Shown in pieces: positions 1-64,000 of a DNA stretch of 64,000 nt. The position numbers were made by a program, and so were the translations under genes. The notes under the pieces were generated by a model. The model worked only from the letters and a program-made list of their open reading frames with translations, was not told the origin of the DNA and did not search any database. Origin of the DNA: Vibrio sp. HB236076. Its GTDB lineage: Bacteria; Pseudomonadota; Gammaproteobacteria; Enterobacterales; Vibrionaceae. Numbering within the stretch: position 1 is the stretch's first letter; the number at the start of each line of letters is the position of its first letter. Location of the stretch: assembly GCF_040957575.1 (NCBI RefSeq), contig NZ_CP162601.1:2666001-2730000 (forward strand). The letters run 5' to 3'.

Positions 1-581
1 GCATCGACATCGTCGAGGCTTCGTGGCAACTGTGCGGCATCGATTTCCAAAATGCTCAGATCTTTCGGGTTGTCGACGATATCTTGTAGCGTCGCGTTAA
101 AACCGGCGCCGTCTTTTAAAGTAATGAGCCCCGCATCTCTTAATAACAGCAGACCACGCCCACCGTTGGTCGGATCGTTCGGGATAGCCACACGAGCACC
201 GTCTGGTAAGTCCGCGACAGAGCGATATTTATCCGAGTAAATGCCCATTCTCATCAAAATAGACTGCCCAAGCGGCACCAGGTTAGAGCCATTGTTTTTA
301 TTGTAGGTATCGAGGAAGGGTTGGTGTTGATAGCTATTGAGATCGATACTGCCATCTTCGAGCGCCGCATCGGGAGTAATGTAATCAGAAAACTCGACCA
401 ACTCAACTTTAAGCCCTTGTTTTGCGGCTTCTTTAGCAGCTGCTTCTACCACTTGAGCATGAGGGCCAACCGTGGCGCCCACCTTGATAGTGGTTTCTTT
501 TTGCTCACCACAACCGGCCAAAACCAAAGCCGCACCCAGCACTACACTGGCAAGACGCCAGCGCGATGTTATTCCTTGCAT
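1..581 (-). CDS. MetQ/NlpA-family substrate-binding lipoprotein (partial)
   Basis: This reading frame enters from the left edge, so its C-terminus lies outside the window; about 193 residues are visible. The ATG at 581-579 follows GGAGAG. The N-terminus is a lipoprotein signal with lipobox LAGC (Cys about 25). The mature part starts TTIKVGATVGPHAQVVEAA and contains DYITPDAALEDGSIDLNSYQH and AIPNDPTNGGRGLLLLRDAG, the pattern of the MetQ/NlpA family that binds methionine for the MetNI ABC importer. Seen: lipobox and family motifs. Inferred: methionine or a related amino acid as ligand. No metN or metI lies upstream, since the next gene on that side is a GGDEF-EAL gene, so it is either an orphan or the genes lie beyond the window. 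Confidence 0.88.
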   Translation of the reverse strand, partial: MQGITSRWRLASVVLGAALVLAGCGEQKETTIKVGATVGPHAQVVEAAAKEAAKQGLKVELVEFSDYITPDAALEDGSIDLNSYQHQPFLDTYNKNNGSNLVPLGQSILMRMGIYSDKYRSVADLPDGARVAIPNDPTNGGRGLLLLRDAGLITLKDGAGFNATLQDIVDNPKDLSILEIDAAQLPRSLDDVD

Positions 582-727
582 GTATTTCTCTCCGTAATCA
601 ATTAGGCCAGTAGTATAAAGACAAAGTCATCAACAACACAAGTCGCAGCAGTCACCATTCACAGGATCGTGTCTAAGCTCTACCACTCTGGCCTCATCCC
701 CTATCACCAGCGGTACTCAATGCTGAG

Positions 728-3007
728 TTACTCGACATCCAGTACGAGGCTAAACTGTTCGATCGGCACTGGTTTATGAAAGTAATGCCCCTGATAGCGA
801 TGTATTTTGTGCTTTTGCAACCTGACCAGTTGCTCTGCCGTTTCAACCCCTTCAATCACGGTATCGATTTTAAAGTGCTTCGCCAACTCGATGATCGCTT
901 TCACCAATTGATAGACCTGTTCATCACTTGAAAGATCGCTGATGAAGCTCTTGTCGACTTTGAGCTCATCGACAGGCAATAGGCGCAAATAGTTTAACGA
1001 CGAATACCCGGTACCAAAATCGTCGAGTGAGATCCGCATGCCATAGGATTTGAGCTGCGACAATTTGTCACAAGCATCGTCGATATCCTGGATCAAGACC
1101 GACTCAGTCACTTCGATGGTTAATTTACTGCGATCAAATTGATAATTTGAGATGATCGACAAAATTTGTTCGGTAAACTTATTTTGCCATAACTGCTTAG
1201 CACTTAAATTAATCGACAAAGAGAGGTGCTGTGTTTCTCGGTTTTGCTGCCAGCACTCCAATTGCTCGCACACCAAAGACAAAACGTACTCACCTAATGC
1301 CACTCCCCAGTTACTCTCTTCGACAATCGGCATGAACTGATCGGGTTCAATTAACCCCATGGTCGGGTGCTGCCAGCGGATCAACGCTTCTGCGCCGATG
1401 ATATTATAGCGAGTATCCACGATCGGTTGCAGGTACAAACAGAACTGTCTTTGTTGTAATGCCTCTTTGATCCCATGGTGAAAATGAGTTTGCGTGCGCA
1501 TTTCATTTTGCATTTTGGTGTCAAACACCACCGCGCGATTACCGCCGGCTTTTTTAGCGCGATACACCGCCATGTCCGCCGATTGCAACAGCTGGGCTTC
1601 TGGTAGACCGTATTGAAAAATTACCCCGCCAACGCTGGTCGAGATCGCATAATTGACTTTGGTATCTTGCACTGGACAGTATAAATCAAAGGGGTGGCCT
1701 ATAACGTCAATCAACCGCTGAGCATAGCGCTTAGCTTGCTGGTACGCCATTTGTTGGTCTTGATCTAAGTTGGGCAGGATAATCACAAATTCATCACCGC
1801 CAAATCGCGCTACCGTACCACCGAGCATTTGCACACTGCTTAAACGCTCTGCCACACCACTGAGCAGGCAATCCCCCATCGAGTGGCCGTAGTTATCGTT
1901 TAACAATTTGAAGCGATCTAAATCCAAAAAAAACAAGGCCGCAAACGTGCCCCGCTTTTGGTTGAGCATTAAATTGGCTTTGATATCATTGAGTAAATGC
2001 GCGCGATTTTTTAACCCAGTGAGCGGGTCGTAATACGCCAACTGGTACACTTTATCTTGGTTTTTCTTCTCTTCAGTGATGTCGAGTACAATGCCAACGA
2101 TGACTTTGGCATTGCCGTCTTGATCGAACTCAGACACTTTGGCTCTGTCCCAGATCCACACCACATCGCCATTGGTGTGCGTAATGCGAAACTCAATGTT
2201 GTAAGGCTCTTTTTTCTCCATCAAGCGATCAATCGCACTGTAGACAATGTGTTTGTCTTCTTCGACGATGCACTGTTCAAACTGCTCAAAGTCGAGCATT
2301 TGATCAATGCCGCAAATCTCGGCCCATTTTTGATTGTGATAAATATCACCGGTCTGCGCATCCCACTCCCACAAGCCTTCATCAGACACTTCTAACACGT
2401 GCTCTAAGCGGTGTTTATTGCGCTCAGATTGTTCTTTGAGTTCGATGATGTCGGTAATATCTTTGGCAAAAATGAGAATATTGAGCTCGTGACTGTGATC
2501 GTAAAACGGGATCTTTAATGATTTGAAGTGCCTGATCTCACCGGTGTTGACATCGGTGGAAGATTCAATAACTTCTTCGCTTTTAAAACAACGCATAATG
2601 TTCTGCGCGCTTTGCGTGAAAAAATCACATTGCTCTTTGTTACCAGTAAAATAATAATCGTTTTTGCCCACCATCTCACTGGGCTGACATTGGTACAAAT
2701 CCGCCACCGACTGATTGCAATACACAAAATTACCGTCAAAGTCCTTCACCACGATCACATCAGAAATGCTGTTGACCAAAGCGTCCATCACCTTCATCTT
2801 GCGGTTCACTTTATTGGTGAAGACATACAAGAAAACAAACAGCCCCATTGCGATCAAGGCGAAGACCACCAAGAGTTGAGCGGGAATCAAGCCCGAACCA
2901 ACCAGTACGCTCACCAAGGCAACCGCGCCGGTGATCGCCGCCGCTGCCATCAATGCAATTACCAATAACCACTTTACGCTTAATATGATTCCGTCAAACA
3001 CAGACAT
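728..3007 (-). CDS. PAS-GGDEF-EAL membrane-associated c-di-GMP protein
   Basis: About 759 residues from the ATG at 3007. Two N-terminal membrane helices (about 10-60) are followed by a PAS domain starting VNSISDVIVVKDFDGNFVYCN, a second PAS/PAC region (DEGLWEWDAQTG), a GGDEF domain with intact GGDEF (ARFGGDEFVIILP), and a C-terminal EAL domain with AEALIRWQHP and DDFGTGYSSLNYLRLLP. Both catalytic signatures are intact, so it could make or degrade cyclic-di-GMP. No RxxD inhibitory site is seen before GGDEF. The frame stays open to a TTG at 3043; the ATG at 3007 has AAGGA only one base away, so the true start is uncertain. It stands alone. The sensed signal is unknown. Confidence 0.93.
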   Translation of the reverse strand: MSVFDGIILSVKWLLVIALMAAAAITGAVALVSVLVGSGLIPAQLLVVFALIAMGLFVFLYVFTNKVNRKMKVMDALVNSISDVIVVKDFDGNFVYCNQSVADLYQCQPSEMVGKNDYYFTGNKEQCDFFTQSAQNIMRCFKSEEVIESSTDVNTGEIRHFKSLKIPFYDHSHELNILIFAKDITDIIELKEQSERNKHRLEHVLEVSDEGLWEWDAQTGDIYHNQKWAEICGIDQMLDFEQFEQCIVEEDKHIVYSAIDRLMEKKEPYNIEFRITHTNGDVVWIWDRAKVSEFDQDGNAKVIVGIVLDITEEKKNQDKVYQLAYYDPLTGLKNRAHLLNDIKANLMLNQKRGTFAALFFLDLDRFKLLNDNYGHSMGDCLLSGVAERLSSVQMLGGTVARFGGDEFVIILPNLDQDQQMAYQQAKRYAQRLIDVIGHPFDLYCPVQDTKVNYAISTSVGGVIFQYGLPEAQLLQSADMAVYRAKKAGGNRAVVFDTKMQNEMRTQTHFHHGIKEALQQRQFCLYLQPIVDTRYNIIGAEALIRWQHPTMGLIEPDQFMPIVEESNWGVALGEYVLSLVCEQLECWQQNRETQHLSLSINLSAKQLWQNKFTEQILSIISNYQFDRSKLTIEVTESVLIQDIDDACDKLSQLKSYGMRISLDDFGTGYSSLNYLRLLPVDELKVDKSFISDLSSDEQVYQLVKAIIELAKHFKIDTVIEGVETAEQLVRLQKHKIHRYQGHYFHKPVPIEQFSLVLDVE

Positions 3008-3043
3008 GTCCTTAAACAAGAGAGAAACAACCCCAAAATACAA

Positions 3044-3462
3044 ATCTCACGACATAGCGGGTCACCCTAGCGGATTAAAAAGCTCGACACCATAGTTAAA
3101 AACAACTTATATAATAATGAGTTAGACCATTTATTTATAAGAAAAAAGCTCACCTTGTTAACCCCTCTTTTTGGGGCCTATCACCAAGGTAATTGCTCAC
3201 GACAAACCAGCGCGAAGGCCTCTCGATACTCAACCGACTGGTCGCGCTTGTCAAAGCCCTCTCTTTGTCAGTATATACACACTTGGTCGTATCAAGTAAT
3301 AGTATAGAATACGGTATTATATTGGCAGGATTATGAAGGTAAAAAGCGTGACCGAGGTTTTGTATTTTGTCGTATAACAAAAGAAAGTAATGACAAAACT
3401 GACAATAGCGTTCAGCCACACAGCAAGGAAGAAAGTGGATACTGACTGATACCCGGTGTGCA
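3044..3462. other. intergenic region with a repeat fragment
   Basis: About 420 bases without a convincing gene. It holds a fragment of the mini-element seen at 61386-61546, and further on an imperfect hairpin around 3152-3193 (ACCTTG / CAAGGT with an inner CCCC / GGGG). A minus-strand frame at 3150-3419 was judged spurious. Confidence 0.5.
3057..3110. repeat. degenerate fragment of a Vibrio-type mini-element
   Basis: The stretch from 3057 (GCGGGTCACCCTAGCGGATT, then AAAAAGCTCGA) matches the inside of the 161-bp element at 61386-61546 with three mismatches and one indel over about 31 bases, and similarity continues more weakly to about 3110. The terminal inverted repeats are not visible here, so this is a remnant. 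Confidence 0.55.
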
Positions 3463-4812
3463 TCACGGTGAACTCAACCCACCTTGAGCAGGCGCGGTGC
3501 GTATGGCACGGCGCATCAAGAAAATAAACGGCACAATTTTGAGTACGTCTTCACAGACAAAAATCGCAAACGCCCAAAATACCGGGACGTCAGTATAAAG
3601 TACCACCAGCGTACAAAGCGGTAATGCCACACACCATTGACCGATAAAGTGAACGCGAAACACCCATTTCGCGTGACCCAACGCCCGTAAGATATGCCCC
3701 TGTGACGTGTTGTAAACCCGAGCCAACGGCAAGAGAATATAAAGCGGCGCCAATACCATTAAATGGCGTTGGGTCTCAGCGGCTAAATCGGGGTACAACA
3801 ATGGGAACAAAGCACTTAACAGCACAAAAAAGCCCACACTTAAGCACGCAATCCACATTGACCCTTTTAATAATAAGCGGGTCTCCAATGCCAACCAAGA
3901 CCAACGGCCGGCGCCGAGACGCTGACTCAGACAGATGGCCGAGGCTTGTGCCCAGGCAGTCCCCACTTGATTGCCAATGCGAACCCAGGGAAATAACAAA
4001 CTGATGGCGACATAGGCCGTTAAAGGGAGTTGAGAATAAATCAATTGATACGCCGACATCCCCATCGAGAGCAAGGTCACATTGGCCGCGATAGAGTAAA
4101 TGTGCAACCAATGCTGATAGATCACATCCCACCCAGGAAAGGTAAGCGTCACCTGGATAATGTTCGCACTCTGACAGCGCCACACAAGATACAAAGCGCG
4201 CAGTACGATGGCGACAAGACTGCCCAGTGCCGCCCCCGATACGCCCATCCCCGTCCACGACAAGACGCCGTGAATAAGAAAATAACTGGCAATGGCGTTG
4301 ATGGGCATTTCCAATAAATAGCCATAAAGCGAAATTTTGGTTTTGCCATCGGCGTTAAACAGCGCGAGCAGTACTTGAGTCAGCGCATTTAACAACAACA
4401 AATATTGACCTAGGGCTAAGTACTCAAGCGCCTGCTCGATGACTCGACTCTCCTGGCTCAATTGCCTCACCAGCCAAGGGCCAAGCACCATCATACCCAG
4501 CAGGAAACACACGCCACTGGCAAGGTTAATCCACAGCGCCGATGTGAAGTGTTGTTCGAGTTGCTTTTTGTTTTTCGCGCCGATCGCGCGACTAAACAGC
4601 AGTTGGCTGCCATTGGCCAACGCCATTTGGGTGCCAAAACAAAAGGCAATTAACGTTGTGGCGATCCCCAATGCGGCTAAAGACGCTTCTCCTAATGGTG
4701 AGATCAATAACGCATCCACCATTAACATGGATTGCATTAACAACGCATTGATGGCAAGAGGCCAGGCGATGTGCAGGTTTTTCTTTACCGCACGAGAAGA
4801 TAAATAGCGCAT
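3463..4812 (-). CDS. MATE-family multidrug/Na+ antiporter
   Basis: About 449 residues, the normal length for a MATE (MatE) transporter, with about 12 hydrophobic segments. The start reads MRYLSSRAVKKNLHIAWPLA, then INALLMQSMLMVDALLISPL, the typical first-helix region. The family exports cationic drugs or metabolites using a Na+ or H+ gradient. A longer frame opens at GTG 4860, but that codon lies inside the hairpin terminator of the upstream PL17 gene (4842-4879), so the ATG at 4812 is preferred although its ribosome binding site is weak. Lying just downstream of alginate genes does not show a role there. The substrate is unknown. Confidence 0.9.
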   Translation of the reverse strand: MRYLSSRAVKKNLHIAWPLAINALLMQSMLMVDALLISPLGEASLAALGIATTLIAFCFGTQMALANGSQLLFSRAIGAKNKKQLEQHFTSALWINLASGVCFLLGMMVLGPWLVRQLSQESRVIEQALEYLALGQYLLLLNALTQVLLALFNADGKTKISLYGYLLEMPINAIASYFLIHGVLSWTGMGVSGAALGSLVAIVLRALYLVWRCQSANIIQVTLTFPGWDVIYQHWLHIYSIAANVTLLSMGMSAYQLIYSQLPLTAYVAISLLFPWVRIGNQVGTAWAQASAICLSQRLGAGRWSWLALETRLLLKGSMWIACLSVGFFVLLSALFPLLYPDLAAETQRHLMVLAPLYILLPLARVYNTSQGHILRALGHAKWVFRVHFIGQWCVALPLCTLVVLYTDVPVFWAFAIFVCEDVLKIVPFIFLMRRAIRTAPAQGGLSSP

Positions 4813-4841
4813 CACAGTCGTCCGCGACAAACTCAACAAGT

Positions 4842-4879
4842 AAAAAACCGCTGTCGACACAGACAGGTAGACAGCGGTT
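4842..4879 (-). terminator. intrinsic terminator after the PL17 pair
   Basis: Read on the minus strand, AACCGCTGTC, a 14-base loop and GACAGCGGTT are followed by a T-run. Arms are 4846-4855 and 4870-4879. It ends transcription of the two PL17 genes and separates them from the MATE gene. Confidence 0.85.
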
Positions 4880-4961
4880 AAAGGACAGTCATTGGCAATG
4901 ATTCACTCATCCTCATTGCCTTATTCATTGATGATGACTCAGGGCTAACGAAGTGTTGTGC

Positions 4962-7124
4962 CTAACTGAGCCTTTCCAAAGCGCCTTGCCATTGATAATC
5001 AGCAACTTGATGAACCCCGCTCACGGTGCCAAAGCTGACCCCATAACAGTAGTATTGCCCGTCTTTGCCGTGCCATTCAATCACGCAGCCCTGTGAGTTA
5101 CTCGCCAAGACGTTGACGCCTTGAATACGACTCGTGGCATTGAGCGAGACTTCCATCGACTCATCAAAATGGCCGTGCGTTTCAATCACACTGGCAAACA
5201 CGCCCGATTTCACCTGCTGCCTGAGAATAAAGCCGGGCTCGCTGCGCAAGTTAAAGTCGGGGTCGTTCGCACCGGTGCGCACCAAATGCAGGCTGCCACT
5301 TGACGTCGCTTGCTGGTCGACATCAAACATCGCATAGCTGGCGGTGTAAAAGCTGCTGTCGTGTAACCAGGTTAGCTGGCCTTGACCACATTCAGACGCT
5401 TGGCCTAGGTGCCACAAATGTTGATAGCCATCGCTGTCACCTAAAGGCGCCAGTGCCGAGGCCATGATGACCTCACAATCGGTGTTCATCAGCTGACCGC
5501 TGTGATGGAACGGCAAGTCGTATTGGTGCTGCTCTTGGCTATCGAGCGCAAACACATCCAACAATAAGGGCGCTTCAAATTCTGGTAAATTCAGTAGCGC
5601 CACCGTTCTGGTCATGGTCACCCCAGGATAATACTCAGCCACTTTGGCGGCCATCACTTGCTGGTCGAGGTTGTCAATTGCAAAGATGAGCCCTTGTCCG
5701 TGAGTGGCTTCCGCGATTTCTGTTTTGGCCTGGTTTTGCGTTTTTTGGTCGACGACGACCGTGTTGTGCGCCACCGTTTGTTTACAGTAACTTTTGTTTT
5801 CAGGGATATAACGACCGCCAAATTTAGGTTCGACATTGACCCAACGACCAAAGCCGTAATCGTGTAAGACCTCGTGCCCGCGATTAAACAAGCTGACGTG
5901 TAGGCCATCAAAGTGACCGTGGTCTAAAGCTGAGTGGTAACGAGAGTCCGAGCCATGACCGCCAAACCACATTAAGGCCATGCTGTCTTGTTGCTCAACG
6001 CGACGTCTTAAAATCGCCACCCCGCCTTTTTCACCCTGAGCCCCATCTCTTAATAAGACACTGCCCCAGTCAAACCCAGCCACGGTGTTGCCCTCTGCTT
6101 TGGTCTTTGCCAACGCATCTGATAGGCACTTGCCTGACGCGTGAACCCACACGTCTTTTTGATGCTCCGCCATCGCCAACAAATTGGGGTTGGCTTCGTA
6201 TTGGTGAAAACACACCGAGGTCGCCATGATAACCCCTTCGTCATTGATGTTGATGGTTTTCGACGAATCGTTAAGCGCGGGTAAACAGCCGTCGGGAAAC
6301 GCGGTTTTAAACACGGCATAAGAGGTGGTTTTGATCACCTGCTGGTTAAAGTCATAAATTTTTATCTCGGGCTGACGACGTTCAATCGCTTCGGCAAACA
6401 AATAGATAGGCCTTAGAGAGAAACGGTGATAATACGGCCCTTCCATGTAGTAGCCATCTGGTGAGAACAGTTGCGCTAACTGCGCTAAAAAGCCGCCGCT
6501 TTCGCCGTCGAGTTTTAAACCGTAGAGCGCTTTGTCAACCACATCCTGGCGGTTGATCGCGTAGCCACAAATACCCACCGCCGCGACAGCCCAAAGACCG
6601 TGATTGTGTACGATGTCAAAGTCGTGACCGTAAGTGACAACAAACAAATCAATCATTGGCTCAAACAAGTCTTGCTCAATGTGTTGACGCTGTGACGAGG
6701 TTAAGGTGGTGTACACACAACTGTAGGCACACGACGCGTACAACATCCACATATTTTCATTCAGCGTTTGGTGGAATAAACGCCCCGGTGGGTTGGTGTC
6801 CTTACTGGTGTGACTTTCTAAGCTCGGATAGACATTGGCGTAAGCGGTAAGCATGTCGACGACATAATCGCGGTAGTGCTGACTCTCGGTAATGAGAAAC
6901 AAGCGCGCCGCCATGTCCATGTGAATGTAATTTTGTTTGTGGCGATTGTGTTCATAACCGCCCGCCTCACCGTGGCCGGGGACTTCAATGCCGACCTTAG
7001 CCATATACTCTTCGACTTGCTTCATGTCGCGCTGCAACGCTTGGCCGAGCAAGGTATTGCGCTCGAGGTCAGCTTGCATGGCTTTGGCTTCTTGGGGTGA
7101 CAATAACAAAGGTTGATAATTCAT
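4962..7124 (-). CDS. oligoalginate lyase, PL17 family (heparinase II/III-like), copy 1
   Basis: 720 residues, typical PL17 length, with no signal peptide, so probably cytoplasmic. The N-terminal half is the alpha/alpha toroid with VPGHGEAGGYEHNRHKQN (about 48-65), NHGLWAVAAVG (Asn174, His175) and EGPYYHR (about 229-234). The C-terminal beta part contains DHGHFDGLHVS and GRYIPENKSYCKQTVAHN. PL17 enzymes act exolytically on alginate oligomers by beta-elimination, releasing unsaturated uronate that becomes DEH. The ATG at 7124 follows AAGGAG. It lies 11 bases downstream of a second PL17 gene in the same direction, forming a two-gene operon that ends in a strong terminator. Substrate (alginate oligomers) follows from the family and the neighbouring PL7, kdgF, kdgK and eda genes. 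Confidence 0.93.
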   Translation of the reverse strand: MNYQPLLLSPQEAKAMQADLERNTLLGQALQRDMKQVEEYMAKVGIEVPGHGEAGGYEHNRHKQNYIHMDMAARLFLITESQHYRDYVVDMLTAYANVYPSLESHTSKDTNPPGRLFHQTLNENMWMLYASCAYSCVYTTLTSSQRQHIEQDLFEPMIDLFVVTYGHDFDIVHNHGLWAVAAVGICGYAINRQDVVDKALYGLKLDGESGGFLAQLAQLFSPDGYYMEGPYYHRFSLRPIYLFAEAIERRQPEIKIYDFNQQVIKTTSYAVFKTAFPDGCLPALNDSSKTININDEGVIMATSVCFHQYEANPNLLAMAEHQKDVWVHASGKCLSDALAKTKAEGNTVAGFDWGSVLLRDGAQGEKGGVAILRRRVEQQDSMALMWFGGHGSDSRYHSALDHGHFDGLHVSLFNRGHEVLHDYGFGRWVNVEPKFGGRYIPENKSYCKQTVAHNTVVVDQKTQNQAKTEIAEATHGQGLIFAIDNLDQQVMAAKVAEYYPGVTMTRTVALLNLPEFEAPLLLDVFALDSQEQHQYDLPFHHSGQLMNTDCEVIMASALAPLGDSDGYQHLWHLGQASECGQGQLTWLHDSSFYTASYAMFDVDQQATSSGSLHLVRTGANDPDFNLRSEPGFILRQQVKSGVFASVIETHGHFDESMEVSLNATSRIQGVNVLASNSQGCVIEWHGKDGQYYCYGVSFGTVSGVHQVADYQWQGALERLS

Positions 7125-7135
7125 CGGGTAACTCC

Positions 7136-9298
7136 TTAATCTTGTGCGGTGGCCGTGGTGTGAGCTTGAATGTCAATTTGATACGGCCCTTGCCAAGCGT
7201 AGTGTTGCCCACTGACTTCAATATCAAATTCTTGCGCAGAGTTATCGTCGCGGCGATGGCTTACCATCACCGTCACTTGATGCTCGCTTGTCATGACCTC
7301 GACGATGCTGGCCTGGGTATCGGAATGCACAATGGTGATCTGTTGAACCTGGCCTCGGGCTTGCTCTGACTTTTCATACGCTTCGTTAAAATAACCATGG
7401 CTTTCAAGTACCGAAGCAAACAAGGTGTTGTCGCCTTGAGTACGCAACACAAACCCAGGCTCACTGCGCAAATTCATTTGGGGATCATTAGCACCTGTGC
7501 GCGTCATCACCAGCTCACTTTTCGCACTGCTGCAAGTGCCGAGCCACGTATAGTAATGTTGACCTTGTAACCAACTGACTAAAGCGCCTTGGTCGGCACA
7601 GGTTTGGCCGAGTTTCCACAGATGTTGGTAACCGTTGCCCTCACCCAGTGGCATGAGCGGCGAATTGGCATCGATGCCTTGATGGGTACGAACGATTTGA
7701 CCTTGATAATAATGGCTGTAATCGTACTGATGCGTCTGCTCGCTTTGTAAGGCAAACAAATCTAAGTAAAGGGGCGCCGCGAGTTCGGGTAAGCCAATCA
7801 AAAAGACACTGCGCTGCATCTTGACCCCATCGACATGCTGATCAGCAAACGCGCTCATGGCTTGTCGCTGATCATTGATGTCGGCAAAAAAGTGCTCGAC
7901 ACCATGGCGAGTATCCGCCAGTGTTGCATCGGCGAGATTTTGGCTGGTTTCGTCAACCGTCACCAAGTTATGGGCAATGGTCTGTCTAGCATAGCCTTGG
8001 TTCTCGGGTAAATAGCGCCCGCCAAACTTGGTTTCGACATTGACCCAGCGGCCAAAGCCATACTCGGTTAATACCTCTTGACCCAAGCTGAAAAAACTCA
8101 CGCCTAAGGTATCAAAGTGACCATGGCCCATACCGTGCTGGCCGTAATTCATCACCAGTTGGCTGACTTGCCCTGCCGAGGTTTTTGCTCGTAAAAAGCC
8201 TTGTGCTCCGCGATCGCCTTGCGGCCCTTCACTCAATGAACAGCTTGGCCAATTTGGCACACCAATGGGCCCTTGAGCGCGGGCTTTTTGATGCTGCTGC
8301 GACAAGGTTAACCCACAAGCGTGAATCCACACCCCTTGTTGTAACTGCGCCATGGCGACGATATTGTCATCGCATTGATAGTGATGCGCGTACAAACTCA
8401 CCGCGACTTTAACCCCTTCATCGCGAATGCTCATCGTGCGCGAGGCATCGTTTAAGGCGGGGAAGACGCCATCTGGGTAAGCGGTGGACAGCAGCGCTTT
8501 AATGCTGTGTTTAATCACTTGGTTTTTGTAGTTCAAGATGTCGATTTCGGGCCAATGACGATGCAAGATTTCCGCGAAGAGACAAGTGGGTCGAATCGCA
8601 TAACGGTGGTAGTAAGGCCCTTCAAGGTAATAACCCGATGGCGAGAACAATTGATCGAGCTGAGCTAAAAAGCCGCCGGTGCCATCGGCATCACAGCCGT
8701 ACACCGCCATCTCGAGATAGTGGCGCTGGCCAATGGCTAAGCCGGCAATGCCCACCGCGGCCACGGCCCAGATACCGTGATTGTGAATGCGATCAAAATC
8801 GTGGCGATATTTGACGGTAAACATCTCTAACATCGGCTCAAACAGATTAGAGACAATGTGATCGCGCTGTGCTTGGGTCATCGACGCCGCAACACAGGAA
8901 TAAGCCAAACTGCTAAACAGCAACCAACAGTGCTCGTTTAAGATTTGATGAAATAAGCGCCCGGTGGGATTGGTGTTTTTTTGCACATGAAAATCAAAGC
9001 CCAGATAACGGTCAGCGTATATTGTCAGTAAATCTGTGACAAATTGCCCATACTTTTGCTCGCCAGTGATCAAGAATAGACGACCCGCGACATTCATATA
9101 CTGGTAGTTTTGTTTGTGTCTCGTATGCTCGGGACCGCCAGCCTCACCATGCCCTGGAACCTCCAGTGGTAAAGCCATAAACGCTTCAACAGCGACACGT
9201 TGCTGCGCAATGCTCTCGGCCATTAATCCATTATCTGCCATGGATTGCGTCAAAGCATGAATTTCTGCTTCATTCATTAACAGAGGGGTCGTCATCAT
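7136..9298 (-). CDS. oligoalginate lyase, PL17 family, copy 2
   Basis: About 720 residues from the ATG at 9298, which follows AAGGGATACC; a GTG at 9319 would add seven residues without a ribosome binding site. The motifs parallel the downstream gene: VPGHGEAGGPEHTRHKQN, IHNHGIWAVAAVG, EGPYYHRYAIRP, GHGHFDTLGVS, GRYLPENQGYARQTIAHN. No signal peptide. The two proteins are clearly paralogous but divergent along their length, as expected for copies kept for different oligomer types or block preference (inference). This is the first gene of the pair, with a possible weak operator half-site near 9339-9350 upstream. Confidence 0.93.
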   Translation of the reverse strand: MMTTPLLMNEAEIHALTQSMADNGLMAESIAQQRVAVEAFMALPLEVPGHGEAGGPEHTRHKQNYQYMNVAGRLFLITGEQKYGQFVTDLLTIYADRYLGFDFHVQKNTNPTGRLFHQILNEHCWLLFSSLAYSCVAASMTQAQRDHIVSNLFEPMLEMFTVKYRHDFDRIHNHGIWAVAAVGIAGLAIGQRHYLEMAVYGCDADGTGGFLAQLDQLFSPSGYYLEGPYYHRYAIRPTCLFAEILHRHWPEIDILNYKNQVIKHSIKALLSTAYPDGVFPALNDASRTMSIRDEGVKVAVSLYAHHYQCDDNIVAMAQLQQGVWIHACGLTLSQQHQKARAQGPIGVPNWPSCSLSEGPQGDRGAQGFLRAKTSAGQVSQLVMNYGQHGMGHGHFDTLGVSFFSLGQEVLTEYGFGRWVNVETKFGGRYLPENQGYARQTIAHNLVTVDETSQNLADATLADTRHGVEHFFADINDQRQAMSAFADQHVDGVKMQRSVFLIGLPELAAPLYLDLFALQSEQTHQYDYSHYYQGQIVRTHQGIDANSPLMPLGEGNGYQHLWKLGQTCADQGALVSWLQGQHYYTWLGTCSSAKSELVMTRTGANDPQMNLRSEPGFVLRTQGDNTLFASVLESHGYFNEAYEKSEQARGQVQQITIVHSDTQASIVEVMTSEHQVTVMVSHRRDDNSAQEFDIEVSGQHYAWQGPYQIDIQAHTTATAQD

Positions 9299-9338
9299 GG
9301 TATCCCTTAAATTTCTCACTACATTATTTAAATCCTAA

Positions 9339-9350
9339 AATAATACAAAT
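9339..9350. promoter_or_regulatory. weak copy of the proposed GntR operator upstream of PL17
   Basis: AATAATACAAAT, about 40 bases upstream of the PL17 start. It keeps the TA-N-TACAA half of the palindrome TTGTA-N-TACAA found upstream of the symporter and the SDR, and the same 12-mer recurs at 16404-16415 upstream of a PL7 gene. Suggestive only. Confidence 0.35.
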
Positions 9351-9532
9351 AGACCCTCTTCAGCAACTCCAATGATCCAAATGATGATCACAATCACAAC
9401 CGAACACAGAACCAGGCTCGCCACGCCTTATTCACAGAGAATAGTGAGCAAGATCAAAGAAGCCAATCCCGCACTTCACTCTCGCTGACTTATCCCTCTT
9501 GAACCTTGATACCAGTCACGATTTAAAACATA

Positions 9533-9543
9533 TTGTATGACAA
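9533..9543. promoter_or_regulatory. proposed GntR operator upstream of kdgF
   Basis: TTGTATGACAA differs from the TTGTA-N-TACAA consensus at one position. It lies about 57 bases upstream of the kdgF start, so it could control the kdgF-kdgK-eda operon. Confidence 0.5.
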
Positions 9544-9599
9544 TAATAAAAAAGTGTTTTATGGTTACCACATCGCTAATATGAAAAGGAAGCTGAACA

Positions 9600-9935
9600 A
9601 TGGTTGCATTTTTTAAATCTGACGAACACCCGTGGGAAGAAGTCGGTCCGGGTATCAAGCGAAAAATCGTCGGTTATACCGATGACTTGATGCTGGTTCA
9701 CCTTTGTTTTGCTAAAGGTGCCATTGGCGAACCCCATTCTCATGAGATCCACGATCAGATCGGTTATGTCGTGAGTGGCAGTTTTGAAGCCGAAGTCGAT
9801 GGCGAAAAACAAGTGTTAAAAGCGGGTGATGCCTATATCGCGGCCAAACACCTGGTGCACGGTGCCGTCTCATTAGAAGAGAACAGCATTTTGCTCGACG
9901 CTTTTTCACCGGCCCGTGAAGACTTTTTAAAGTAA
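9600..9935 (+). CDS. kdgF: KdgF-like cupin, uronate-linearising enzyme
   Basis: 111 residues forming one small cupin domain. KdgF proteins convert the cyclic unsaturated uronate released by pectin or alginate lyases into the linear ketone form (DEH/DKI). The metal-binding residues are visible as His46, His48 (EPHSHE), Gln53 and His87, and GYVVSGSFEAEVDGE plus GDAYIAAKHLVHG fill the cupin motifs. The ATG at 9600 follows AAGGAAG at good spacing. It is the first gene of a run continuing with kdgK and eda, with gaps of 145 and 87 bases, and a proposed GntR operator lies upstream. Assignment from length, metal ligands and context is strong. Confidence 0.92.
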   Translation: MVAFFKSDEHPWEEVGPGIKRKIVGYTDDLMLVHLCFAKGAIGEPHSHEIHDQIGYVVSGSFEAEVDGEKQVLKAGDAYIAAKHLVHGAVSLEENSILLDAFSPAREDFLK

Positions 9936-10080
9936 CCGTCACCGTTATAAAAGTCACCGTTATCACCATCGTGACTCGATAAAAAATAGACACAAAAAAC
10001 ATGCGTATTAGCAAAGCATGTAAGATTAAAGATGAAAACGCACAGCGTCATCATCACTTTTTGTTGTAAAGGAGCAGAAC

Positions 10081-11013
10081 ATGAGCCCATTTAAACTCGC
10101 GATCATTGGCGAATGCATGGTTGAGCTGCAACACACCGAACAAGGGTTGCGTCAATCCTTTGGTGGAGACAGCTTAAATACCGCCGTTTACTTTACCCGC
10201 CTCACTCGCGAACACCCGTTTACCACCGCTTATGTCACTGCTCTTGGCCAAGATAGATTTAGCCTAGATATGCTCACAGCGTGGCAAAGTGAGGGCATCG
10301 ATACTCGTTTGGTGCGTCGCTTTGACGATAAATCGCCTGGCCTGTACTACATTGATACCGATGACAGCGGTGAGCGCAGTTTTACATACTGGCGCAACGA
10401 TGCGGCGGCAAAATACCTATTTGACCCTGATCGGATTGGCGATCTCAGTGATCAACTTCTCGAATTCAATGCCTGGTATTTAAGTGGTATCAGTTTAGCC
10501 ATTTTAACCGATGTTGGTCGTCAGACCCTCTTTGAGCTGATGGCTCGATTTGTCGAGCAAGGCGGCAAAGTGTATTTTGATAACAACTACCGCCCTAAGT
10601 TATGGTCATCCCCAGAGCAAGCTCAGCAAGCCTACGCTCAGGTCTTGGCCCTGACCGACACCGCGCTGCTGACCTTTGACGATGAACAGTTGTTATACGG
10701 CGACCGCGAGGAACAACAATGCATTGCTCGCACCCAAGAATTTGGCGTGAGAGAAATCATCATTAAACGCGGTGGTGAGGCGGCCTTGGTCGTGCTCGAC
10801 CAGCAGATGGATTCCGTCGCCCCTGCCCCGGTTGAGAAAATTGTCGATACCACGGCAGCCGGTGACTCCTTTAGCGGAGGCTACCTCGCTCGGCGACTCA
10901 CCCAAGGCAGCGCCGTTGAATCGGCCCAATTTGGCCATCGCGTTGCAGGGCAAGTCATACAAACCAAAGGCGCGTTAATTCCGCCAGCTGCGATGCAATC
11001 GGTTGAGCTTTAG
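10081..11013 (+). CDS. kdgK: 2-keto-3-deoxygluconate kinase
   Basis: 310 residues, PfkB/ribokinase family. It phosphorylates KDG to KDPG with ATP in the cytoplasm. N-terminal sequence IIGECMVELQHTEQGLRQSF and GGDSLNTAVYFTRL is the sugar-binding start of KDG kinases; the C-terminal PfkB signature DTTAAGDSFSGGYLA carries the catalytic Asp (about 259). AAGGAG precedes the ATG. It sits between kdgF and eda, giving the consecutive steps DEH, KDG, KDPG, pyruvate once the SDR at 31330-32106 is included. Confidence 0.95.
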   Translation: MSPFKLAIIGECMVELQHTEQGLRQSFGGDSLNTAVYFTRLTREHPFTTAYVTALGQDRFSLDMLTAWQSEGIDTRLVRRFDDKSPGLYYIDTDDSGERSFTYWRNDAAAKYLFDPDRIGDLSDQLLEFNAWYLSGISLAILTDVGRQTLFELMARFVEQGGKVYFDNNYRPKLWSSPEQAQQAYAQVLALTDTALLTFDDEQLLYGDREEQQCIARTQEFGVREIIIKRGGEAALVVLDQQMDSVAPAPVEKIVDTTAAGDSFSGGYLARRLTQGSAVESAQFGHRVAGQVIQTKGALIPPAAMQSVEL

Positions 11014-11100
11014 TCGCCGTGATTCAGCTCATCGGCCAGTGTCGATGAACACACTTTTCTGGGCTTAGCCCTCAAACAGAAACTATTAAGAGAAAACATC

Positions 11101-11724
11101 ATGACTCAACTTGTCGACCAATTAGCGCAACTAAAAGTCATTCCCGTGATTGCCATTAATCAGGCCGAACACGCTCTGCCACTGGGTAAAGCATTAGTCG
11201 AGAATGGCCTGCCGTGTGCCGAAATTACGTTCCGCACCGATTGCGCCCAAGAGGCCATTGCCATTATGCGCGATGCGTACCCAGAAATGCTGATCGGCGC
11301 AGGCACCGTATTGACGATAGAACAAGTCGATCAAGCGGTAGCCGCCGGTGCGGATTTTATCGTTAGCCCTGGCTTTAATCCGGTCACTGTTCAGTACTGT
11401 CTCGATAAGGGCATTGCGATTGTTCCTGGTATCAACAACCCCAGCTTAGTCGAACAAGCGATGCAAATGGGGCTAAAAACGCTGAAGTTTTTCCCGGCTG
11501 AGCCTTCTGGCGGTGTCGGCATGCTCAAGTCGCTCGCGGCCGTTTACCCGGTGCAATTTATGCCAACCGGGGGGATCAACCCGAATAACATCGACCAATA
11601 TTTGAACATTTCTTCTGTAATTGCCTGTGGCGGTACGTGGATGGTTCCGAGCCAATTGATGGATGAGGGTCGTTGGCAAGAGTTAGGTGAGTTGGTTAAA
11701 GAAGCCGTCAATACCGTCGCTTAA
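11101..11724 (+). CDS. eda: KDPG/KHG aldolase
   Basis: 207 residues, class I aldolase of the Entner-Doudoroff type. It splits KDPG into pyruvate and glyceraldehyde-3-phosphate. The Schiff-base lysine is in LKFFPAEPSGG (about residue 128); ITFRTDCAQEA, IGAGTVLT and FMPTGGINPNN are the other family signatures. It is the last gene of the kdgF-kdgK-eda run. This may be one of several eda copies in the genome, here dedicated to alginate catabolism (inference). Confidence 0.95.
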   Translation: MTQLVDQLAQLKVIPVIAINQAEHALPLGKALVENGLPCAEITFRTDCAQEAIAIMRDAYPEMLIGAGTVLTIEQVDQAVAAGADFIVSPGFNPVTVQYCLDKGIAIVPGINNPSLVEQAMQMGLKTLKFFPAEPSGGVGMLKSLAAVYPVQFMPTGGINPNNIDQYLNISSVIACGGTWMVPSQLMDEGRWQELGELVKEAVNTVA

Positions 11725-11750
11725 TCGCTTTATTTATTGTTTTAAATAAT

Positions 11751-11788
11751 TGTTGTTTTGTTGTTTTGTTGTTTTGTTGTTTTGTTGT
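11751..11788. repeat. tandem octamer repeat TGTTGTTT
   Basis: Four exact copies of TGTTGTTT followed by a partial fifth (TGTTGTCA). It lies 27 bases after the eda stop, outside any gene. Confidence 0.9.
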
Positions 11789-12010
11789 CACGTTTGCCTT
11801 TATACGGTCAAAGGCCTTTTCGGCACAGTAAGCTATTTACTCCTTATGGTTGCTCCTTGCGCTGTGCCTTTTTTCTTTGCTTTTTTATTCCATCGCTTTT
11901 TCTCTTTATTCATCGTCCATCGATGATAACTCACTATTATCGCCTCCTACTTGATTCGTTCACCACCGATAAGTCTCTCTTTTGTCTTGCGGCAAGACCT
12001 CGCACACCGA

Positions 12011-12045
12011 TAAAAAAAGACAGCCAACGGGCTGCCTTTTACTAG
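12011..12045. terminator. bidirectional terminator between eda and PL7
   Basis: An A-run, then GACAGCC, a short loop and GGCTGCC, then TTTT. CAGCC/GGCTG pair perfectly. Read on the minus strand the hairpin is followed by seven T, so it serves the PL7 gene best and eda as well. Confidence 0.8.
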
Positions 12046-12058
12046 CGAGATGCGCTGA

Positions 12059-12805
12059 TCAGTCAATCGCTTGCTGGTAGTATTTGAGTGACTCGAATTG
12101 CACTCGTCCGGTGCCTGAGTCTTGATTGTAAACCCCCGCTTTAAAGTAGCTTTCCAACTCGCCCCAGTAACTGATGTCGAGTTTATTGATCTCAGAATGA
12201 GTCACGCTGTCTCTTTTTATTGTCAGCGCATTATTCTCAATACGAATTTCAAACTTAACGGCAGAGTCACGATATTCACCTAGGTCAATTTTGGCGTAGT
12301 TTTTACAGCTCTCACAGGCATCTTCTTTGATGATCGCCCAATAGTGGTCGCTGACATCGTCGTACTCACGCATCCACACAATCCGCACTAAGGGCAAATT
12401 GATGGCATTGCTGTTACTGGTCACGTCATGTACTTGCAAGAAAGTGATCTCGTCGACTTCACCAGTTAAAGGATCATCAACCAGCACATTGGCGATCATC
12501 TTGTTGAGGTATTGTGTGTCTGAAGTGTACCAGTTGTTGACTTGCCTTAACTCAGAGCGGGCGTGATCGCCCGTGACCTCAAAGGTCATCCACGCATTAC
12601 CAGTGTCAGGGACATAAAAGTATTGATTGTATTGCCCCTCAAAGTCGCCATTGGCAATATAAGTGGCGCTGTTTGGCGCCTGCAATTTCGATTCATCGAG
12701 CACGGACTGATAACGGGCAATATCGTAAGGGGCACTGTCGGCCAGTGCCAGCGAGCTGCAGATACTGATGGGGAGCGCTAAGGCGAGTGCGAATTGTGTC
12801 TTCAT
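12059..12805 (-). CDS. secreted alginate lyase, PL7 family
   Basis: 248 residues with a Sec signal peptide cut near ALA-DS (about 22). A single PL7 jelly-roll domain shows the three diagnostic strands: ARSELR (Arg83-Arg87), the catalytic QVH (Gln124-His126) and YFKAGVYNQ (Tyr220-Gln228). PL7 enzymes cleave alginate by beta-elimination; QVH variants are often associated with G-containing linkages less strictly than QIH (family knowledge, not proof). It acts outside the cytoplasm. It resembles the lipoprotein PL7 at 16436-17344 throughout, so the two are likely paralogues. Two Cys (about 164, 167) in ACESCKNY may form a disulfide. It is a single-gene unit. Confidence 0.93.
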   Translation of the reverse strand: MKTQFALALALPISICSSLALADSAPYDIARYQSVLDESKLQAPNSATYIANGDFEGQYNQYFYVPDTGNAWMTFEVTGDHARSELRQVNNWYTSDTQYLNKMIANVLVDDPLTGEVDEITFLQVHDVTSNSNAINLPLVRIVWMREYDDVSDHYWAIIKEDACESCKNYAKIDLGEYRDSAVKFEIRIENNALTIKRDSVTHSEINKLDISYWGELESYFKAGVYNQDSGTGRVQFESLKYYQQAID

Positions 12806-12961
12806 TAGATTTCCTTGTTGATTGGATTAAACGTCAAATAACATGGCTCACCAGACTACTCTGGCTTCATCATTGATCACTTAGGTGTCCGCCCAATCGA
12901 GAGCACGCTTTTACGGTGTAGATTGTGCTCTCTAGACTGACCCGTGATTCTTTATTGCGGT

Positions 12962-12998
12962 AAAAAAAAGCCGTAATAAAGAGAACTTATTACGGCTT
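12962..12998 (-). terminator. terminator of the symporter gene
   Basis: Twelve-base arms AAGCCGTAATAA (12968-12979) and TTATTACGGCTT (12987-12998). On the minus strand the hairpin is followed by a run of eight T. It lies just past the symporter stop at 13020. Confidence 0.92.
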
Positions 12999-13019
12999 AG
13001 TATCGAACAAATCGGTGAA

Positions 13020-14795
13020 TTACTTAGTGGCGACTTCGGCTTCTGCCTCCACTTTATCATCGACGGATTTGACCAGTAATAGACCAACCGCCAACACGAT
13101 AAAGCCACACAGAATAAAGACTAATCGTCCCCACATTGGGTTAGGCAGGGCAAACATGGCCATTACGCCTACGCCCGCCACGGCAATCAAACTGCCCAAC
13201 ATACGGCGCTGTTTGTTGTCGAGTTTTTTCTGTGCTGTCGAATCGGCCACTAACGGCGTCGCTAAGTTATCAAAGAATTGATCCACTTGAACTTGACGCT
13301 CATCAGACAGGGGTTTGTAGAACAGAGTACTCAAGACAAAGAAGCCTGCGGTAAACACCAAGTGACCAATCAAGCCAATCGCGACTTTCAAGTCAGACCA
13401 TTCACGACCGGTAAGCGGCTGTAAGTCAAACCAGTTTTGAACCATTTCAGCGGTTAACACCAGGCCAACGAAGTAAGACACGACGCCGCCAACAATCAGT
13501 GTTCCCCAACCCGCCCAGTCTGGGGTTTTCTTAATAAAGAAGCCACAGAACGCTGGAATTGTCATTGGGAAGCCAATTAAGGCACCGACGTACATCATGG
13601 TGTCAAACAGGCTCAATCCTTTGAGAGAGTTAATAAACAGCGCAACGAGAATGATCGCAATGCCAAAGAAGGTTGAAGTGAGCTTAGAAACAAACACCAG
13701 CTCTTTTTCTGACGCTTGTGGGCGTAAAATCGGCTCGTAGAAGTTTTTAACAAAGATACCCGAGTTGCGGTTAAGACCAGAGTCCATCGATGACATGGTG
13801 GCGGCAAACATCGCGGCAATCAAAAGACCAATCATCCCTGCTGGCATGTATTCTTCAACGAAGTAAAGGTAAGCAAAATCGCCCGCTTTAGAGCCTGCAT
13901 CCGGATAAACTTGAGCCAGGTCAACACCTTGACCGGCAATATACCAAGAAGGCATGAACCAAATCAGTGGACCTAACGTCATCAACAAACACGCAAGCAA
14001 TGCGGCTTTTTTCGCATTTTTCGAATCTTTTGCCGCCAAATAGCGGTAAGAGTTCAGCATGTTGTTGGTAATACTAAATTGCTTGAAGAAGATAAAGAAT
14101 GCCCATAGGCCAAAAATGCTGAGGTAGTTGACGTTGTTACCTGAAATAAAGGAAGCGCCTTCTTGTACGGGGAAGTTCTCGACAATCTGTGTGACGCCAC
14201 CGCCTTGTACGATCGCCACGATAGCACACGTCACCGTGACCGCCATGATGATCACCATCTGCATAAAGTCAGACGCGATAACCGCCCAAGAGCCGCCGGT
14301 CACCGACATGATCAAAACCACCAGACCGGTAAGAATAATGGTGGTGGTCATATCGAAGCCAAAGATACCAGAAGCGATAATGGCCAAGCCATTAAGCCAG
14401 ATACCCGCTGAGATAACGCTGTTTGGCATACCAGACCAGGTAAACACTTGCTCGTTAAAACGACCAAAGCGCATTCTGATCGCTTGAATCGTTGTCACTA
14501 CGCGCAGCTGTCTAAACTTAGGCGCAAAGTACAAGTAGTTCATCAGGTAACCAAAGGCATTAGCGAGGAACAAGATCGCCACCGCAAAGCCATCGGCGTA
14601 GGCTTTACCGGCAGCACCTGTAAATGTCCAAGCACTGAATTGCGTCATGAATGCGGTCGCCCCTACCATCCACCACAACATGCTACCGCCCCCGCGGAAG
14701 TAGTCACTGGTGTTGCTGGTAAAGGTTCTAAACATCCAACCTATCGCGATGAGGAACAAGAAATAAATGCCGACTATTATTGTATTGAGATCCAT
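13020..14795 (-). CDS. SSS-family sodium/solute symporter, probable alginate monomer/oligomer importer
   Basis: About 591 residues from the ATG at 14795, preceded by AAAGGT; the frame opens earlier at GTG 14828 without support. Some 13-14 membrane helices of the sodium:solute symporter family are seen, with NSVISAGIWLNGLAIIASGI and AAMFAATMSSMDSGLNRNSG as typical core segments. In alginate-using Vibrio, homologous SSS transporters import DEH or short oligomers (established for the pathway). Here the position between PL7 genes and the exact operator 58 bases upstream of the start support that role. It is monocistronic with a strong terminator. Exact substrate is inferred. Confidence 0.9.
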   Translation of the reverse strand: MDLNTIIVGIYFLFLIAIGWMFRTFTSNTSDYFRGGGSMLWWMVGATAFMTQFSAWTFTGAAGKAYADGFAVAILFLANAFGYLMNYLYFAPKFRQLRVVTTIQAIRMRFGRFNEQVFTWSGMPNSVISAGIWLNGLAIIASGIFGFDMTTTIILTGLVVLIMSVTGGSWAVIASDFMQMVIIMAVTVTCAIVAIVQGGGVTQIVENFPVQEGASFISGNNVNYLSIFGLWAFFIFFKQFSITNNMLNSYRYLAAKDSKNAKKAALLACLLMTLGPLIWFMPSWYIAGQGVDLAQVYPDAGSKAGDFAYLYFVEEYMPAGMIGLLIAAMFAATMSSMDSGLNRNSGIFVKNFYEPILRPQASEKELVFVSKLTSTFFGIAIILVALFINSLKGLSLFDTMMYVGALIGFPMTIPAFCGFFIKKTPDWAGWGTLIVGGVVSYFVGLVLTAEMVQNWFDLQPLTGREWSDLKVAIGLIGHLVFTAGFFVLSTLFYKPLSDERQVQVDQFFDNLATPLVADSTAQKKLDNKQRRMLGSLIAVAGVGVMAMFALPNPMWGRLVFILCGFIVLAVGLLLVKSVDDKVEAEAEVATK

Positions 14796-14852
14796 TTTTC
14801 GACCTTTAGGGTGAGGTGTGTGTGTCACTATAATAAGTCACCCAATATCTAT

Positions 14853-14863
14853 TTGTAGTACAA
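14853..14863. promoter_or_regulatory. proposed GntR operator upstream of the symporter (exact palindrome)
   Basis: TTGTAGTACAA is a perfect palindrome around one central base, 58 bases upstream of the symporter ATG. The same 11-mer (as its complement TTGTACTACAA) occurs upstream of the SDR at 31273-31283, and both copies have ATAT/AATT-rich flanks followed by ATTTCG. The form fits the FadR-type GntR consensus T-N-GT-N3-AC-N-A. Confidence 0.7.
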
Positions 14864-15124
14864 TATAATCATTTCGTGATGCAGTAGACGTTTCCATCAT
14901 TCTGATCGACAAAACTCTGATCTTGGTCACTGTATCAAGGGAAAATAACAGAAAAGGCTCAGATTTATCGTCAATAGAAGACGGTTTTAGCCCAGATGAG
15001 TCGGGATAAAAAAGCGAGAATGTCAGTGAACGAACGGCTAAAAAACCCTTTAATCAAGGTATAAATAGGCATAATTGTATGATTAATAGGGCAGTTAACC
15101 TGCCCCATTGATCCCGATCAAACT
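14864..15124. other. intergenic region upstream of the symporter operator
   Basis: A stretch between the symporter promoter and the end of the PL7 gene. It holds the hairpin at 15089-15105; apart from that and the operator just left of it no structure or gene is visible. Confidence 0.5.
15089..15105 (-). terminator. hairpin after PL7 lipoprotein gene
   Basis: GGGCAG, loop TTAAC, CTGCCC. On the minus strand it comes 20 bases after the PL7 stop and is followed only by TATTAAT, so it is a weak intrinsic terminator. Confidence 0.5.
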
Positions 15125-16153
15125 TTAAAAACGCGCTAAATCGAGTTGGTAAAAGCTCACCTGAGTGTAGTCCCCTGAGTCGGCGCCTCGGTATTGACAC
15201 GCCGAAGAGCTGGCTTTGGTATTACATTGGTTGTAAGCACCGGCTTTAAAGTACATCCAATCATCGCCATAGCCTTGGTCTATGTCATGGCCTTGATAAT
15301 GGCCATGCGCTAAATCGACCTGAAAGGTTTTGCTCTCTTCGTTCGCCTCACCGGGGTGTTTGATAAAGGTCAAGGTCATCACATCGCCTTTTACCTCAAC
15401 GTCGTAGTGGAATTTTTCGCCTAAAGCAATGCCATCAAGGGGGGACTCATCGCCGGCTTTGAGGTTGTATTTACCCCATACATTGGAACGTATGTCTTTG
15501 CGAAGTTTCGACTTTTGCTGTGCTTTTGGCGGGTTGAGTTCATAGCCCCAATACAGGGAGCCCAAATCGTGGCCTGGCAATTTTCGATAAGCGATTTTTA
15601 ACGGTTCATTTTTGGCTGCGTGGATTTGGCCAATCACCACAGAGTAAGCGCCGGTTTTATTTGCATCCCCGCTTTGACTGACCCAGTCGACACTCACCGT
15701 TGCCGATAATTGTCCGCCAATTGAACCGTATTTTTCGGCATCAGGGTGAGAAGCGAGTACAAAGTTATTGGCCGGCTCGTCGTATTTTTCCGCGTACATC
15801 GCTCGCAGCTCACTGCGGGCGTTTTTGCTGTTCGGCGTTGTGGGCGCATCATTTGGCGCTTTAAACACCATGGCTTGACGCGCGTTATCATAATAAAACC
15901 ACTCTTGACTAATAAAGCCTTGAGATAATTGATGCTTGTTGATCTCTCGTGCTTTTCCTTTGCGCTTACCTGAGGTTTCATGCTCTGGCAACGTCAACTT
16001 CCAATCGCCCAGAGCAAAATACTGACTCGGCGCGGCCTGATTGAGCGCGGCCGGCTCGCTTGTGTGCACCGGCGCGGCCTGACCTAAAGAGGGGCTTTGA
16101 CTGCACGCACTTAAAACCAGTGTCGCGCTGATAAGTGAAAGGCGAAATAACAT
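15125..16153 (-). CDS. alginate lyase lipoprotein, PL7 family
   Basis: 342 residues from the ATG at 16153, which follows GAGGAACCC; a longer frame to 16228 lacks a ribosome binding site and would hide the signal peptide. The lipobox LSAC places the lipid Cys at 17, so the enzyme is probably membrane-anchored. The PL7 domain begins YFALGDWKLTLPEHETSGKR and shows ARSELR (113-117), QIH (176-178) and YFKAGAYNQ (301-309), all catalytic or substrate-contact strands. QIH forms often prefer G-rich blocks (family tendency). It is divergent from the PL7 lipoprotein at 16436, and a degenerate GntR operator (16233-16243) lies upstream. Confidence 0.93.
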   Translation of the reverse strand: MLFRLSLISATLVLSACSQSPSLGQAAPVHTSEPAALNQAAPSQYFALGDWKLTLPEHETSGKRKGKAREINKHQLSQGFISQEWFYYDNARQAMVFKAPNDAPTTPNSKNARSELRAMYAEKYDEPANNFVLASHPDAEKYGSIGGQLSATVSVDWVSQSGDANKTGAYSVVIGQIHAAKNEPLKIAYRKLPGHDLGSLYWGYELNPPKAQQKSKLRKDIRSNVWGKYNLKAGDESPLDGIALGEKFHYDVEVKGDVMTLTFIKHPGEANEESKTFQVDLAHGHYQGHDIDQGYGDDWMYFKAGAYNQCNTKASSSACQYRGADSGDYTQVSFYQLDLARF

Positions 16154-16232
16154 GTAGGGTTCCTCATTTATTGGTATTTTTCGCTTACTGGCCATCACAA
16201 ATCGAGCGAATAACACAGCAAACACCAAGCAT

Positions 16233-16243
16233 TAATACTACAA
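16233..16243. promoter_or_regulatory. degenerate GntR operator in the divergent PL7 promoter region
   Basis: The complement reads TTGTAGTATTA, sharing eight of the ten defined positions with TTGTA-N-TACAA. It lies 80 bases upstream of the leftward PL7 start. Confidence 0.4.
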
Positions 16244-16364
16244 AATACCCCTAACTCACCGTGAAGCATTTCAAAAAATCCGATGAACTACGACGAAAAA
16301 TCAATAAAACGCCCAATAATGTGCAATAGGACGACAAAAAACGCTTATCTACGTCGTCGTTATC

Positions 16365-16378
16365 GTGAAAGACATCAC
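16365..16378. promoter_or_regulatory. CRP-like half-sites between divergent PL7 genes
   Basis: GTGA, six bases, TCAC: the core of a cAMP-CRP site, about 58 bases before the rightward PL7 start. Catabolite control would be expected for polysaccharide lyases; outer bases of the consensus are imperfect (CGTGA / TCACG). Confidence 0.45.
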
Positions 16379-16403
16379 GACACGCTATTTATTATAAATA
16401 TAC

Positions 16404-16415
16404 AATAATACAAAT
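16404..16415. promoter_or_regulatory. weak copy of the proposed GntR operator upstream of PL7
   Basis: AATAATACAAAT, identical to 9339-9350, about 20 bases upstream of the PL7 start. It keeps one half-site of TTGTA-N-TACAA. Confidence 0.35.
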
Positions 16416-16435
16416 TAATCATTTGGTACCTCTCG

Positions 16436-17344
16436 ATGCGACACCCAGCCACTACCCCACAACACGGCAAAAACACGCGCAATTCCCGTTCCCTGTTGCC
16501 GATGTTGAGCCTGTTATTATTACTCGGTTGCCAATCGGGATCGGAGAGCGCCGATAGCGTGAGTGATGACGCCGCTTCGACGGTCACCAGTGCATCCAGT
16601 AGCACCGATGCCAGTGCGCCTTACAGCTATGTCGCTTGGCAAGATCTGCTCGAACACGCAAATTTACAACAATCGGATCCCGACGGCGATGAGGGCAACA
16701 AATCCGATCTGGTTAAAGCCGGACAGTTTGCTGATTTTTATAATGATTACTTTTATTATGATGGTACTGAAGAGGTTCTGTCGTTTGCCATGTCCGGTTA
16801 TAAGATGCGCTCTGAGCTTCGTATGATCGATAACTTTGATACCACCGGTAAGCCCTACGTACTCACGGCCAGTTTTAAACCGATTGGCATCGAAGCGGCC
16901 ATGTCAAGCACCAGTAGTGCCAATGATGCGGTCACCTTTTTACAAGTACACAACAAAGGCGAAGATGATTCTGGGACAGGCTATATCCCCCATCCCCTGG
17001 TGAGAATTGTCTACGAGGCCAATCGCAATAATCTTTACGGGCATTACTGGGCGATCATCAAAAACAACAGCCTCGATTGCAGTATAGATAACCCACCCGA
17101 TGCGTGCGATAACTCGTATGACCGCTATGATCTTGGCGCCGCAAACCTCGATAGCTTCACCGCCATGACACTCACGGTTGGCGACAGCTTGTTGTTGATC
17201 CATGTTGATGGGCAGCTTAAAGTCAGTTATCCAATTGATTACTGGAGTCATTTACTGAGCTATTTTAAAGCGGGCGTCTATAATCAATTTGAAAATGGCA
17301 GCGCTCTCGTGCAATTTGAAACCTTGCTCTACCAAACCCCTTAA
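16436..17344 (+). CDS. alginate lyase lipoprotein, PL7 family (second)
   Basis: 302 residues. A long charged N-region is followed by a hydrophobic stretch and lipobox LLGC (Cys32), then a Ser/Asp-rich linker (about 33-62) that would hold the enzyme off the membrane. The PL7 domain shows MRSELR (124-129), QVH (170-172) and YFKAGVYNQ near the C-terminus. It resembles the secreted PL7 at 12059-12805 in most of the domain, including HYWAIIK and a Cys pair. The ATG at 16436 has a poor ribosome binding site, and the next in-frame Met (23) has none either. It is divergently transcribed from another PL7, with a CRP-like site and weak operator copies between them. Confidence 0.92.
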   Translation: MRHPATTPQHGKNTRNSRSLLPMLSLLLLLGCQSGSESADSVSDDAASTVTSASSSTDASAPYSYVAWQDLLEHANLQQSDPDGDEGNKSDLVKAGQFADFYNDYFYYDGTEEVLSFAMSGYKMRSELRMIDNFDTTGKPYVLTASFKPIGIEAAMSSTSSANDAVTFLQVHNKGEDDSGTGYIPHPLVRIVYEANRNNLYGHYWAIIKNNSLDCSIDNPPDACDNSYDRYDLGAANLDSFTAMTLTVGDSLLLIHVDGQLKVSYPIDYWSHLLSYFKAGVYNQFENGSALVQFETLLYQTP

Positions 17345-17430
17345 CCAAATAGCGCGCAACATGCCCACAGCCGTCGCGGTCACAGGGCGAAAAGCGTCAA
17401 GGCCTGGCTAGAACGGCAAGGCGTCTGCGA

Positions 17431-18219
17431 TTAAAACAAGGCTTCACGACGAGGCGGCTTTTCGCTGACGGCAAAGACCTCGCCAAACGTCACCGGTGAT
17501 TGGCGGTCGCGACGGTGCATTTGCGCTAACCACAATTCTGCGGTGGCGAGGGCATCACTTAAAGCGTGGTGCTCTGGGTAAGGGGGTAAGCCATGGCGCT
17601 GCCTCACTTCTGATAGTGTTACCCCTTGTTGAAAATCGCCTTTGGCTTGCAAGCTATTTTTTTCCATTGTCAGGGTGTCTAACCAGTAAAACGGCGGTAA
17701 GGGCGTTTGGTAATAACGGGCAAAAAACTGCGCCATAAAAGCCACTTCGACACATTTGCCATGCACCACCAACACCTTGCCTTGCGCAGCGTCAAAAAGG
17801 CGCTGAAAAGCGGTTTCAATGGCGATGCCCTGCTGTAAGTGTTTGGGCATGATCTGGTGAATCGCCACCGCGTCTTTATCCATCGCACTGGGCGCATCGG
17901 GGGTAATGTAATAGTGTTGCGCGCTGTTGAGCTTGATGCTTTGCTGCTCGATACTCAGCCATCCTATCGATAATATCGTGTCTTTTTCGGCATCTAAGCC
18001 GCTGCATTCAATATCAAAAACTAAGTAATCTAGCGCATGGCATGGGGTGTGACTGTCAATGCTCGGCTCGCAGAGCATCGCATTGACAGATTCGGGCCAA
18101 GGGTAGGCTTGGCGGGCTTGTTCACTGCGACTTGCAGCGACACGCTCAGCCCATTGTTTGCGCTTGCGTTGATAACGGCTGAGCGGTGATGAGCTCCACC
18201 ATCGATGCCAATTGATCAT
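17431..18219 (-). CDS. DEDDh 3'-5' exonuclease (DnaQ/PolC epsilon-like)
   Basis: 262 residues. The RNase T/DnaQ exonuclease fold is recognised from Exo I (YLVFDIECSGLDAEKD, with D and E), the Exo II region (LVVHGKCVEVAFM) and Exo III (HHALSDALATAELW, with the catalytic H and D). It probably removes nucleotides from 3' ends of DNA or RNA. It overlaps the upstream DUF294 gene by one base (TGATG), so the two are translationally coupled. This exonuclease-DUF294 pair is common in marine gammaproteobacteria, usually next to acetate permease genes, which are absent here. Confidence 0.88.
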   Translation of the reverse strand: MINWHRWWSSSPLSRYQRKRKQWAERVAASRSEQARQAYPWPESVNAMLCEPSIDSHTPCHALDYLVFDIECSGLDAEKDTILSIGWLSIEQQSIKLNSAQHYYITPDAPSAMDKDAVAIHQIMPKHLQQGIAIETAFQRLFDAAQGKVLVVHGKCVEVAFMAQFFARYYQTPLPPFYWLDTLTMEKNSLQAKGDFQQGVTLSEVRQRHGLPPYPEHHALSDALATAELWLAQMHRRDRQSPVTFGEVFAVSEKPPRREALF

Positions 18220-20081
18220 CAGTACATCCCAAACTTGAGTTTCGCCGCTTCTTGCAAGTCGGCAATCACGCGAAACGCGTCTTTGAGGTGCTGCCGCTCA
18301 AAGTGGCTGATCGCTTGGGGATCAATGTGGCTATCGGCCACCTTGCCATATTTTAAGGCGTCTCGTTGATGGAAAAGGCGAACCGAGAGCAAGTATTGAT
18401 ACGCTTTGACGACGTTATCACAGGTTTCTTCACTCATGATCCCCGCTTGATAGGCGGCCTGAAAGCGCCCTTCTGTGCTTTGCACATCACTGCCTGCCGC
18501 AATGCCATATACCCGAGCGAGGTCAATGATAATGTTGATGGCATTCTTTTTAATATTGAGCGTGCGCGAGTTTTCCCCAGAGGTTTCCAGTACCAAACTG
18601 TTAAAAATACCCAATGGCGGCTTAGTGCGATTGATGTCGTTAACCAAATTGGTTAAAAAGCCGCTTTGATCGGATAAGTGCTGGCCAAGAGGGCGGCGCA
18701 TTTGTGCTTCTAACTCCGCGTCGCCAACCAAGGTGCGGGTTTCGAGAAACACGGTTAGGTTGAGCAGGCTTTCGTACTCTGGGTTGCTGATCCATTTGTG
18801 GTAATACTGATTCCACACCGTGACGGGCTGACACCAGGCGGGGTTGGCGGCCATAAATCGGCCACTGCACAAGGGGTAGCCACAGCGCGCGAGGCCATTG
18901 CACACCATCATCGACAAATGTTGAAAGTACAACTTGTCGTTGCGACTGGCCTCGTTGGCCAGCACAATGGCGTTGTCTTGATCTGAGCACATGTGGACTT
19001 CATTGCGCGCCTGAGAGCCAGCGACAATCCACGCAAAACGACACGGCGGTTCACCGAGTTTATCGATGGCAATGGCGATCAAACGCCGAGTATAGGCATC
19101 CATGATCATCGACATCACTTGACCTGTCACACTCGGTACTACTTGCCCGTCCACCAGCGCCTCAAAAATCGCTTGTCGTTCCACACTGAGGTGGGCTAAT
19201 TCGCTCGTGCTGTGGCAATACTTAATTTTTTCAATCAAGAAAATGGCCTGCACGCGGTGATTTTGCACTAAGTGGTTGGTGGTCAGTAATCCTTTGACTT
19301 TATTCCCCTGGACAATCGGCAAGCATTTAATGTCGTTTTGCATCATGATCGAGGCGGCTTTCAGCACCAAATCATCGGTGTTGATGGTCATGGGATCGGG
19401 GGTCATGACCGTCGAAATCGGGGCTTGAATATCCACGCCTTCTGCTATCACCCTTAAGGTGAGATCGCGATCGGTGACCAGGCCAACAATGCGTTCTTGC
19501 TCAAACACCACCGCACACGAGGTGCGTACTTTGAGGCGCATGGTTTTGGCCACCGACTGAATCGAATCGTTAATATCCACCTTGGCAATCGCGCCGCAGG
19601 TCACCTCCTCTATCTTTTTAAAAAAGAGGCCTTTTTCTTTTTGTGACCACACCACATTGAGCGCCGATTGCAAACGAGCTTGGACTTGGAAGGCAAAGTG
19701 ATCAGCCAGTTTGGGGTCATCGTGACACAATTTGGCAATGCGCTGATAGGGAATCAAATAAAGCAGGGTATCTTCAATGGCCATCACTTGATAGTGCGGC
19801 GCATCACTGGCAGAAGAAAGCAAGCCAAAACCAAATAAATCCGCTTCCCCTAACCGAGCGCGCAAGACGCCGTCGGGCTTTCTTTGCTCCACCGAACCTC
19901 GGCGAATGACGTACAAATAGTGCGCGGGGTCTTGAGCGTGAATGACCATTTCACCACTGGAAAAGTAACGTATTTCAACTTCGCGACTGATTTCAGCCAG
20001 CGCTTTAGCAGGCAACTGATCAAAAGGGGCGACCTGTTGTAAAAAACCATCGATATGGGGTAATACGGGGTCATTCATCAT
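18219..20081 (-). CDS. cNMP-binding, CBS and DUF294 nucleotidyltransferase-like protein
   Basis: 620 residues with the order: cyclic-nucleotide-binding domain (about 12-130; VIHAQDPAHYLYVIRRGSVE), two CBS repeats (about 165-285; VGLVTDRDLTLRVI and NDIKCLPIVQGNKVKGLLTT), a DUF294 nucleotidyltransferase-like domain with GSQARNEVHMCSDQDNA (about 353) and a C-terminal DUF294 helical domain. The GS...DxD arrangement is that of a nucleotidyltransferase, and the layout suggests a regulatory enzyme sensing cAMP/cGMP and adenylates. Substrate is unknown. The ATG at 20081 is followed at once by a second ATG. It is coupled to the exonuclease downstream and divergent from the cellulose operon. Confidence 0.9.
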   Translation of the reverse strand: MMNDPVLPHIDGFLQQVAPFDQLPAKALAEISREVEIRYFSSGEMVIHAQDPAHYLYVIRRGSVEQRKPDGVLRARLGEADLFGFGLLSSASDAPHYQVMAIEDTLLYLIPYQRIAKLCHDDPKLADHFAFQVQARLQSALNVVWSQKEKGLFFKKIEEVTCGAIAKVDINDSIQSVAKTMRLKVRTSCAVVFEQERIVGLVTDRDLTLRVIAEGVDIQAPISTVMTPDPMTINTDDLVLKAASIMMQNDIKCLPIVQGNKVKGLLTTNHLVQNHRVQAIFLIEKIKYCHSTSELAHLSVERQAIFEALVDGQVVPSVTGQVMSMIMDAYTRRLIAIAIDKLGEPPCRFAWIVAGSQARNEVHMCSDQDNAIVLANEASRNDKLYFQHLSMMVCNGLARCGYPLCSGRFMAANPAWCQPVTVWNQYYHKWISNPEYESLLNLTVFLETRTLVGDAELEAQMRRPLGQHLSDQSGFLTNLVNDINRTKPPLGIFNSLVLETSGENSRTLNIKKNAINIIIDLARVYGIAAGSDVQSTEGRFQAAYQAGIMSEETCDNVVKAYQYLLSVRLFHQRDALKYGKVADSHIDPQAISHFERQHLKDAFRVIADLQEAAKLKFGMY

Positions 20082-20428
20082 CTCGACTCACTCCGGCGCC
20101 ACCAACATCAACATGCCAGATAACACACTTAATTCATTGTCAAAAAATCAATTAAATCGTTATTTTAGTTTGCCTTAAACCTCACCAAAAGCCTATGATG
20201 ATAACCGGTTTCGCCAAGGTACATCACACTTTCTAGGTTGGTCTATACTCATATTGATTATCAATGAAATGTGACGTACTCGGCCAAACCAAAAGACCAA
20301 TGGAATACACCACAAAGACACCACCTATCTGTCGCGGGTCACTCAAGTGCATTAATTTCACCACATAAAGATAACGTTTGCGATAAAATGACCGATAACA
20401 AGTGATGGCAGTCTGACAGGGCAATGCG
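20082..20428. other. intergenic region before the cellulose operon
   Basis: About 345 AT-rich bases between the divergent DUF294 and cellulose genes. It must hold both promoters; no unambiguous operator or RNA gene is visible. Confidence 0.4.
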
Positions 20429-20872
20429 ATGGCTTCTAAGAATAAACAAGAGATCACCGAGCAATATTGGCCACTCGATTCCAAAGAGCAATTGCATTGG
20501 GATGAGCATATCGAGGCCTTTTTAAACGCCGAAGTCAGCATGCGCCGCTTTCATGCGAGCCTGACAGTGTCTCGCTGTATCTTAGTGATGGGATTGGGCA
20601 TGTTGGTGTTTACCTTTGCCATTCCTCAATTGATGCCCGATTGGTTGTTTGTGTTTGCGTTGTTACTCAGCGGCGGCAGTTTCTTTTTGACCTTGTTGCT
20701 GATGCCTTTTGCTCGCGAAAGTCGTCGTCATCGACACCAAGTGGCGCGGTTTTTTTACCAAAACGATTTGGTCATCGAGTTTTACCCCGATGAGATTTGG
20801 TTGCGACACCGCCCTAGCTCTCAAATTATTTTTAAGACCGACGGACCGCTACATGCCTACCCATTCCAATGA
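20429..20872 (+). CDS. small membrane protein at head of the cellulose operon
   Basis: 147 residues, not recognised. A polar N-terminal part (about 1-48, with TEQYWPLDSKEQLHWDEH) is followed by two membrane helices (about 50-70 and 74-96) and a basic cytoplasmic-type tail (ARESRRHRHQVARFFYQ, then YPDEIWLRHRP). Its last 20 bases overlap the start of bcsA, so it is probably co-translated and works with the synthase. It is not BcsQ, BcsE or BcsR by length or motif. Real coding is supported by the position, the overlap and the sensible membrane topology. Confidence 0.75.
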   Translation: MASKNKQEITEQYWPLDSKEQLHWDEHIEAFLNAEVSMRRFHASLTVSRCILVMGLGMLVFTFAIPQLMPDWLFVFALLLSGGSFFLTLLLMPFARESRRHRHQVARFFYQNDLVIEFYPDEIWLRHRPSSQIIFKTDGPLHAYPFQ

Positions 20873-23108
20873 TCACTCAACCAACACCGCAGCGCGCCCA
20901 ACTGCCCTGCCGTCGAGTTCTGGGTTGTTGCTCAAGACCTTTTTTGTCTGCGCCTTATTATTGCTGGTCACCTTTTCGGCCATTCCGTTAAACGCCATGT
21001 CGCAATTGAGTATGTCTTTAGTGGTCATGGCCTTTGTTTACGCCGCCTCAACCGACGCTCTGCAACACAGTCGCTGGCATGACGTCTATCGTATTATTGC
21101 CATTTTGATGAGTTGTACGCTGTCGGTGCGTTACTTAATGTGGCGCGGTTTGTACACCATGCAAAGCGAAGAAATCCTCTCTTTGATCGCGATGTGGGTT
21201 TTATTTGCGGCCGAGCTTTACTCGTTTATTATTCATATTATCGGCTGTTTTATTAACGTTTACCCATTAAACCGCCCCGAGCGAAGCTTAGAAGGCTATC
21301 GCCATGAACAGCACCCTCAAGTCGATGTGGTGATCCCCAGTTACAATGAACCCGCGGACATGCTAGAGATTACCTTGCGCGCCGCGACTATGCTCGACTA
21401 CCCTGCCGACAAGTTATCGATTCACTTACTCGATGACGGCGGCACCGATCAAAAAATCAATCAAGACAACCAGGAGGCGGCCCAAGCCGCGCTCGCGCGA
21501 CGCCAGCAGCTGCAAGCCCTGTGCGAAAAAATGGGCGCCCAATACCACACTCGCGCTAAAAATGAACACGCCAAAGCCGGTAACATCAATAGCGCTCTGG
21601 CCAATATGTCTGGTGAACTGGTGGTTATCCTAGATGCTGATCACGTACCGACGGTGGACTTTTTGGCGCGCACCGTGCCGTGGATGATTGATGACGAGGA
21701 CGTGTTTTTGGTTCAGTCCCCGCACTTTATGATCAATCCCGACCCGGTAGAGCGCAACTATTTTTCTGCTTTTGATCGCATGCCATCGGAAAACGATATG
21801 TTTTACGGTGTTATCCAAAAGGGGCTCGATTTTTGGTCGGCGACCTTCTTTTGTGGCTCTGCCGCGGTGTTGCGTCGCCGTCATTTAGATCAGGTGGGCG
21901 GGATTGCTGGGGATTCGATTACCGAAGATGCTGAAACCGCGCTTGAGCTCCACTCACTCGGTTATAAATCGGTCTACGTTGCCAAGCCAATGATCAGCGG
22001 CCTGGCGCCGGAAACCTTTGCGTCGTTTATCCAACAAAGAATTCGTTGGGCACAAGGGATGGCGCAGATCTTATTTCTCAAAAAACCCTATCTGAGAAAG
22101 GCACTCAGTTGGAAACAGCGCTTGGGTTATATGAGCTCCATTCTCTTTTGGTTTTTCCCCTTTGCGCGCTTGGTATTTTTGCTGTCTCCCTTGTTCTATC
22201 TGTTGTTGGACCTGGATTTGATCAATGCCTCCCTGCTCGAGGTATGCGCCTATACCATTCCACACATTATCATCAGTTTTCGCTTATCCCATGTCTTGTT
22301 CGGCAAAAAGCGCTGGCCTTTGGTCTCTGAATTGTATGAGCTGTTGCAATGTACCTTTATTTTCCAGGCTTTGCTGACGGTGATCAAAAACCCGCGCCAG
22401 CCGTCATTTTTAGTGACACCCAAAGGTGAAAACCTCGATAAAGATTCGATTTCCTCGCTGTCTGGGGTGTTTTATTGGTTGATCCTCTTGCTGTTGTTGG
22501 GCACCGCAGCAGGCATTTATCGCTTGGTCGAAACCACAACCAATACCGAGCTCACTTTGATTGTCTTGTTGTGGAACAGCATTAACCTGGTGCTGTGTTT
22601 GGGGCTATTGGAAGTACTGATCGAAAAAAGACAATTGCGCAAATACTCTCGCCTGCCCGCGTACGACGAAGTGACCTTATACAGCGATGATGGCGATGCT
22701 TGGCCCGGTCGCCTGGTGGATCTCAGTGTCGATGGGGCAAGAGTGATTTTAGATCCCTCCACGGCTCAACAGCATAGCGCACCATCACACTCCCCCCAAC
22801 ACGGTGAGTTACCCGAGCAATTGCTGTTGGCCAGTTTCGCCCACAGCATACACATGCCCGTGGCCATTCGCTGTGAGTCGCGGTTTTATCAACCACAGCG
22901 CGGCGAAATTGCGGTTCAATTTGTCGCCCAGAGCGATGACGATCACCAACAAATTATTGCCTTTACCCTCGGCGACAGTGCCCGCTGGGAAAACTTTCAA
23001 TCCCGACGTGCTCGCCATGTGTCATACTATTTTGGTGTAAAGCACGTATTGAGTATTGGCATAAAACCTTTATTTACCCATATATGGATGAGACTGACGC
23101 AAAGATGA
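20853..23108 (+). CDS. bcsA: cellulose synthase catalytic subunit with PilZ domain
   Basis: About 751 residues from the ATG at 20853; the frame is open from 20709, but that part overlaps the upstream gene in another frame. It polymerises UDP-glucose into beta-1,4-glucan and moves the chain across the inner membrane. Visible: N-terminal helices, the GT2 motifs LDDGGTDQK (about 193), LDADHVP (about 259), TEDAETALELHS (about 356) and QQRIRWAQGM (about 394), more helices, and a C-terminal PilZ domain with RKYSRLPA (about 595) and DLSVDGARV, the c-di-GMP-binding residues. It is translationally coupled to bcsB by an ATGA overlap. Confidence 0.95.
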   Translation: MPTHSNDHSTNTAARPTALPSSSGLLLKTFFVCALLLLVTFSAIPLNAMSQLSMSLVVMAFVYAASTDALQHSRWHDVYRIIAILMSCTLSVRYLMWRGLYTMQSEEILSLIAMWVLFAAELYSFIIHIIGCFINVYPLNRPERSLEGYRHEQHPQVDVVIPSYNEPADMLEITLRAATMLDYPADKLSIHLLDDGGTDQKINQDNQEAAQAALARRQQLQALCEKMGAQYHTRAKNEHAKAGNINSALANMSGELVVILDADHVPTVDFLARTVPWMIDDEDVFLVQSPHFMINPDPVERNYFSAFDRMPSENDMFYGVIQKGLDFWSATFFCGSAAVLRRRHLDQVGGIAGDSITEDAETALELHSLGYKSVYVAKPMISGLAPETFASFIQQRIRWAQGMAQILFLKKPYLRKALSWKQRLGYMSSILFWFFPFARLVFLLSPLFYLLLDLDLINASLLEVCAYTIPHIIISFRLSHVLFGKKRWPLVSELYELLQCTFIFQALLTVIKNPRQPSFLVTPKGENLDKDSISSLSGVFYWLILLLLLGTAAGIYRLVETTTNTELTLIVLLWNSINLVLCLGLLEVLIEKRQLRKYSRLPAYDEVTLYSDDGDAWPGRLVDLSVDGARVILDPSTAQQHSAPSHSPQHGELPEQLLLASFAHSIHMPVAIRCESRFYQPQRGEIAVQFVAQSDDDHQQIIAFTLGDSARWENFQSRRARHVSYYFGVKHVLSIGIKPLFTHIWMRLTQR

Positions 23109-25405
23109 CGATACCTTTTTTAAATCACTTAAGCAGATTGTCGGCAATTCTGCTGTCCACTTTGATGGTCCTGTGGGCCAGTCAAGCACAAGCCATGGTG
23201 CATCACCATTTGCCACTCAGTCCCTTTTACGGCGGCAACAACACCTTGCGCCTCGAAGGCGAACGCGCGTCGGCCAACATTTCAATTCCCGTCTCGCCGC
23301 TTGCCTCAATAAAATCGGCTCAGTTACATCTAGAAGCCACCACGTCAATTGCGTTATTACAACGCCAATCGGTGTTGTCGATACGCTTTAACGACATTAC
23401 CATTGGTCAAATCGAGCTCAATGCCAACAAACCCCTGATTTCAGCCGACCTTTCGATACCCAAAGACTTATGGCGCGCTGAATACAACAACCTTACTTTT
23501 GCGGTCAGCCAGCACTCGCAGCTCTGCCAAGACCCCGATGCGCCTGAGCTTTGGACCGAAATTAATTTAAACCGCTCCACGCTGTCGATAGACGATGCCA
23601 TTGAAGCCAAGCCGATGCGCTTACAATCTCTGTCTGGCTTTTTTCACCCCGGTATTGGTGGCCAGCATCAAGCGGACATTTTTACCATCGACGGCGATAA
23701 AGGACTTAAGGCATTGAGCCAAAAAGCGTTGCCGTTAATTGCACAAGGGGTGGCAATTCGCGAACAATACCGCTCCGTGACCTTTACACACCATACTATC
23801 TCTCCTGCAAACGCCCCTACCGACGAATCGTTATCGGGCGCGAACAACAATCGACGCAGCAGTTGGTATTTACCCAAGCAAAGTCCTTTGGAGCAATTGC
23901 ACATTGTGGCGGCCACCCGTGAGGCGTTAAAGCCCTTGGTCAGTGACCGCGTCTATCAACAAATCAATGGGCCTTTCTTGCTCATTCAGCAAACCCCAAC
24001 GGCTGAGGGGGTCACCCAAAGCGCATCCGCCCGCGAACGCCATTACCGTTTATTGGTCTCAGGGGTGACGGCCGACGATGTGATCCAAGCTGCCGATACA
24101 CTTGCTCATATGGATGACGTGCTCAACCCCGATGATCAACTGACCATCTTGAGCCAACACAACTCGGCAGAAACCTTAGATCAGCAGCGCATGGTACTTC
24201 ACCCAGGAAAAACCTATGCCTTTAGTCAGCTCGGGCAAGCGCCGCTGTATTTCACCGGTCGCGGCAGCTTTAGCCAAAATATGACCGTGCGCCTACCCGC
24301 CGATTTTTACCCCGCCGAAAACGCCAAGATCAAATTGTCACTCAACTTTGGTTATGGCGCTGGGTTTGGCACTGGGTCAATTTTAAATATTTCCGTCAAT
24401 GGCGATGTGGTGCATTCGGTGCCGCTCGATGAAGTGCAAGGCCACGCTTACCGAGACTTCGTGTTTACCATCCCCGCACGCTACTTTAGCGGTGGCTTTA
24501 ACAACCTCAACTTTTACGTCAACCAAAATACCCCGCAAGTCTCGGGCCAATGTACCGATGTCTACGGCGGTTATTTGCGCTTTAACCTCAACAATACCTC
24601 GGAAATCACCATTCCCGAAGCCTCGCACATCGCCCGCCAACCCGATTTGCGCTTAATGACACAAACAGGCTATCCCTTTGCTCAGTTTAATAATCAGGAA
24701 GTCAGTAACATTTACCTGGCCAGTCCCGCCATGCTGTCACCAGCTTTGACGCTGATCGGGAAAATGGCGCAATCGGCGGGCAACATTTTGCCTAACCTTA
24801 CGATAGAAAATACCATTCCTGAGCAGCTTTCAGCCAATGCCATTGTGCTGGCTACCCCAGAGCAATTAAGCCCAGCCTTGTTTGACAATGTCACCACATC
24901 GATTACCAAAACCAAAAACTGGGCGTATCGATTGCAAAACACCCTGTATAACTTGGTCGCTCAACAGCCGTTGGACTCTCAGGCTGAACCGATTGCCGCC
25001 AGCTCTTTTACTGAGCAAAAAAGCAGTTTAGGCCCATTGTCGATTTTACTCGGCACCAAAAACCCTCTATCTGAGCGCGTGGGCACACTCGTTATCCTCA
25101 CCGCTGACAGTGCTGAACTGCTCAAAAAGCGCACGGAAGAGTTGGTTGACAATCAAATGTGGGGACAGATCCACGGTGACTTTTTTGCTTGGCAAAGCGG
25201 CGAAAAGCCCGCCTTGGTGATGCAAACCTCGGCACCTTACAACATAGGGCACGAAGAAACCTTTATGGAAATTCGCGCCTGGCTGTCGCAAAATCCTTGG
25301 TACTGGTTGCTCATTACTGTGAGTTTAGTGATTCTCGTTGCGATATTGGCGTTTATTTTACTCAAGCGCAAACACCGTCAGGTGGAAGAACAATGGCAAC
25401 AATAA
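23105..25405 (+). CDS. bcsB: cellulose synthase periplasmic subunit
   Basis: 766 residues. The ATG at 23105 lies inside the bcsA stop (ATGA), while an earlier in-frame codon at 23084 is unsupported. A signal peptide ends at SQAQA (about 31); a periplasmic carbohydrate-binding and flavodoxin-like region follows, with LPLSPFYGGNNTLRLEGERA and NNLNFYVNQNTPQVSGQCTD; the C-terminus has one membrane helix (WYWLLITVSLVILVAILAFI) that packs against BcsA in known structures. It is required for synthase activity and guides the polymer in the periplasm. It overlaps bcsZ by 13 bases. Confidence 0.94.
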   Translation: MTIPFLNHLSRLSAILLSTLMVLWASQAQAMVHHHLPLSPFYGGNNTLRLEGERASANISIPVSPLASIKSAQLHLEATTSIALLQRQSVLSIRFNDITIGQIELNANKPLISADLSIPKDLWRAEYNNLTFAVSQHSQLCQDPDAPELWTEINLNRSTLSIDDAIEAKPMRLQSLSGFFHPGIGGQHQADIFTIDGDKGLKALSQKALPLIAQGVAIREQYRSVTFTHHTISPANAPTDESLSGANNNRRSSWYLPKQSPLEQLHIVAATREALKPLVSDRVYQQINGPFLLIQQTPTAEGVTQSASARERHYRLLVSGVTADDVIQAADTLAHMDDVLNPDDQLTILSQHNSAETLDQQRMVLHPGKTYAFSQLGQAPLYFTGRGSFSQNMTVRLPADFYPAENAKIKLSLNFGYGAGFGTGSILNISVNGDVVHSVPLDEVQGHAYRDFVFTIPARYFSGGFNNLNFYVNQNTPQVSGQCTDVYGGYLRFNLNNTSEITIPEASHIARQPDLRLMTQTGYPFAQFNNQEVSNIYLASPAMLSPALTLIGKMAQSAGNILPNLTIENTIPEQLSANAIVLATPEQLSPALFDNVTTSITKTKNWAYRLQNTLYNLVAQQPLDSQAEPIAASSFTEQKSSLGPLSILLGTKNPLSERVGTLVILTADSAELLKKRTEELVDNQMWGQIHGDFFAWQSGEKPALVMQTSAPYNIGHEETFMEIRAWLSQNPWYWLLITVSLVILVAILAFILLKRKHRQVEEQWQQ

Positions 25406-26499
25406 CGCCTTACCCAAGACTCAAAAACGCGCTGCTCGCCGCCTGTGTGGCGGTCGGGCTAAGTCATTGCACGCCACAGGAGCCAAGCCCGTTTCAAGAT
25501 GATTGGCAGCACTACAAAGCGCGCTTCTTGCAGCACGGGCGCGTGGTGGATACGGCCAATCAAGACATCTCTCACAGTGAGGGGCAAGGCTATGGCATGT
25601 TGTTTGCCGTCCACGCTCAAGACAAAAGCGCTTTTCGACAACTGTGGCAGTGGACACAAGCGGTACTCGCTCGCGACGATCACTTGTACAGTTGGAAATA
25701 TCAGCCGTGTCCCAGTCGTGACAAAGCCTGCGTCAGTGACAGTAACAATGCGTCTGATGGCGACATTCTCATTGCGTGGGCCTTGCTACTCGCCGCCGAG
25801 CAATGGCAAGAGCCAGATTGGCAGCAAGCCGCCCTGCAAACGTTAAACGCGGTAAAATCCAAATTGATCACGCGACGTTTTGGCCATTTAATCCTGCTGC
25901 CTGCCGAATACGGCTTTGAACCGGATAAAGCACGAGTGCAGTTGAATTTGTCTTATTGGGTGTTTCCGGCCCTAGAGCAGTTTAGCCAGCAAACTCAAGA
26001 TCCCATTTGGCATCAGTTGTACCTATCGGGAGAGCAATTGATCGAGTTGGCGCAATTTGGCCAATGGCACCTGCCGCCAGATTGGGTCATGCTCACCGAG
26101 CAAGGATTAACGCTGGAGGGGGCTTTATCGCCAGATTACGCTTATAACGCTTGTCGCATTCCTTTGTATATAGCTATGTCTGACCATGGCGATCGCGCTT
26201 TACTGACGCCTTTTCTTAATTTTTGGCAGCAAGACAAGGTGCCGGGTACCGTCAATCTGAGCGACAATTCTCACGCTGATTACACCATGAACAGTGGCAT
26301 GCAATCGATCGCCACCAGTGTCCAGCATCGGTATCAACCGCATCACAATCACCGAGACAGTCAGGCGCAAGCATCCAAATCGAACGCGGAAAATTCAGGC
26401 GTGCCTCTGCCGAGCATAGACAGCGCCAGCGATTATTACTCTGCGAGTTTAATCTTGCTGTCTCAACTTTCATTACTCAAGGAGAACCCTAAATCATGA
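25393..26499 (+). CDS. bcsZ: periplasmic endoglucanase, GH8
   Basis: 368 residues from the ATG at 25393. The frame is open upstream to 25189, but that part lies inside bcsB in another frame. It starts with a hydrophobic segment ending VGLSHC, a possible lipobox-like Cys. GH8 motifs: SHSEGQGYGM with the general acid Glu (about 60), and SPDYAYNACRIPLY with the conserved Asp (about 247). In cellulose operons this enzyme trims or edits the glucan in the periplasm and is needed for normal output. The stop overlaps the bcsC start (ATGA). Confidence 0.93.
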   Translation: MATITPYPRLKNALLAACVAVGLSHCTPQEPSPFQDDWQHYKARFLQHGRVVDTANQDISHSEGQGYGMLFAVHAQDKSAFRQLWQWTQAVLARDDHLYSWKYQPCPSRDKACVSDSNNASDGDILIAWALLLAAEQWQEPDWQQAALQTLNAVKSKLITRRFGHLILLPAEYGFEPDKARVQLNLSYWVFPALEQFSQQTQDPIWHQLYLSGEQLIELAQFGQWHLPPDWVMLTEQGLTLEGALSPDYAYNACRIPLYIAMSDHGDRALLTPFLNFWQQDKVPGTVNLSDNSHADYTMNSGMQSIATSVQHRYQPHHNHRDSQAQASKSNAENSGVPLPSIDSASDYYSASLILLSQLSLLKENPKS

Positions 26500-28808
26500 C
26501 GCGGCGCTCGACTTCCCCACTCTGGCTTAGTGCGTGTGTCTCCTTTGCACTATCGGCGAATACCGTGAACGTCGATTACCAGAAACAAGCCCTGGATCAG
26601 CAAAGCGCTGAGCTCAACGCCCAAGAGCTCTTCGGCGCTAAGGTCGACACCTTTGCTCTTTGGCATTACATTCGCCAGCAGCGCACCGACTTGGCGATGC
26701 AAGAGTTACAGCGTTTAAAACAAACTTACCCCACTTGGCGCCCTGAAAAGGCGATTTTAGACGCGATTGCCGCGCAACTTCGTATTGCCTTGCGCTTGCA
26801 GTCACAGGCGCAAGAAAGTGAGCAACAACCCAAGGCCAGTGCTCGGCCCACCGTCGTTGTTGACCCTGTAGAACAGCTGTTTTCTCGCTTGAGTCGGCAA
26901 AGCAAACCACAATGGCAAAAGCTGCCTAACAAAACGGTGTCGACGGCGTCTAAGGCCGCTTTTGCGCAAAATAACCCTGAACGCTTACGCCTCGTCGGCT
27001 GGATTTTGCTCAGTCGCTCTCAATATCGCCAAGCGTTAGAACATTTTCAACATGCTTTGGCGATCACCGGCCCCAATACCAGTGCCGAAGATGGGCGAGA
27101 CACCGCCTTAAAAGGCATGATCAACGAGGCCATAAAGCGCAACGACCAAGCCGCGTTAACCCAACTGATCGCGCAAGCCCCGACCCTCGCCAACGCGGTG
27201 ATCAATGCCAGCGCCTGGCAACGCTTTGACGCACAACAATTCGACACCGCGCTCACTCTATTTACCACGTCAGGTCATCAATATGGCCAAGTGTTAACCC
27301 TTGAGAAAATGGGCCAAGAGCCACAAGCGTTTGAACTGGCCTGCCAACACGTCACCCAAGCAAACTTACTCCATTACTGTATTGAGGGCTATGCCAAACG
27401 CCAGTTAGCCCACTTTCAGCAGCAAGAGTATCACCAGAGTGAAATCATGGCCGAGGCCATCCAAAGCCTCGGCAAGTTAAACGATCAGCAGATGGAGATT
27501 TACGCTTGGACACAAGCCAAACTTAACCATCGCGGTCAACGGCAGTGGGCCTTTGCTCAACTGATCTCCCGTCAGCCGAACAATCACACATTTGCCAAGG
27601 CCTTGGTCGACAGCTTTGATCCTCAAGACCCCCTCTTGGATCAATTTTCTCACTCTTACCCTTCTGTGCAACACGCGCTAACCGAAAAGCAAAAGCAAAC
27701 CGCTTGGTCTCGCAAACAATTTAATCGTTTTTACGCCTTGGACAGTACCTCACAGCAAGCAGATCAAACCACGTTATCAGCGGGGTTTGATTGGCAAAAT
27801 AACGACACCGGCAATAACTTAACCGGCTTGCAGAGCCAGCAATACTCACTGGGTTACACCCGCCGAAATGACGGTGCTCAATATGGGCTAAAAACCGCTT
27901 ACTTGACATACCAAGGTGGCAATTTCGATACTCAAGCCAGCCAATTACAGGCTTTTTACCGCAGACAAGGCGGCGATTGGAACGCCCTTGCTCGCTTGAC
28001 GTATCAACAACCTCAAGACAATTTGCCGTCGCGGTGGTTTGCCATGCTGTCAGGGGTTTGGTTTGACGATCCTTGGAGTTACGCTGCGAGCCTGTATCGC
28101 GACCCGATAGAAGAAACCATACTCAGCACCACAGGAGTGAACGACGAGGGTGAACGCTGGGGCAGTGTCAGTGCCAATGGGGCTCGCGCCTTATTCAATT
28201 ACCAATGGGACCCTACCTGGTCATCGAATGCGCAGCTTGATTGGGCTTGGATTGAAGGCACTGACGTCGGCAGTAATCAAAAATTCAGTATAAGCACTGG
28301 GTTAAATAAAGATATCGCCAGTCAATTGTCTTATCCGTTTGACTACCTTCGCCTCGGGCCTTACTTGTCTTGGATGCATTATCAAGAGAACCAAAACGAT
28401 TATTCACTGGGCAATGGCGGTTACTTTAGCCCACAACAATTTATCAGTGCTGGCGGACAACTGCAGTGGCTCAGCGAAGAAAATCGCACTTGGCAATGGG
28501 CAGGACGAATCGCGCTTGGCTATAACCAAGTCGATAATGGCGATGTCATCAGCGATCGATATGGCGCGTCAACCTCGGTCAGCCAAAGTAACGACAGTGG
28601 CTTGGGCGCGGCTCTGCGCTTAGAAGGACAGTGGTTGTTAGACTCGCGCTGGGAGTTAGCCGGTTTATTGGAATATCAGGCCAGTGCCTCTTACGATCAA
28701 GCATTGTTAGGCATTGAACTACGCTGGAATCAAGCCGAGCGGACTGGCGTGACCAGTGATGGCTTGATCTCGTCTTCTCCATATCGATTACACTACGCTT
28801 GGTATTGA
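26496..28808 (+). CDS. bcsC: short BcsC-like outer-membrane cellulose export protein
   Basis: 770 residues, against roughly 1,150 for the enterobacterial BcsC. A signal peptide (about 1-21) leads to alpha-helical TPR-like repeats (about 45-400, for example RLVGWILLSRSQYRQALEH), then a C-terminal beta-barrel region rich in aromatic strands (about 420-770) ending SSPYRLHYAWY, the aromatic end of outer-membrane barrels. The role is peptidoglycan-spanning scaffold and outer-membrane pore for the glucan. The shorter length reflects fewer TPRs rather than damage: the frame is intact and in register with bcsZ. A strong terminator follows. Confidence 0.85.
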   Translation: MTRRSTSPLWLSACVSFALSANTVNVDYQKQALDQQSAELNAQELFGAKVDTFALWHYIRQQRTDLAMQELQRLKQTYPTWRPEKAILDAIAAQLRIALRLQSQAQESEQQPKASARPTVVVDPVEQLFSRLSRQSKPQWQKLPNKTVSTASKAAFAQNNPERLRLVGWILLSRSQYRQALEHFQHALAITGPNTSAEDGRDTALKGMINEAIKRNDQAALTQLIAQAPTLANAVINASAWQRFDAQQFDTALTLFTTSGHQYGQVLTLEKMGQEPQAFELACQHVTQANLLHYCIEGYAKRQLAHFQQQEYHQSEIMAEAIQSLGKLNDQQMEIYAWTQAKLNHRGQRQWAFAQLISRQPNNHTFAKALVDSFDPQDPLLDQFSHSYPSVQHALTEKQKQTAWSRKQFNRFYALDSTSQQADQTTLSAGFDWQNNDTGNNLTGLQSQQYSLGYTRRNDGAQYGLKTAYLTYQGGNFDTQASQLQAFYRRQGGDWNALARLTYQQPQDNLPSRWFAMLSGVWFDDPWSYAASLYRDPIEETILSTTGVNDEGERWGSVSANGARALFNYQWDPTWSSNAQLDWAWIEGTDVGSNQKFSISTGLNKDIASQLSYPFDYLRLGPYLSWMHYQENQNDYSLGNGGYFSPQQFISAGGQLQWLSEENRTWQWAGRIALGYNQVDNGDVISDRYGASTSVSQSNDSGLGAALRLEGQWLLDSRWELAGLLEYQASASYDQALLGIELRWNQAERTGVTSDGLISSSPYRLHYAWY

Positions 28809-28823
28809 TCAGCACATGGTAAT

Positions 28824-28860
28824 AAAAAAGAGGCAGCCCACTGAAGTGCTGCCCTTTTTT
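28824..28860. terminator. bidirectional terminator after bcsC
   Basis: AAAAAAGAGGCAGC, loop, GCTGCCCTTTTTT: both sides end in a T-run. It serves bcsC (+) and the Bcr/CflA gene (-). Confidence 0.92.
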
Positions 28861-28884
28861 ATTCGGCGCTTTGACCATGGTCTA

Positions 28885-30093
28885 TCAAGGTTCAACCTGA
28901 GGCAGCTTATCAACCACAAAAGGCCGATGTTTGACTCGCCACCACAGCACACTGCCCACCAAGCCAATCGCCAGCTGAATGTAGGCAAGGTTTTGCAACA
29001 TGGTCTCTGGATTGAGTGACACCAGCGACATGCCAAGCGCGCCGCACATCATGGTCGAAAATTGGATCACCGCCACCGCAGAGCCTGTGTCTTTGCTTTG
29101 TTGTTCTAACATTAAGTTCGTCCCCGGCACCCGCAAAGAGATAACCGACATGGTCGCCGTCGCCGCCAATAATGCAAATACGTAGGGACTGCTGGCCCCT
29201 AAGCAGGTCATCGCCACGCCCGATAAAGTCAAACCAAGAAAACTGCAGCTTATCATCGTGGGTATCGAGATATAACGCGTCACTTTTAAATACACCCGCG
29301 GGGCAAACGACGCACAAAAGGCGTTAAACGCGAAAAAGTAACTAAATACCTGCTCGGTAAGGCCAAAGCCATTGATGTAGACATAAGAGCCCGCCGCCAA
29401 AAAGGCCATCATCGCCAGCGCAGGTAAAGAAAAAATCAACAGCAACTGCAAAAACGCGCGATTTTGTGTCACTACCCACAATCGCCCCCAAGCGCGAAAT
29501 ACAGAGCCGGTGTACTTTTCAGTCAGGGTTTCTCGATAGGCCAAAGCAAACGGCACACACAAGGCCCCAAAAAGCGCCAATGCAATGAACATCCAGTGCC
29601 AGTTGCCGATCGTCAATAAAAAGGCCCCTAATACCGGGGCGATCATCGGCGCGATGATCACTAAGGACATGATGGTGGCCATGATTTTTTCTCGCTCGCG
29701 TCCCTGATACATGTCTTTGACAATCGCGGTCGCGACAACGGTGACGGCACTGCCGCCAAACGCTTGCAAGACCCGTGAACCAATCAACATTTCCACGGAG
29801 TAACTGGCCGCACAAGCCAAGCTGGCCAGGATATAAAGCCCGATGCCGACTAACATGATCGGCTTGCGGCCAAACTTTTCACTCAATGGCCCCCAAAACA
29901 ACAAGCCCGTGGCATAAACGCCAAAGTAACCACTCAGGGTCAAGTTGATCAAGGTTTGTGATGTGTTTAGCGTTTCGACCATGTGGGGCAAAGCCGGCAA
30001 ATACAAATCGGTCGTAAGGGGGGGAAAGGCGCTGATGATCACCAAAAATAACAGGGTCCACTTGCGACCAAGGCGCGGTTGTAATTGTTGCAA
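28885..30093 (-). CDS. Bcr/CflA-type MFS multidrug exporter
   Basis: About 402 residues from a TTG at 30093, which follows GAGGA at seven bases and gives the family-like start MQQLQPRLGRKWTLLFLVI. A longer frame to ATG 30156 would read through a perfect 12-bp terminator hairpin (30113-30141), so it is unlikely. Twelve membrane helices; TTDLYLPALPHMVE and GPLSEKFGRKPIMLVGIGLY are the Bcr/CflA and MFS signatures. The family exports drugs or small solutes with H+. It lies downstream of the GntR gene, beyond a terminator, so it may not belong to the alginate regulon; its substrate is unknown. Confidence 0.88.
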   Translation of the reverse strand: MQQLQPRLGRKWTLLFLVIISAFPPLTTDLYLPALPHMVETLNTSQTLINLTLSGYFGVYATGLLFWGPLSEKFGRKPIMLVGIGLYILASLACAASYSVEMLIGSRVLQAFGGSAVTVVATAIVKDMYQGREREKIMATIMSLVIIAPMIAPVLGAFLLTIGNWHWMFIALALFGALCVPFALAYRETLTEKYTGSVFRAWGRLWVVTQNRAFLQLLLIFSLPALAMMAFLAAGSYVYINGFGLTEQVFSYFFAFNAFCASFAPRVYLKVTRYISIPTMISCSFLGLTLSGVAMTCLGASSPYVFALLAATATMSVISLRVPGTNLMLEQQSKDTGSAVAVIQFSTMMCGALGMSLVSLNPETMLQNLAYIQLAIGLVGSVLWWRVKHRPFVVDKLPQVEP

Positions 30094-30112
30094 GACATTT
30101 TCCTCAGACCAT

Positions 30113-30141
30113 AAAAAAGAGAACGCGAAGTTCTCTTTTTT
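30113..30141 (-). terminator. terminator of the GntR gene (perfect 12-bp hairpin)
   Basis: AAAAAAGAGAAC, loop GCGAA, GTTCTCTTTTTT. It lies 21 bases past the GntR stop on the minus strand and precedes the exporter start. Symmetric A/T tracts make it work either way. Confidence 0.92.
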
Positions 30142-30162
30142 GGGGTCACAAATCATGAATGG

Positions 30163-30930
30163 TTAAACGGCTTTTTTAATACCGCTTTGTGCTAATAAGG
30201 CTTGGTTTTGTTCTTCAAGCGCTTGTAAGCGATGGTTGTTTTCATTGAGATGAGTCACAGACGCCAATTTGGCTTTTTCGCCATTGCCCGCCATGATCGC
30301 TTCGTAAATCGTGCGATGTTCATCAATGCACGTACCACCATCTTTCGAAGAGTGAATAAAGAAGTTGACGAACATGGTCTTGAGAATGTTGCCAAACGGC
30401 AAATAAAAATCGTTGCCCGTCGAGCGGAAAATCAGATCGTGAAAGCGCATATCAACCTGAGTCCACTTTTGCTGATCAAACGGTTGTGCCTCAGCCACGA
30501 CACACATTTCTTGAAATGCTTCCGACAGTTGAATGCGTTGCTCCGCGGTGGCGTGTTTCGCCGCCAGCAGACAGGCTTCTGGCTCGATGGCCAAACGCAA
30601 GCCGAGGAATTGACGGTAAAAAACGCTTTTATCGGTAATGCCATCCATCCACTCAAGCAGTTGTGAATCGAGGAAATTCCAATAAGCTCTTTCGACCACT
30701 TTGGTACCAACTTTAGGTCTTGATTCTAGCATGCCCTTCGATGTCAGTAGCTTAACCGCTTCTCGAAGCGCCGTGCGACTTACGCCAAATTGCTCACACA
30801 AGAACATCTCACCAGGTAAGATAGAACCTTGCTCAATTTTTCCCGATAAAATTCCTCGAGCAATCTCTCGTGCCACTTGAACGTGCAAGCTGCGCTTTGA
30901 GCCAGAGATTGAAGAAAAAGAATTCGCCAT
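30163..30930 (-). CDS. FadR-subfamily GntR transcription regulator, probable alginate regulator
   Basis: 255 residues. An N-terminal winged helix (about 12-80; ILPGEMFLCEQFGVSRTALREA, then KGMLESRPKVGTKV) is followed by an all-helical FCD ligand domain (about 95-235; FHDLIFRSTGNDF and HRTIYEAIMAG carry metal/ligand residues). Such regulators usually bind uronate or keto-deoxy sugar acids and release the operator (family knowledge). It is divergent from the DEH-reductase gene with an exact palindrome between them, and its own promoter holds another palindrome (30951-30972). Best reading: repressor of the alginate genes responding to KDG or DEH (inference). Confidence 0.88.
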   Translation of the reverse strand: MANSFSSISGSKRSLHVQVAREIARGILSGKIEQGSILPGEMFLCEQFGVSRTALREAVKLLTSKGMLESRPKVGTKVVERAYWNFLDSQLLEWMDGITDKSVFYRQFLGLRLAIEPEACLLAAKHATAEQRIQLSEAFQEMCVVAEAQPFDQQKWTQVDMRFHDLIFRSTGNDFYLPFGNILKTMFVNFFIHSSKDGGTCIDEHRTIYEAIMAGNGEKAKLASVTHLNENNHRLQALEEQNQALLAQSGIKKAV

Positions 30931-30950
30931 GGTGCGTACAACCTAAAATA

Positions 30951-30972
30951 ATTAGTAGTATTTAATACTAAT
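30951..30972. promoter_or_regulatory. palindrome in the GntR gene promoter
   Basis: ATTAGTA, eight bases, TACTAAT, with an inner AGTATTTAATACT. It sits 21 bases upstream of the regulator start and is GTA/TAC-based like the alginate operator, so an autoregulation site is plausible. Confidence 0.45.
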
Positions 30973-31272
30973 ATAACATAAAAAATAATCTCAGCCGTGA
31001 TTTCTGCCATCTATTTGCGTTTTTTTACTCAACTTAACAGTATTTGTTGTATCGAGGCCAGTCGTGTCACTCTGGATGAAAGGTCGCCAATTCTCTATCA
31101 AATTGGCAACATAGAGTGATATTTCAATCATAACTTTCGACTTATTTCACAAAACCGCCTGTTGATAATAACGTGAACAACAATAAGGACTTGATCGATG
31201 TCGAACGGTATTTTGCGTCATCAATCACAAATAAAATCATAAACATAGCCAAAAATAGCCTTTAATGTAATA
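30973..31272. other. intergenic region between GntR and SDR genes
   Basis: About 300 AT-rich bases. One weak inverted repeat is visible (GCCAATT 31086-31092 / AATTGGC 31101-31107). No gene seen; the operator lies at its right end. Confidence 0.45.
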
Positions 31273-31283
31273 TTGTACTACAA
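31273..31283. promoter_or_regulatory. proposed GntR operator upstream of the SDR (exact palindrome)
   Basis: TTGTACTACAA, 47 bases upstream of the SDR start, is identical on the opposite strand to the site upstream of the symporter. The regulator gene is the divergent neighbour. Confidence 0.7.
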
Positions 31284-31329
31284 TTATTTCGTTGTTCAGA
31301 ACATTCCCATTGTATGAGGTAACCCGACT

Positions 31330-32106
31330 ATGTTTAACGATCTTGCAGGCAAACGCATTTTAATCACCGGCTCAACCATCGGCATGGGCTTGGCCGCAGC
31401 AAAACTTTTTGTCCAATTAGGGGCAAAAGTCGGCTTAAATGGCCGTACCCATTCTGATGCTATCGATCAATTGGTCGCCGAGCTCAATCAAGAGCAAGGT
31501 GAAGCGGCGTTTTTTGCCGCCGACCTGACGCAAAGCGCGCAATGCCAACAGTTAGTACAAGACTTTACCGACCACTTTGGTGGCCTTGATATTTTAATCA
31601 ACAACGCCGGCGGCCTAGGAGGAAGAAGCCCATTAGAAGGTATCGATGACGCATTTTACGATCACGTCATGAACCTCAATGCGCGCTCTGCGTTGATGAT
31701 GACCAAATACGCCATTCCCTTTCTCAAGCAATCGGCACAACAATCTGGGCAAACCAGTTGTGTGATCAGTACCGGCTCGATTGCTGCACGTGAAGGCGGC
31801 GGTGTCGGCGCTGGGATTTACGCCGCTTCTAAAGCTTGGCTACACGATATTCACCGCAATTGGGTCAAAGAATTCACCAAGGACAATATTCGCTTTAACA
31901 TTGTCTCGCCGGGCACCATTGATACCGCGTTCCACGACGGTAAATCCGACGAAGTCCGTACCGCGATCGCCAACTCAATTCCGATGGGTCGCTTTGGCAC
32001 CAGTGAAGAAGTCGCTCCTTCTTTTGCTTTTTTGGCTTCCCATGCTTGCTCGGGCTACATCACCGGCCAAGTGTTGGATGTCAACGGCGGTCAAATCGCG
32101 CCTTAG
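31330..32106 (+). CDS. SDR oxidoreductase, probable DEH reductase
   Basis: 258 residues, classical short-chain dehydrogenase. NAD(P)-binding motif TGSTIGMG (Gly14-Gly20), NNAGG, Ser in VISTGSIAA and the catalytic pair Tyr164/Lys168 (YAASK) are present; the C-terminus GYITGQVLDVNGGQIAP closes the fold. In alginate pathways an SDR of this type reduces 4-deoxy-L-erythro-5-hexoseulose uronate to KDG; the exact operator and the divergent GntR gene tie it to that pathway, whose other steps are at 9.6-11.7 kb. It could otherwise act on a related keto sugar. Cofactor choice cannot be read with certainty; NGRTH after strand two may favour NADPH. Confidence 0.85.
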   Translation: MFNDLAGKRILITGSTIGMGLAAAKLFVQLGAKVGLNGRTHSDAIDQLVAELNQEQGEAAFFAADLTQSAQCQQLVQDFTDHFGGLDILINNAGGLGGRSPLEGIDDAFYDHVMNLNARSALMMTKYAIPFLKQSAQQSGQTSCVISTGSIAAREGGGVGAGIYAASKAWLHDIHRNWVKEFTKDNIRFNIVSPGTIDTAFHDGKSDEVRTAIANSIPMGRFGTSEEVAPSFAFLASHACSGYITGQVLDVNGGQIAP

Positions 32107-32125
32107 AGTCAAAGCCAAGATTGCG

Positions 32126-32137
32126 TGAGATTGGTAT
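32126..32137. repeat. end fragment of the mini-element
   Basis: TGAGATTGGTAT resembles the right terminal repeat of the 161-bp element at 61386-61546. Only this short piece is recognisable. Confidence 0.3.
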
Positions 32138-32153
32138 AAACTCAACACCATTT

Positions 32154-32190
32154 AAAAAAACGCCGAGCATTGAGCTCGGCGTTGTCTTTT
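32154..32190. terminator. bidirectional terminator between SDR and katG
   Basis: An A-run, CGCCGAGC, loop ATTGA, GCTCGGCG, then TTGTCTTTT. The convergent SDR and katG genes share it. Confidence 0.9.
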
Positions 32191-32211
32191 CTATTGCGGT
32201 GAAGATTGTGA

Positions 32212-34458
<2,247 letters not shown>

Positions 34459-34595
34459 TTATATTCCAGTTAGTTATCTATATATGGCTTGCTAACCAGT
34501 AAGGTCAGTATTGTTCAATTCACCGAGCCTTGCCAGCGTATTTTTTAACCAAGCCTGCTTGATTTGAACTCTATCACACCTGGGTGTTCGGTAAA

Positions 34596-34632
34596 GTCGA
34601 TTGAACCTATCTAATTAATAGTTCGAAACTAT
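34596..34632. promoter_or_regulatory. OxyR-type binding box upstream of katG
   Basis: The tetramers GTCG, CTAT, ATAG and CTAT are each separated by exactly seven bases. The last three match the OxyR pattern ATAG-N7-CTAT-N7-ATAG-N7-CTAT perfectly and the first matches in two of four bases. Being upstream of katG supports peroxide induction. Confidence 0.7.
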
Positions 34633-34822
34633 TCAATTGTCATCGCCAAATAAGAAAAAGGCGCTAGTGGCCAAGACATCCCTTAGCAAATCAAGTGCAA
34701 ATACCTTAACATCCTGACCCCAATGACGATTGAAGATTTAATGACAAATTTTGGTCAATTTTTTCTTATCAAGGCTTGTTGGCCTGACAATCTCGCGCTC
34801 TTGATTGCGCCATGAGGCCTTA

Positions 34823-34969
34823 ATACCTATCTCACTCAATGGCGGGTTGAGAAACGCAATAACACCGTGAAGAAAATCCCTGGTAAAAGAAAGACTCACC
34901 GTCTGTTCTTGCTTGGCTCTCACGCTTTTTCCTGCGCTATCATTGTCCCCATACTGAATCAGATTCGCC
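34823..34969. repeat. degenerate copy of the mini-element
   Basis: Begins ATACCTATCTCACTCA and ends CTGAATCAGATTCGCCT. It aligns along its length with 61386-61546 (shared GCGGGTT, ATCATTG, ACTGAATCAG blocks). The right terminal repeat has decayed. Confidence 0.6.
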
Positions 34970-35142
34970 TGACTCAGGCGGTCCCCGCCTTTGCGCCAGT
35001 CTAGATGAGTCTTTTGATTAATTGATCATTTTTTAACAGTAAATTAGCCCCTTACGATAGACTCCTCGGTCATTTTCCACTAGGTTAGTCAATTCAAATC
35101 GCGGCCTCAGAGTCGCGGGTTTTCACTTACCGTTATTGGACG

Positions 35143-36237
35143 ATGTCATTCATGGAACAACGCAATGTATTAGTAACCGGTGGCGCCGGTTTTATCGGGG
35201 CCAATTTTGCCCTGTATTGGTTAGAGCAACACACCAACGACAAGGTCATCGTACTCGATGCGTTAACCTATGCAGGCAACCGCGCTAACTTAGCTGCTGT
35301 CGAGCAAAACCCTAACTTTACTTTCGTGCAAGGGGATATCTGTGATACCGCCTTGGTTGAGTCATTGATCACACAGCACCAGCTCAACACCATTGTGCAC
35401 TTTGCCGCTGAGTCTCATGTCGACCGCTCAATCACCGGCCCAGACGCCTTTATTGAGACCAACATTCTCGGTACGTACAGCTTGCTCAAAGCGGCGAAAA
35501 AGTGTTGGATTGACGAGCCTAAAACGCAAGGTCAAGCGCCTTTAGCACACCGTTTCCACCACGTGTCTACCGACGAAGTGTACGGCACCCTAGAGCCCAA
35601 TGACCCGGCCTTTACCGAAGAAACCGCCTACGCGCCCAATTCGCCTTACTCAGCCTCGAAAGCCGCTTCCGACCATTTAGTGCGTGCCTACCACCACACC
35701 TATGGCCTAGAAGTCACTACCTCGAACTGCTCAAACAATTACGGCCCTTACCACTTCCCAGAGAAGTTGATTCCATTGATCATCACCAATATTTTGCACG
35801 ATAAAGCCCTGCCGATTTATGGCGATGGCAAGCAAGTGCGCGATTGGTTGTACGTCGAAGATCACGCCAGAGGCATTGAACTGGTGCTTGAGAAAGGCCG
35901 CTTGGGAGAAAATTACAATATCGGTGGCCATAACGAATGGCAAAATATCGATATTGTTAACTTAGTGTGTGAGTTGATGGATGAAGCGTTTGCCGCCGAA
36001 CCGAGCCTAGCGCAAAAATACCCGCAAGGAAAAGCCGTCGCTCAAGGTCAATCTAAGTCATTGATCACTTATGTCACAGACCGAGCGGGGCATGATCGTC
36101 GTTACGCCATCGATGCAACCAAAACCAATAACGAGCTTGGTTACCAGCCTGTTGAATCCTTTGAAACCGGCATTCGCAAAACCGTCAACTGGTATCTGCA
36201 CAACGATGATTGGTGGAAGCCGTTAATGGCCAAGTAA
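35143..36237 (+). CDS. rmlB: dTDP-glucose 4,6-dehydratase
   Basis: 364 residues of the extended SDR family. It turns dTDP-glucose into dTDP-4-keto-6-deoxyglucose, the branch point to rhamnose and other deoxysugars. NAD motif TGGAGFIG; dehydratase signature [12 protein letters not shown]; catalytic STDEVYG and YSASK (Tyr/Lys); [18 protein letters not shown] near the substrate site. Two starts are possible, ATG 35143 or ATG 35152 ([11 protein letters not shown]). No rmlA, rmlC or rmlD is adjacent, so it is an isolated copy whose partners must lie elsewhere. Confidence 0.95.
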
Positions 36238-36270
36238 CCAAGAGCGAGACGTTGTCGTCAGCTTTTGCTT

Positions 36271-36284
36271 AATCAGATTGGTAT
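36271..36284. repeat. end fragment of the mini-element
   Basis: AATCAGATTGGTAT matches the right terminal repeat of the element at 61386-61546 except for one base. Only a scar remains. Confidence 0.35.
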
Positions 36285-36291
36285 AAGACAC

Positions 36292-36350
36292 AAGAAAGGG
36301 GAAGTGAAGCCGGTTTGATACAAACCTCCGGCTGAGCTTGCCCTTCTTTT
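36292..36350. terminator. bidirectional terminator between rmlB and LysR gene
   Basis: Outer arms AAGAAAGGG / CCCTTCTTTT with an inner AGCCGG / CCGGCT hairpin. It separates the convergent rmlB and LysR genes. Confidence 0.7.
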
Positions 36351-36385
36351 TACCGGCGATTATCCGCGTTGCATCGGCGTTTCAC

Positions 36386-37285
36386 TCAGTCAAACTCTGT
36401 CATGGTCTTCGCGACCATGGTTAAGGATTCTATAAAGCGACTGAGAGACGTGTGGTGTTTGGCATTGGTGGAATACGCCAGGCCATAGGGGTAACGAATT
36501 TCTGGCTCAAACCGGCGTGTCGCCACTCGGCTTGATTGCCAGGTTCGCGCGGCAAAAGGCTCCAGAACCCCCACCGCCAACCCTTGTTCAATCATGGCAT
36601 AAGCAGTATGGGAGGTGTCGATGCCGATATGTCGCCGAATTCGATGCTCTATCGGATCGAGTACGTGATTCAACGCCGACCAATAGTTGGGATCGGAGTT
36701 GATCACCGTCAGCACCGACTCGTCGACCAAGTCTTCTATGTTGACCTGTGTTTGCGCCATCAGCGGATGATCGTCTCGCGCGGCAAACACATATCGGGCC
36801 TGGCCCAATTCTTCTTGCACAATACCGGGTAATTGAGGGACTGGCAGGCCTACCGCTAAGTCAATGGCATGATTTTGCAATTTGATCACCATCTCCGACA
36901 CAGAGTGGGTAAACACAGAGAAATGTTCATCGGGAAAATAGCGTCGATGTTCTTTAATCGCCAGAGGCACTAAAGAGGTGCCAATCGCGGAAGTACAAGC
37001 AATTTTGAGCTCACTGGGTACCTGATGGCGAATTTTGTCGGCGACCGCCGCCAACTTTTCCAGGCCGAGAAAGCTCTCTTCCACCGATTTAAACCACTGG
37101 TTGGCTTCGAGGGTCGGGATTAAGCGATTGCCAGATCGCTCAAACAACATAAAGCCCAAAGAGACTTCTAAATCTTTGATTAGCCGACTGACCGCCGGCT
37201 GAGTGATGTGCATTTCTGCTGCCGCTGCCGCCGTTGTGCCACGCAACATAATATAGCGAAACGCTTCGATTTGACGAAATTTCAC
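36386..37285 (-). CDS. LysR-type regulator, divergent from the peptide ABC operon
   Basis: 299 residues from GTG 37285, which follows AGGGA at good spacing and gives the usual short start MKFRQIEAFRYIM; GTG 37303 is less likely. The N-terminal HTH (TTAAAAAEMHITQPAVSRLI) and a LysR substrate-binding domain are complete. It is transcribed away from the ABC transporter operon, and a palindrome of LysR type (T-N11-A) lies between them, so it probably controls that operon in response to the imported compound (inference). Confidence 0.92.
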   Translation of the reverse strand: MKFRQIEAFRYIMLRGTTAAAAAEMHITQPAVSRLIKDLEVSLGFMLFERSGNRLIPTLEANQWFKSVEESFLGLEKLAAVADKIRHQVPSELKIACTSAIGTSLVPLAIKEHRRYFPDEHFSVFTHSVSEMVIKLQNHAIDLAVGLPVPQLPGIVQEELGQARYVFAARDDHPLMAQTQVNIEDLVDESVLTVINSDPNYWSALNHVLDPIEHRIRRHIGIDTSHTAYAMIEQGLAVGVLEPFAARTWQSSRVATRRFEPEIRYPYGLAYSTNAKHHTSLSRFIESLTMVAKTMTEFD

Positions 37286-37352
37286 AATAATTTCCCTTGC
37301 CACTCAGATTCATTCCATACCGGTGATGTTCTGCTCACCATGCCATCTCAGC

Positions 37353-37367
37353 ATAACATCTTGTTAT
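37353..37367. promoter_or_regulatory. LysR-type T-N11-A palindrome
   Basis: ATAACA, TCT, TGTTAT: a perfect 15-base inverted repeat containing T-N11-A. It lies 68 bases from the LysR start and about 175 bases before the ABC ATPase start. Confidence 0.6.
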
Positions 37368-37541
37368 TGTTAATGCGTTAATATGAGTGGATGTCATGCT
37401 AAAAAAAGCGATGATAGTAAGATAAATGCAACCAAACTGTGTTGCCAAGGGTGTCAGGATGACACTGAGTATCAAAGAAAGGGTCAGCGCGTCTACGCCC
37501 GTTTCCCCTTTCTGACTATGGCGAAAATAAGGATATTGACT

Positions 37542-39371
37542 GTGACGAAACTTGATACCCCATTGCTAACGGTTGAAAACCTGTCGGTAAATTTCGGATC
37601 CTCTCCGGTGGTAAAAAACCTGAGTTTTTCGGTATCGGCCGGAAAAACACTGGCCATTGTCGGTGAGTCTGGCTCAGGGAAATCCGTGTCATCACAGTCG
37701 ATTATGCGTTTAGCCGACCTCTCCGGTGCCGAGTATCACAGCGGCCACATCTGGTTTGAGCACCAGGGCCAAAAACAAGACTTGCTCACCCTGTCTCAGA
37801 AACAAATGCGCACCATCCGCGGCAATGACATTGCCATGATCTTCCAAGAGCCAATGACCTCGCTCAACCCTGTCTATACGCTTGGCGATCAGATTGCGGA
37901 AATCATCCAACTGCATGAGAAAAAGACCAAAGCTGAGGCGCTAAAACAAGCACACCGCCTGTTAGAAATGGTGCGTCTGCCCAACGCCGAGAGCATGTTA
38001 AAGCGCTACCCTCATCAACTGTCTGGCGGCATGCGTCAGCGCGTGATGATTGCCATGGCCCTCGCCTGTCGCCCGAAACTGTTGATTGCCGACGAACCCA
38101 CCACCGCTTTAGATGTCACGATTCAGGCGCAAATCCTCGCCATCATCTCAGATCTACAAAAAGAACTCGGGATGGCCGTCATTTTTATCACTCACGATAT
38201 GGGGGTGGTGGCCGAAATTGCCGACGAGGTGGTGGTCATGTGGCAAGGGGAAAAAGTTGAACAAGGCGAAGTCAAAGCGCTGTTTGCTAAGCCCCAACAC
38301 CCTTATACGCAAACCTTGCTCAGCGCCGTGCCCAAGCTCGGTTCGATGCGCGGTGAACCTCATCCCAAGCAATCGCCGATGGCACAAATGATCGAAGGCA
38401 AAAAACACATTATTGGCCAGGAAAAGGTTCAAGACACCGCTCGCTACGATCAAGCGCCCTTGCTCAGAGTAGAGGATTTAGTGGTGCGCTTTGATGTAAA
38501 AAAACACTGGCTCAAAGGCGTCACCCATCGCGTTCACGCCGTTGAGCACGTCAACTTTACGGTCTATCCCGGCGAAACCCTGGCCTTGGTCGGCGAATCG
38601 GGATCAGGCAAATCCACCATAGGTCGCACCATTCAACAACTGCAACAACCGACTTCTGGGCAGGTGATGTTTAACGGCCAAGCGATCTCTCAATTAAGCG
38701 CGCGTGAGCAGCACCGACTCAAACAAGAGGTGCAGTACATTTTCCAAGACCCTTTTGCCTCACTCGACCCGCGAAAAACCATTGGCTTTTCGATTGCTGA
38801 GCCGATCAAAACGCACCAACTGGCCACCAACCAAGCCGAAATTGATCAACAGGTCGCGCAACTGCTCACGCGAGTGGGCCTAGATCCCGAGTGCGCTAAC
38901 CGCTATCCCCACCAATTCTCTGGGGGGCAACGACAACGGGTGTGCATCGCCAGAGTGTTGGCGTGTAAACCCAAGTTGATCATTGCCGACGAAGCCCTGT
39001 CTGCGCTCGACGTGACCATTCAAGCGCAAATCATTCACTTATTGATGGAAATTCAACGCGAACAAGGGATTGCACTGCTGTTTATCAGTCACGACATGGC
39101 GGTAGTCGAAAAAATCAGTCACCGAATTGCCGTGCTCTACCTCGGGCAAATTGCCGAGTTAGGCACCCGACAACAGATCATGGAATCGCCTCAGCACCCC
39201 TATACGAAAAAGTTATTGCAAGCCGTGCCCGTCGCCGACCCCACTCGCGAGCGCCAACACGTTGCCATGACCGGCGATATTCCAAGCCCGATCCGAGCGG
39301 TTGGCCAAGAGCCCGACGCCTTGTGTTATCGCGAGATTTCGCAAGGACATTGGGTCGCACAACTCGCTTAA
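37542..39371 (+). CDS. fused double ATP-binding subunit of a peptide-type ABC importer
   Basis: 609 residues from GTG 37542, preceded by AAGGAT at eight bases. The frame is open back to 37383, but that part reads as unrelated leader. Two complete ABC ATPase domains follow one another: [13 protein letters not shown] / [13 protein letters not shown] / [10 protein letters not shown], then [13 protein letters not shown] / [13 protein letters not shown] / [10 protein letters not shown]. Each half carries the oligopeptide C-terminal extension (QHPYT). This corresponds to DppD and DppF fused, as in GsiA-like proteins. It powers the transporter whose binding protein and permeases follow. Confidence 0.93.
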
Positions 39372-39484
39372 CAAACCGAACTAGACGAGCAGACAAGACA
39401 TCGCTTAGTTTATGCCATGCTTTGTCTGTGAACGAAAAGAGGCTAGGAGATAGTCTCACCACCTCACAGTAAATGGAGTTTACG

Positions 39485-41017
39485 ATGAACCCTCGTTTTT
39501 CCCTTAGCAAGCTTGCGGCGCCACTTTTGATGGCTTCTTCTCTAGCGATGAGCATGCCAGCCCTAGCCAGCGGCACCTTAAATGTCGCCACCTCCCAAGA
39601 CCCCGGCAGTTGGGATCCGATTGATACGTATTTGTTGGCTTGGTCAACGGTGGCAACCAATATTTTTGACGGTTTGACCTATCGCGACACCGACCTAACC
39701 TTAAAACCGGCCCTCGCTACCCAATGGCAAGAGCTCGACAACGGCCGACGTATCCGCTTTACCTTGCGCCAAGGCGTGACCTTCCAAAACGGCGAACCTT
39801 TTAATACCGAGGCAGTAAAATACACCTTTGATCGCTTACTCGGTGAGGAAGGTCGCAAAGGGCCGCAACGCTCTAACTATTCCGCGATAGAAAAAGTGAC
39901 GATTGTTGATAACGACACGGTCGACTTTTACCTCAGTCAGCCCGACCCCGTGTTACTGACCAAATTATCCGGTTATGGGGCGATGATTGTGCCCCCCAAG
40001 TACATTGAGGAAAAGGGCGAAGCGTATTTTAACCGCCACCCGATTGGCACCGGCGCTTTTGAGCTCACTCAATACGATCCCAAAGTGGGTGTGACCCTAA
40101 AAGCCTTTGCCAATCATTGGCGTGGCGCACCAAAGCTCGACCGCTTGCACTACCGTTTCATTGCCGAGCCAGCCACCGCGGTGGCCGAGTTGCAATCGGG
40201 TCGCGTCGACATGGTGGTGCCCCCTATTATTCCGATCTCTATGGTCCCGACGATTGAAAAAGACGCAAAATTATCGATTGAGTCAGCCACCAGCCCGAGC
40301 GTGTATGCGCTGCGCTTTAACACCAAAAACGGCATTACCGAAGACGTTCGCGTGCGCAAAGCCATTATTTACGGCGTTGATCGCCAGACCATTATCGATG
40401 CCATTTTAGGCGGCCAAGCGCAAGCCATCACCAGCTTCCAAAGCAGCATTTCCTTTGGCAACGACCCAGAGTTAAAACCCTTGCCCTATGACCCGGCCAA
40501 AGCCAAAGCCTTGTTGAAACAAGCGGGTGTCAAACCGGGTACGTCGATTCAAATCGATATTCGCGGCAACAACGCCACTTTCAATGAAGTCGCTCAAGCG
40601 ATTGCCAGTTATCTGCAAATCATTGGTCTTAACGCCACCATCAAACCCTATGAAAGCAACATTATGCTCAATGACATCATCCCCAATGGCAAGACAGGCG
40701 CGATGTTCCAACAGGGCTGGGGAGGCTGGACCCTCGACTACGACAACACCGCTTACTTCATGTACCACAGCGGCGAGAAGTGGAACCCTTACGACAGCGA
40801 CGCCAAACTCGATCGCTTACTCGAGCAGCAACGCTCCATGACCGACAAAACCGAGCGAGAGGCGCTGTTAAAAACCATCGCGCGCTATACCGTCGACCAG
40901 GCCCTCGAATTGCCTTTGTACAGTCTCAATGCCATTTATGGTGTCTCGAATAAGGTGAAAAACTTCACCCCCGCGGTGGATAACCGCCTGCTGTTCAACC
41001 AAGTGACGGTCGAATAA
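39485..41017 (+). CDS. peptide/nickel-type ABC substrate-binding protein
   Basis: 510 residues of the SBP family 5 (DppA/OppA/GsiB class). The signal peptide ends at PALA-SG (about 28). The mature protein starts TLNVATSQDPGSWDPIDTYL and contains RFTLRQGVTFQNGEPFNTEA, the conserved SBP_bac_5 segment. ATG 39485 follows TGGAG; the ATG at 39473 is part of that ribosome-binding region. It captures the ligand, probably a peptide, in the periplasm for the permeases downstream. Confidence 0.93.
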   Translation: MNPRFSLSKLAAPLLMASSLAMSMPALASGTLNVATSQDPGSWDPIDTYLLAWSTVATNIFDGLTYRDTDLTLKPALATQWQELDNGRRIRFTLRQGVTFQNGEPFNTEAVKYTFDRLLGEEGRKGPQRSNYSAIEKVTIVDNDTVDFYLSQPDPVLLTKLSGYGAMIVPPKYIEEKGEAYFNRHPIGTGAFELTQYDPKVGVTLKAFANHWRGAPKLDRLHYRFIAEPATAVAELQSGRVDMVVPPIIPISMVPTIEKDAKLSIESATSPSVYALRFNTKNGITEDVRVRKAIIYGVDRQTIIDAILGGQAQAITSFQSSISFGNDPELKPLPYDPAKAKALLKQAGVKPGTSIQIDIRGNNATFNEVAQAIASYLQIIGLNATIKPYESNIMLNDIIPNGKTGAMFQQGWGGWTLDYDNTAYFMYHSGEKWNPYDSDAKLDRLLEQQRSMTDKTEREALLKTIARYTVDQALELPLYSLNAIYGVSNKVKNFTPAVDNRLLFNQVTVE

Positions 41018-41086
41018 TCACCATCGCTTTGCTGCTATTGGATTTCATACTGCGCCTGGCAGGCACCAGGCATTGAGGAGTGTATC

Positions 41087-42013
41087 ATGATACCGTTTTT
41101 ATTCAGCCGGCTGTTACAGGCGTTATTTGTCGTGGTCGCCGTGACGTTAATTGTCGCGTTTGCCATTCGCTTGACCGGCGATCCCGCGCTGATGTTGACC
41201 CAAGGCGCGGGTAGTGTCAGTGAAACCGATCTGGCTCATATCCGCGAAGCGCTTGGCGTCAACCGTCCTTTTATCGAGCAATACCTGGGCTTTGTCCAAG
41301 GCCTGTTTACCGGTGACCTTGGCAACAGCTTTATGGGTGGGACCCCAGTATCGCAACTGATTGGCTTGGCCTTACCTGCCACCTTATGGCTCGCTTTTGC
41401 CGTGATGATGGTGTCGATTGTACTGTCGATTCCACTCGGTATTCAGGCGGCGATCAAGCGCAACACTTGGGTCGATCAGGCCATTCGAATTTTTTCCTTG
41501 ATCGGCTTGTCCTTTCCCAACTTTTGGTTGGCCTTGATGCTGGTATTGTTTTTCTCTATCTATCTGCAATGGTTGCCAGCCAGCGGTATGAACGATTGGA
41601 AAAGCTATGTCATGCCAGCCCTGACCATGGGCGTGATTTTAACCGCGACCAATGTGCGACTGGTGCGCACTGCAATGCTCGAAACCCTGCAATCGCAATA
41701 CATCATGGTCGCCAGAGCCAAAGGGTTAAGCGAGCGAACCGTCTTGTACAAACACGCTTTGCGCAATTGTTCTATTCCGCTGATCACCTATTTTGGTCTG
41801 CAATTTGGTGGTTTGCTCGGTGGCATCGTCATCATTGAGCGCGTGTTTAATTGGCCAGGGCTTGGCACTTTGGCATTTGATGCCGTCGCCGGTCGCGATT
41901 ATCCGGTTTTACAAGCGGTGATCACCTTACTTTCTTTCGTCATTGTCGGGGTTAATTTATTGGTCGATATCGCTTATGGACTGATTGATCCTCGTATCAG
42001 AACGGAGTCTTAA
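41087..42013 (+). CDS. ABC permease, DppB/GsiC type
   Basis: 308 residues with six membrane helices and the BPD_transp_1 loop (ARAKGLSERTVLYKHALRN, the EAA-like motif that docks the ATPase). The N-terminus LFSRLLQALFVVVAVTLIV is typical of the first permease in Dpp/Opp/Gsi systems. AGGAG precedes the ATG. It pairs with the permease that starts two bases after its stop. Confidence 0.94.
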   Translation: MIPFLFSRLLQALFVVVAVTLIVAFAIRLTGDPALMLTQGAGSVSETDLAHIREALGVNRPFIEQYLGFVQGLFTGDLGNSFMGGTPVSQLIGLALPATLWLAFAVMMVSIVLSIPLGIQAAIKRNTWVDQAIRIFSLIGLSFPNFWLALMLVLFFSIYLQWLPASGMNDWKSYVMPALTMGVILTATNVRLVRTAMLETLQSQYIMVARAKGLSERTVLYKHALRNCSIPLITYFGLQFGGLLGGIVIIERVFNWPGLGTLAFDAVAGRDYPVLQAVITLLSFVIVGVNLLVDIAYGLIDPRIRTES

Positions 42014-42015
42014 TC

Positions 42016-42873
42016 ATGTCGAGTTCTCTAGTAAAACAACGTCCTTTCTCCCGTTACCTCTGTTTGGAATTTATCTTAGGCGCACTCCTGACTGGGACCA
42101 TGTGCTTATTGGTCATGACCTCGGATTGGGTGTTTGGTGACAGTGCCAGCCAAATCAACTTGATGTCTCGTTTGGCAGCGCCTTTTGCCTCGGGCGAGCA
42201 TTGGTTTGGTACCGATCCCCTTGGTCGCGATATTCTGGCTCGCGTGATCAGTGGCGGTGCGGTGTCGTTAAAAGTGGGCTTGTTTTCGGTGTTTGGTGCC
42301 GTGGTGATCGGCGTGGCGATGGGGTTAGTGTCTGGCTACTTTGGCGGTGTTTGGGACAAGTTTGTCATGCGCTTTGCCGATGTCCAATTGGCGCTGCCGT
42401 TTATCTTGTTGGCGATTACGTTCATGGCCATTGTCGGTGGCGGGCTGACCAATATGATCCTATTGCTGATTTTATCACAATGGGTGCAATACGCTCGCTT
42501 GGTGAGAGGCTCGGTGTTATCGCTACGAGACCGCGAGTTCATTCAATCGGCCAAAGCGATCGGAGTCAGTCATCGCAATATCTTATTGCGCCATTTACTG
42601 CCCAATCTCATTGGCCCTGTGATTGTGTTAATGACGCTCAACATTGCCAATAACATTCTTTTAGAAAGCAGTTTGACTTTTCTGGGCTTAGGGGTCGACC
42701 CGCTGACGCCCAGTTGGGGAGGCATGCTCGCTGATGGACGTACCTACATTCAAACCGCGTGGTGGGTAACGGTGTTTCCCGGTTTGGCCATATTGTTGAC
42801 GGTGTTGGGCCTGAACTTATTGGGTGACTGGCTGCGCGACACCCTAGATCCGACAGGGAGAACCTCGCGATGA
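42016..42873 (+). CDS. ABC permease, DppC/GsiD type
   Basis: 285 residues with six membrane helices. HWFGTDPLGRDILARVISGG is the hallmark N-terminal segment of DppC-type permeases and QSAKAIGVSHRNILLRHLLPN the ATPase-docking loop. It forms the second half of the translocation pore. Its stop overlaps the start of the M14 peptidase gene (ATGA), showing that the peptidase is part of the operon. Confidence 0.94.
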   Translation: MSSSLVKQRPFSRYLCLEFILGALLTGTMCLLVMTSDWVFGDSASQINLMSRLAAPFASGEHWFGTDPLGRDILARVISGGAVSLKVGLFSVFGAVVIGVAMGLVSGYFGGVWDKFVMRFADVQLALPFILLAITFMAIVGGGLTNMILLLILSQWVQYARLVRGSVLSLRDREFIQSAKAIGVSHRNILLRHLLPNLIGPVIVLMTLNIANNILLESSLTFLGLGVDPLTPSWGGMLADGRTYIQTAWWVTVFPGLAILLTVLGLNLLGDWLRDTLDPTGRTSR

Positions 42874-44870
42874 GACTGTTTAAGGACAACAATTGGGTGC
42901 GCCCGAACATGAGTATCCCCAACGCGCATGTCTCCAACGCGCATGTCTCCAATGCGATGTCTAAAGCGCAGGCCTTGGCCACGACGGCGACCTCACTCGC
43001 GACATCTTGCCCCGACAAGGCCTGGCGCCCTTACGCGCAGGGCGAGGTGTCGTTAGTCCGACAAACCCTATCCTCGACCCTGACTCAGTGGGTCGATTAC
43101 TTATGTCAGCCTGCTTTTCGTCATCATCACATCGAAATGTGGGTATTTAACGATCAAAAAACCCGTCGCAGAGCCGAAACAACACTGTTTAAACACGGTG
43201 TACATGCCCGGATTCACAGTGCCTATAAACCCTTTGTGCATTTCTTATTCGAAGACTTGAGCCAAGCCGACCGCGAGCGATTTAACCACCCCGACAGCAC
43301 CTTGGTGGTACACTACCCTAGCGATGCCTTTGGCAGTGATAAACGCTTTGCTCTCGAAACCTATCCATTTGGCAGTGTGTTTGATCGCGCCAACATCGAA
43401 TTCACCCCGCGCGACGATCAGCAACTCCACTATCAATTGACGCTAAAACGGCCTCATTGCGAGCCAATCCACTATGACATTTTTGCGCCCAATGCCGTCA
43501 AAACCAGTATAACCGGCCAAACCAGCCTTTCGCCCACCGGCTGGATAAAAATCAGCGACCCAGATCATCGTCCTCTGCTCGACGAGCGAGTGTATTGTGA
43601 TTACGAGCAAATCTTTGATAGCGCGATAAGTCAACTTTGCGATGCGCTAAGCGAACGGCCCCACTTTGAGCGCTTAATGATAGAGGTGCAAGCGCCGCTG
43701 CTCGATGAACCGCTTGGCGTGGCACACGAACACATCAGCTTGCGTGAAGGCCTGCACGAGGATTTTTATTTTACCTTGCAAGAGTGGTGTAAGCTGCAGC
43801 AAGGTAAATCTCTTCAAGATCGCGATGCCCAGTTTGGGCAAATTATTCCCAATATTACTTATCAAGACGGGGATTATCACTGTCATTGTTATTTAAGTGA
43901 TTATCAGGCTCCGACCGCAAAAGAGCGGGCCCCCTTAAGCGGCAGTGAAGAAAAACTGGCGTTGGACACGGCGACCAAACCACTGAGCAGTGCCCAGGTT
44001 GCGACCGCGCTTGCAGAGATAAAAGGCGAGTCTTGGTACGCCCAATCGGTCAGTGGACGCCGTGTGAACGCCAAGTATTGTCAAGGCAGCGATCACCCGG
44101 TGATCATCAGTGCTGGCCAGCACGCCAATGAATCAACCGGCATCCTCGGGGCATTGCGCGCCGCGCAGCAACTGAGTCAACAACCCGGTCACCACTTTGT
44201 TATCTCGCCACTGGAAAATCCCGATGGTTACGCCTTGTATCACGACTTGTTGCAAGCCAACCCCACTCATATGCATCACGCCGCGCGCTACACGGCACTT
44301 GGCAATGACTTAGAATACCACTCGTCTCATCAGCGTTTCGAAACCGCCATTCGCGATCAAGCGCGACAACAGACTGCGGCCAAGCTGCACATCAATTTAC
44401 ACGGCTACCCCGCCCACGAATGGGTACGGCCACTGTCGGGCTATATTCCGGCTGGCTTTGCAGACTGGACCATACCCAAAGGCTTTTTTGTCATTGTTCG
44501 CTATCAAGCCCATTACAGTCATCTCGCGTTGGCCTTTATCGAATATTTGACTCACCAGCTGGCACAAAACAACGCCTTACTGGCGTTTAATCACGCACAA
44601 CTCACTGCGTTCCAACGCCATGGGGGAGAGTCCCCTTTTACCTTTATCAATCGCATTCCCTGTTTGCTGCAAAAAGTCGCCGACGACGCGTTGACGCCTT
44701 TGCAATTGATTACCGAGTTTCCCGATGAAAGTATCGATGGCGAGGCATTTTGCTTTGGTCATCAGGTTCAAAGTGACGTCGTGATTAAGGCCTATCACGC
44801 TTTTCAACACTGCATGAACCAAGCCTCACTGTCGCCGCCAACTTGCTCCTCCCCCAAGATCTCGATTTGA
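42870..44870 (+). CDS. M14-family zinc carboxypeptidase linked to the ABC importer
   Basis: 666 residues without a signal peptide, so cytoplasmic. The N-terminal half (about 60-380) is unrecognised. The C-terminal half is an M14 peptidase: GQHANESTG (zinc HxxE, about 418-421), SPLENPDGYALY, HINLHGYPAHEW (third zinc His, about 508) and ITEFPDES (possible general base, about 614). Family members remove C-terminal residues or act on amide-linked products. Coupling to the DppC gene by ATGA suggests it processes the imported ligand. The first 30 residues include SNAHVSNAHVSNAM from a DNA repeat; starts at Met14 or Met30 are possible, though the overlap favours 42870. Confidence 0.82.
   Translation: MRLFKDNNWVRPNMSIPNAHVSNAHVSNAMSKAQALATTATSLATSCPDKAWRPYAQGEVSLVRQTLSSTLTQWVDYLCQPAFRHHHIEMWVFNDQKTRRRAETTLFKHGVHARIHSAYKPFVHFLFEDLSQADRERFNHPDSTLVVHYPSDAFGSDKRFALETYPFGSVFDRANIEFTPRDDQQLHYQLTLKRPHCEPIHYDIFAPNAVKTSITGQTSLSPTGWIKISDPDHRPLLDERVYCDYEQIFDSAISQLCDALSERPHFERLMIEVQAPLLDEPLGVAHEHISLREGLHEDFYFTLQEWCKLQQGKSLQDRDAQFGQIIPNITYQDGDYHCHCYLSDYQAPTAKERAPLSGSEEKLALDTATKPLSSAQVATALAEIKGESWYAQSVSGRRVNAKYCQGSDHPVIISAGQHANESTGILGALRAAQQLSQQPGHHFVISPLENPDGYALYHDLLQANPTHMHHAARYTALGNDLEYHSSHQRFETAIRDQARQQTAAKLHINLHGYPAHEWVRPLSGYIPAGFADWTIPKGFFVIVRYQAHYSHLALAFIEYLTHQLAQNNALLAFNHAQLTAFQRHGGESPFTFINRIPCLLQKVADDALTPLQLITEFPDESIDGEAFCFGHQVQSDVVIKAYHAFQHCMNQASLSPPTCSSPKISI
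42921..42950 (+). repeat. 15-base tandem repeat in the M14 gene start
   Basis: Two exact copies of AACGCGCATGTCTCC followed by a degenerate third start (AATGCGATGTCT). The unit is a multiple of three and encodes NAHVS. Confidence 0.9.
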
Positions 44871-44964
44871 TTGCGCCACACCATCGCTGTGACCCTAGTG
44901 TCTCAGTGATGGTTTTCCCCTAAGATGAACATATCGGGGCGGACTTTGGTCATAAAAACAACAC

Positions 44965-44979
44965 TAGACGACCGGTCTA
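44965..44979. promoter_or_regulatory. NemR-like TetR operator palindrome
   Basis: TAGACGACCGGTCTA has arms TAGAC / GTCTA and lies about 50 bases before the TetR gene. It resembles the TAGACC/GGTCTA operators known for NemR-type repressors, so the regulator probably binds it. Confidence 0.6.
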
Positions 44980-45029
44980 ATCTTGGTTAGGATAGCGCTT
45001 TATTGTTCATGGTGACGCTCGGAGTTCCT

Positions 45030-45668
45030 GTGGTTAACACGCGCAACACATTTCAAGATACTCGCCAGCACATCCTTGCTACTGGCTACCAACTTGTGGT
45101 TAAGCAGGGGTTTCACGCGCTGGGCTTATCACAACTGCTCAAGACAGCCGAAGTGCCCAAAGGCTCTTTCTATCATTATTTTCGTTCTAAAGAGCATTTT
45201 GGCGAGTGCTTAATCGACTTCTACCTCGAGCACTATACCCAGAAACTTCAAGCCATTTTTTCTCACCCTGAGCACAGTGCGTATCAAAAAATCTTAGCCT
45301 TTTTTGACGCCTGGATGCAGGTAGAGCTCGATACTCAACACGGTCATCGCTGTTTGGTGGTCAAGCTCAGTGGTGAAGTCGCCGACCTTTCTGAACCGAT
45401 GCGTCAAGGGCTCAACCGCGCTGCGGAGCGCATTATGGCGCGTTTGGCCGATCTCCTTGCACAAGGGATAGAAGATGGCTCCGTCACCGCTCTCGACCCA
45501 AAAAGCCATGCCAGACACTTATATCAAACTTGGCTTGGTGCTTGTTTACTACACAAACTTTCTCAAGATGTTGAGATATTGGAAAACACATTCGCGTTAA
45601 CGGCTAAATGGTTGTCCTCGACGTCTCTAGAAGTGCAATCGCCAACCCAGTACTCCATCTGCAAATGA
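45030..45668 (+). CDS. TetR-family repressor (NemR/AcuR-like)
   Basis: 212 residues from GTG 45030, which follows GGAG; a TTG at 45003 would add nine residues with no support. The N-terminal HTH reads GYQLVVKQGFHALGLSQLLK and EVPKGSFYHYFRSKE, as in regulators that sense electrophiles. A conserved Cys in HRCLVV (about 109) may be a sensing residue, as in NemR (inference). The CurA-like reductase gene follows 75 bases downstream in the same direction. Confidence 0.9.
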   Translation: MVNTRNTFQDTRQHILATGYQLVVKQGFHALGLSQLLKTAEVPKGSFYHYFRSKEHFGECLIDFYLEHYTQKLQAIFSHPEHSAYQKILAFFDAWMQVELDTQHGHRCLVVKLSGEVADLSEPMRQGLNRAAERIMARLADLLAQGIEDGSVTALDPKSHARHLYQTWLGACLLHKLSQDVEILENTFALTAKWLSSTSLEVQSPTQYSICK

Positions 45669-45743
45669 CGTTTTACTTACCCAAAACGGTCATTTGTCAT
45701 CGCAGAAGTAATCCACTTACGGCTTAATATTCAGGAGCTTTTT

Positions 45744-46775
45744 ATGACTCAAACGATCAACCGCCGCATGGTACTCGCCTCTCGCCCCCACGGCGCGCCA
45801 ACCGCAGAAAACTTTCGTCTGGAACAGGCAGAAAAACCGACCCCAGCAGACGGTGAGGTTTTATTGCGCTGTGTTTATCTCTCTCTCGATCCCTATATGC
45901 GCGGCCGGATGAGCGATGCCAAATCTTATGCCGACCCTGTCGCGATTGATGAGGTCATGGTCGGTGGCACAGTGTGCCAAGTGGAAGAATCCCGCAATGA
46001 TGAATTTTTGGTCGGTGAATGGGTCGTCGCGTTTACCGGTTGGCAAGATTACGCGGTGTCTAATGGTCAAGGCTTGCTTAAACTCGGTCAAAACCCAGCG
46101 CACCCTTCTTACGCACTGGGCGTAATGGGCATGCCCGGGTTTACCGCTTACATGGGATTGTTAGATATCGGCCAACCCAAAGCCGGTGAGACCGTCGTGG
46201 TGGCCGCCGCAACAGGCCCAGTCGGGGCCACCGTTGGCCAAATCGCCAAGCTCAAGGGCTGTCGTGTCGTCGGCATTGCCGGTGGCGAAGAAAAATGTCG
46301 CTACGCCCTTAACGACCTCGGTTTTGATGCCTGTATCGATCACAAGGCCGAAGATTTTGCCGAGCAGCTCACTCAAGCCTGTGACGCCGGCATCGATGTG
46401 TATTTTGAAAACGTTGGCGGAAAAGTCTTTGATGCGGTCTTGCCGCTGTTAAACGCCAAAGCCCGTATTCCTTTGTGTGGCATGGTTTCTCAGTACAATG
46501 CCACGGCCCCACAACCAGGCCCCGATCGCATGGGGGCGCTGATGGGACAACTGTTGGTGAAGCGTATTAAAATGCAGGGCTTTATCATTTTTGATGACTA
46601 TGGCCATCGTTACCAAGAGTTCGCCGAAGCCATGACCCCTTGGGTAGAAAACGGTGATATTCAATACCGAGAGCAAATCGTCTCTGGTCTTGAAAACGCC
46701 CCTGAAGCGTTTATTGGCTTACTCGAAGGCAAAAACTTCGGCAAGTTGGTGATTCAGGTCAATCAACCGCTGTAA
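45744..46775 (+). CDS. NADPH-dependent medium-chain reductase, CurA/prostaglandin reductase type
   Basis: 343 residues, zinc-free MDR family. N-terminal domain LSLDPYMRGRMSDAKSYADP; NADPH-binding AATGPVGATVGQIAKLKGCR plus VGIAGGEEKC; VYFENVGGKVFDAVLP and GKNFGKLVIQV near the end. Relatives reduce alpha,beta-unsaturated carbonyls such as curcumin or 2-alkenals. Co-direction with the TetR repressor behind a NemR-like operator suggests an electrophile-detoxification unit. AGGAG precedes the ATG. Confidence 0.92.
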   Translation: MTQTINRRMVLASRPHGAPTAENFRLEQAEKPTPADGEVLLRCVYLSLDPYMRGRMSDAKSYADPVAIDEVMVGGTVCQVEESRNDEFLVGEWVVAFTGWQDYAVSNGQGLLKLGQNPAHPSYALGVMGMPGFTAYMGLLDIGQPKAGETVVVAAATGPVGATVGQIAKLKGCRVVGIAGGEEKCRYALNDLGFDACIDHKAEDFAEQLTQACDAGIDVYFENVGGKVFDAVLPLLNAKARIPLCGMVSQYNATAPQPGPDRMGALMGQLLVKRIKMQGFIIFDDYGHRYQEFAEAMTPWVENGDIQYREQIVSGLENAPEAFIGLLEGKNFGKLVIQVNQPL

Positions 46776-46800
46776 TTGCTCAGCGATGTAATCCTATAAA

Positions 46801-46836
46801 GAGGCCGAGCCCGGTAAAGGGGCTCGGCCTCTTTTT
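46801..46836. terminator. strong terminator after the reductase gene
   Basis: GAGGCCGAGCCC, seven-base loop, GGGCTCGGCCTC, TTTTT. It is preceded by AAA, so weak in the other direction, where the EAL gene ends. Confidence 0.93.
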
Positions 46837-46857
46837 GATCGTTGCTGATCACCGCGA

Positions 46858-48402
46858 TCACGATGGGAATATGTTATCTGAATACTCGATAGCTTGTGAC
46901 GACACATCTGGCTTGTGGAAATAAAAGCCTTGCAGCACATCAAAACCCAGTGTTTCGAGCGCGGTCACTTGTCGTGTCGTTTCCACCCCTTCGACGATCG
47001 TCCCCATAGAAAAGTCTTTTGCGATTTGCATGACGTGGTTCAAAATCAGATCCGAAGAGCCATTTTGACCAACCTGATTGATGAACACTTTGTCGATTTT
47101 AAGGTAATCAAAGCGATGGTCTTTGATCAAAGACAGGCCAGAATAACCGGTGCCAAAATCATCGATAGAAAAACGCACGCCAATCGGGCGCAAGCTCGAC
47201 ATCAAGTAGCTTAAGTTATTGCTTTTTTTCTCATCGAGTTCTAAGTTTTCGGTGATCTCGATAACGATAGATGAACACAAGGCGTTGTGATCGTTGAGCA
47301 AAGTAATGATTCGACTCAAGGCATCGCAATCGTCTAGTAACACTCGGCTTAAATTGACACTGATGTACTTATCGGCAAAGTGTTGCGAGTGTTTTTTGAT
47401 TAACGCCAAGGCATCTTCAAACACTTGATAAGTCACTTTATCAATTAATTGAATGTTTTCCAGTACCGGAATAAACACCAGCGGAGACACCACGCCTTGC
47501 GCTGGGTTGTACCAACGAAGCAAAGCCTCATAGCCAATCACGCTGGATTGATGATTATTAACGATGGCCTGTAAATACACGTTAAATTCACGTTTTTGAT
47601 AAGCTTGAGCGACCAATATATTCAATGACTGCGACTTGGTCCGATACATGATATAAATAATGACGACGGCCTGAATCAAGAGCACGATGATCAGGTAGGG
47701 TAAACATTCCACCAACTTACCCAGGTAATATTGGGCATTGGGTTCGATTTCAATTTGCGGACCGTCGGCATCGCTAACAACGATCCTGCCATCGGTCAAC
47801 TTACCATTGTGGTCAATTACATCTTGGTTGACTAAGATGCGATACGCGATATTTTCCGTATCAAACACTTTTTCAAAAATACCGCGCACGTGACGCAGCG
47901 GCATGATCATCGATGCCCAATACCCTTTCTCTAACCCGGTAAAAAACAGCATGCTGGTTTTGTCGGTGTACTGAGGTACCACTTGATAAATCGAATCTTC
48001 TTTGATCTCACCAATCGGGTAGTGAGCGACAAGATCAATATTGACGTTTTCCAAGTAGGAAGAGCACGTGAGCACCATATAGCGATTCACCAGGCCGATG
48101 GCATCGATATAGTTGGAGTTATACACGGCTTGACGCGCTTGCTGCGCATAAGTAGGACAATCGAGCGGGCTGATGCCGAGCAATTGTGTTTTCACCGCAA
48201 TGCGCTCTTGGTGAAGTAACTGGTTAAAATTGTCTAACGCGTGATGAATTTTCTCATCCAATGACCAGCGCGAGTGCAGCGATACCAAGCAAACATAAAG
48301 TAAAACCGTAATAAAGCCACACAAGGCAATGAATTTGGCGATGTGGGTACGGTCAAAATAATATTGGTAGTTTCGAGTAAACCATTGATTAATTTTGATC
48401 AT
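46858..48402 (-). CDS. CSS-motif EAL-domain c-di-GMP phosphodiesterase
   Basis: 514 residues. Two membrane helices (about 22-42 and 236-254) flank a periplasmic domain with CSS (113-115) and a partner Cys (82), the redox-sensitive CSS arrangement of PdeB/PdeC-type enzymes. The cytoplasmic EAL domain follows with YEALLRWYNP, NLSRVLL, EITENLELDE, SIDDFGTGYSGLSL and EGVETTRQV, so all metal and catalytic residues look intact. It should hydrolyse c-di-GMP, with activity tuned by periplasmic disulfide state (known for the family). No GGDEF domain is present. It sits next to polysaccharide genes. Confidence 0.94.
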   Translation of the reverse strand: MIKINQWFTRNYQYYFDRTHIAKFIALCGFITVLLYVCLVSLHSRWSLDEKIHHALDNFNQLLHQERIAVKTQLLGISPLDCPTYAQQARQAVYNSNYIDAIGLVNRYMVLTCSSYLENVNIDLVAHYPIGEIKEDSIYQVVPQYTDKTSMLFFTGLEKGYWASMIMPLRHVRGIFEKVFDTENIAYRILVNQDVIDHNGKLTDGRIVVSDADGPQIEIEPNAQYYLGKLVECLPYLIIVLLIQAVVIIYIMYRTKSQSLNILVAQAYQKREFNVYLQAIVNNHQSSVIGYEALLRWYNPAQGVVSPLVFIPVLENIQLIDKVTYQVFEDALALIKKHSQHFADKYISVNLSRVLLDDCDALSRIITLLNDHNALCSSIVIEITENLELDEKKSNNLSYLMSSLRPIGVRFSIDDFGTGYSGLSLIKDHRFDYLKIDKVFINQVGQNGSSDLILNHVMQIAKDFSMGTIVEGVETTRQVTALETLGFDVLQGFYFHKPDVSSQAIEYSDNIFPS

Positions 48403-48905
48403 AAATTTGTCTGTTGCAATAATTGGCGTAAAGTAAGACCGACCACTATTAATATATTAATCACCGCATTATGGTAACCCTCACAAAAAAAAGCCAGCAA
48501 CTAGGACGAGTTATAAGTATTTTGTGAGGAGCGTAGAGTTTTTAATTGTAATATTCGCTGTTTTCATTTTTATCGATAATCCCGTTTGTTTACCCGCGCG
48601 TTCGCTCGCACCGAAAACCTATGCCAAAACACAATGCCCAGCCCCGCCTAGCCGATTGAAACTGCACTGACTTTATATGGCGTAGAATTGACACAGCAAT
48701 GCTATTTTTTGTGAAGTATTCACTGAATGGCGCTTGAAGCAAGGGGTGGTCTGATATAATGTTTTACGCACACTTACGGATTGCAGCAAACCAACGTTCA
48801 CTCATCGCTTCTTGCATAGCTGTATGAAATAAAAACAAAAAATAAAATAAACAACAATAAATAGCCTTTTCAAAGGCACTCGGATTTTCACACCCAGGAC
48901 GTGAC
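48403..48905. other. intergenic region before the polysaccharide operon
   Basis: About 500 bases with no gene. A good -10 box TATAAT at 48755-48760 with CTTGAA 16 bases upstream lies about 145 bases before the operon. No ops or JUMPstart element was found. Confidence 0.5.
48733..48760 (+). promoter_or_regulatory. possible sigma-70 promoter for the polysaccharide operon
   Basis: CTTGAA, 16 bases, TATAAT. The -10 element is perfect, the -35 poor. It leaves an untranslated leader of about 140 bases. Confidence 0.45.
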
Positions 48906-50015
48906 ATGGCATACCAATCTTTACAAAGTTTAGGCTCCGTTCTTCTCGCGCCTGTACTGCACTTTTTTTGTCAGCAGCTCGATCAAGCCACCGCCCCCTC
49001 TCAACGCCTGTTTTTTCTCGCGCGCGAAGGGTATTGGCTCGAAAAGGCCTATCAGACCTATCAAGATGCCAATCAGCAAGAAAAGCAATGCGACGTGTCG
49101 AGTGACACTGCACTCACAACGGCCGTCGCCACGCACTCAAGTTCTGACACCTCAGCGTATCTGTTAGTGTCGCGGGCCTTCTTGTTTAAGATTGGCTTAC
49201 TTGAGCCCGAAACCTATCAATATTCACTCAATTTTAATTACAGCGGATCCTTGTACCAGTTAATGCGTACCCGCTTTATGATCAGCGATGTCAGCATCAA
49301 CAAAGCCTTTTCACGCAAAGAGCAAAACAAGCACATTGCCCTGCCGCAAGACATGGATAAGGTCACCAAATTACTCAATCAAAGCTTGGCGCCTTTAAGC
49401 CCGATTATCAACCAAACCAAAATGGCTTATCAGGCGTACTTGACTCAGCTTGGCTACTTTGACGATGCCCGCTCCCATTTAGTCGACATTGGTTACAGCG
49501 GCACGATTCAAACCTTATTGACCTTGATTTTTAAGCAGCCCACTGCCGGACATTATTTGATCGCCTCTCAACCCGGTCACCACCAAATTGGCAACCAAAC
49601 CATGACCATGGCGGGGTACCTAAAAGAAGGGGTAAAACTGGGGGATGGGTATCTTCCTCTGGATCGTTCGATGTTTCTCGAATCGTTGCTCACCGCCCCC
49701 AACGGCCAGTTTCAAGACATTCGCTTTAACCCACTTGAACACAAAGAATTTGATTTTTACTTTGGTCGCAAAACCTCGGCCCAGCATCACTTTTACTTGT
49801 TAGAGCAGGTGTTTCAGGGGGCGTTGCAACGACTGTATCAACTGCAATGCGATCGCGTCTGCTTTAGCCAGGGCGAAATTGAGCAGTTGTACACCCAATT
49901 TGTCACGCAACAAGGGTTAATTCCCCGCACCTCGTGGCCATTGTTTTCTATTGATGACGATACCGCCAATGTCGGGACGGTATCGCCGCTTGATTTTTTT
50001 GGTCTGCGCTTATGA
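48906..50015 (+). CDS. FLAREGYW-motif protein, polysaccharide-cluster type
   Basis: 369 residues, no signal peptide. The N-terminus GSVLLAPVLHFFCQQLDQ leads into RLFFLAREGYWLEKAYQ, and LVDIGYSGTIQTLL follows in the middle. From memory these motifs resemble the region found after the HAD domain in capsule-locus proteins of the COG5610 type; no HAD catalytic motif is present in this protein itself. The function is unknown. It begins after AGGA and overlaps the next gene by ATGA, so it works with the RgpF-HAD protein. Operon: this gene, RgpF-HAD, unknown, KpsT-like ATPase. Confidence 0.7.
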   Translation: MAYQSLQSLGSVLLAPVLHFFCQQLDQATAPSQRLFFLAREGYWLEKAYQTYQDANQQEKQCDVSSDTALTTAVATHSSSDTSAYLLVSRAFLFKIGLLEPETYQYSLNFNYSGSLYQLMRTRFMISDVSINKAFSRKEQNKHIALPQDMDKVTKLLNQSLAPLSPIINQTKMAYQAYLTQLGYFDDARSHLVDIGYSGTIQTLLTLIFKQPTAGHYLIASQPGHHQIGNQTMTMAGYLKEGVKLGDGYLPLDRSMFLESLLTAPNGQFQDIRFNPLEHKEFDFYFGRKTSAQHHFYLLEQVFQGALQRLYQLQCDRVCFSQGEIEQLYTQFVTQQGLIPRTSWPLFSIDDDTANVGTVSPLDFFGLRL

Positions 50016-52039
50016 ACTACCGAGCTTTAATTAAACAAAAATTTCCGTACGTCGAACGCTTGCTAAGAAAGCACCCAGGCTTAATGCAACAGGCGGTGCA
50101 CCTTGAAGGGATGTTGATGCGCCGGGGAATGAAAAAACAAGCCAAGCAGCTGCCCGCTCGCCACTATCCGACCCAGGGTGAACACCAACCTTTATTGGCC
50201 CAAGCCAAACGTGAGCAGTGGTTTGATGCCAAATGGTACAGCGATAACCAACAACACGGTTTTGCCACGGAAGAAGCTGCGTTTGCCGACTATCTGTACA
50301 AGAGTCCCTTTTCACCGGTCAGCCCAGGCCCGAACTTCGACAACCTCGTTTATCTCAAGCAGCACCCAGAAGTCTATCACGCCGGAATCAGCCCGTTAGC
50401 GCATTACTTGGCAAACCCTGACCCGAACAAGGTCGCCGCGTTTTCCCCGAAATGGCAGCCCAAAGACCAATTGCGCCCGGTGATTGACAAAGACACGATT
50501 GCCAAACAAAAAATTGCCGTGTGCCTGCACATTTTCTACGCTGATTTTATTGACTATTACCTTGAGTGCCTGCGTCATTTCCCGACGCAGTTCGACGTTT
50601 TTATTACCGTCAGTCAAGACGAGTGGCACACCGACATTCTGGAAAAATTTCAGGCCTTAGACAACGTGCGCCACCTTAACGTCAAAACCGCCGTCAATCG
50701 GGGACGCAACTTTGGTCCTTTGTTGGTTGAGTTTGGCCAAGCCCTACTCGAGTACGATTTGTTTTGTCATCTGCATTCGAAAAAATCGCTTTACTCTGGT
50801 CGGGCTCAAACCCAGTGGGCCGATTACTTAGGTGAGTATTTATTAAGAGATTGCCATGTGATTGCCAGAGCGATCAGCTTTATGGGCCAAAATGACGATT
50901 GTGGGATCTATTACCCAACGTTTTTCCCCATGATGCCCGATTGGGTCAATCACTGGCTGAAAAACATCCCGCACCGCGAACGTTTTTATTCCCAATGGGG
51001 CATTAAAGACCGCAGTGATTTTCTCGCCTACCCGGTCGGGGGCATGTTTTGGGCCAAGCCAAAGGCCCTAAAACCGCTACTCGAAAACTTCAATCAATAC
51101 GAGGACTTCCCCGCCGAGCCATTGCCCAATGATGGCTCGGAATTACACGCCTTAGAGCGCTGTATCGGGTTATTGGCCGAACAGCAAGGCTACCAACAGC
51201 TGTTCTACTACCCAGAGCTTGGCTGCTTTACCCAAGACAAAGGGCATATTTTTAGCCACTATGTCAGACAGCCAGACGATTTGATGCAACAGTTGGCGCC
51301 CTATTCTATAGTTTCTTTTGACGTGTTCGACACCCTAATTCGCCGCAGCCACTTTGTCGCCGATTACGCCAAGCTCAAGCTGGGTCACTATTTGGTCAAA
51401 CACGGTGAGATAGACTGCGCGCACCGCTTTGTCGAATTGCGCAACCAAGCGGAATATCAAGCCCGAGAGAACCAATGCTTTCAAGGTGATGTCGATATTT
51501 TTACGGTCTATCGCCAGTTGGCCACAACGCTAAATTGGTCCATCTCGCAAGCCGATGAAATGGCCAACTTGGAATTTGCTTACGATTTGGACATGATCAA
51601 GAGCAAAGATGAAATGGTCGAGTTACTCAATAACTTTATCGTCGCAGGCAAAACCGTCTTCATCATCTCGGATACCTATTACACCGAGCATCAAATTGTC
51701 ATGATGTTGAGAAAAGCCGGCGTCAGCAATGGCTATAAGTTATTTGTCTCTTCTGCCTTGGCGCTTCGCAAGGACAACGGCAGTATGTGGCACTTTATCA
51801 AGCAACAAATACCGAGCAACGAGCGATTTATTCACTTGGGCGACAACGCCGTCTCCGATGCGCAAATCCCAGGAGAAATGGGCTTGGCCAGCCTTCATCT
51901 GCTCAACCCACTCGACAAGTGGCAAGCGGTCGGGGGACAAAACCCATTTGCAGATCAAGAGAAATTAGATGAATATACCATTAACAAATGGGGACCTCTG
52001 ATCAGTGACTTAGGGCGCTACCCTTTTATCGGCGAGTGA
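50012..52039 (+). CDS. RgpF-type rhamnan-synthesis domain fused to a HAD-like domain
   Basis: 675 residues. Residues about 60-150 hold a helical repeat-like part (WFDAKWYSDN, NFDNLVYLKQHPEVYHAGI). About 165-430 is an RgpF-like domain (KIAVCLHIFYADFIDYYLEC, VKTAVNRGRNFGPLLVEF, FCHLHSKKSLYSGR, YPVGGMFWAKPKAL), a family seen in rhamnose-containing glycan assembly. About 430-640 is HAD-like with SFDVFDTLIRR (nucleophile Asp), ISDTYYT and GDNAVSDAQIP. It may modify or extend a surface polysaccharide. It is translationally coupled to the gene before it. Confidence 0.82.
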   Translation: MNYRALIKQKFPYVERLLRKHPGLMQQAVHLEGMLMRRGMKKQAKQLPARHYPTQGEHQPLLAQAKREQWFDAKWYSDNQQHGFATEEAAFADYLYKSPFSPVSPGPNFDNLVYLKQHPEVYHAGISPLAHYLANPDPNKVAAFSPKWQPKDQLRPVIDKDTIAKQKIAVCLHIFYADFIDYYLECLRHFPTQFDVFITVSQDEWHTDILEKFQALDNVRHLNVKTAVNRGRNFGPLLVEFGQALLEYDLFCHLHSKKSLYSGRAQTQWADYLGEYLLRDCHVIARAISFMGQNDDCGIYYPTFFPMMPDWVNHWLKNIPHRERFYSQWGIKDRSDFLAYPVGGMFWAKPKALKPLLENFNQYEDFPAEPLPNDGSELHALERCIGLLAEQQGYQQLFYYPELGCFTQDKGHIFSHYVRQPDDLMQQLAPYSIVSFDVFDTLIRRSHFVADYAKLKLGHYLVKHGEIDCAHRFVELRNQAEYQARENQCFQGDVDIFTVYRQLATTLNWSISQADEMANLEFAYDLDMIKSKDEMVELLNNFIVAGKTVFIISDTYYTEHQIVMMLRKAGVSNGYKLFVSSALALRKDNGSMWHFIKQQIPSNERFIHLGDNAVSDAQIPGEMGLASLHLLNPLDKWQAVGGQNPFADQEKLDEYTINKWGPLISDLGRYPFIGE

Positions 52040-52130
52040 TACCGGTCACGCAAGCGGCCACACAAACAATGATTGGTGACAGGCCGCTTTGAGGCCGCTC
52101 ACTCACCCAGACATGAATAACGGAACCACC

Positions 52131-52787
52131 ATGAGTTTAGACAAAATAAAAAAGCGACTGCTGATTTCCACCTTGAGCATTATGCCCAAAAGCACCAAAA
52201 ATAAAGCCTTGGTCAAAGTCCTCAACCGAGTGGGCCACTTTGTGCAGCCTGAGTTACAAGGTCAACAAGTCGCCATTGCCATCCCAGACATCAAAATGGC
52301 AGCTCAGTTGCTCGTGCGCGACGGCAACGTGGAGCTGGCTGAGGACAGTGAAGGCCATCGCCACGCCCCAGAAAGCGTACCAACGTTTGAGCTCAGTTTT
52401 GATCAGCTTTGCCAAGTGGGGCGCAAAAGGGATCTCTTACAGCTGGCCGAGCAACATCGTCAGCAATCCTCTTTGGTGTTGGCCCTGGTCAACGCGATTG
52501 ATGATAAAGCCCTTGACCAAACCTTAACGCAAATCTATCAAAAGCTCTCCGCGCCCAACTTAAGACCGCCGCGTTTTGATCTCGACAGCGCCAGCTTAAA
52601 CGATCTCGAAACCGCCGCCGATATTGACTTTGTTCGCGACAGTGCGGTGAAAATGGAGCAAAGCAATCTTAAAAAAGCGCATCAACTGATGGCACTGGCC
52701 CATCAAGCCAGACCCCAAGGCCAGTTTATCAAAGACAAGCTGGATCTGTATCGTCAACAACTCGGTCTTCGCCATGATAACGCTTGA
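52131..52787 (+). CDS. unknown protein with possible SCP2-like segment
   Basis: 218 residues from ATG 52131 (preceded by GGA; the frame opens at 52089). Not firmly recognised. Residues about 22-95 (KALVKVLNRVGHFVQPELQG, then IAIPDIKMAAQLLVRDGN and TFELSFDQLCQVGRKRDLLQ) resemble an SCP2 lipid-binding fold in pattern, which would suit a lipid-linked substrate. The rest is helical. No signal peptide or membrane helix. It overlaps the ATPase gene by 14 bases, so both are probably made together. Confidence 0.6.
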   Translation: MSLDKIKKRLLISTLSIMPKSTKNKALVKVLNRVGHFVQPELQGQQVAIAIPDIKMAAQLLVRDGNVELAEDSEGHRHAPESVPTFELSFDQLCQVGRKRDLLQLAEQHRQQSSLVLALVNAIDDKALDQTLTQIYQKLSAPNLRPPRFDLDSASLNDLETAADIDFVRDSAVKMEQSNLKKAHQLMALAHQARPQGQFIKDKLDLYRQQLGLRHDNA

Positions 52788-53424
52788 TAACTTAACCAAA
52801 TACTATCCATCCGATCTCGGCAATCAATACGTCTTTCGCGATGTTAACTTCACCTTTCCCTCGGGCCACAATGTGGCGTTAATGGGCTCAAATGGGGCGG
52901 GTAAATCGACGTTATTTCGCATTTTAGCCGGCAGTGAATACCCCAACCGCGGCCGCGTGGTCACCGACCGAGCTCTGTCTTGGCCTGTCGCACTGTCGAC
53001 CGGTATTCACCCGCAAATGACCGGGCGCGAAAACACCCGCTTTATCGGCCGAGTCAATGGCGTTGCCAACCTCGATGAGTACGAGGAAAAGGTCAAAGAA
53101 TTTGCCGAACTCGGCGTCAAGTACGATTTGCCCGTGGCCAGTTACTCGAGTGGTATGCGCTCGCGCTTGGCCTTTGGCTGTTGTATTGCGGTGAACTTTG
53201 ATGTGTATCTGATTGACGAAGCGACGTCGGTTGGCGATCAGAAGTTTCGCAAAAAAGCCAAACAAGCCCTACTCGATAAAAGTAAGCAATCTCAAGTCAT
53301 TATGGTCAGCCATGAGGTGGAAGAGTTGCGCGAGTTTTGCGACAGCGTGGTGATCATACACCAAGGTCAGCTGACATTTTTTGACAATTTTGACATTGGG
53401 ATCGAAGTGTATAATCAGTTATAA
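52774..53424 (+). CDS. KpsT/Wzt-type polysaccharide ABC ATPase
   Basis: 216 residues. Walker A GSNGAGKSTLFRIL, the short CtrD/KpsT-style stretch WPVALSTGIHPQMTGREN, signature YSSGMRSRLAFG and Walker B VYLIDEATSVGD are present. The KpsT/CtrD group drives export of capsule polysaccharide with a KpsM-type permease. No permease, KpsE/KpsD or synthesis-transport partner is encoded in this window, so either they lie elsewhere or this ATPase has another partner. Confidence 0.88.
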   Translation: MITLDNLTKYYPSDLGNQYVFRDVNFTFPSGHNVALMGSNGAGKSTLFRILAGSEYPNRGRVVTDRALSWPVALSTGIHPQMTGRENTRFIGRVNGVANLDEYEEKVKEFAELGVKYDLPVASYSSGMRSRLAFGCCIAVNFDVYLIDEATSVGDQKFRKKAKQALLDKSKQSQVIMVSHEVEELREFCDSVVIIHQGQLTFFDNFDIGIEVYNQL

Positions 53425-53551
53425 GTCAGTCACAAACAAACTATCGCCTCCCGCTTTCGTTGATTATGATAGCGTAAAGATGACGATAACAGATTAAAAC
53501 CTTAGTATCCGCTATGTGTTTAATGGACTATCACTAAAAAAATAAAAAATT

Positions 53552-55285
53552 ATGCTAGGTGCTTACGCTTCATACTTCGTTCTGACTTTATTTGCCCTGA
53601 CTATTGTTGGGTTAATACGCTATCAAAACCATCCAGAACGCGTTTTTGGTGTGTTAATGTTGATTTTGATTGCCACCAATCTCGTCACTCAACAACAAGT
53701 GGTGGCCAGTTTTGCCAACCCGGGCTTGTTGACGCTTATTTTGTTGATGGTGTGTTCCTTGGCGCTGGAAAAAACCAAATTACTGCGCCTGGTCGCCGGC
53801 TACGTGATCCAAAAGAGCTATAATGCCACCTGGCTGCGTCTCTATCTTCTCACGACGTTATCATCGGCCGTTTTAAACAATACCGCGGTGGTCTCGACCA
53901 TGCTGGCTCCAATCAGAAATAACCCGCATCACCCAGCCAGTCGTTTACTGCTTCCCCTCTCGTACGCCGCCATACTCGGGGGGACCTTGACCCTAGTCGG
54001 AACATCCACCAACTTAATCGTCAACAGTATGGCGCTTGATGCTGGTTTACCTGGGCTGCACTTTTTTGATTTTACGTTAGTAGGTGCTTGCCTCGTCACC
54101 TTTGTGGGCATATTACTCTTTGGTCTGTCGCGCTTTTTACCCAGCTATAAGGTCATCACTACTAACCCGACCGATTACTTTATCGATGCCAAGGTACAAG
54201 AAGGCTCAGAACTGATTGGTAAAACCATTGAAGCCAATGGTCTGCGCAATTTGGAATCGCTGTTTTTAGTGGAAATTTTGCGCGAAGGCCACCTGATTTC
54301 ACCGGTCTCGCCAACCGAAGTCCTCAAAGCCGAAGACCGCCTTATCTTCAGTGGCGACATAAAAAAAGTGACCTTGCTCAATCAGTTTGATGGCCTAGCG
54401 CTATTTGCCTACGAAAATGGGTTACCGATCGATAACTTGACCGAAGTGGTCGTTCGACCTGAGAGTATCTTAGCGGGAAAAACGCTTAAAAAAGCGGGAT
54501 TTCGTGCCCTGTTTGATGCTGCTGTCGTGGCCTTAAGGCGCGATGGTGAGGCGATTTCAGGCAAACTCGGTGAGCAAGTGCTTCGCCCTGGGGATTACTT
54601 GGTGCTTGCCGTTGGTGAAGATTTTAAAAGCCGACGCAACATCAATAAAAATTTCTTTTTGATCAGTGGCGTCACGCCCGACCACATGCTTAAAGGCAAA
54701 CAAGAAAAGCTCGCCATTGGCGGTTTCTTCTTGGCCATCGCCGCCGCCGCATTAGGCTGGGTCCCTTTGTTTCAGGGCATGTTGCTGCTACTGGGGTTAT
54801 TGTTAGTCAGTGGTTGCTTACAAACCAATGAAGTATTACAGCGCTTGCCAACGCAAATTTGGCTGATCATCTCCTCGGCCTTATTGCTCTCACAAGCGCT
54901 GGAAAACAGTCAAGCCCTCGACGGGTTAAAACAATGGATTGCCGCCCACCCACAAAGTTTCACGCCGTTTACGGCCCTCGTGGTGGTGTACTTATTAACT
55001 TGGGTGTTTACCGAACTCGTCACCAATAACGCCGCGGCAGCGCTGGCCTTCCCGATCGCTTATGGGCTGGCCTCGAGTTTGGGGGCGGATTTACACAGCT
55101 TTATTTTAGTGGTGGCGTTTGGCGCAAGTGCCAGTTTTGTTAGCCCTTATGGCTACCAAACCAACCTCATGGTGTACAACGCCGGCCAATACCGAATTCA
55201 GGATTATGTCAAAGTGGGCTTGCCGATCAGTTTGCTCTATGGCGTAACCGTTATTAGTGCGATCAGCTATTTTTATGGGGTTTAA
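53552..55285 (+). CDS. SLC13-family sulfate permease with TrkA-C domains
   Basis: 577 residues: membrane helices at both ends enclosing two TrkA_C (RCK-C) domains (about 205-365; GSELIGKTIEANGLRNLESL and PESILAGKTLKKAGF). Helix-loop motifs NNTAVVSTMLAPI and GTLTLVGTSTNLIVNS match the SLC13/DASS core, repeated as VTNNAAAALAFPIAY in the second half. The cysD gene follows 150 bases on, so the substrate is probably sulfate entering assimilation. It is the first gene of the sulfate operon. Confidence 0.9.
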   Translation: MLGAYASYFVLTLFALTIVGLIRYQNHPERVFGVLMLILIATNLVTQQQVVASFANPGLLTLILLMVCSLALEKTKLLRLVAGYVIQKSYNATWLRLYLLTTLSSAVLNNTAVVSTMLAPIRNNPHHPASRLLLPLSYAAILGGTLTLVGTSTNLIVNSMALDAGLPGLHFFDFTLVGACLVTFVGILLFGLSRFLPSYKVITTNPTDYFIDAKVQEGSELIGKTIEANGLRNLESLFLVEILREGHLISPVSPTEVLKAEDRLIFSGDIKKVTLLNQFDGLALFAYENGLPIDNLTEVVVRPESILAGKTLKKAGFRALFDAAVVALRRDGEAISGKLGEQVLRPGDYLVLAVGEDFKSRRNINKNFFLISGVTPDHMLKGKQEKLAIGGFFLAIAAAALGWVPLFQGMLLLLGLLLVSGCLQTNEVLQRLPTQIWLIISSALLLSQALENSQALDGLKQWIAAHPQSFTPFTALVVVYLLTWVFTELVTNNAAAALAFPIAYGLASSLGADLHSFILVVAFGASASFVSPYGYQTNLMVYNAGQYRIQDYVKVGLPISLLYGVTVISAISYFYGV

Positions 55286-55437
55286 ACATCCCGCTGACGT
55301 ACTTATCACCAGCAAGACGTATACTTTGCCTATAACGCAATGTATAAAAATGATAGCAACACTTTGCACAACACATTGTTAAAGCGGTATGCTGTCTTTA
55401 TTAACAGAATAACTAGTTAGAATAGGGAACATCTGAG

Positions 55438-56352
55438 ATGACTATTTCTCCTGAGCGTATGACTCACTTAAAACAATTGGAAGCCGAGTCAATCCATATC
55501 ATTCGCGAAGTCGCGGCCGAATTTGATAACCCAGTAATGCTGTATTCCGTGGGTAAAGACTCGTCGGTAATGTTGCACCTTGCTCGCAAAGCGTTTGCCC
55601 CAGGTAAACCGCCATTCCCACTGATGCACGTTGATACCACTTGGAAATTTAAAGAAATGTATCAATTCCGCGATCAAATGGCGGAAAAAGTTGGCATGAA
55701 CCTGATCGTTCACCAAAACCCAGACGGTTTGGCGATGAACATCAGCCCGTTCACCCACGGCAGTTCACAGCACACCGATATCATGAAAACCCAAGGCTTG
55801 AAGCAAGCGCTGGACAAATACGGTTTTGATGCGGCCTTTGGTGGCGCTCGCCGCGACGAGGAAAAATCTCGCGCCAAAGAACGCGTTTACTCTTTCCGCG
55901 ACGAACACCACCGTTGGGACCCGAAAAACCAACGTCCTGAGCTTTGGAATATCTACAACGGCAAGGTTAACAAAGGCGAAAGCATCCGCGTTTTCCCACT
56001 GTCAAACTGGACTGAGCTCGATATCTGGCAATACATTTACCTAGAAAGCATCGAGATCCCTGATCTCTACCTATCGAAGATGCGTCCTGTGGTCGAACGC
56101 GATGGCATGCTGATCATGCGTGATGACGAGCGTATGGAGCTCAAAGAAGGGGAAGAAATCACAGAAAAAATGGTTCGCTTCCGCACCTTGGGTTGTTACC
56201 CACTGACCGGCGCGGTTGAGTCGCAAGCTACGACGTTAACAGAAGTCATTCAGGAAATGTTGTTAACGACGACATCAGAACGACAAGGTCGTGCGATTGA
56301 CCACGATAGCTCTGGCTCGATGGAGAAGAAAAAGCGCGAAGGCTACTTCTAA
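55438..56352 (+). CDS. cysD: sulfate adenylyltransferase subunit 2
   Basis: 304 residues, full length. PP-loop ATP pyrophosphatase-type enzyme: [20 protein letters not shown] is the SGKDS motif; [16 protein letters not shown] and [20 protein letters not shown] are family signatures. With CysN it makes adenosine-5'-phosphosulfate (APS) from ATP and sulfate. CysN is not next door but two genes downstream. Confidence 0.97.
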
Positions 56353-56431
56353 CTCCAGAGTAAGGTTTACGCCTGTTTAACGCCGAGCGCCACTGGCGCT
56401 TGTAATGACATGGAAAGAGATCGTCTCATTT

Positions 56432-57094
56432 ATGACAACGCCATACGAAAAGAAAGACAACGACTCGGTGAGTGACGATGTGGTTTGGCACAACACCACG
56501 GTGACTCATCAAGACCGCGTTTCTCTTAAACAACAAAAACCCGTCGTGCTTTGGTTTACTGGCTTAAGTGGCTCAGGAAAATCCACCATTGCCAACGCGG
56601 TAGAAAGCCAGCTTTTGCGCCTTGGTAAGCACAGCTATCTACTCGATGGCGATAACGTTCGCCACGGCTTAAACAAAGATTTGGGCTTTAGCGATGTCGA
56701 CCGCGTGGAAAACATTCGTCGCATTGGCGAAGTGGCCAAATTGTTTGTCGATTCAGGCACTATCGTATTGACGGCCTTTATCTCGCCGTTTATCTCTGAC
56801 CGCCAACAGGTGCGAGATTTGCTGGCGGCGGATCAATTCTTAGAGGTGTTTATTGACACCCCACTCGACGTCTGTGAAGCCCGGGATCCGAAAGGCTTGT
56901 ACAAAAAAGCGCGCGCGGGTGAAATCAAGCACTTCACCGGGATTGATTCTGAGTATCAAGCGCCAGTTAACGCTGAGATCCACGTGAAAACCGCGGACTT
57001 ATCGATTGAACAATGTGCGACTCAAGTTATTGAAAAATTGAGTGAGCTTGGCTACTTACAACTCAGCGCTCAGGAGGCCTCTCATGCATTATGA
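56432..57094 (+). CDS. cysC: adenylylsulfate kinase
   Basis: About 220 residues from ATG 56432 (the frame opens at ATG 56405). P-loop [41 protein letters not shown] and [15 protein letters not shown] are APS-kinase motifs. It phosphorylates APS to PAPS, the activated sulfate used by PAPS reductase and sulfotransferases. It lies between cysD and the DHH gene and overlaps the latter by 11 bases. Confidence 0.95.
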
Positions 57095-58046
57095 TGTCTT
57101 TAACGGCGATGCAGACGGCATTATTGCCCTACTGCAGCTTCGCCTCGCAGAGCCCAAAGACAGTCAGCTGATCACCGGGGTGAAACGCGACATTCAATTG
57201 CTGCAACACGTGGCCAATGCCAATGATGTCACCTCAGTGACCACGCTCGATATCTCGATGGAGAAAAACAAAGCGCCACTTGAGGCGTTACTGGCACGCG
57301 GTATTGACACGTTTTACTGTGACCACCATCGCGCCGGTGATATACCAGAAAGTGACCACTTACACGCTTTGATTGACCTCGATGCGGAAACCTGTACTAG
57401 CTTGCTGATCAATCAGTACCTAGGGCAACGTTACTCCACTTGGGCGATTGCGGCGGCCTTTGGCGATAACATGTTCAAGGCGGCCGAAGCATTGGCGGCA
57501 GAACAAGCACTCTCAGCGCAAGATACCGAATTTTTGAAAGAGCTCGGCACCTTGATCAACTACAACGGCTATGGCGCAAATATCGATGATTTGCACATCC
57601 CGCCTGCAACCTTGTTCCAACAGTTGCTCGGCTATGAAAATCCGTTTGATTTAAGAGAAGATCGTCAATCGCCTTACTATCAATTGAAAGCGGGCTATGA
57701 GAGCGATTACCAAAATGTCCTCTCGCTCACGCCGATTGAAGACAGTGATGTCAGCAAGGTTTTTGAGTTACCGTGTCAGCCTTGGGCAAGACGAATTAGT
57801 GGTGTGTTTGGCAATGAATTGGCCAATCAATCTCCCGATAAAGCCCATGCGGTTCTCACTCTTAACGGCTCTGAACAAGACTATACCGTCAGTGTTCGCG
57901 CGCCGTTGAGCAACCGCGTTGGTGCCGATGAAATTTGCAGCCAGTTCCCCACTGGCGGAGGCCGTAAAGCCGCCGCGGGTGTTAACGCACTCCCCCTGGC
58001 CGACAAAGCGCGCTTTATCGAGACACTCAATCGTTTTTATCAATAA
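57084..58046 (+). CDS. DHH-family phosphoesterase in the sulfate operon (possible pAp phosphatase)
   Basis: 320 residues from ATG 57084, which follows a strong AGGAGG. Motif I FNGDADGI (Asp9, Asp11), TLDIS (Asp56) and CDHHRAGD (Asp80-His81-His82) are the metal ligands of the DHH domain. The C-terminal DHHA1-like part has [11 protein letters not shown] (Gly291-Gly293) with Arg294 where most members have His. DHH-DHHA1 proteins such as NrnA degrade short RNA and dephosphorylate pAp, the by-product of PAPS use. Tight coupling to cysC and cysN suggests pAp removal here (inference). It could otherwise be an oligoribonuclease. Confidence 0.85.
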
Positions 58047-58100
58047 AAGAATACTATTATTTACAAGAGCCAGGATTGTGCTCTGAGAAGGGAATACACT

Positions 58101-59510
58101 ATGTCACATTCATCTGAATTGATTGCAAAAGACATTGAAGCTTATCTAAAGGTTCATGAAAACAAAGATCTACTACGCTTTATCACCTGTGGTAGTGTGG
58201 ATGACGGTAAATCAACTCTAATCGGTCGCCTGCTCTTTGATAGCAAGCTCATTTATGAAGATCAGATGGCGGCGATCGAAAAAGACTCGCAAAAATTCAA
58301 CACCACCAATGAAGCATTCGACTTAGCCCTTTTGGTCGACGGCTTGCAGTCTGAGCGTGAGCAAGGCATCACGATCGACGTGGCCTACCGTTACTTCTCG
58401 ACTGACAAGCGCAAGTTCATCATTGCCGATACTCCTGGGCATGAGCAATACACGCGTAACATGGTGACGGGTGCGTCCACTTGTGACCTGGCCATTGTGA
58501 TGGTCGATGCGCGTCACGGCATTCAAACGCAAACTCGCCGTCACAGCTACATTTGTAGTCTACTTGGCATTAAGCACATTATTGTTGCAATCAACAAAAT
58601 GGACTTGATGGATTACAGCCAAGACGTGTACCAAAAAGTGAAAGCCGATTACCGTGAAATGGCGAAGAACTTTAACATTGACGACATTCGCTTTGTGCCA
58701 ATTTCTGCCCTAAAAGGCGATAACGTGGTCACACCAAGTGAGAAAATGGATTGGTACCCAGGCGCGACCTTGATGAAGCTGCTTGAAACCGTCAAAGTGG
58801 ACAAAGACGTCAACCTAGAAAAAATGCGTTTCCCAGTCCAGTACGTCAATCGCCCGAACCTAGATTTTCGCGGCTTCTGCGGCACTCTAGCGTCAGGCCT
58901 AGTTGAAGTTGGCGATGAGATCACCGCTCTGCCGTCAGGCAAAACCTCTAAGGTGAAATCGATTTACACTTACGATGCTGAGCTTGAGCGTGCGCAACCT
59001 GGTCAAGCGATAACGATCACACTCGAAGACGAGATCGACATTTCTCGCGGCGATATGATCGTTCACTCCGGCCACGAAGCCCCTGTGTCTAACAAACTCA
59101 GTGCCCACGTCGTTTGGATGAGTGAAAGTGCCCTACGTACGCAAAAAGAGTACTTGTTTAAGTTTGCGACCAAATCGTGTGCCGGTAAAGTCTCTGCGCT
59201 TCACCATAAAGTGGATGTCAATACACTTGAGCAACACGGTGAAAATGCCGAAAGCCTTGAGCTCAACGAAATTGGTATGGCGGACATCAGCTTGCTTGAA
59301 AAAGTCGTCATGGACAATTACCAAGAATTGCCGCAAACCGGTGCTTTCATTATCATCGACCGCCACAGCAATGTGACCGTTGGTGCGGGTATGGTCAGTG
59401 AAGTCTTGAGCGACCAAGGCCAAGAAAGCCGCGTTTACTCGCAATCTGAAAAAGATCTCAACGCCTACGTGCGCAAACACTTCCCTGAATGGGGCTGTGC
59501 TGAGATTTAA
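58101..59510 (+). CDS. cysN: sulfate adenylyltransferase subunit 1 (GTPase)
   Basis: 469 residues. The EF-Tu-like G motifs [25 protein letters not shown] and NKMDLMDY are intact, and GNVQ-type domain II/III sequence follows. It couples GTP hydrolysis to APS formation by CysD. There is no fused CysC domain, which is encoded separately upstream. A hairpin terminator lies just after it. Confidence 0.96.
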
Positions 59511-59534
59511 TCGCTCATTCGACGAGTAAAAAGT

Positions 59535-59564
59535 AAGTGGGTGCTTACGGATAAGCGCCCACTT
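59535..59564 (+). terminator. hairpin after cysN
   Basis: AAGTGGGTGCTTA, loop CGGA, TAAGCGCCCACTT: 13-base arms with one G-T pair. Few T follow, so it is a weak intrinsic terminator. Confidence 0.65.
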
Positions 59565-59807
59565 TGACATATTCCAGACACAATTCGCAGAAAAAAACAT
59601 CAAACTGTCATTCCGCTTTGCTATAATCAGTGATATAAATCACATATAAGATACTCATACATTTGCATTGCTATTTTTGAATTTTATCGACGAGCTGATT
59701 AACCTTCTTAACCCCACTCTCAGTGGTGAACACCACACTGGTCATCAACGGGTTATCACGTCGCATAAAATCGTCAATTCGTCTCGGCTTTTACAAGGAT
59801 TTTGGCT

Positions 59808-60875
59808 TTGATCACTCTGATTGCGCTCACGCTGACTATTTCTATTTTTAGTTTATTATCGCTAAGAAAAGTCGCCATCGTCTATGATTTGGTCGACAAA
59901 CCGACTCATCGCAAAGTCCATGAAGGCAACATTCCCTTTATTGGCGGCCAAGCACTGTTTGTCACCTTAGTGTCGATGGGGTTGTGGCAACCTAACTTAA
60001 TTCCGCACAGCTTTGAGTATCTGATGGTCAGTGGCATTTTAGTGGCCGTCGGTACCGTCGATGACAAGCTCAATATCCGTGCCTCTACGCGCCTGGTGAT
60101 CTTATTGCTGTTGTCTTTGTGGTTGATCTACGTGAAGGGCATCAGCCTAACGCAACTTGGGAACTTATTTGGCACCGGTGACATCGACGTCGGCGCGGGC
60201 AGTGTTGTCTTAACGACGGCAGCGATTATTGGTTGTATCTGTGCGTTTAATATGGTCGACGGCATCGATGGCTTGTTGGGTGGCTTGGCCTCGGTCACCT
60301 TTGCCGGGTTAGGTTTTCTCTTTTGGTATTCTGGCGATGTCAATTTGGCCTATTTTTGCTCGCTGTTCGTCTTGGCCATGCTCCCCTATATCTTTTTCAA
60401 TCTCGATTTGATCCCCAAGCGCTCTTTTAAAGTTTTCATGGGCGATTCGGGCAGTTTCTTAATTGGTTTTACCATCGTGTGGCTGTTGATCCACAGCTCT
60501 CAAGTGTTGCCTGATGGCTCAACGACGTCGTTGGTATTGCAACCCGTAACGGCCTTATGGCTCATTGCTTTGCCATTGATGGACATGGCCATGGTCATGA
60601 TCAGACGAATGAAAAAACGCCGCTCTCCTTTTAAGCCCGACCGCCTGCACTTACATCACTTATGTGTCCGCTTGGGAATGTCGGCACGACAAACCTTGGC
60701 GTTTATCGTGGCGCTCTCTGTTCTTTTGGCTTGTTTGGGGATCTGGGCACAGCTTCAAGGTGTGCCAGAGTCGTTGATGCTGGCAACATTTATCGCATTG
60801 TTCCTTCTTTATGTTGTCATCATCAGTTATATTTGGCGTATCTCAACGTTTATTCGTCAGTGGCGCCAAGCATAG
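59808..60875 (+). CDS. WecA-type polyprenyl-phosphate sugar-1-phosphate transferase
   Basis: About 355 residues from TTG 59808, which follows AAGGA at eight bases; TTG 59802 is too close to it. About ten membrane helices; GTVDDKLNIRASTR, NMVDGIDGLLGG and MGDSGSFLIGF are the catalytic cytoplasmic loops, and PDRLHLHHL the His-rich end motif. It transfers a sugar-1-phosphate (GlcNAc type) to undecaprenyl phosphate, starting O-antigen, enterobacterial common antigen or capsule synthesis. It is the first sign of a capsule cluster that continues to the right edge. Confidence 0.92.
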   Translation: MITLIALTLTISIFSLLSLRKVAIVYDLVDKPTHRKVHEGNIPFIGGQALFVTLVSMGLWQPNLIPHSFEYLMVSGILVAVGTVDDKLNIRASTRLVILLLLSLWLIYVKGISLTQLGNLFGTGDIDVGAGSVVLTTAAIIGCICAFNMVDGIDGLLGGLASVTFAGLGFLFWYSGDVNLAYFCSLFVLAMLPYIFFNLDLIPKRSFKVFMGDSGSFLIGFTIVWLLIHSSQVLPDGSTTSLVLQPVTALWLIALPLMDMAMVMIRRMKKRRSPFKPDRLHLHHLCVRLGMSARQTLAFIVALSVLLACLGIWAQLQGVPESLMLATFIALFLLYVVIISYIWRISTFIRQWRQA

Positions 60876-60942
60876 CGCACCGCAACCTTGGTTTGTTGCG
60901 CCAAACTCGACGACTTAATTAACCCAACAATACAAGTGAAGT

Positions 60943-61212
60943 ATGACATTAGAGGAATTTTTAGCCCCTTTGCTCGAAGAGGCTGCCCAGCAACCCCACT
61001 TAGATGACGCCGCTCGCTTTCTTCTCAGCGTGTTAACCACCTGTGAAGAGTATGACTTTCCGGTATTAACGGAACACAATGCCCCCTCGCTCTCGGCGCG
61101 CTGCAGCGTGTACTGGTTACTCGAAACCCAAACCTCACCGGCTCGTCTTCACTTGTCTTTATTGACCGCAACCGACACTCTCATTAAGCAGTCGCTGACG
61201 TTTGATGATTGA
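60943..61212 (+). CDS. small acidic protein, unknown
   Basis: 89 residues, not recognised. Polar, no signal peptide or helix spanning the membrane. It starts MTLEEFLAPLLEEAAQQPHL and ends in ...SLTFDD. The ATG follows AAGTGAAG and the reading frame has normal composition; it lies 67 bases after the WecA-type gene in the same direction, so it is probably transcribed with it. Confidence 0.65.
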   Translation: MTLEEFLAPLLEEAAQQPHLDDAARFLLSVLTTCEEYDFPVLTEHNAPSLSARCSVYWLLETQTSPARLHLSLLTATDTLIKQSLTFDD

Positions 61213-61385
61213 TACCCGGCCGACAAAATAGTGCGGCTCTCCTCTCGATAAAACGCCATCACGGCGTGAAAGAATCGCCGGCAAAAGAATGAATGAGCGC
61301 CTATATATCTAGCTCGCCTGTGGGGTGAGCTCAGAAGTGGGGGGCTTGTGGTCTCATTTACTTTCTATTGAATCCGGTGAGTTTC

Positions 61386-61546
61386 ATACCAACCTAACTC
61401 AATCGCAGGTCACCTTAGCGGGTTAAAAACTCGATCTCGCCGTTAATAAAATCATTGGAATGATAACAACTTAGATTCCTTTCTTGTGTTGTACTCAAGC
61501 TTTGTTCCTACACTATCATTGATCACAGACTGAATCAGTTTGGTAT
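61386..61546. repeat. 161-bp palindromic mini-element (MITE-like) with terminal inverted repeats
   Basis: Left end ATACCAACCTAACTCA and right end TGAATCAGTTTGGTAT are inverted repeats with 13 of 16 matching positions. The inside carries the sequence blocks shared with the copies at 3057-3110 and 34823-34969. No coding frame. This is the best-preserved of five copies or scars in the window. Confidence 0.7.
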
Positions 61547-61761
61547 ATTTTCAACAATTTCATTGCCAAATCTTTTGTACCAGTCTAGATTTATAACGAG
61601 TGCTTATGCACTTTTGCTTATAACAATGGACAAGTAAGCGTACCCTTTCCCCATTGATTTATACCTGTGTGGTGGGCGCACTCTAACTCCAATCGGTGTT
61701 CAAGGAAGAGCTCAACTCATCACATTATTTTATATCAGCAAAACCGTCATCGATATGAAAC

Positions 61762-61775
61762 TTAACATTTGTTAA
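61762..61775. promoter_or_regulatory. 14-base palindrome upstream of the Asp-rich lipoprotein gene
   Basis: TTAACA, TT, TGTTAA. It lies about 88 bases before the lipoprotein GTG, a plausible operator position. The factor is unknown. Confidence 0.35.
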
Positions 61776-61862
61776 ATGAATATGTTTGGCGACGTTGTAC
61801 ACAGCGTTTTGAAATTGGATTTCTCAATAGATCGTTACCTTAATGATAAGTGGAGTTAGACT

Positions 61863-62768
61863 GTGAAATATAAACTTTTAGCAACGTGTGTTGGCGCAGC
61901 CGTGTTGGCGGGCTGTGGCAGTGATAGTACTTCATCATCTAGTATTCAGGCCTATGATGGCGCAATCAGTGGTTTTGAAGGGACATTTATTTGTTACGAC
62001 GATGACGGCGTGCAGACCGATCAAGGCACTTTGACAGAAACCAATAGCGATGGCTTTGGTTTTACCAGTAACCTTTCTTTTACCGCTTTACCTGGCTCTT
62101 GTGTGGTTGAGTTTGCCGATTCTGACGGCAACGCGGTTGACACCTCAAACGGCAAGTCCATGTCGAATGTCAGCTACAAAATTCCTCGTGGTTTGGCCAA
62201 AAACGGCGGCGCAGCCACGCCAATCACCACTCTCATTGCCAACTACCTCGGTGATGGTGTCGATTACAATGAGTCAGCAGGCTCTGAGATCATCACCGCC
62301 CTTGGTCTTGGCTCTATTGTCGGTACTTATGTGACTTTAGACGAGCTGTTGACCAACCCCGCAGCGGCGTTTGCCACGGTCAAATCAGAAGCCGGTGCAT
62401 CGCTGTACAAAAAATTGGTTGCGACAACCCAGGTGTTATCTGATGTCCTCGCCACGGGTTCGATTACCGACGTGACGGATATCACCACGGTGACGTCCAA
62501 CCTTTCTGATCTGATTGTCGCGGACGACAGTATCGACTTTGACGATGTGTATGTCGATGTGACGGGCATTCTTGATGATGATGAATATGTCGCGGCTCTA
62601 TCGGACAGTGATTTTGATGCAGACGACAATGCGGATCTAGTCGCGGACGTCTCTGCTTCAACAGAAACCGCCACACCGGTCGACGGTGATGATGATGACG
62701 ATGACGACGATGCCACGGGCGGAACAGGTTCTGGCTCGGGCTCATCAGGCGGCAGCACCGGGGCTTAG
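61863..62768 (+). CDS. Asp-rich lipoprotein of the capsule-cluster edge
   Basis: 301 residues from GTG 61863, which follows GGAG. The N-terminus is a lipoprotein signal with lipobox LAGC (Cys18), followed by a Ser-rich stretch. The body is acidic; the end carries an Asp run (about residues 277-285) and a tail of Gly, Ser and Thr (GTGSGSGSSGGSTGA). No known enzyme motif is visible. The Asp run suggests calcium or cation binding (inference). It lies between the WecA-type gene and the YjbH-like gene, which suggests an envelope role in polysaccharide assembly. Confidence 0.7.
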   Translation: MKYKLLATCVGAAVLAGCGSDSTSSSSIQAYDGAISGFEGTFICYDDDGVQTDQGTLTETNSDGFGFTSNLSFTALPGSCVVEFADSDGNAVDTSNGKSMSNVSYKIPRGLAKNGGAATPITTLIANYLGDGVDYNESAGSEIITALGLGSIVGTYVTLDELLTNPAAAFATVKSEAGASLYKKLVATTQVLSDVLATGSITDVTDITTVTSNLSDLIVADDSIDFDDVYVDVTGILDDDEYVAALSDSDFDADDNADLVADVSASTETATPVDGDDDDDDDDATGGTGSGSGSSGGSTGA

Positions 62769-62812
62769 GCCGGATAAATGGGTTGGTTGAGCATAGATTA
62801 ACTGACGTCGCC

Positions 62813-62839
62813 AAGACACCTCACTGCGTGGGGTGTCTT
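62813..62839 (+). terminator. terminator after the lipoprotein gene
   Basis: AAGACACC, loop, GGTGTCTT, then T-rich TCGTTTT. It separates the lipoprotein gene from the YjbH-like gene 146 bases further. Confidence 0.75.
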
Positions 62840-62985
62840 TCGTTTTGCCAACTCAACACCAATCCCCCTACCCAGCTGACGAAAAAAGAGCAGGCACTGA
62901 TCAATCAGCCTGAGTCGAGACCAGCCGTTACGACCCAATCTATCACCACACAATAACAAGAGTGCATTTAGCCAGGGATGATTCA

Positions 62986-64000
62986 ATGAGAAAAGCACTG
63001 CCGTATTTACCGTTTATTTTACTGTCTTCTTTCAGTTATGCCGACGTCGAGTCTTTACCGTCTAATCAGGCGTTTACCGGGTTAGTGTTAACCCCAAACG
63101 CTCAGGTCACCGACACGGGCAATCTGAGTTTTTACTATGGGCAAGGCGTGCCTTACCAAGGTCAGATCTCAACCCTAGATACGCTCAATTTTACCCTTGG
63201 GGTATTTTCGGGATTGGAGGCGAACGGTCGAGTGGTGACCAAAACCTATGACAACAATTTATTTACCGATCCAGATGGCGGTTTGCGCGATCTGTCTATT
63301 TCCTTTAAGTACCAATTGCCTAATTTTTACCAAGTGGATGGCTTACATTTTGCTCTTGGTGTCCAAGACTTTGAAGGCGCCCTCAATTTCTTTGAAACCC
63401 GTTATGCTGTGGCAGATTATGAGTGGCAAGCGATACCGCTGAGAATGAGCTTGGGCTACGGGCAATCAGACATGACCACAGGGACGATGGATGGCGCGTT
63501 TGGCGGTCTTGAGTATCAACCTTGGTCATTTTTACAATTGAGCGCCGAATACGACGCGGTAGAAACCAATGCCAGTGTCAAACTCTTTACGCCAGACGAA
63601 CTCATGCCCTGGGATTTGAAAGCGTCTTTGGCCTATCAGCTTTATAGCTCCTACGACAACAGCGAGCAGGACCTGTGGTTAGCCCAATTGGCCATGCCTT
63701 TGTGGAGTGACTACACCTCGAGACCGACCTCTCTTAAAGACAACCACACTTTAGAAGAGAAAATTGCCATTGCTCAACACGGCGCAGAGAGCGCCTCGAT
63801 TACCGCTTTACAACAAGCCCTCATTCAGGAAGGCTTTGTCAATGTGCGCGTGGGGAAAAAAAATAACCAGTTGATCATTGCATTAGAGAATCGCCGCTAC
63901 TACCGCAATCAAGTCGATGGTTTTGGCGTCGCACTGGGACTCATCTCCAGCCACTTCGGTGCTCAGGCGGTGAATGATTTACAACTGGGCAATGATACGT
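62986..64000 (+). CDS. YjbH/GfcD-like outer-membrane beta-barrel protein (partial)
   Basis: The frame is open from ATG 62986 to the right edge (338 codons), so the C-terminus is missing. A signal peptide is cut at SYA-DV (about 20). The mature start PSNQAFTGLVLTPNAQVTDT and GNLSFYYGQG, then LGVFSGLEANGRV and LGVQDFEG, is the pattern of the YjbH family of outer-membrane proteins with alternating beta strands. YjbH/GfcD proteins belong to group 4-type capsule and exopolysaccharide loci (yjbEFGH, gfcABCD), so gfcC- and gfcB-like genes and a Wza/Wzc system are expected beyond the window (inference). Confidence 0.85.
   Translation, partial: MRKALPYLPFILLSSFSYADVESLPSNQAFTGLVLTPNAQVTDTGNLSFYYGQGVPYQGQISTLDTLNFTLGVFSGLEANGRVVTKTYDNNLFTDPDGGLRDLSISFKYQLPNFYQVDGLHFALGVQDFEGALNFFETRYAVADYEWQAIPLRMSLGYGQSDMTTGTMDGAFGGLEYQPWSFLQLSAEYDAVETNASVKLFTPDELMPWDLKASLAYQLYSSYDNSEQDLWLAQLAMPLWSDYTSRPTSLKDNHTLEEKIAIAQHGAESASITALQQALIQEGFVNVRVGKKNNQLIIALENRRYYRNQVDGFGVALGLISSHFGAQAVNDLQLGNDT

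Follow-up and report, generated by a model that had tools for sequence, protein, structure and literature searches.

Alginate is a main brown-algal carbon source, and Vibrio species are among its main consumers. The regulation of alginate use in Vibrio has been termed little understood in a study of Vibrio sp. C42 (PMC13390454). For one Shewanella genome, an alginate regulator (AlgR) and transporter (AlgT) with DNA sites have been predicted (PMC2996990, Rodionov and others 2010). Operators of the FadR subfamily of GntR regulators are palindromes in which GT and AC are usually 3 bases apart (PMC4494728), and DgoR, the FadR-subfamily D-galactonate repressor of Escherichia coli, is described as binding a pair of neighboring inverted repeats that overlie its promoter (PMC12288454). 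Here we analyze a 64-kb stretch of Vibrio sp. HB236076 DNA (the window) in which alginate genes share the word TTGTA-N-TACAA. Taken as a whole, the explanation we consider very probable is that this word serves as the operator through which a GntR regulator of the FadR subfamily represses alginate use.

Results

The alginate genes of the window are split (Table 1), and gntR has the DEH reductase gene, an MFS gene and cellulose genes as neighbors. The name kdgF was given on the basis of genetic setting and of the kdgF named for Vibrio sp. C42. The symporter start was placed at 14795 on the basis of the M(D/E)LNT with which its orthologs begin.

Table 1. Alginate-related genes, the regulator gene and putative operator copies in the 64-kb window
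Feature	Position	Strand	Evidence or remark
PL17-type oligoalginate lyase (b)	4962..7124	-	Pfam; NCBIfam oligoalginate lyase below cut-off
PL17-type oligoalginate lyase (a)	7136..9319	-	Pfam; NCBIfam oligoalginate lyase below cut-off
Half-site 5' of PL17	9338..9348		Chance-level matrix score
One-mismatch operator TTGTATGACAA, kdgF/PL17 divergent promoter	9533..9543	+	57-67 bp 5' of kdgF
kdgF-like cupin	9600..9935	+	Pfam Cupin_2
kdgK (KDG kinase)	10081..11013	+	NCBIfam KdgK, above cut-off
eda (KDPG aldolase)	11101..11724	+	Pfam Aldolase
PL7 alginate lyase, 3' of symporter, same strand	12059..12805	-	Pfam Alginate_lyase2
Sodium:solute symporter	13020..14828 (longest ORF; probable start 14795)	-	Pfam SSF
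Exact operator TTGTACTACAA	14853..14863	-	58-68 bp 5' of probable symporter ATG (14795)
PL7 alginate lyase (PL7_15125)	15125..16228	-	Pfam
Weak copy, 2 mismatches, 5' of PL7_15125	16233..16243	-	Matrix score
PL7 alginate lyase, weak match (PL7_16436)	16436..17344	+	PF08787 above cut-off
FadR-subfamily GntR regulator, 255 aa, proposed repressor	30163..30930	-	Pfam GntR + FCD (HTH plus FCD domain)
Palindrome TAGTATTTAATACTA in gntR promoter	30956..30970		Other form, GT-N7-AC
Exact operator TTGTACTACAA	31273..31283	+	47-57 bp 5' of DEH reductase (SDR) ATG
SDR, predicted DEH reductase, A1-R' type	31330..32106	+	PDB 4tkl, 4w7i, E = 8.2e-117 and 1.7e-116

As judged from its domains, the window GntR is a member of the FadR subfamily, with an N-terminal GntR winged HTH (PF00392, 1.8e-17) and a C-terminal FCD domain (PF07729, 7.5e-22), both above the Pfam cut-off. 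Its AlphaFold model (mean pLDDT 81) has a helical C-terminal domain, and its best PDB match is 7c7e, E. coli DgoR (E = 2.8e-23). The DgoR metal ligands D146, H150 and H195 align with D160, H164 and H205 of the window GntR, residues that are invariant across 16 aligned GntR1 and GntR2 proteins. The DNA-binding stretch SRTALRE is likewise the same in GntR1 and GntR2 of this alignment. GntR2 was present, often adjoining GntR1, in all 33 other genomes with GntR1; the genome from which the window derives encodes four FCD proteins in all and no GntR2.

A pattern search of the window located exact copies of TTGTANTACAA at 14853-14863 and 31273-31283 and a one-mismatch copy, TTGTATGACAA, at 9533-9543, confirming the positions given for these three sites in a preliminary description of this DNA. 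With a scoring matrix of 87 sites from other genomes, the own genome having been left out of training, the same three sites ranked highest in the window (26.1 bits at 31273, 24.2 at 14853 and 19.1 at 9533), while the best scores of 30 simulated windows had a mean of 8.8 and a maximum of 17.2. The GT-A-N-T-AC spacing in the matrix bears out the proposed fit to the FadR-subfamily operator form, and the window GntR is the predicted binding protein. The weaker copies reported before PL17 and PL7 genes fared less well: those at PL17 (9338, score 8.2) and PL7_16436 (16403, score 5.5) were at the chance level of the simulated windows, and the copy before PL7_15125 (16233-16243) came fourth in the window at 12.6, inside the simulated range. 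PL17 may be served by the shared site at 9533 in place of the 9338 half-site. With up to two mismatches allowed, the window held 22 sites against 29.35 expected from shuffles, and weak copies alone thus carry no meaning. Scans of both the window and the own genome that tolerated mismatches were swamped by chance matches.

The gntR promoter has a palindrome of its own, TAGTATTTAATACTA, which had been regarded as related to these sites. Its GT and AC are 7 bases apart, not 3, its matrix score is at most 4.2, and none of 22 gntR promoters of relatives had a site with one mismatch or fewer; on these grounds we rejected it as a copy of the same operator and as a feature conserved in the genus. A degenerate half-site before gntR in relatives, of a pattern derived by eye from the same data, occurred in 14 of 22 gntR1 upstream stretches versus 10 of 413 others; it is absent from the own genome and was set aside. 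Among other genera, an exact site stands just before gntR in Marinomonas (L210, L214), and one-mismatch sites do so in Shewanella.

The 3.88-Mb own genome contains seven exact sites, versus two for the reversed pattern; two within 64 kb thus amount to approximately 17 times the genome rate. Two of the seven are intragenic and five intergenic. Four of the five intergenic sites stand before alginate-linked genes, encoding the symporter, the DEH reductase, a PL7 lyase and a TRAP transporter, and the fifth precedes glnK. The regulon also extends past the two blocks of the preliminary description, whose proposal of one regulon across the split alginate genes is supported by exact sites, at the PL7 lyase and TRAP genes, in DNA outside its view. 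Tolerating one mismatch yielded 50 13-mers in the own genome, versus 36 for the control, the majority within ORFs. The stretch with a PL7 gene at 477 kb gave no site of at least 12 bits in a matrix scan. An MCP chemotaxis gene at the TRAP site (L002) was considered as a regulon member but found no support, since none of 12 other DctP orthologs has an MCP gene within 1.5 kb upstream.

Promoters were compared among relatives, which are related sequences and not independent observations. Within the genus, the orthologous symporter had an exact site at the same place in 28 of 30 loci (own included), and the remaining two copies had a site with two mismatches; more distant symporters had an exact site in only 1 of 19 promoter stretches. 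In stretches of 19 relatives, the exact site was found at 20/20 symporters of at least 80% identity versus 3/328 other ORFs. The kdgF/PL17 divergent promoter, examined at PL17a genes of relatives, carried an exact site in 7 of 11 cases and a site with one mismatch or fewer in all 11. At TRAP DctP orthologs the site was exact in 8 of 12 and had one mismatch in two more; the other two lacked a good site, and more distant DctP genes had a site with one mismatch or fewer in 0 of 17. None of four SDR orthologs in relatives has such a site, and the strong SDR site of the window thus looks lineage-specific.

Site number also followed the regulator. The 33 genomes with GntR1 (own not counted) had a mean of 9.3 sites and the 46 genomes without it a mean of 3.3 (p = 8e-11), whereas the reversed control pattern gave 11.2 and 9.4 per genome, respectively (p = 0.15). 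Around the regulator, 80 loci together held 94 sites, and none of 19 permuted palindromes occurred there more than 8 times; in 28 loci of other genera, the site was found 27 times and the reversed pattern twice.

Symporter and kdgF promoters of relatives share a layout in which the operator covers the -35 region, with a CRP-like half-site (TCAC) on one side and the -10 box on the other. TCAC and the -10 box are 44-45 bp apart in 42 of 43 symporter promoters with both elements (5 of 48 lacked one) and in 23 of 26 such kdgF promoters (3 of 29 lacked one). The interval from TCAC to the operator is mostly 16 in the former and 19 in the latter, a 3 bp shift that mostly leaves the distance from TCAC to -10 in place; the distance from operator to -10 differs by group, being 17-18 or 15 bp in most cases. 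Of 13 promoters in a second symporter group, 7 lacked one element and 6 had both, just 2 of these at the 45 bp distance. The full CRP consensus, as generally known, was matched mostly with 2-3 mismatches of 10. CRP-like half-sites in the own genome are weak, the best full matches having 2 or 3 mismatches of 10, and those of the symporter and SDR stand at other distances. Because the operator stands between the CRP-like half-site and -10, the layout in relatives suggests repression of a promoter that would be activated by CRP.

Discussion

Sequence evidence supports the view that the split alginate genes are joined to the FadR-type GntR by one operator word. Regulators of the FadR subfamily act on DNA as dimers that a small effector releases. 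When alginate is absent, a GntR dimer would occupy the 11-mer at the symporter, kdgF/PL17, DEH reductase, PL7 lyase and TRAP transporter promoters. At the symporter and kdgF promoters, judged from relatives, its place in the -35 region downstream of the CRP-like half-site would let it shut down transcription otherwise activated by CRP. The dimer would leave the DNA once an alginate degradation product occupies the metal site in its FCD domain; the most likely effector is a C6 keto acid, for example KDG or DEH.

The operator could instead be mainly that of GntR2, or common to both paralogs, with the window GntR binding only as one of a pair, a reading favored by the presence of GntR2 in every other GntR1 genome and by its identical SRTALRE stretch. 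We consider this unlikely, as the own genome has kept strong sites without GntR2, and several of the 28 loci of other genera have one GntR relative only near the sites (e.g. L193, L221). A regulator that binds these sites to activate, or both to activate and to repress, would accord with the reported induction on alginate of gntR-1 and gntR-2 themselves in Vibrio sp. C42 (PMC13390454), but is quite improbable given that the operator in relatives occupies a repressor position between the -10 box and the CRP-like half-site, and that DgoR (PMC12288454) and AusR (PMC7874173, PMC8286568) are described as repressors.

Coverage of the -35 region by the 11-mer could also mean that the word is a conserved promoter part, namely a -35 element, and no operator. 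A -35 element would hardly vary in distance to the -10 box as the 11-mer does, nor be a full palindrome with a free center; moreover, genomes lacking the regulator have fewer copies of the word and distant symporter promoters seldom carry it, all of which makes this account very improbable. Chance, in the form of short AT-rich palindromes near alginate genes, would fit the finding that the window has no excess of weak copies over shuffles, but is scarcely conceivable for the word in view of its excess over permuted palindromes around the regulator, its retention in nearly all symporter loci of the genus, and the location of the three top window scores at alginate promoters.

With a GntR-read operator as the preferred explanation, we tentatively, and with some doubt, extend it as follows. 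One operator code, in gammaproteobacteria from Vibrio to Marinomonas and in two enterobacterial genera, would tie alginate lyases, a porin, the symporter, the TRAP transporter and the monomer pathway into a single regulon, which most Vibrio would read with two paralogous sensors. The lineage of the window would have lost one sensor and placed the DEH reductase under the other, and the co-regulated TRAP transporter would be an unrecognized uptake route for an alginate product. As the operator word is readable from sequence, the regulon of any relative becomes predictable. The TRAP transporter is a candidate importer of alginate products, for which a literature search returned no TRAP transporter by title. 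The CRP-like site, operator and -10 box define a promoter to work on, and the own genome, having one regulator in place of two, offers a natural setting in which to test a single regulator.

Systems of this kind are already known; what this analysis adds is the extent of the regulon and the promoter layout. The locus in Vibrio sp. C42, likened to ours by gene content, is reported to combine GntR-1 and GntR-2 with kdgF, kdgK, eda, DEH reductases, SSS, PL7 and PL17 in one 39-kb locus plus a few scattered lyases, whereas the alginate genes here are spread (PMC13390454). Passages of that paper on the locus name no operator, and its main text lacks the terms EMSA, AlgR and repress. AusR of Zobellia galactanivorans, likened by description only, is a GntR-family alginate repressor released by breakdown products (PMC7874173, PMC8286568), and its host, unlike the present genome, belongs to the Bacteroidota. 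The AlgR predicted for Shewanella (PMC2996990) may be the same regulator as the window GntR. In a literature search with the 11-mers, only the DgoR paper looked relevant by title. Operator IR1 of DgoR is reported to contain TTGTAGTACAA, the same 11-mer as here (PMC12288454), although DgoR controls D-galactonate genes and the sites here are at alginate genes, the protein sequences are distant (E = 2.8e-23), and the window GntR carries a His, H227, at a position aligned with Met in DgoR.

Predicted Operator Sites and Alginate Genes of Vibrio sp. HB236076

Within the window, Pfam and NCBIfam name PL17-type and PL7 lyases, kdgK, eda, the symporter and a FadR-type GntR (GntR1, the proposed repressor of alginate use), and the SDR matches DEH reductases 4tkl and 4w7i. 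Genome-wide there are seven PL7 genes and one KdgM porin. Near 1.19–1.20 Mb this porin is grouped with two of the PL7 genes and a GarR-like reductase, and alginate genes therefore occupy more than the two blocks of the preliminary description. A Bcr/CflA-type MFS gene is probably co-transcribed with gntR given their 7-base gap and shared strand.

The 3.88-Mb genome (two contigs) contains seven exact copies of the palindrome TTGTA-N-TACAA. Annotation of surrounding ORFs placed two copies within ORFs and five in intergenic regions (table). The two exact copies and the one-mismatch copy previously described in the window are all present as stated, and rank 1–3 there by a matrix of 87 distinct sites, all from other genomes, that is symmetric and leaves the centre base free. 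A further 0.25 Mb outside the window, in stretches picked around motif matches, was scored as well; values of at least 12 included the TRAP transporter gene DctP (21.8), PL7 genes (20.9 and 18.2) and the porin (15.5), along with five sites lacking an alginate link (12.7 to 17.3).

Palindrome sites and associated features (own genome positions unless marked window)
Feature	Position	Context
Exact, intergenic	window 14853	before symporter
Exact, intergenic	window 31273	before SDR
Exact, intergenic	698795	at TRAP DctP, divergent from chemotaxis gene
Exact, intergenic	1197022	103 bp upstream of PL7 lyase with carbohydrate-binding domain
Exact, intergenic	2511018	directly upstream of GlnK/PII-like gene (glnK)
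Exact	119381	within ORF
Exact	986184	within ORF
One mismatch	window 9533	
One mismatch	707752	before PL7 gene
One mismatch	1196673	before 600-aa lipoprotein, kind not known
Two mismatches, 15.5 bits	1194574	before porin
Matrix score 17.3	1862723	before 139-aa protein, no evident alginate link
Three TRAP-type DctP genes	about 693–699 kb	close together; 57–58% identity to operator-bearing DctP
Bcr/CflA-type MFS gene	window 28885–30156 (-)	starts 7 bases past gntR stop, same strand

Conservation and Co-occurrence with GntR1

Stretches from 19 relatives were searched for sites within 300 bp of a gene. An exact site accompanied all 20 symporters with 80% identity or higher, 7/11 genes for the oligoalginate lyase PL17a and 7/12 kdgF genes, the last two counts rising to 11/11 and 11/12 with up to one mismatch; at this threshold 6/10 PL7 genes with a binding domain also had a site. 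No site accompanied the operon-internal genes kdgK (0/12), eda (0/12) and PL17b, the second PL17-type lyase (0/11). Other ORFs of at least 150 aa had exact sites in 3/328 cases and sites with up to one mismatch in 20/328, some of which have their promoter region in common with an alginate gene. In a second search of one symporter locus per genome, 28 of 30 (own genome included) had an exact site and the remaining two had 2 mismatches each. Among hand-picked promoter stretches of distant symporters (about 49–57% identity), exact sites occurred in 0/8 from genomes without GntR1 and 1/11 from genomes with it.

GntR1 was found in 34 of 80 genus genomes. The symporter (at least 80% identity) was present in 33 of these, split in two in one, versus 0/46 others, and DctP (at least 67% identity) in 13/34 versus 0/46. 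Genomes with GntR1 (33, own left out) averaged 9.3 exact sites and the 46 lacking it 3.3 (p = 8e-11); for the reversed control pattern the averages were 11.2 and 9.4 (p = 0.15). These p-values overstate independence because the genomes are related.

At the best 80 loci around the regulator, kept from 245 relatives, we counted 94 exact sites, compared with 11 for the reversed pattern and 0 to 8 for each of 19 other same-letter palindromes. The 52 Vibrio loci overlap the genus set, some being the same records. The 28 loci outside the genus (Aliivibrio, Photobacterium, Shewanella, Marinomonas, Agarivorans, Motilimonas, Psychromonas, Buttiauxella and Mangrovibacter) held 27 exact sites versus 2 of the reversed pattern, with at least one exact site at 17.

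Promoter Architecture

Of 48 distinct symporter promoters, 40 carry TCAC (which forms the right half of a CRP-like site) at exactly 16 bp upstream of the operator; in kdgF promoters this spacing is 19 bp in 24/29. Where both elements were found, TCAC stood 44–45 bp from the -10 in 42/43 symporter and 23/26 kdgF promoters, although some bias is possible as the -10 was assigned to the best-fitting sequence (up to 2 mismatches, 12-bp range, ties towards 17). A second symporter group was irregular: 7/13 lacked one of the two elements and 2 of the other 6 had the 45-bp distance. The full CRP consensus showed fewer mismatches than in shuffles. Our genome retains TCAC upstream of the operators of the symporter (16 bp) and kdgF (17 bp), but the left half of the CRP site is poor; its SDR promoter lacks the TCAC-operator layout. 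Activation by CRP from about -61 is a known promoter geometry. The simplest reading of these sequences is a promoter that CRP, at about -61, would activate and that GntR, at the -35 region, would block.

The Proposed Regulator and Known Systems

Four FCD proteins are encoded in the genome, and the neighbouring genes examined for the three besides GntR1 include no alginate genes. A paralog, GntR2 (47–59% identity), occurs in all 33 other GntR1 genomes and is absent from this one. In three genomes (G021, G035 and G052) a second kdgF-like gene (36–41% identity) adjoins GntR2, followed in G021 and G052 by a third GntR (34–37%). Across 16 aligned proteins, D160, H164 and H205 of GntR1 are invariant and align with the three metal ligands of E. 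coli DgoR, its best PDB match. H227, a fourth candidate ligand, is kept in the ten GntR1 of this alignment and replaced by Leu in its six GntR2; the paralogs may respond to different effectors.

DgoR operator IR1 contains TTGTAGTACAA (PMC12288454). The proposed FadR-type operator form agrees with the subfamily consensus and 3-base spacing (PMC4494728). The literature searched, largely without subscription papers, yielded no operator for the Vibrio regulator. The GntR repressor of alginate use AusR is already known, GntR genes have been named in Vibrio alginate loci and AlgR has been predicted for one Shewanella. Thus, regulators of this kind are already known, and what is added here is the operator, its spread, the link to a TRAP transporter and the promoter layout.
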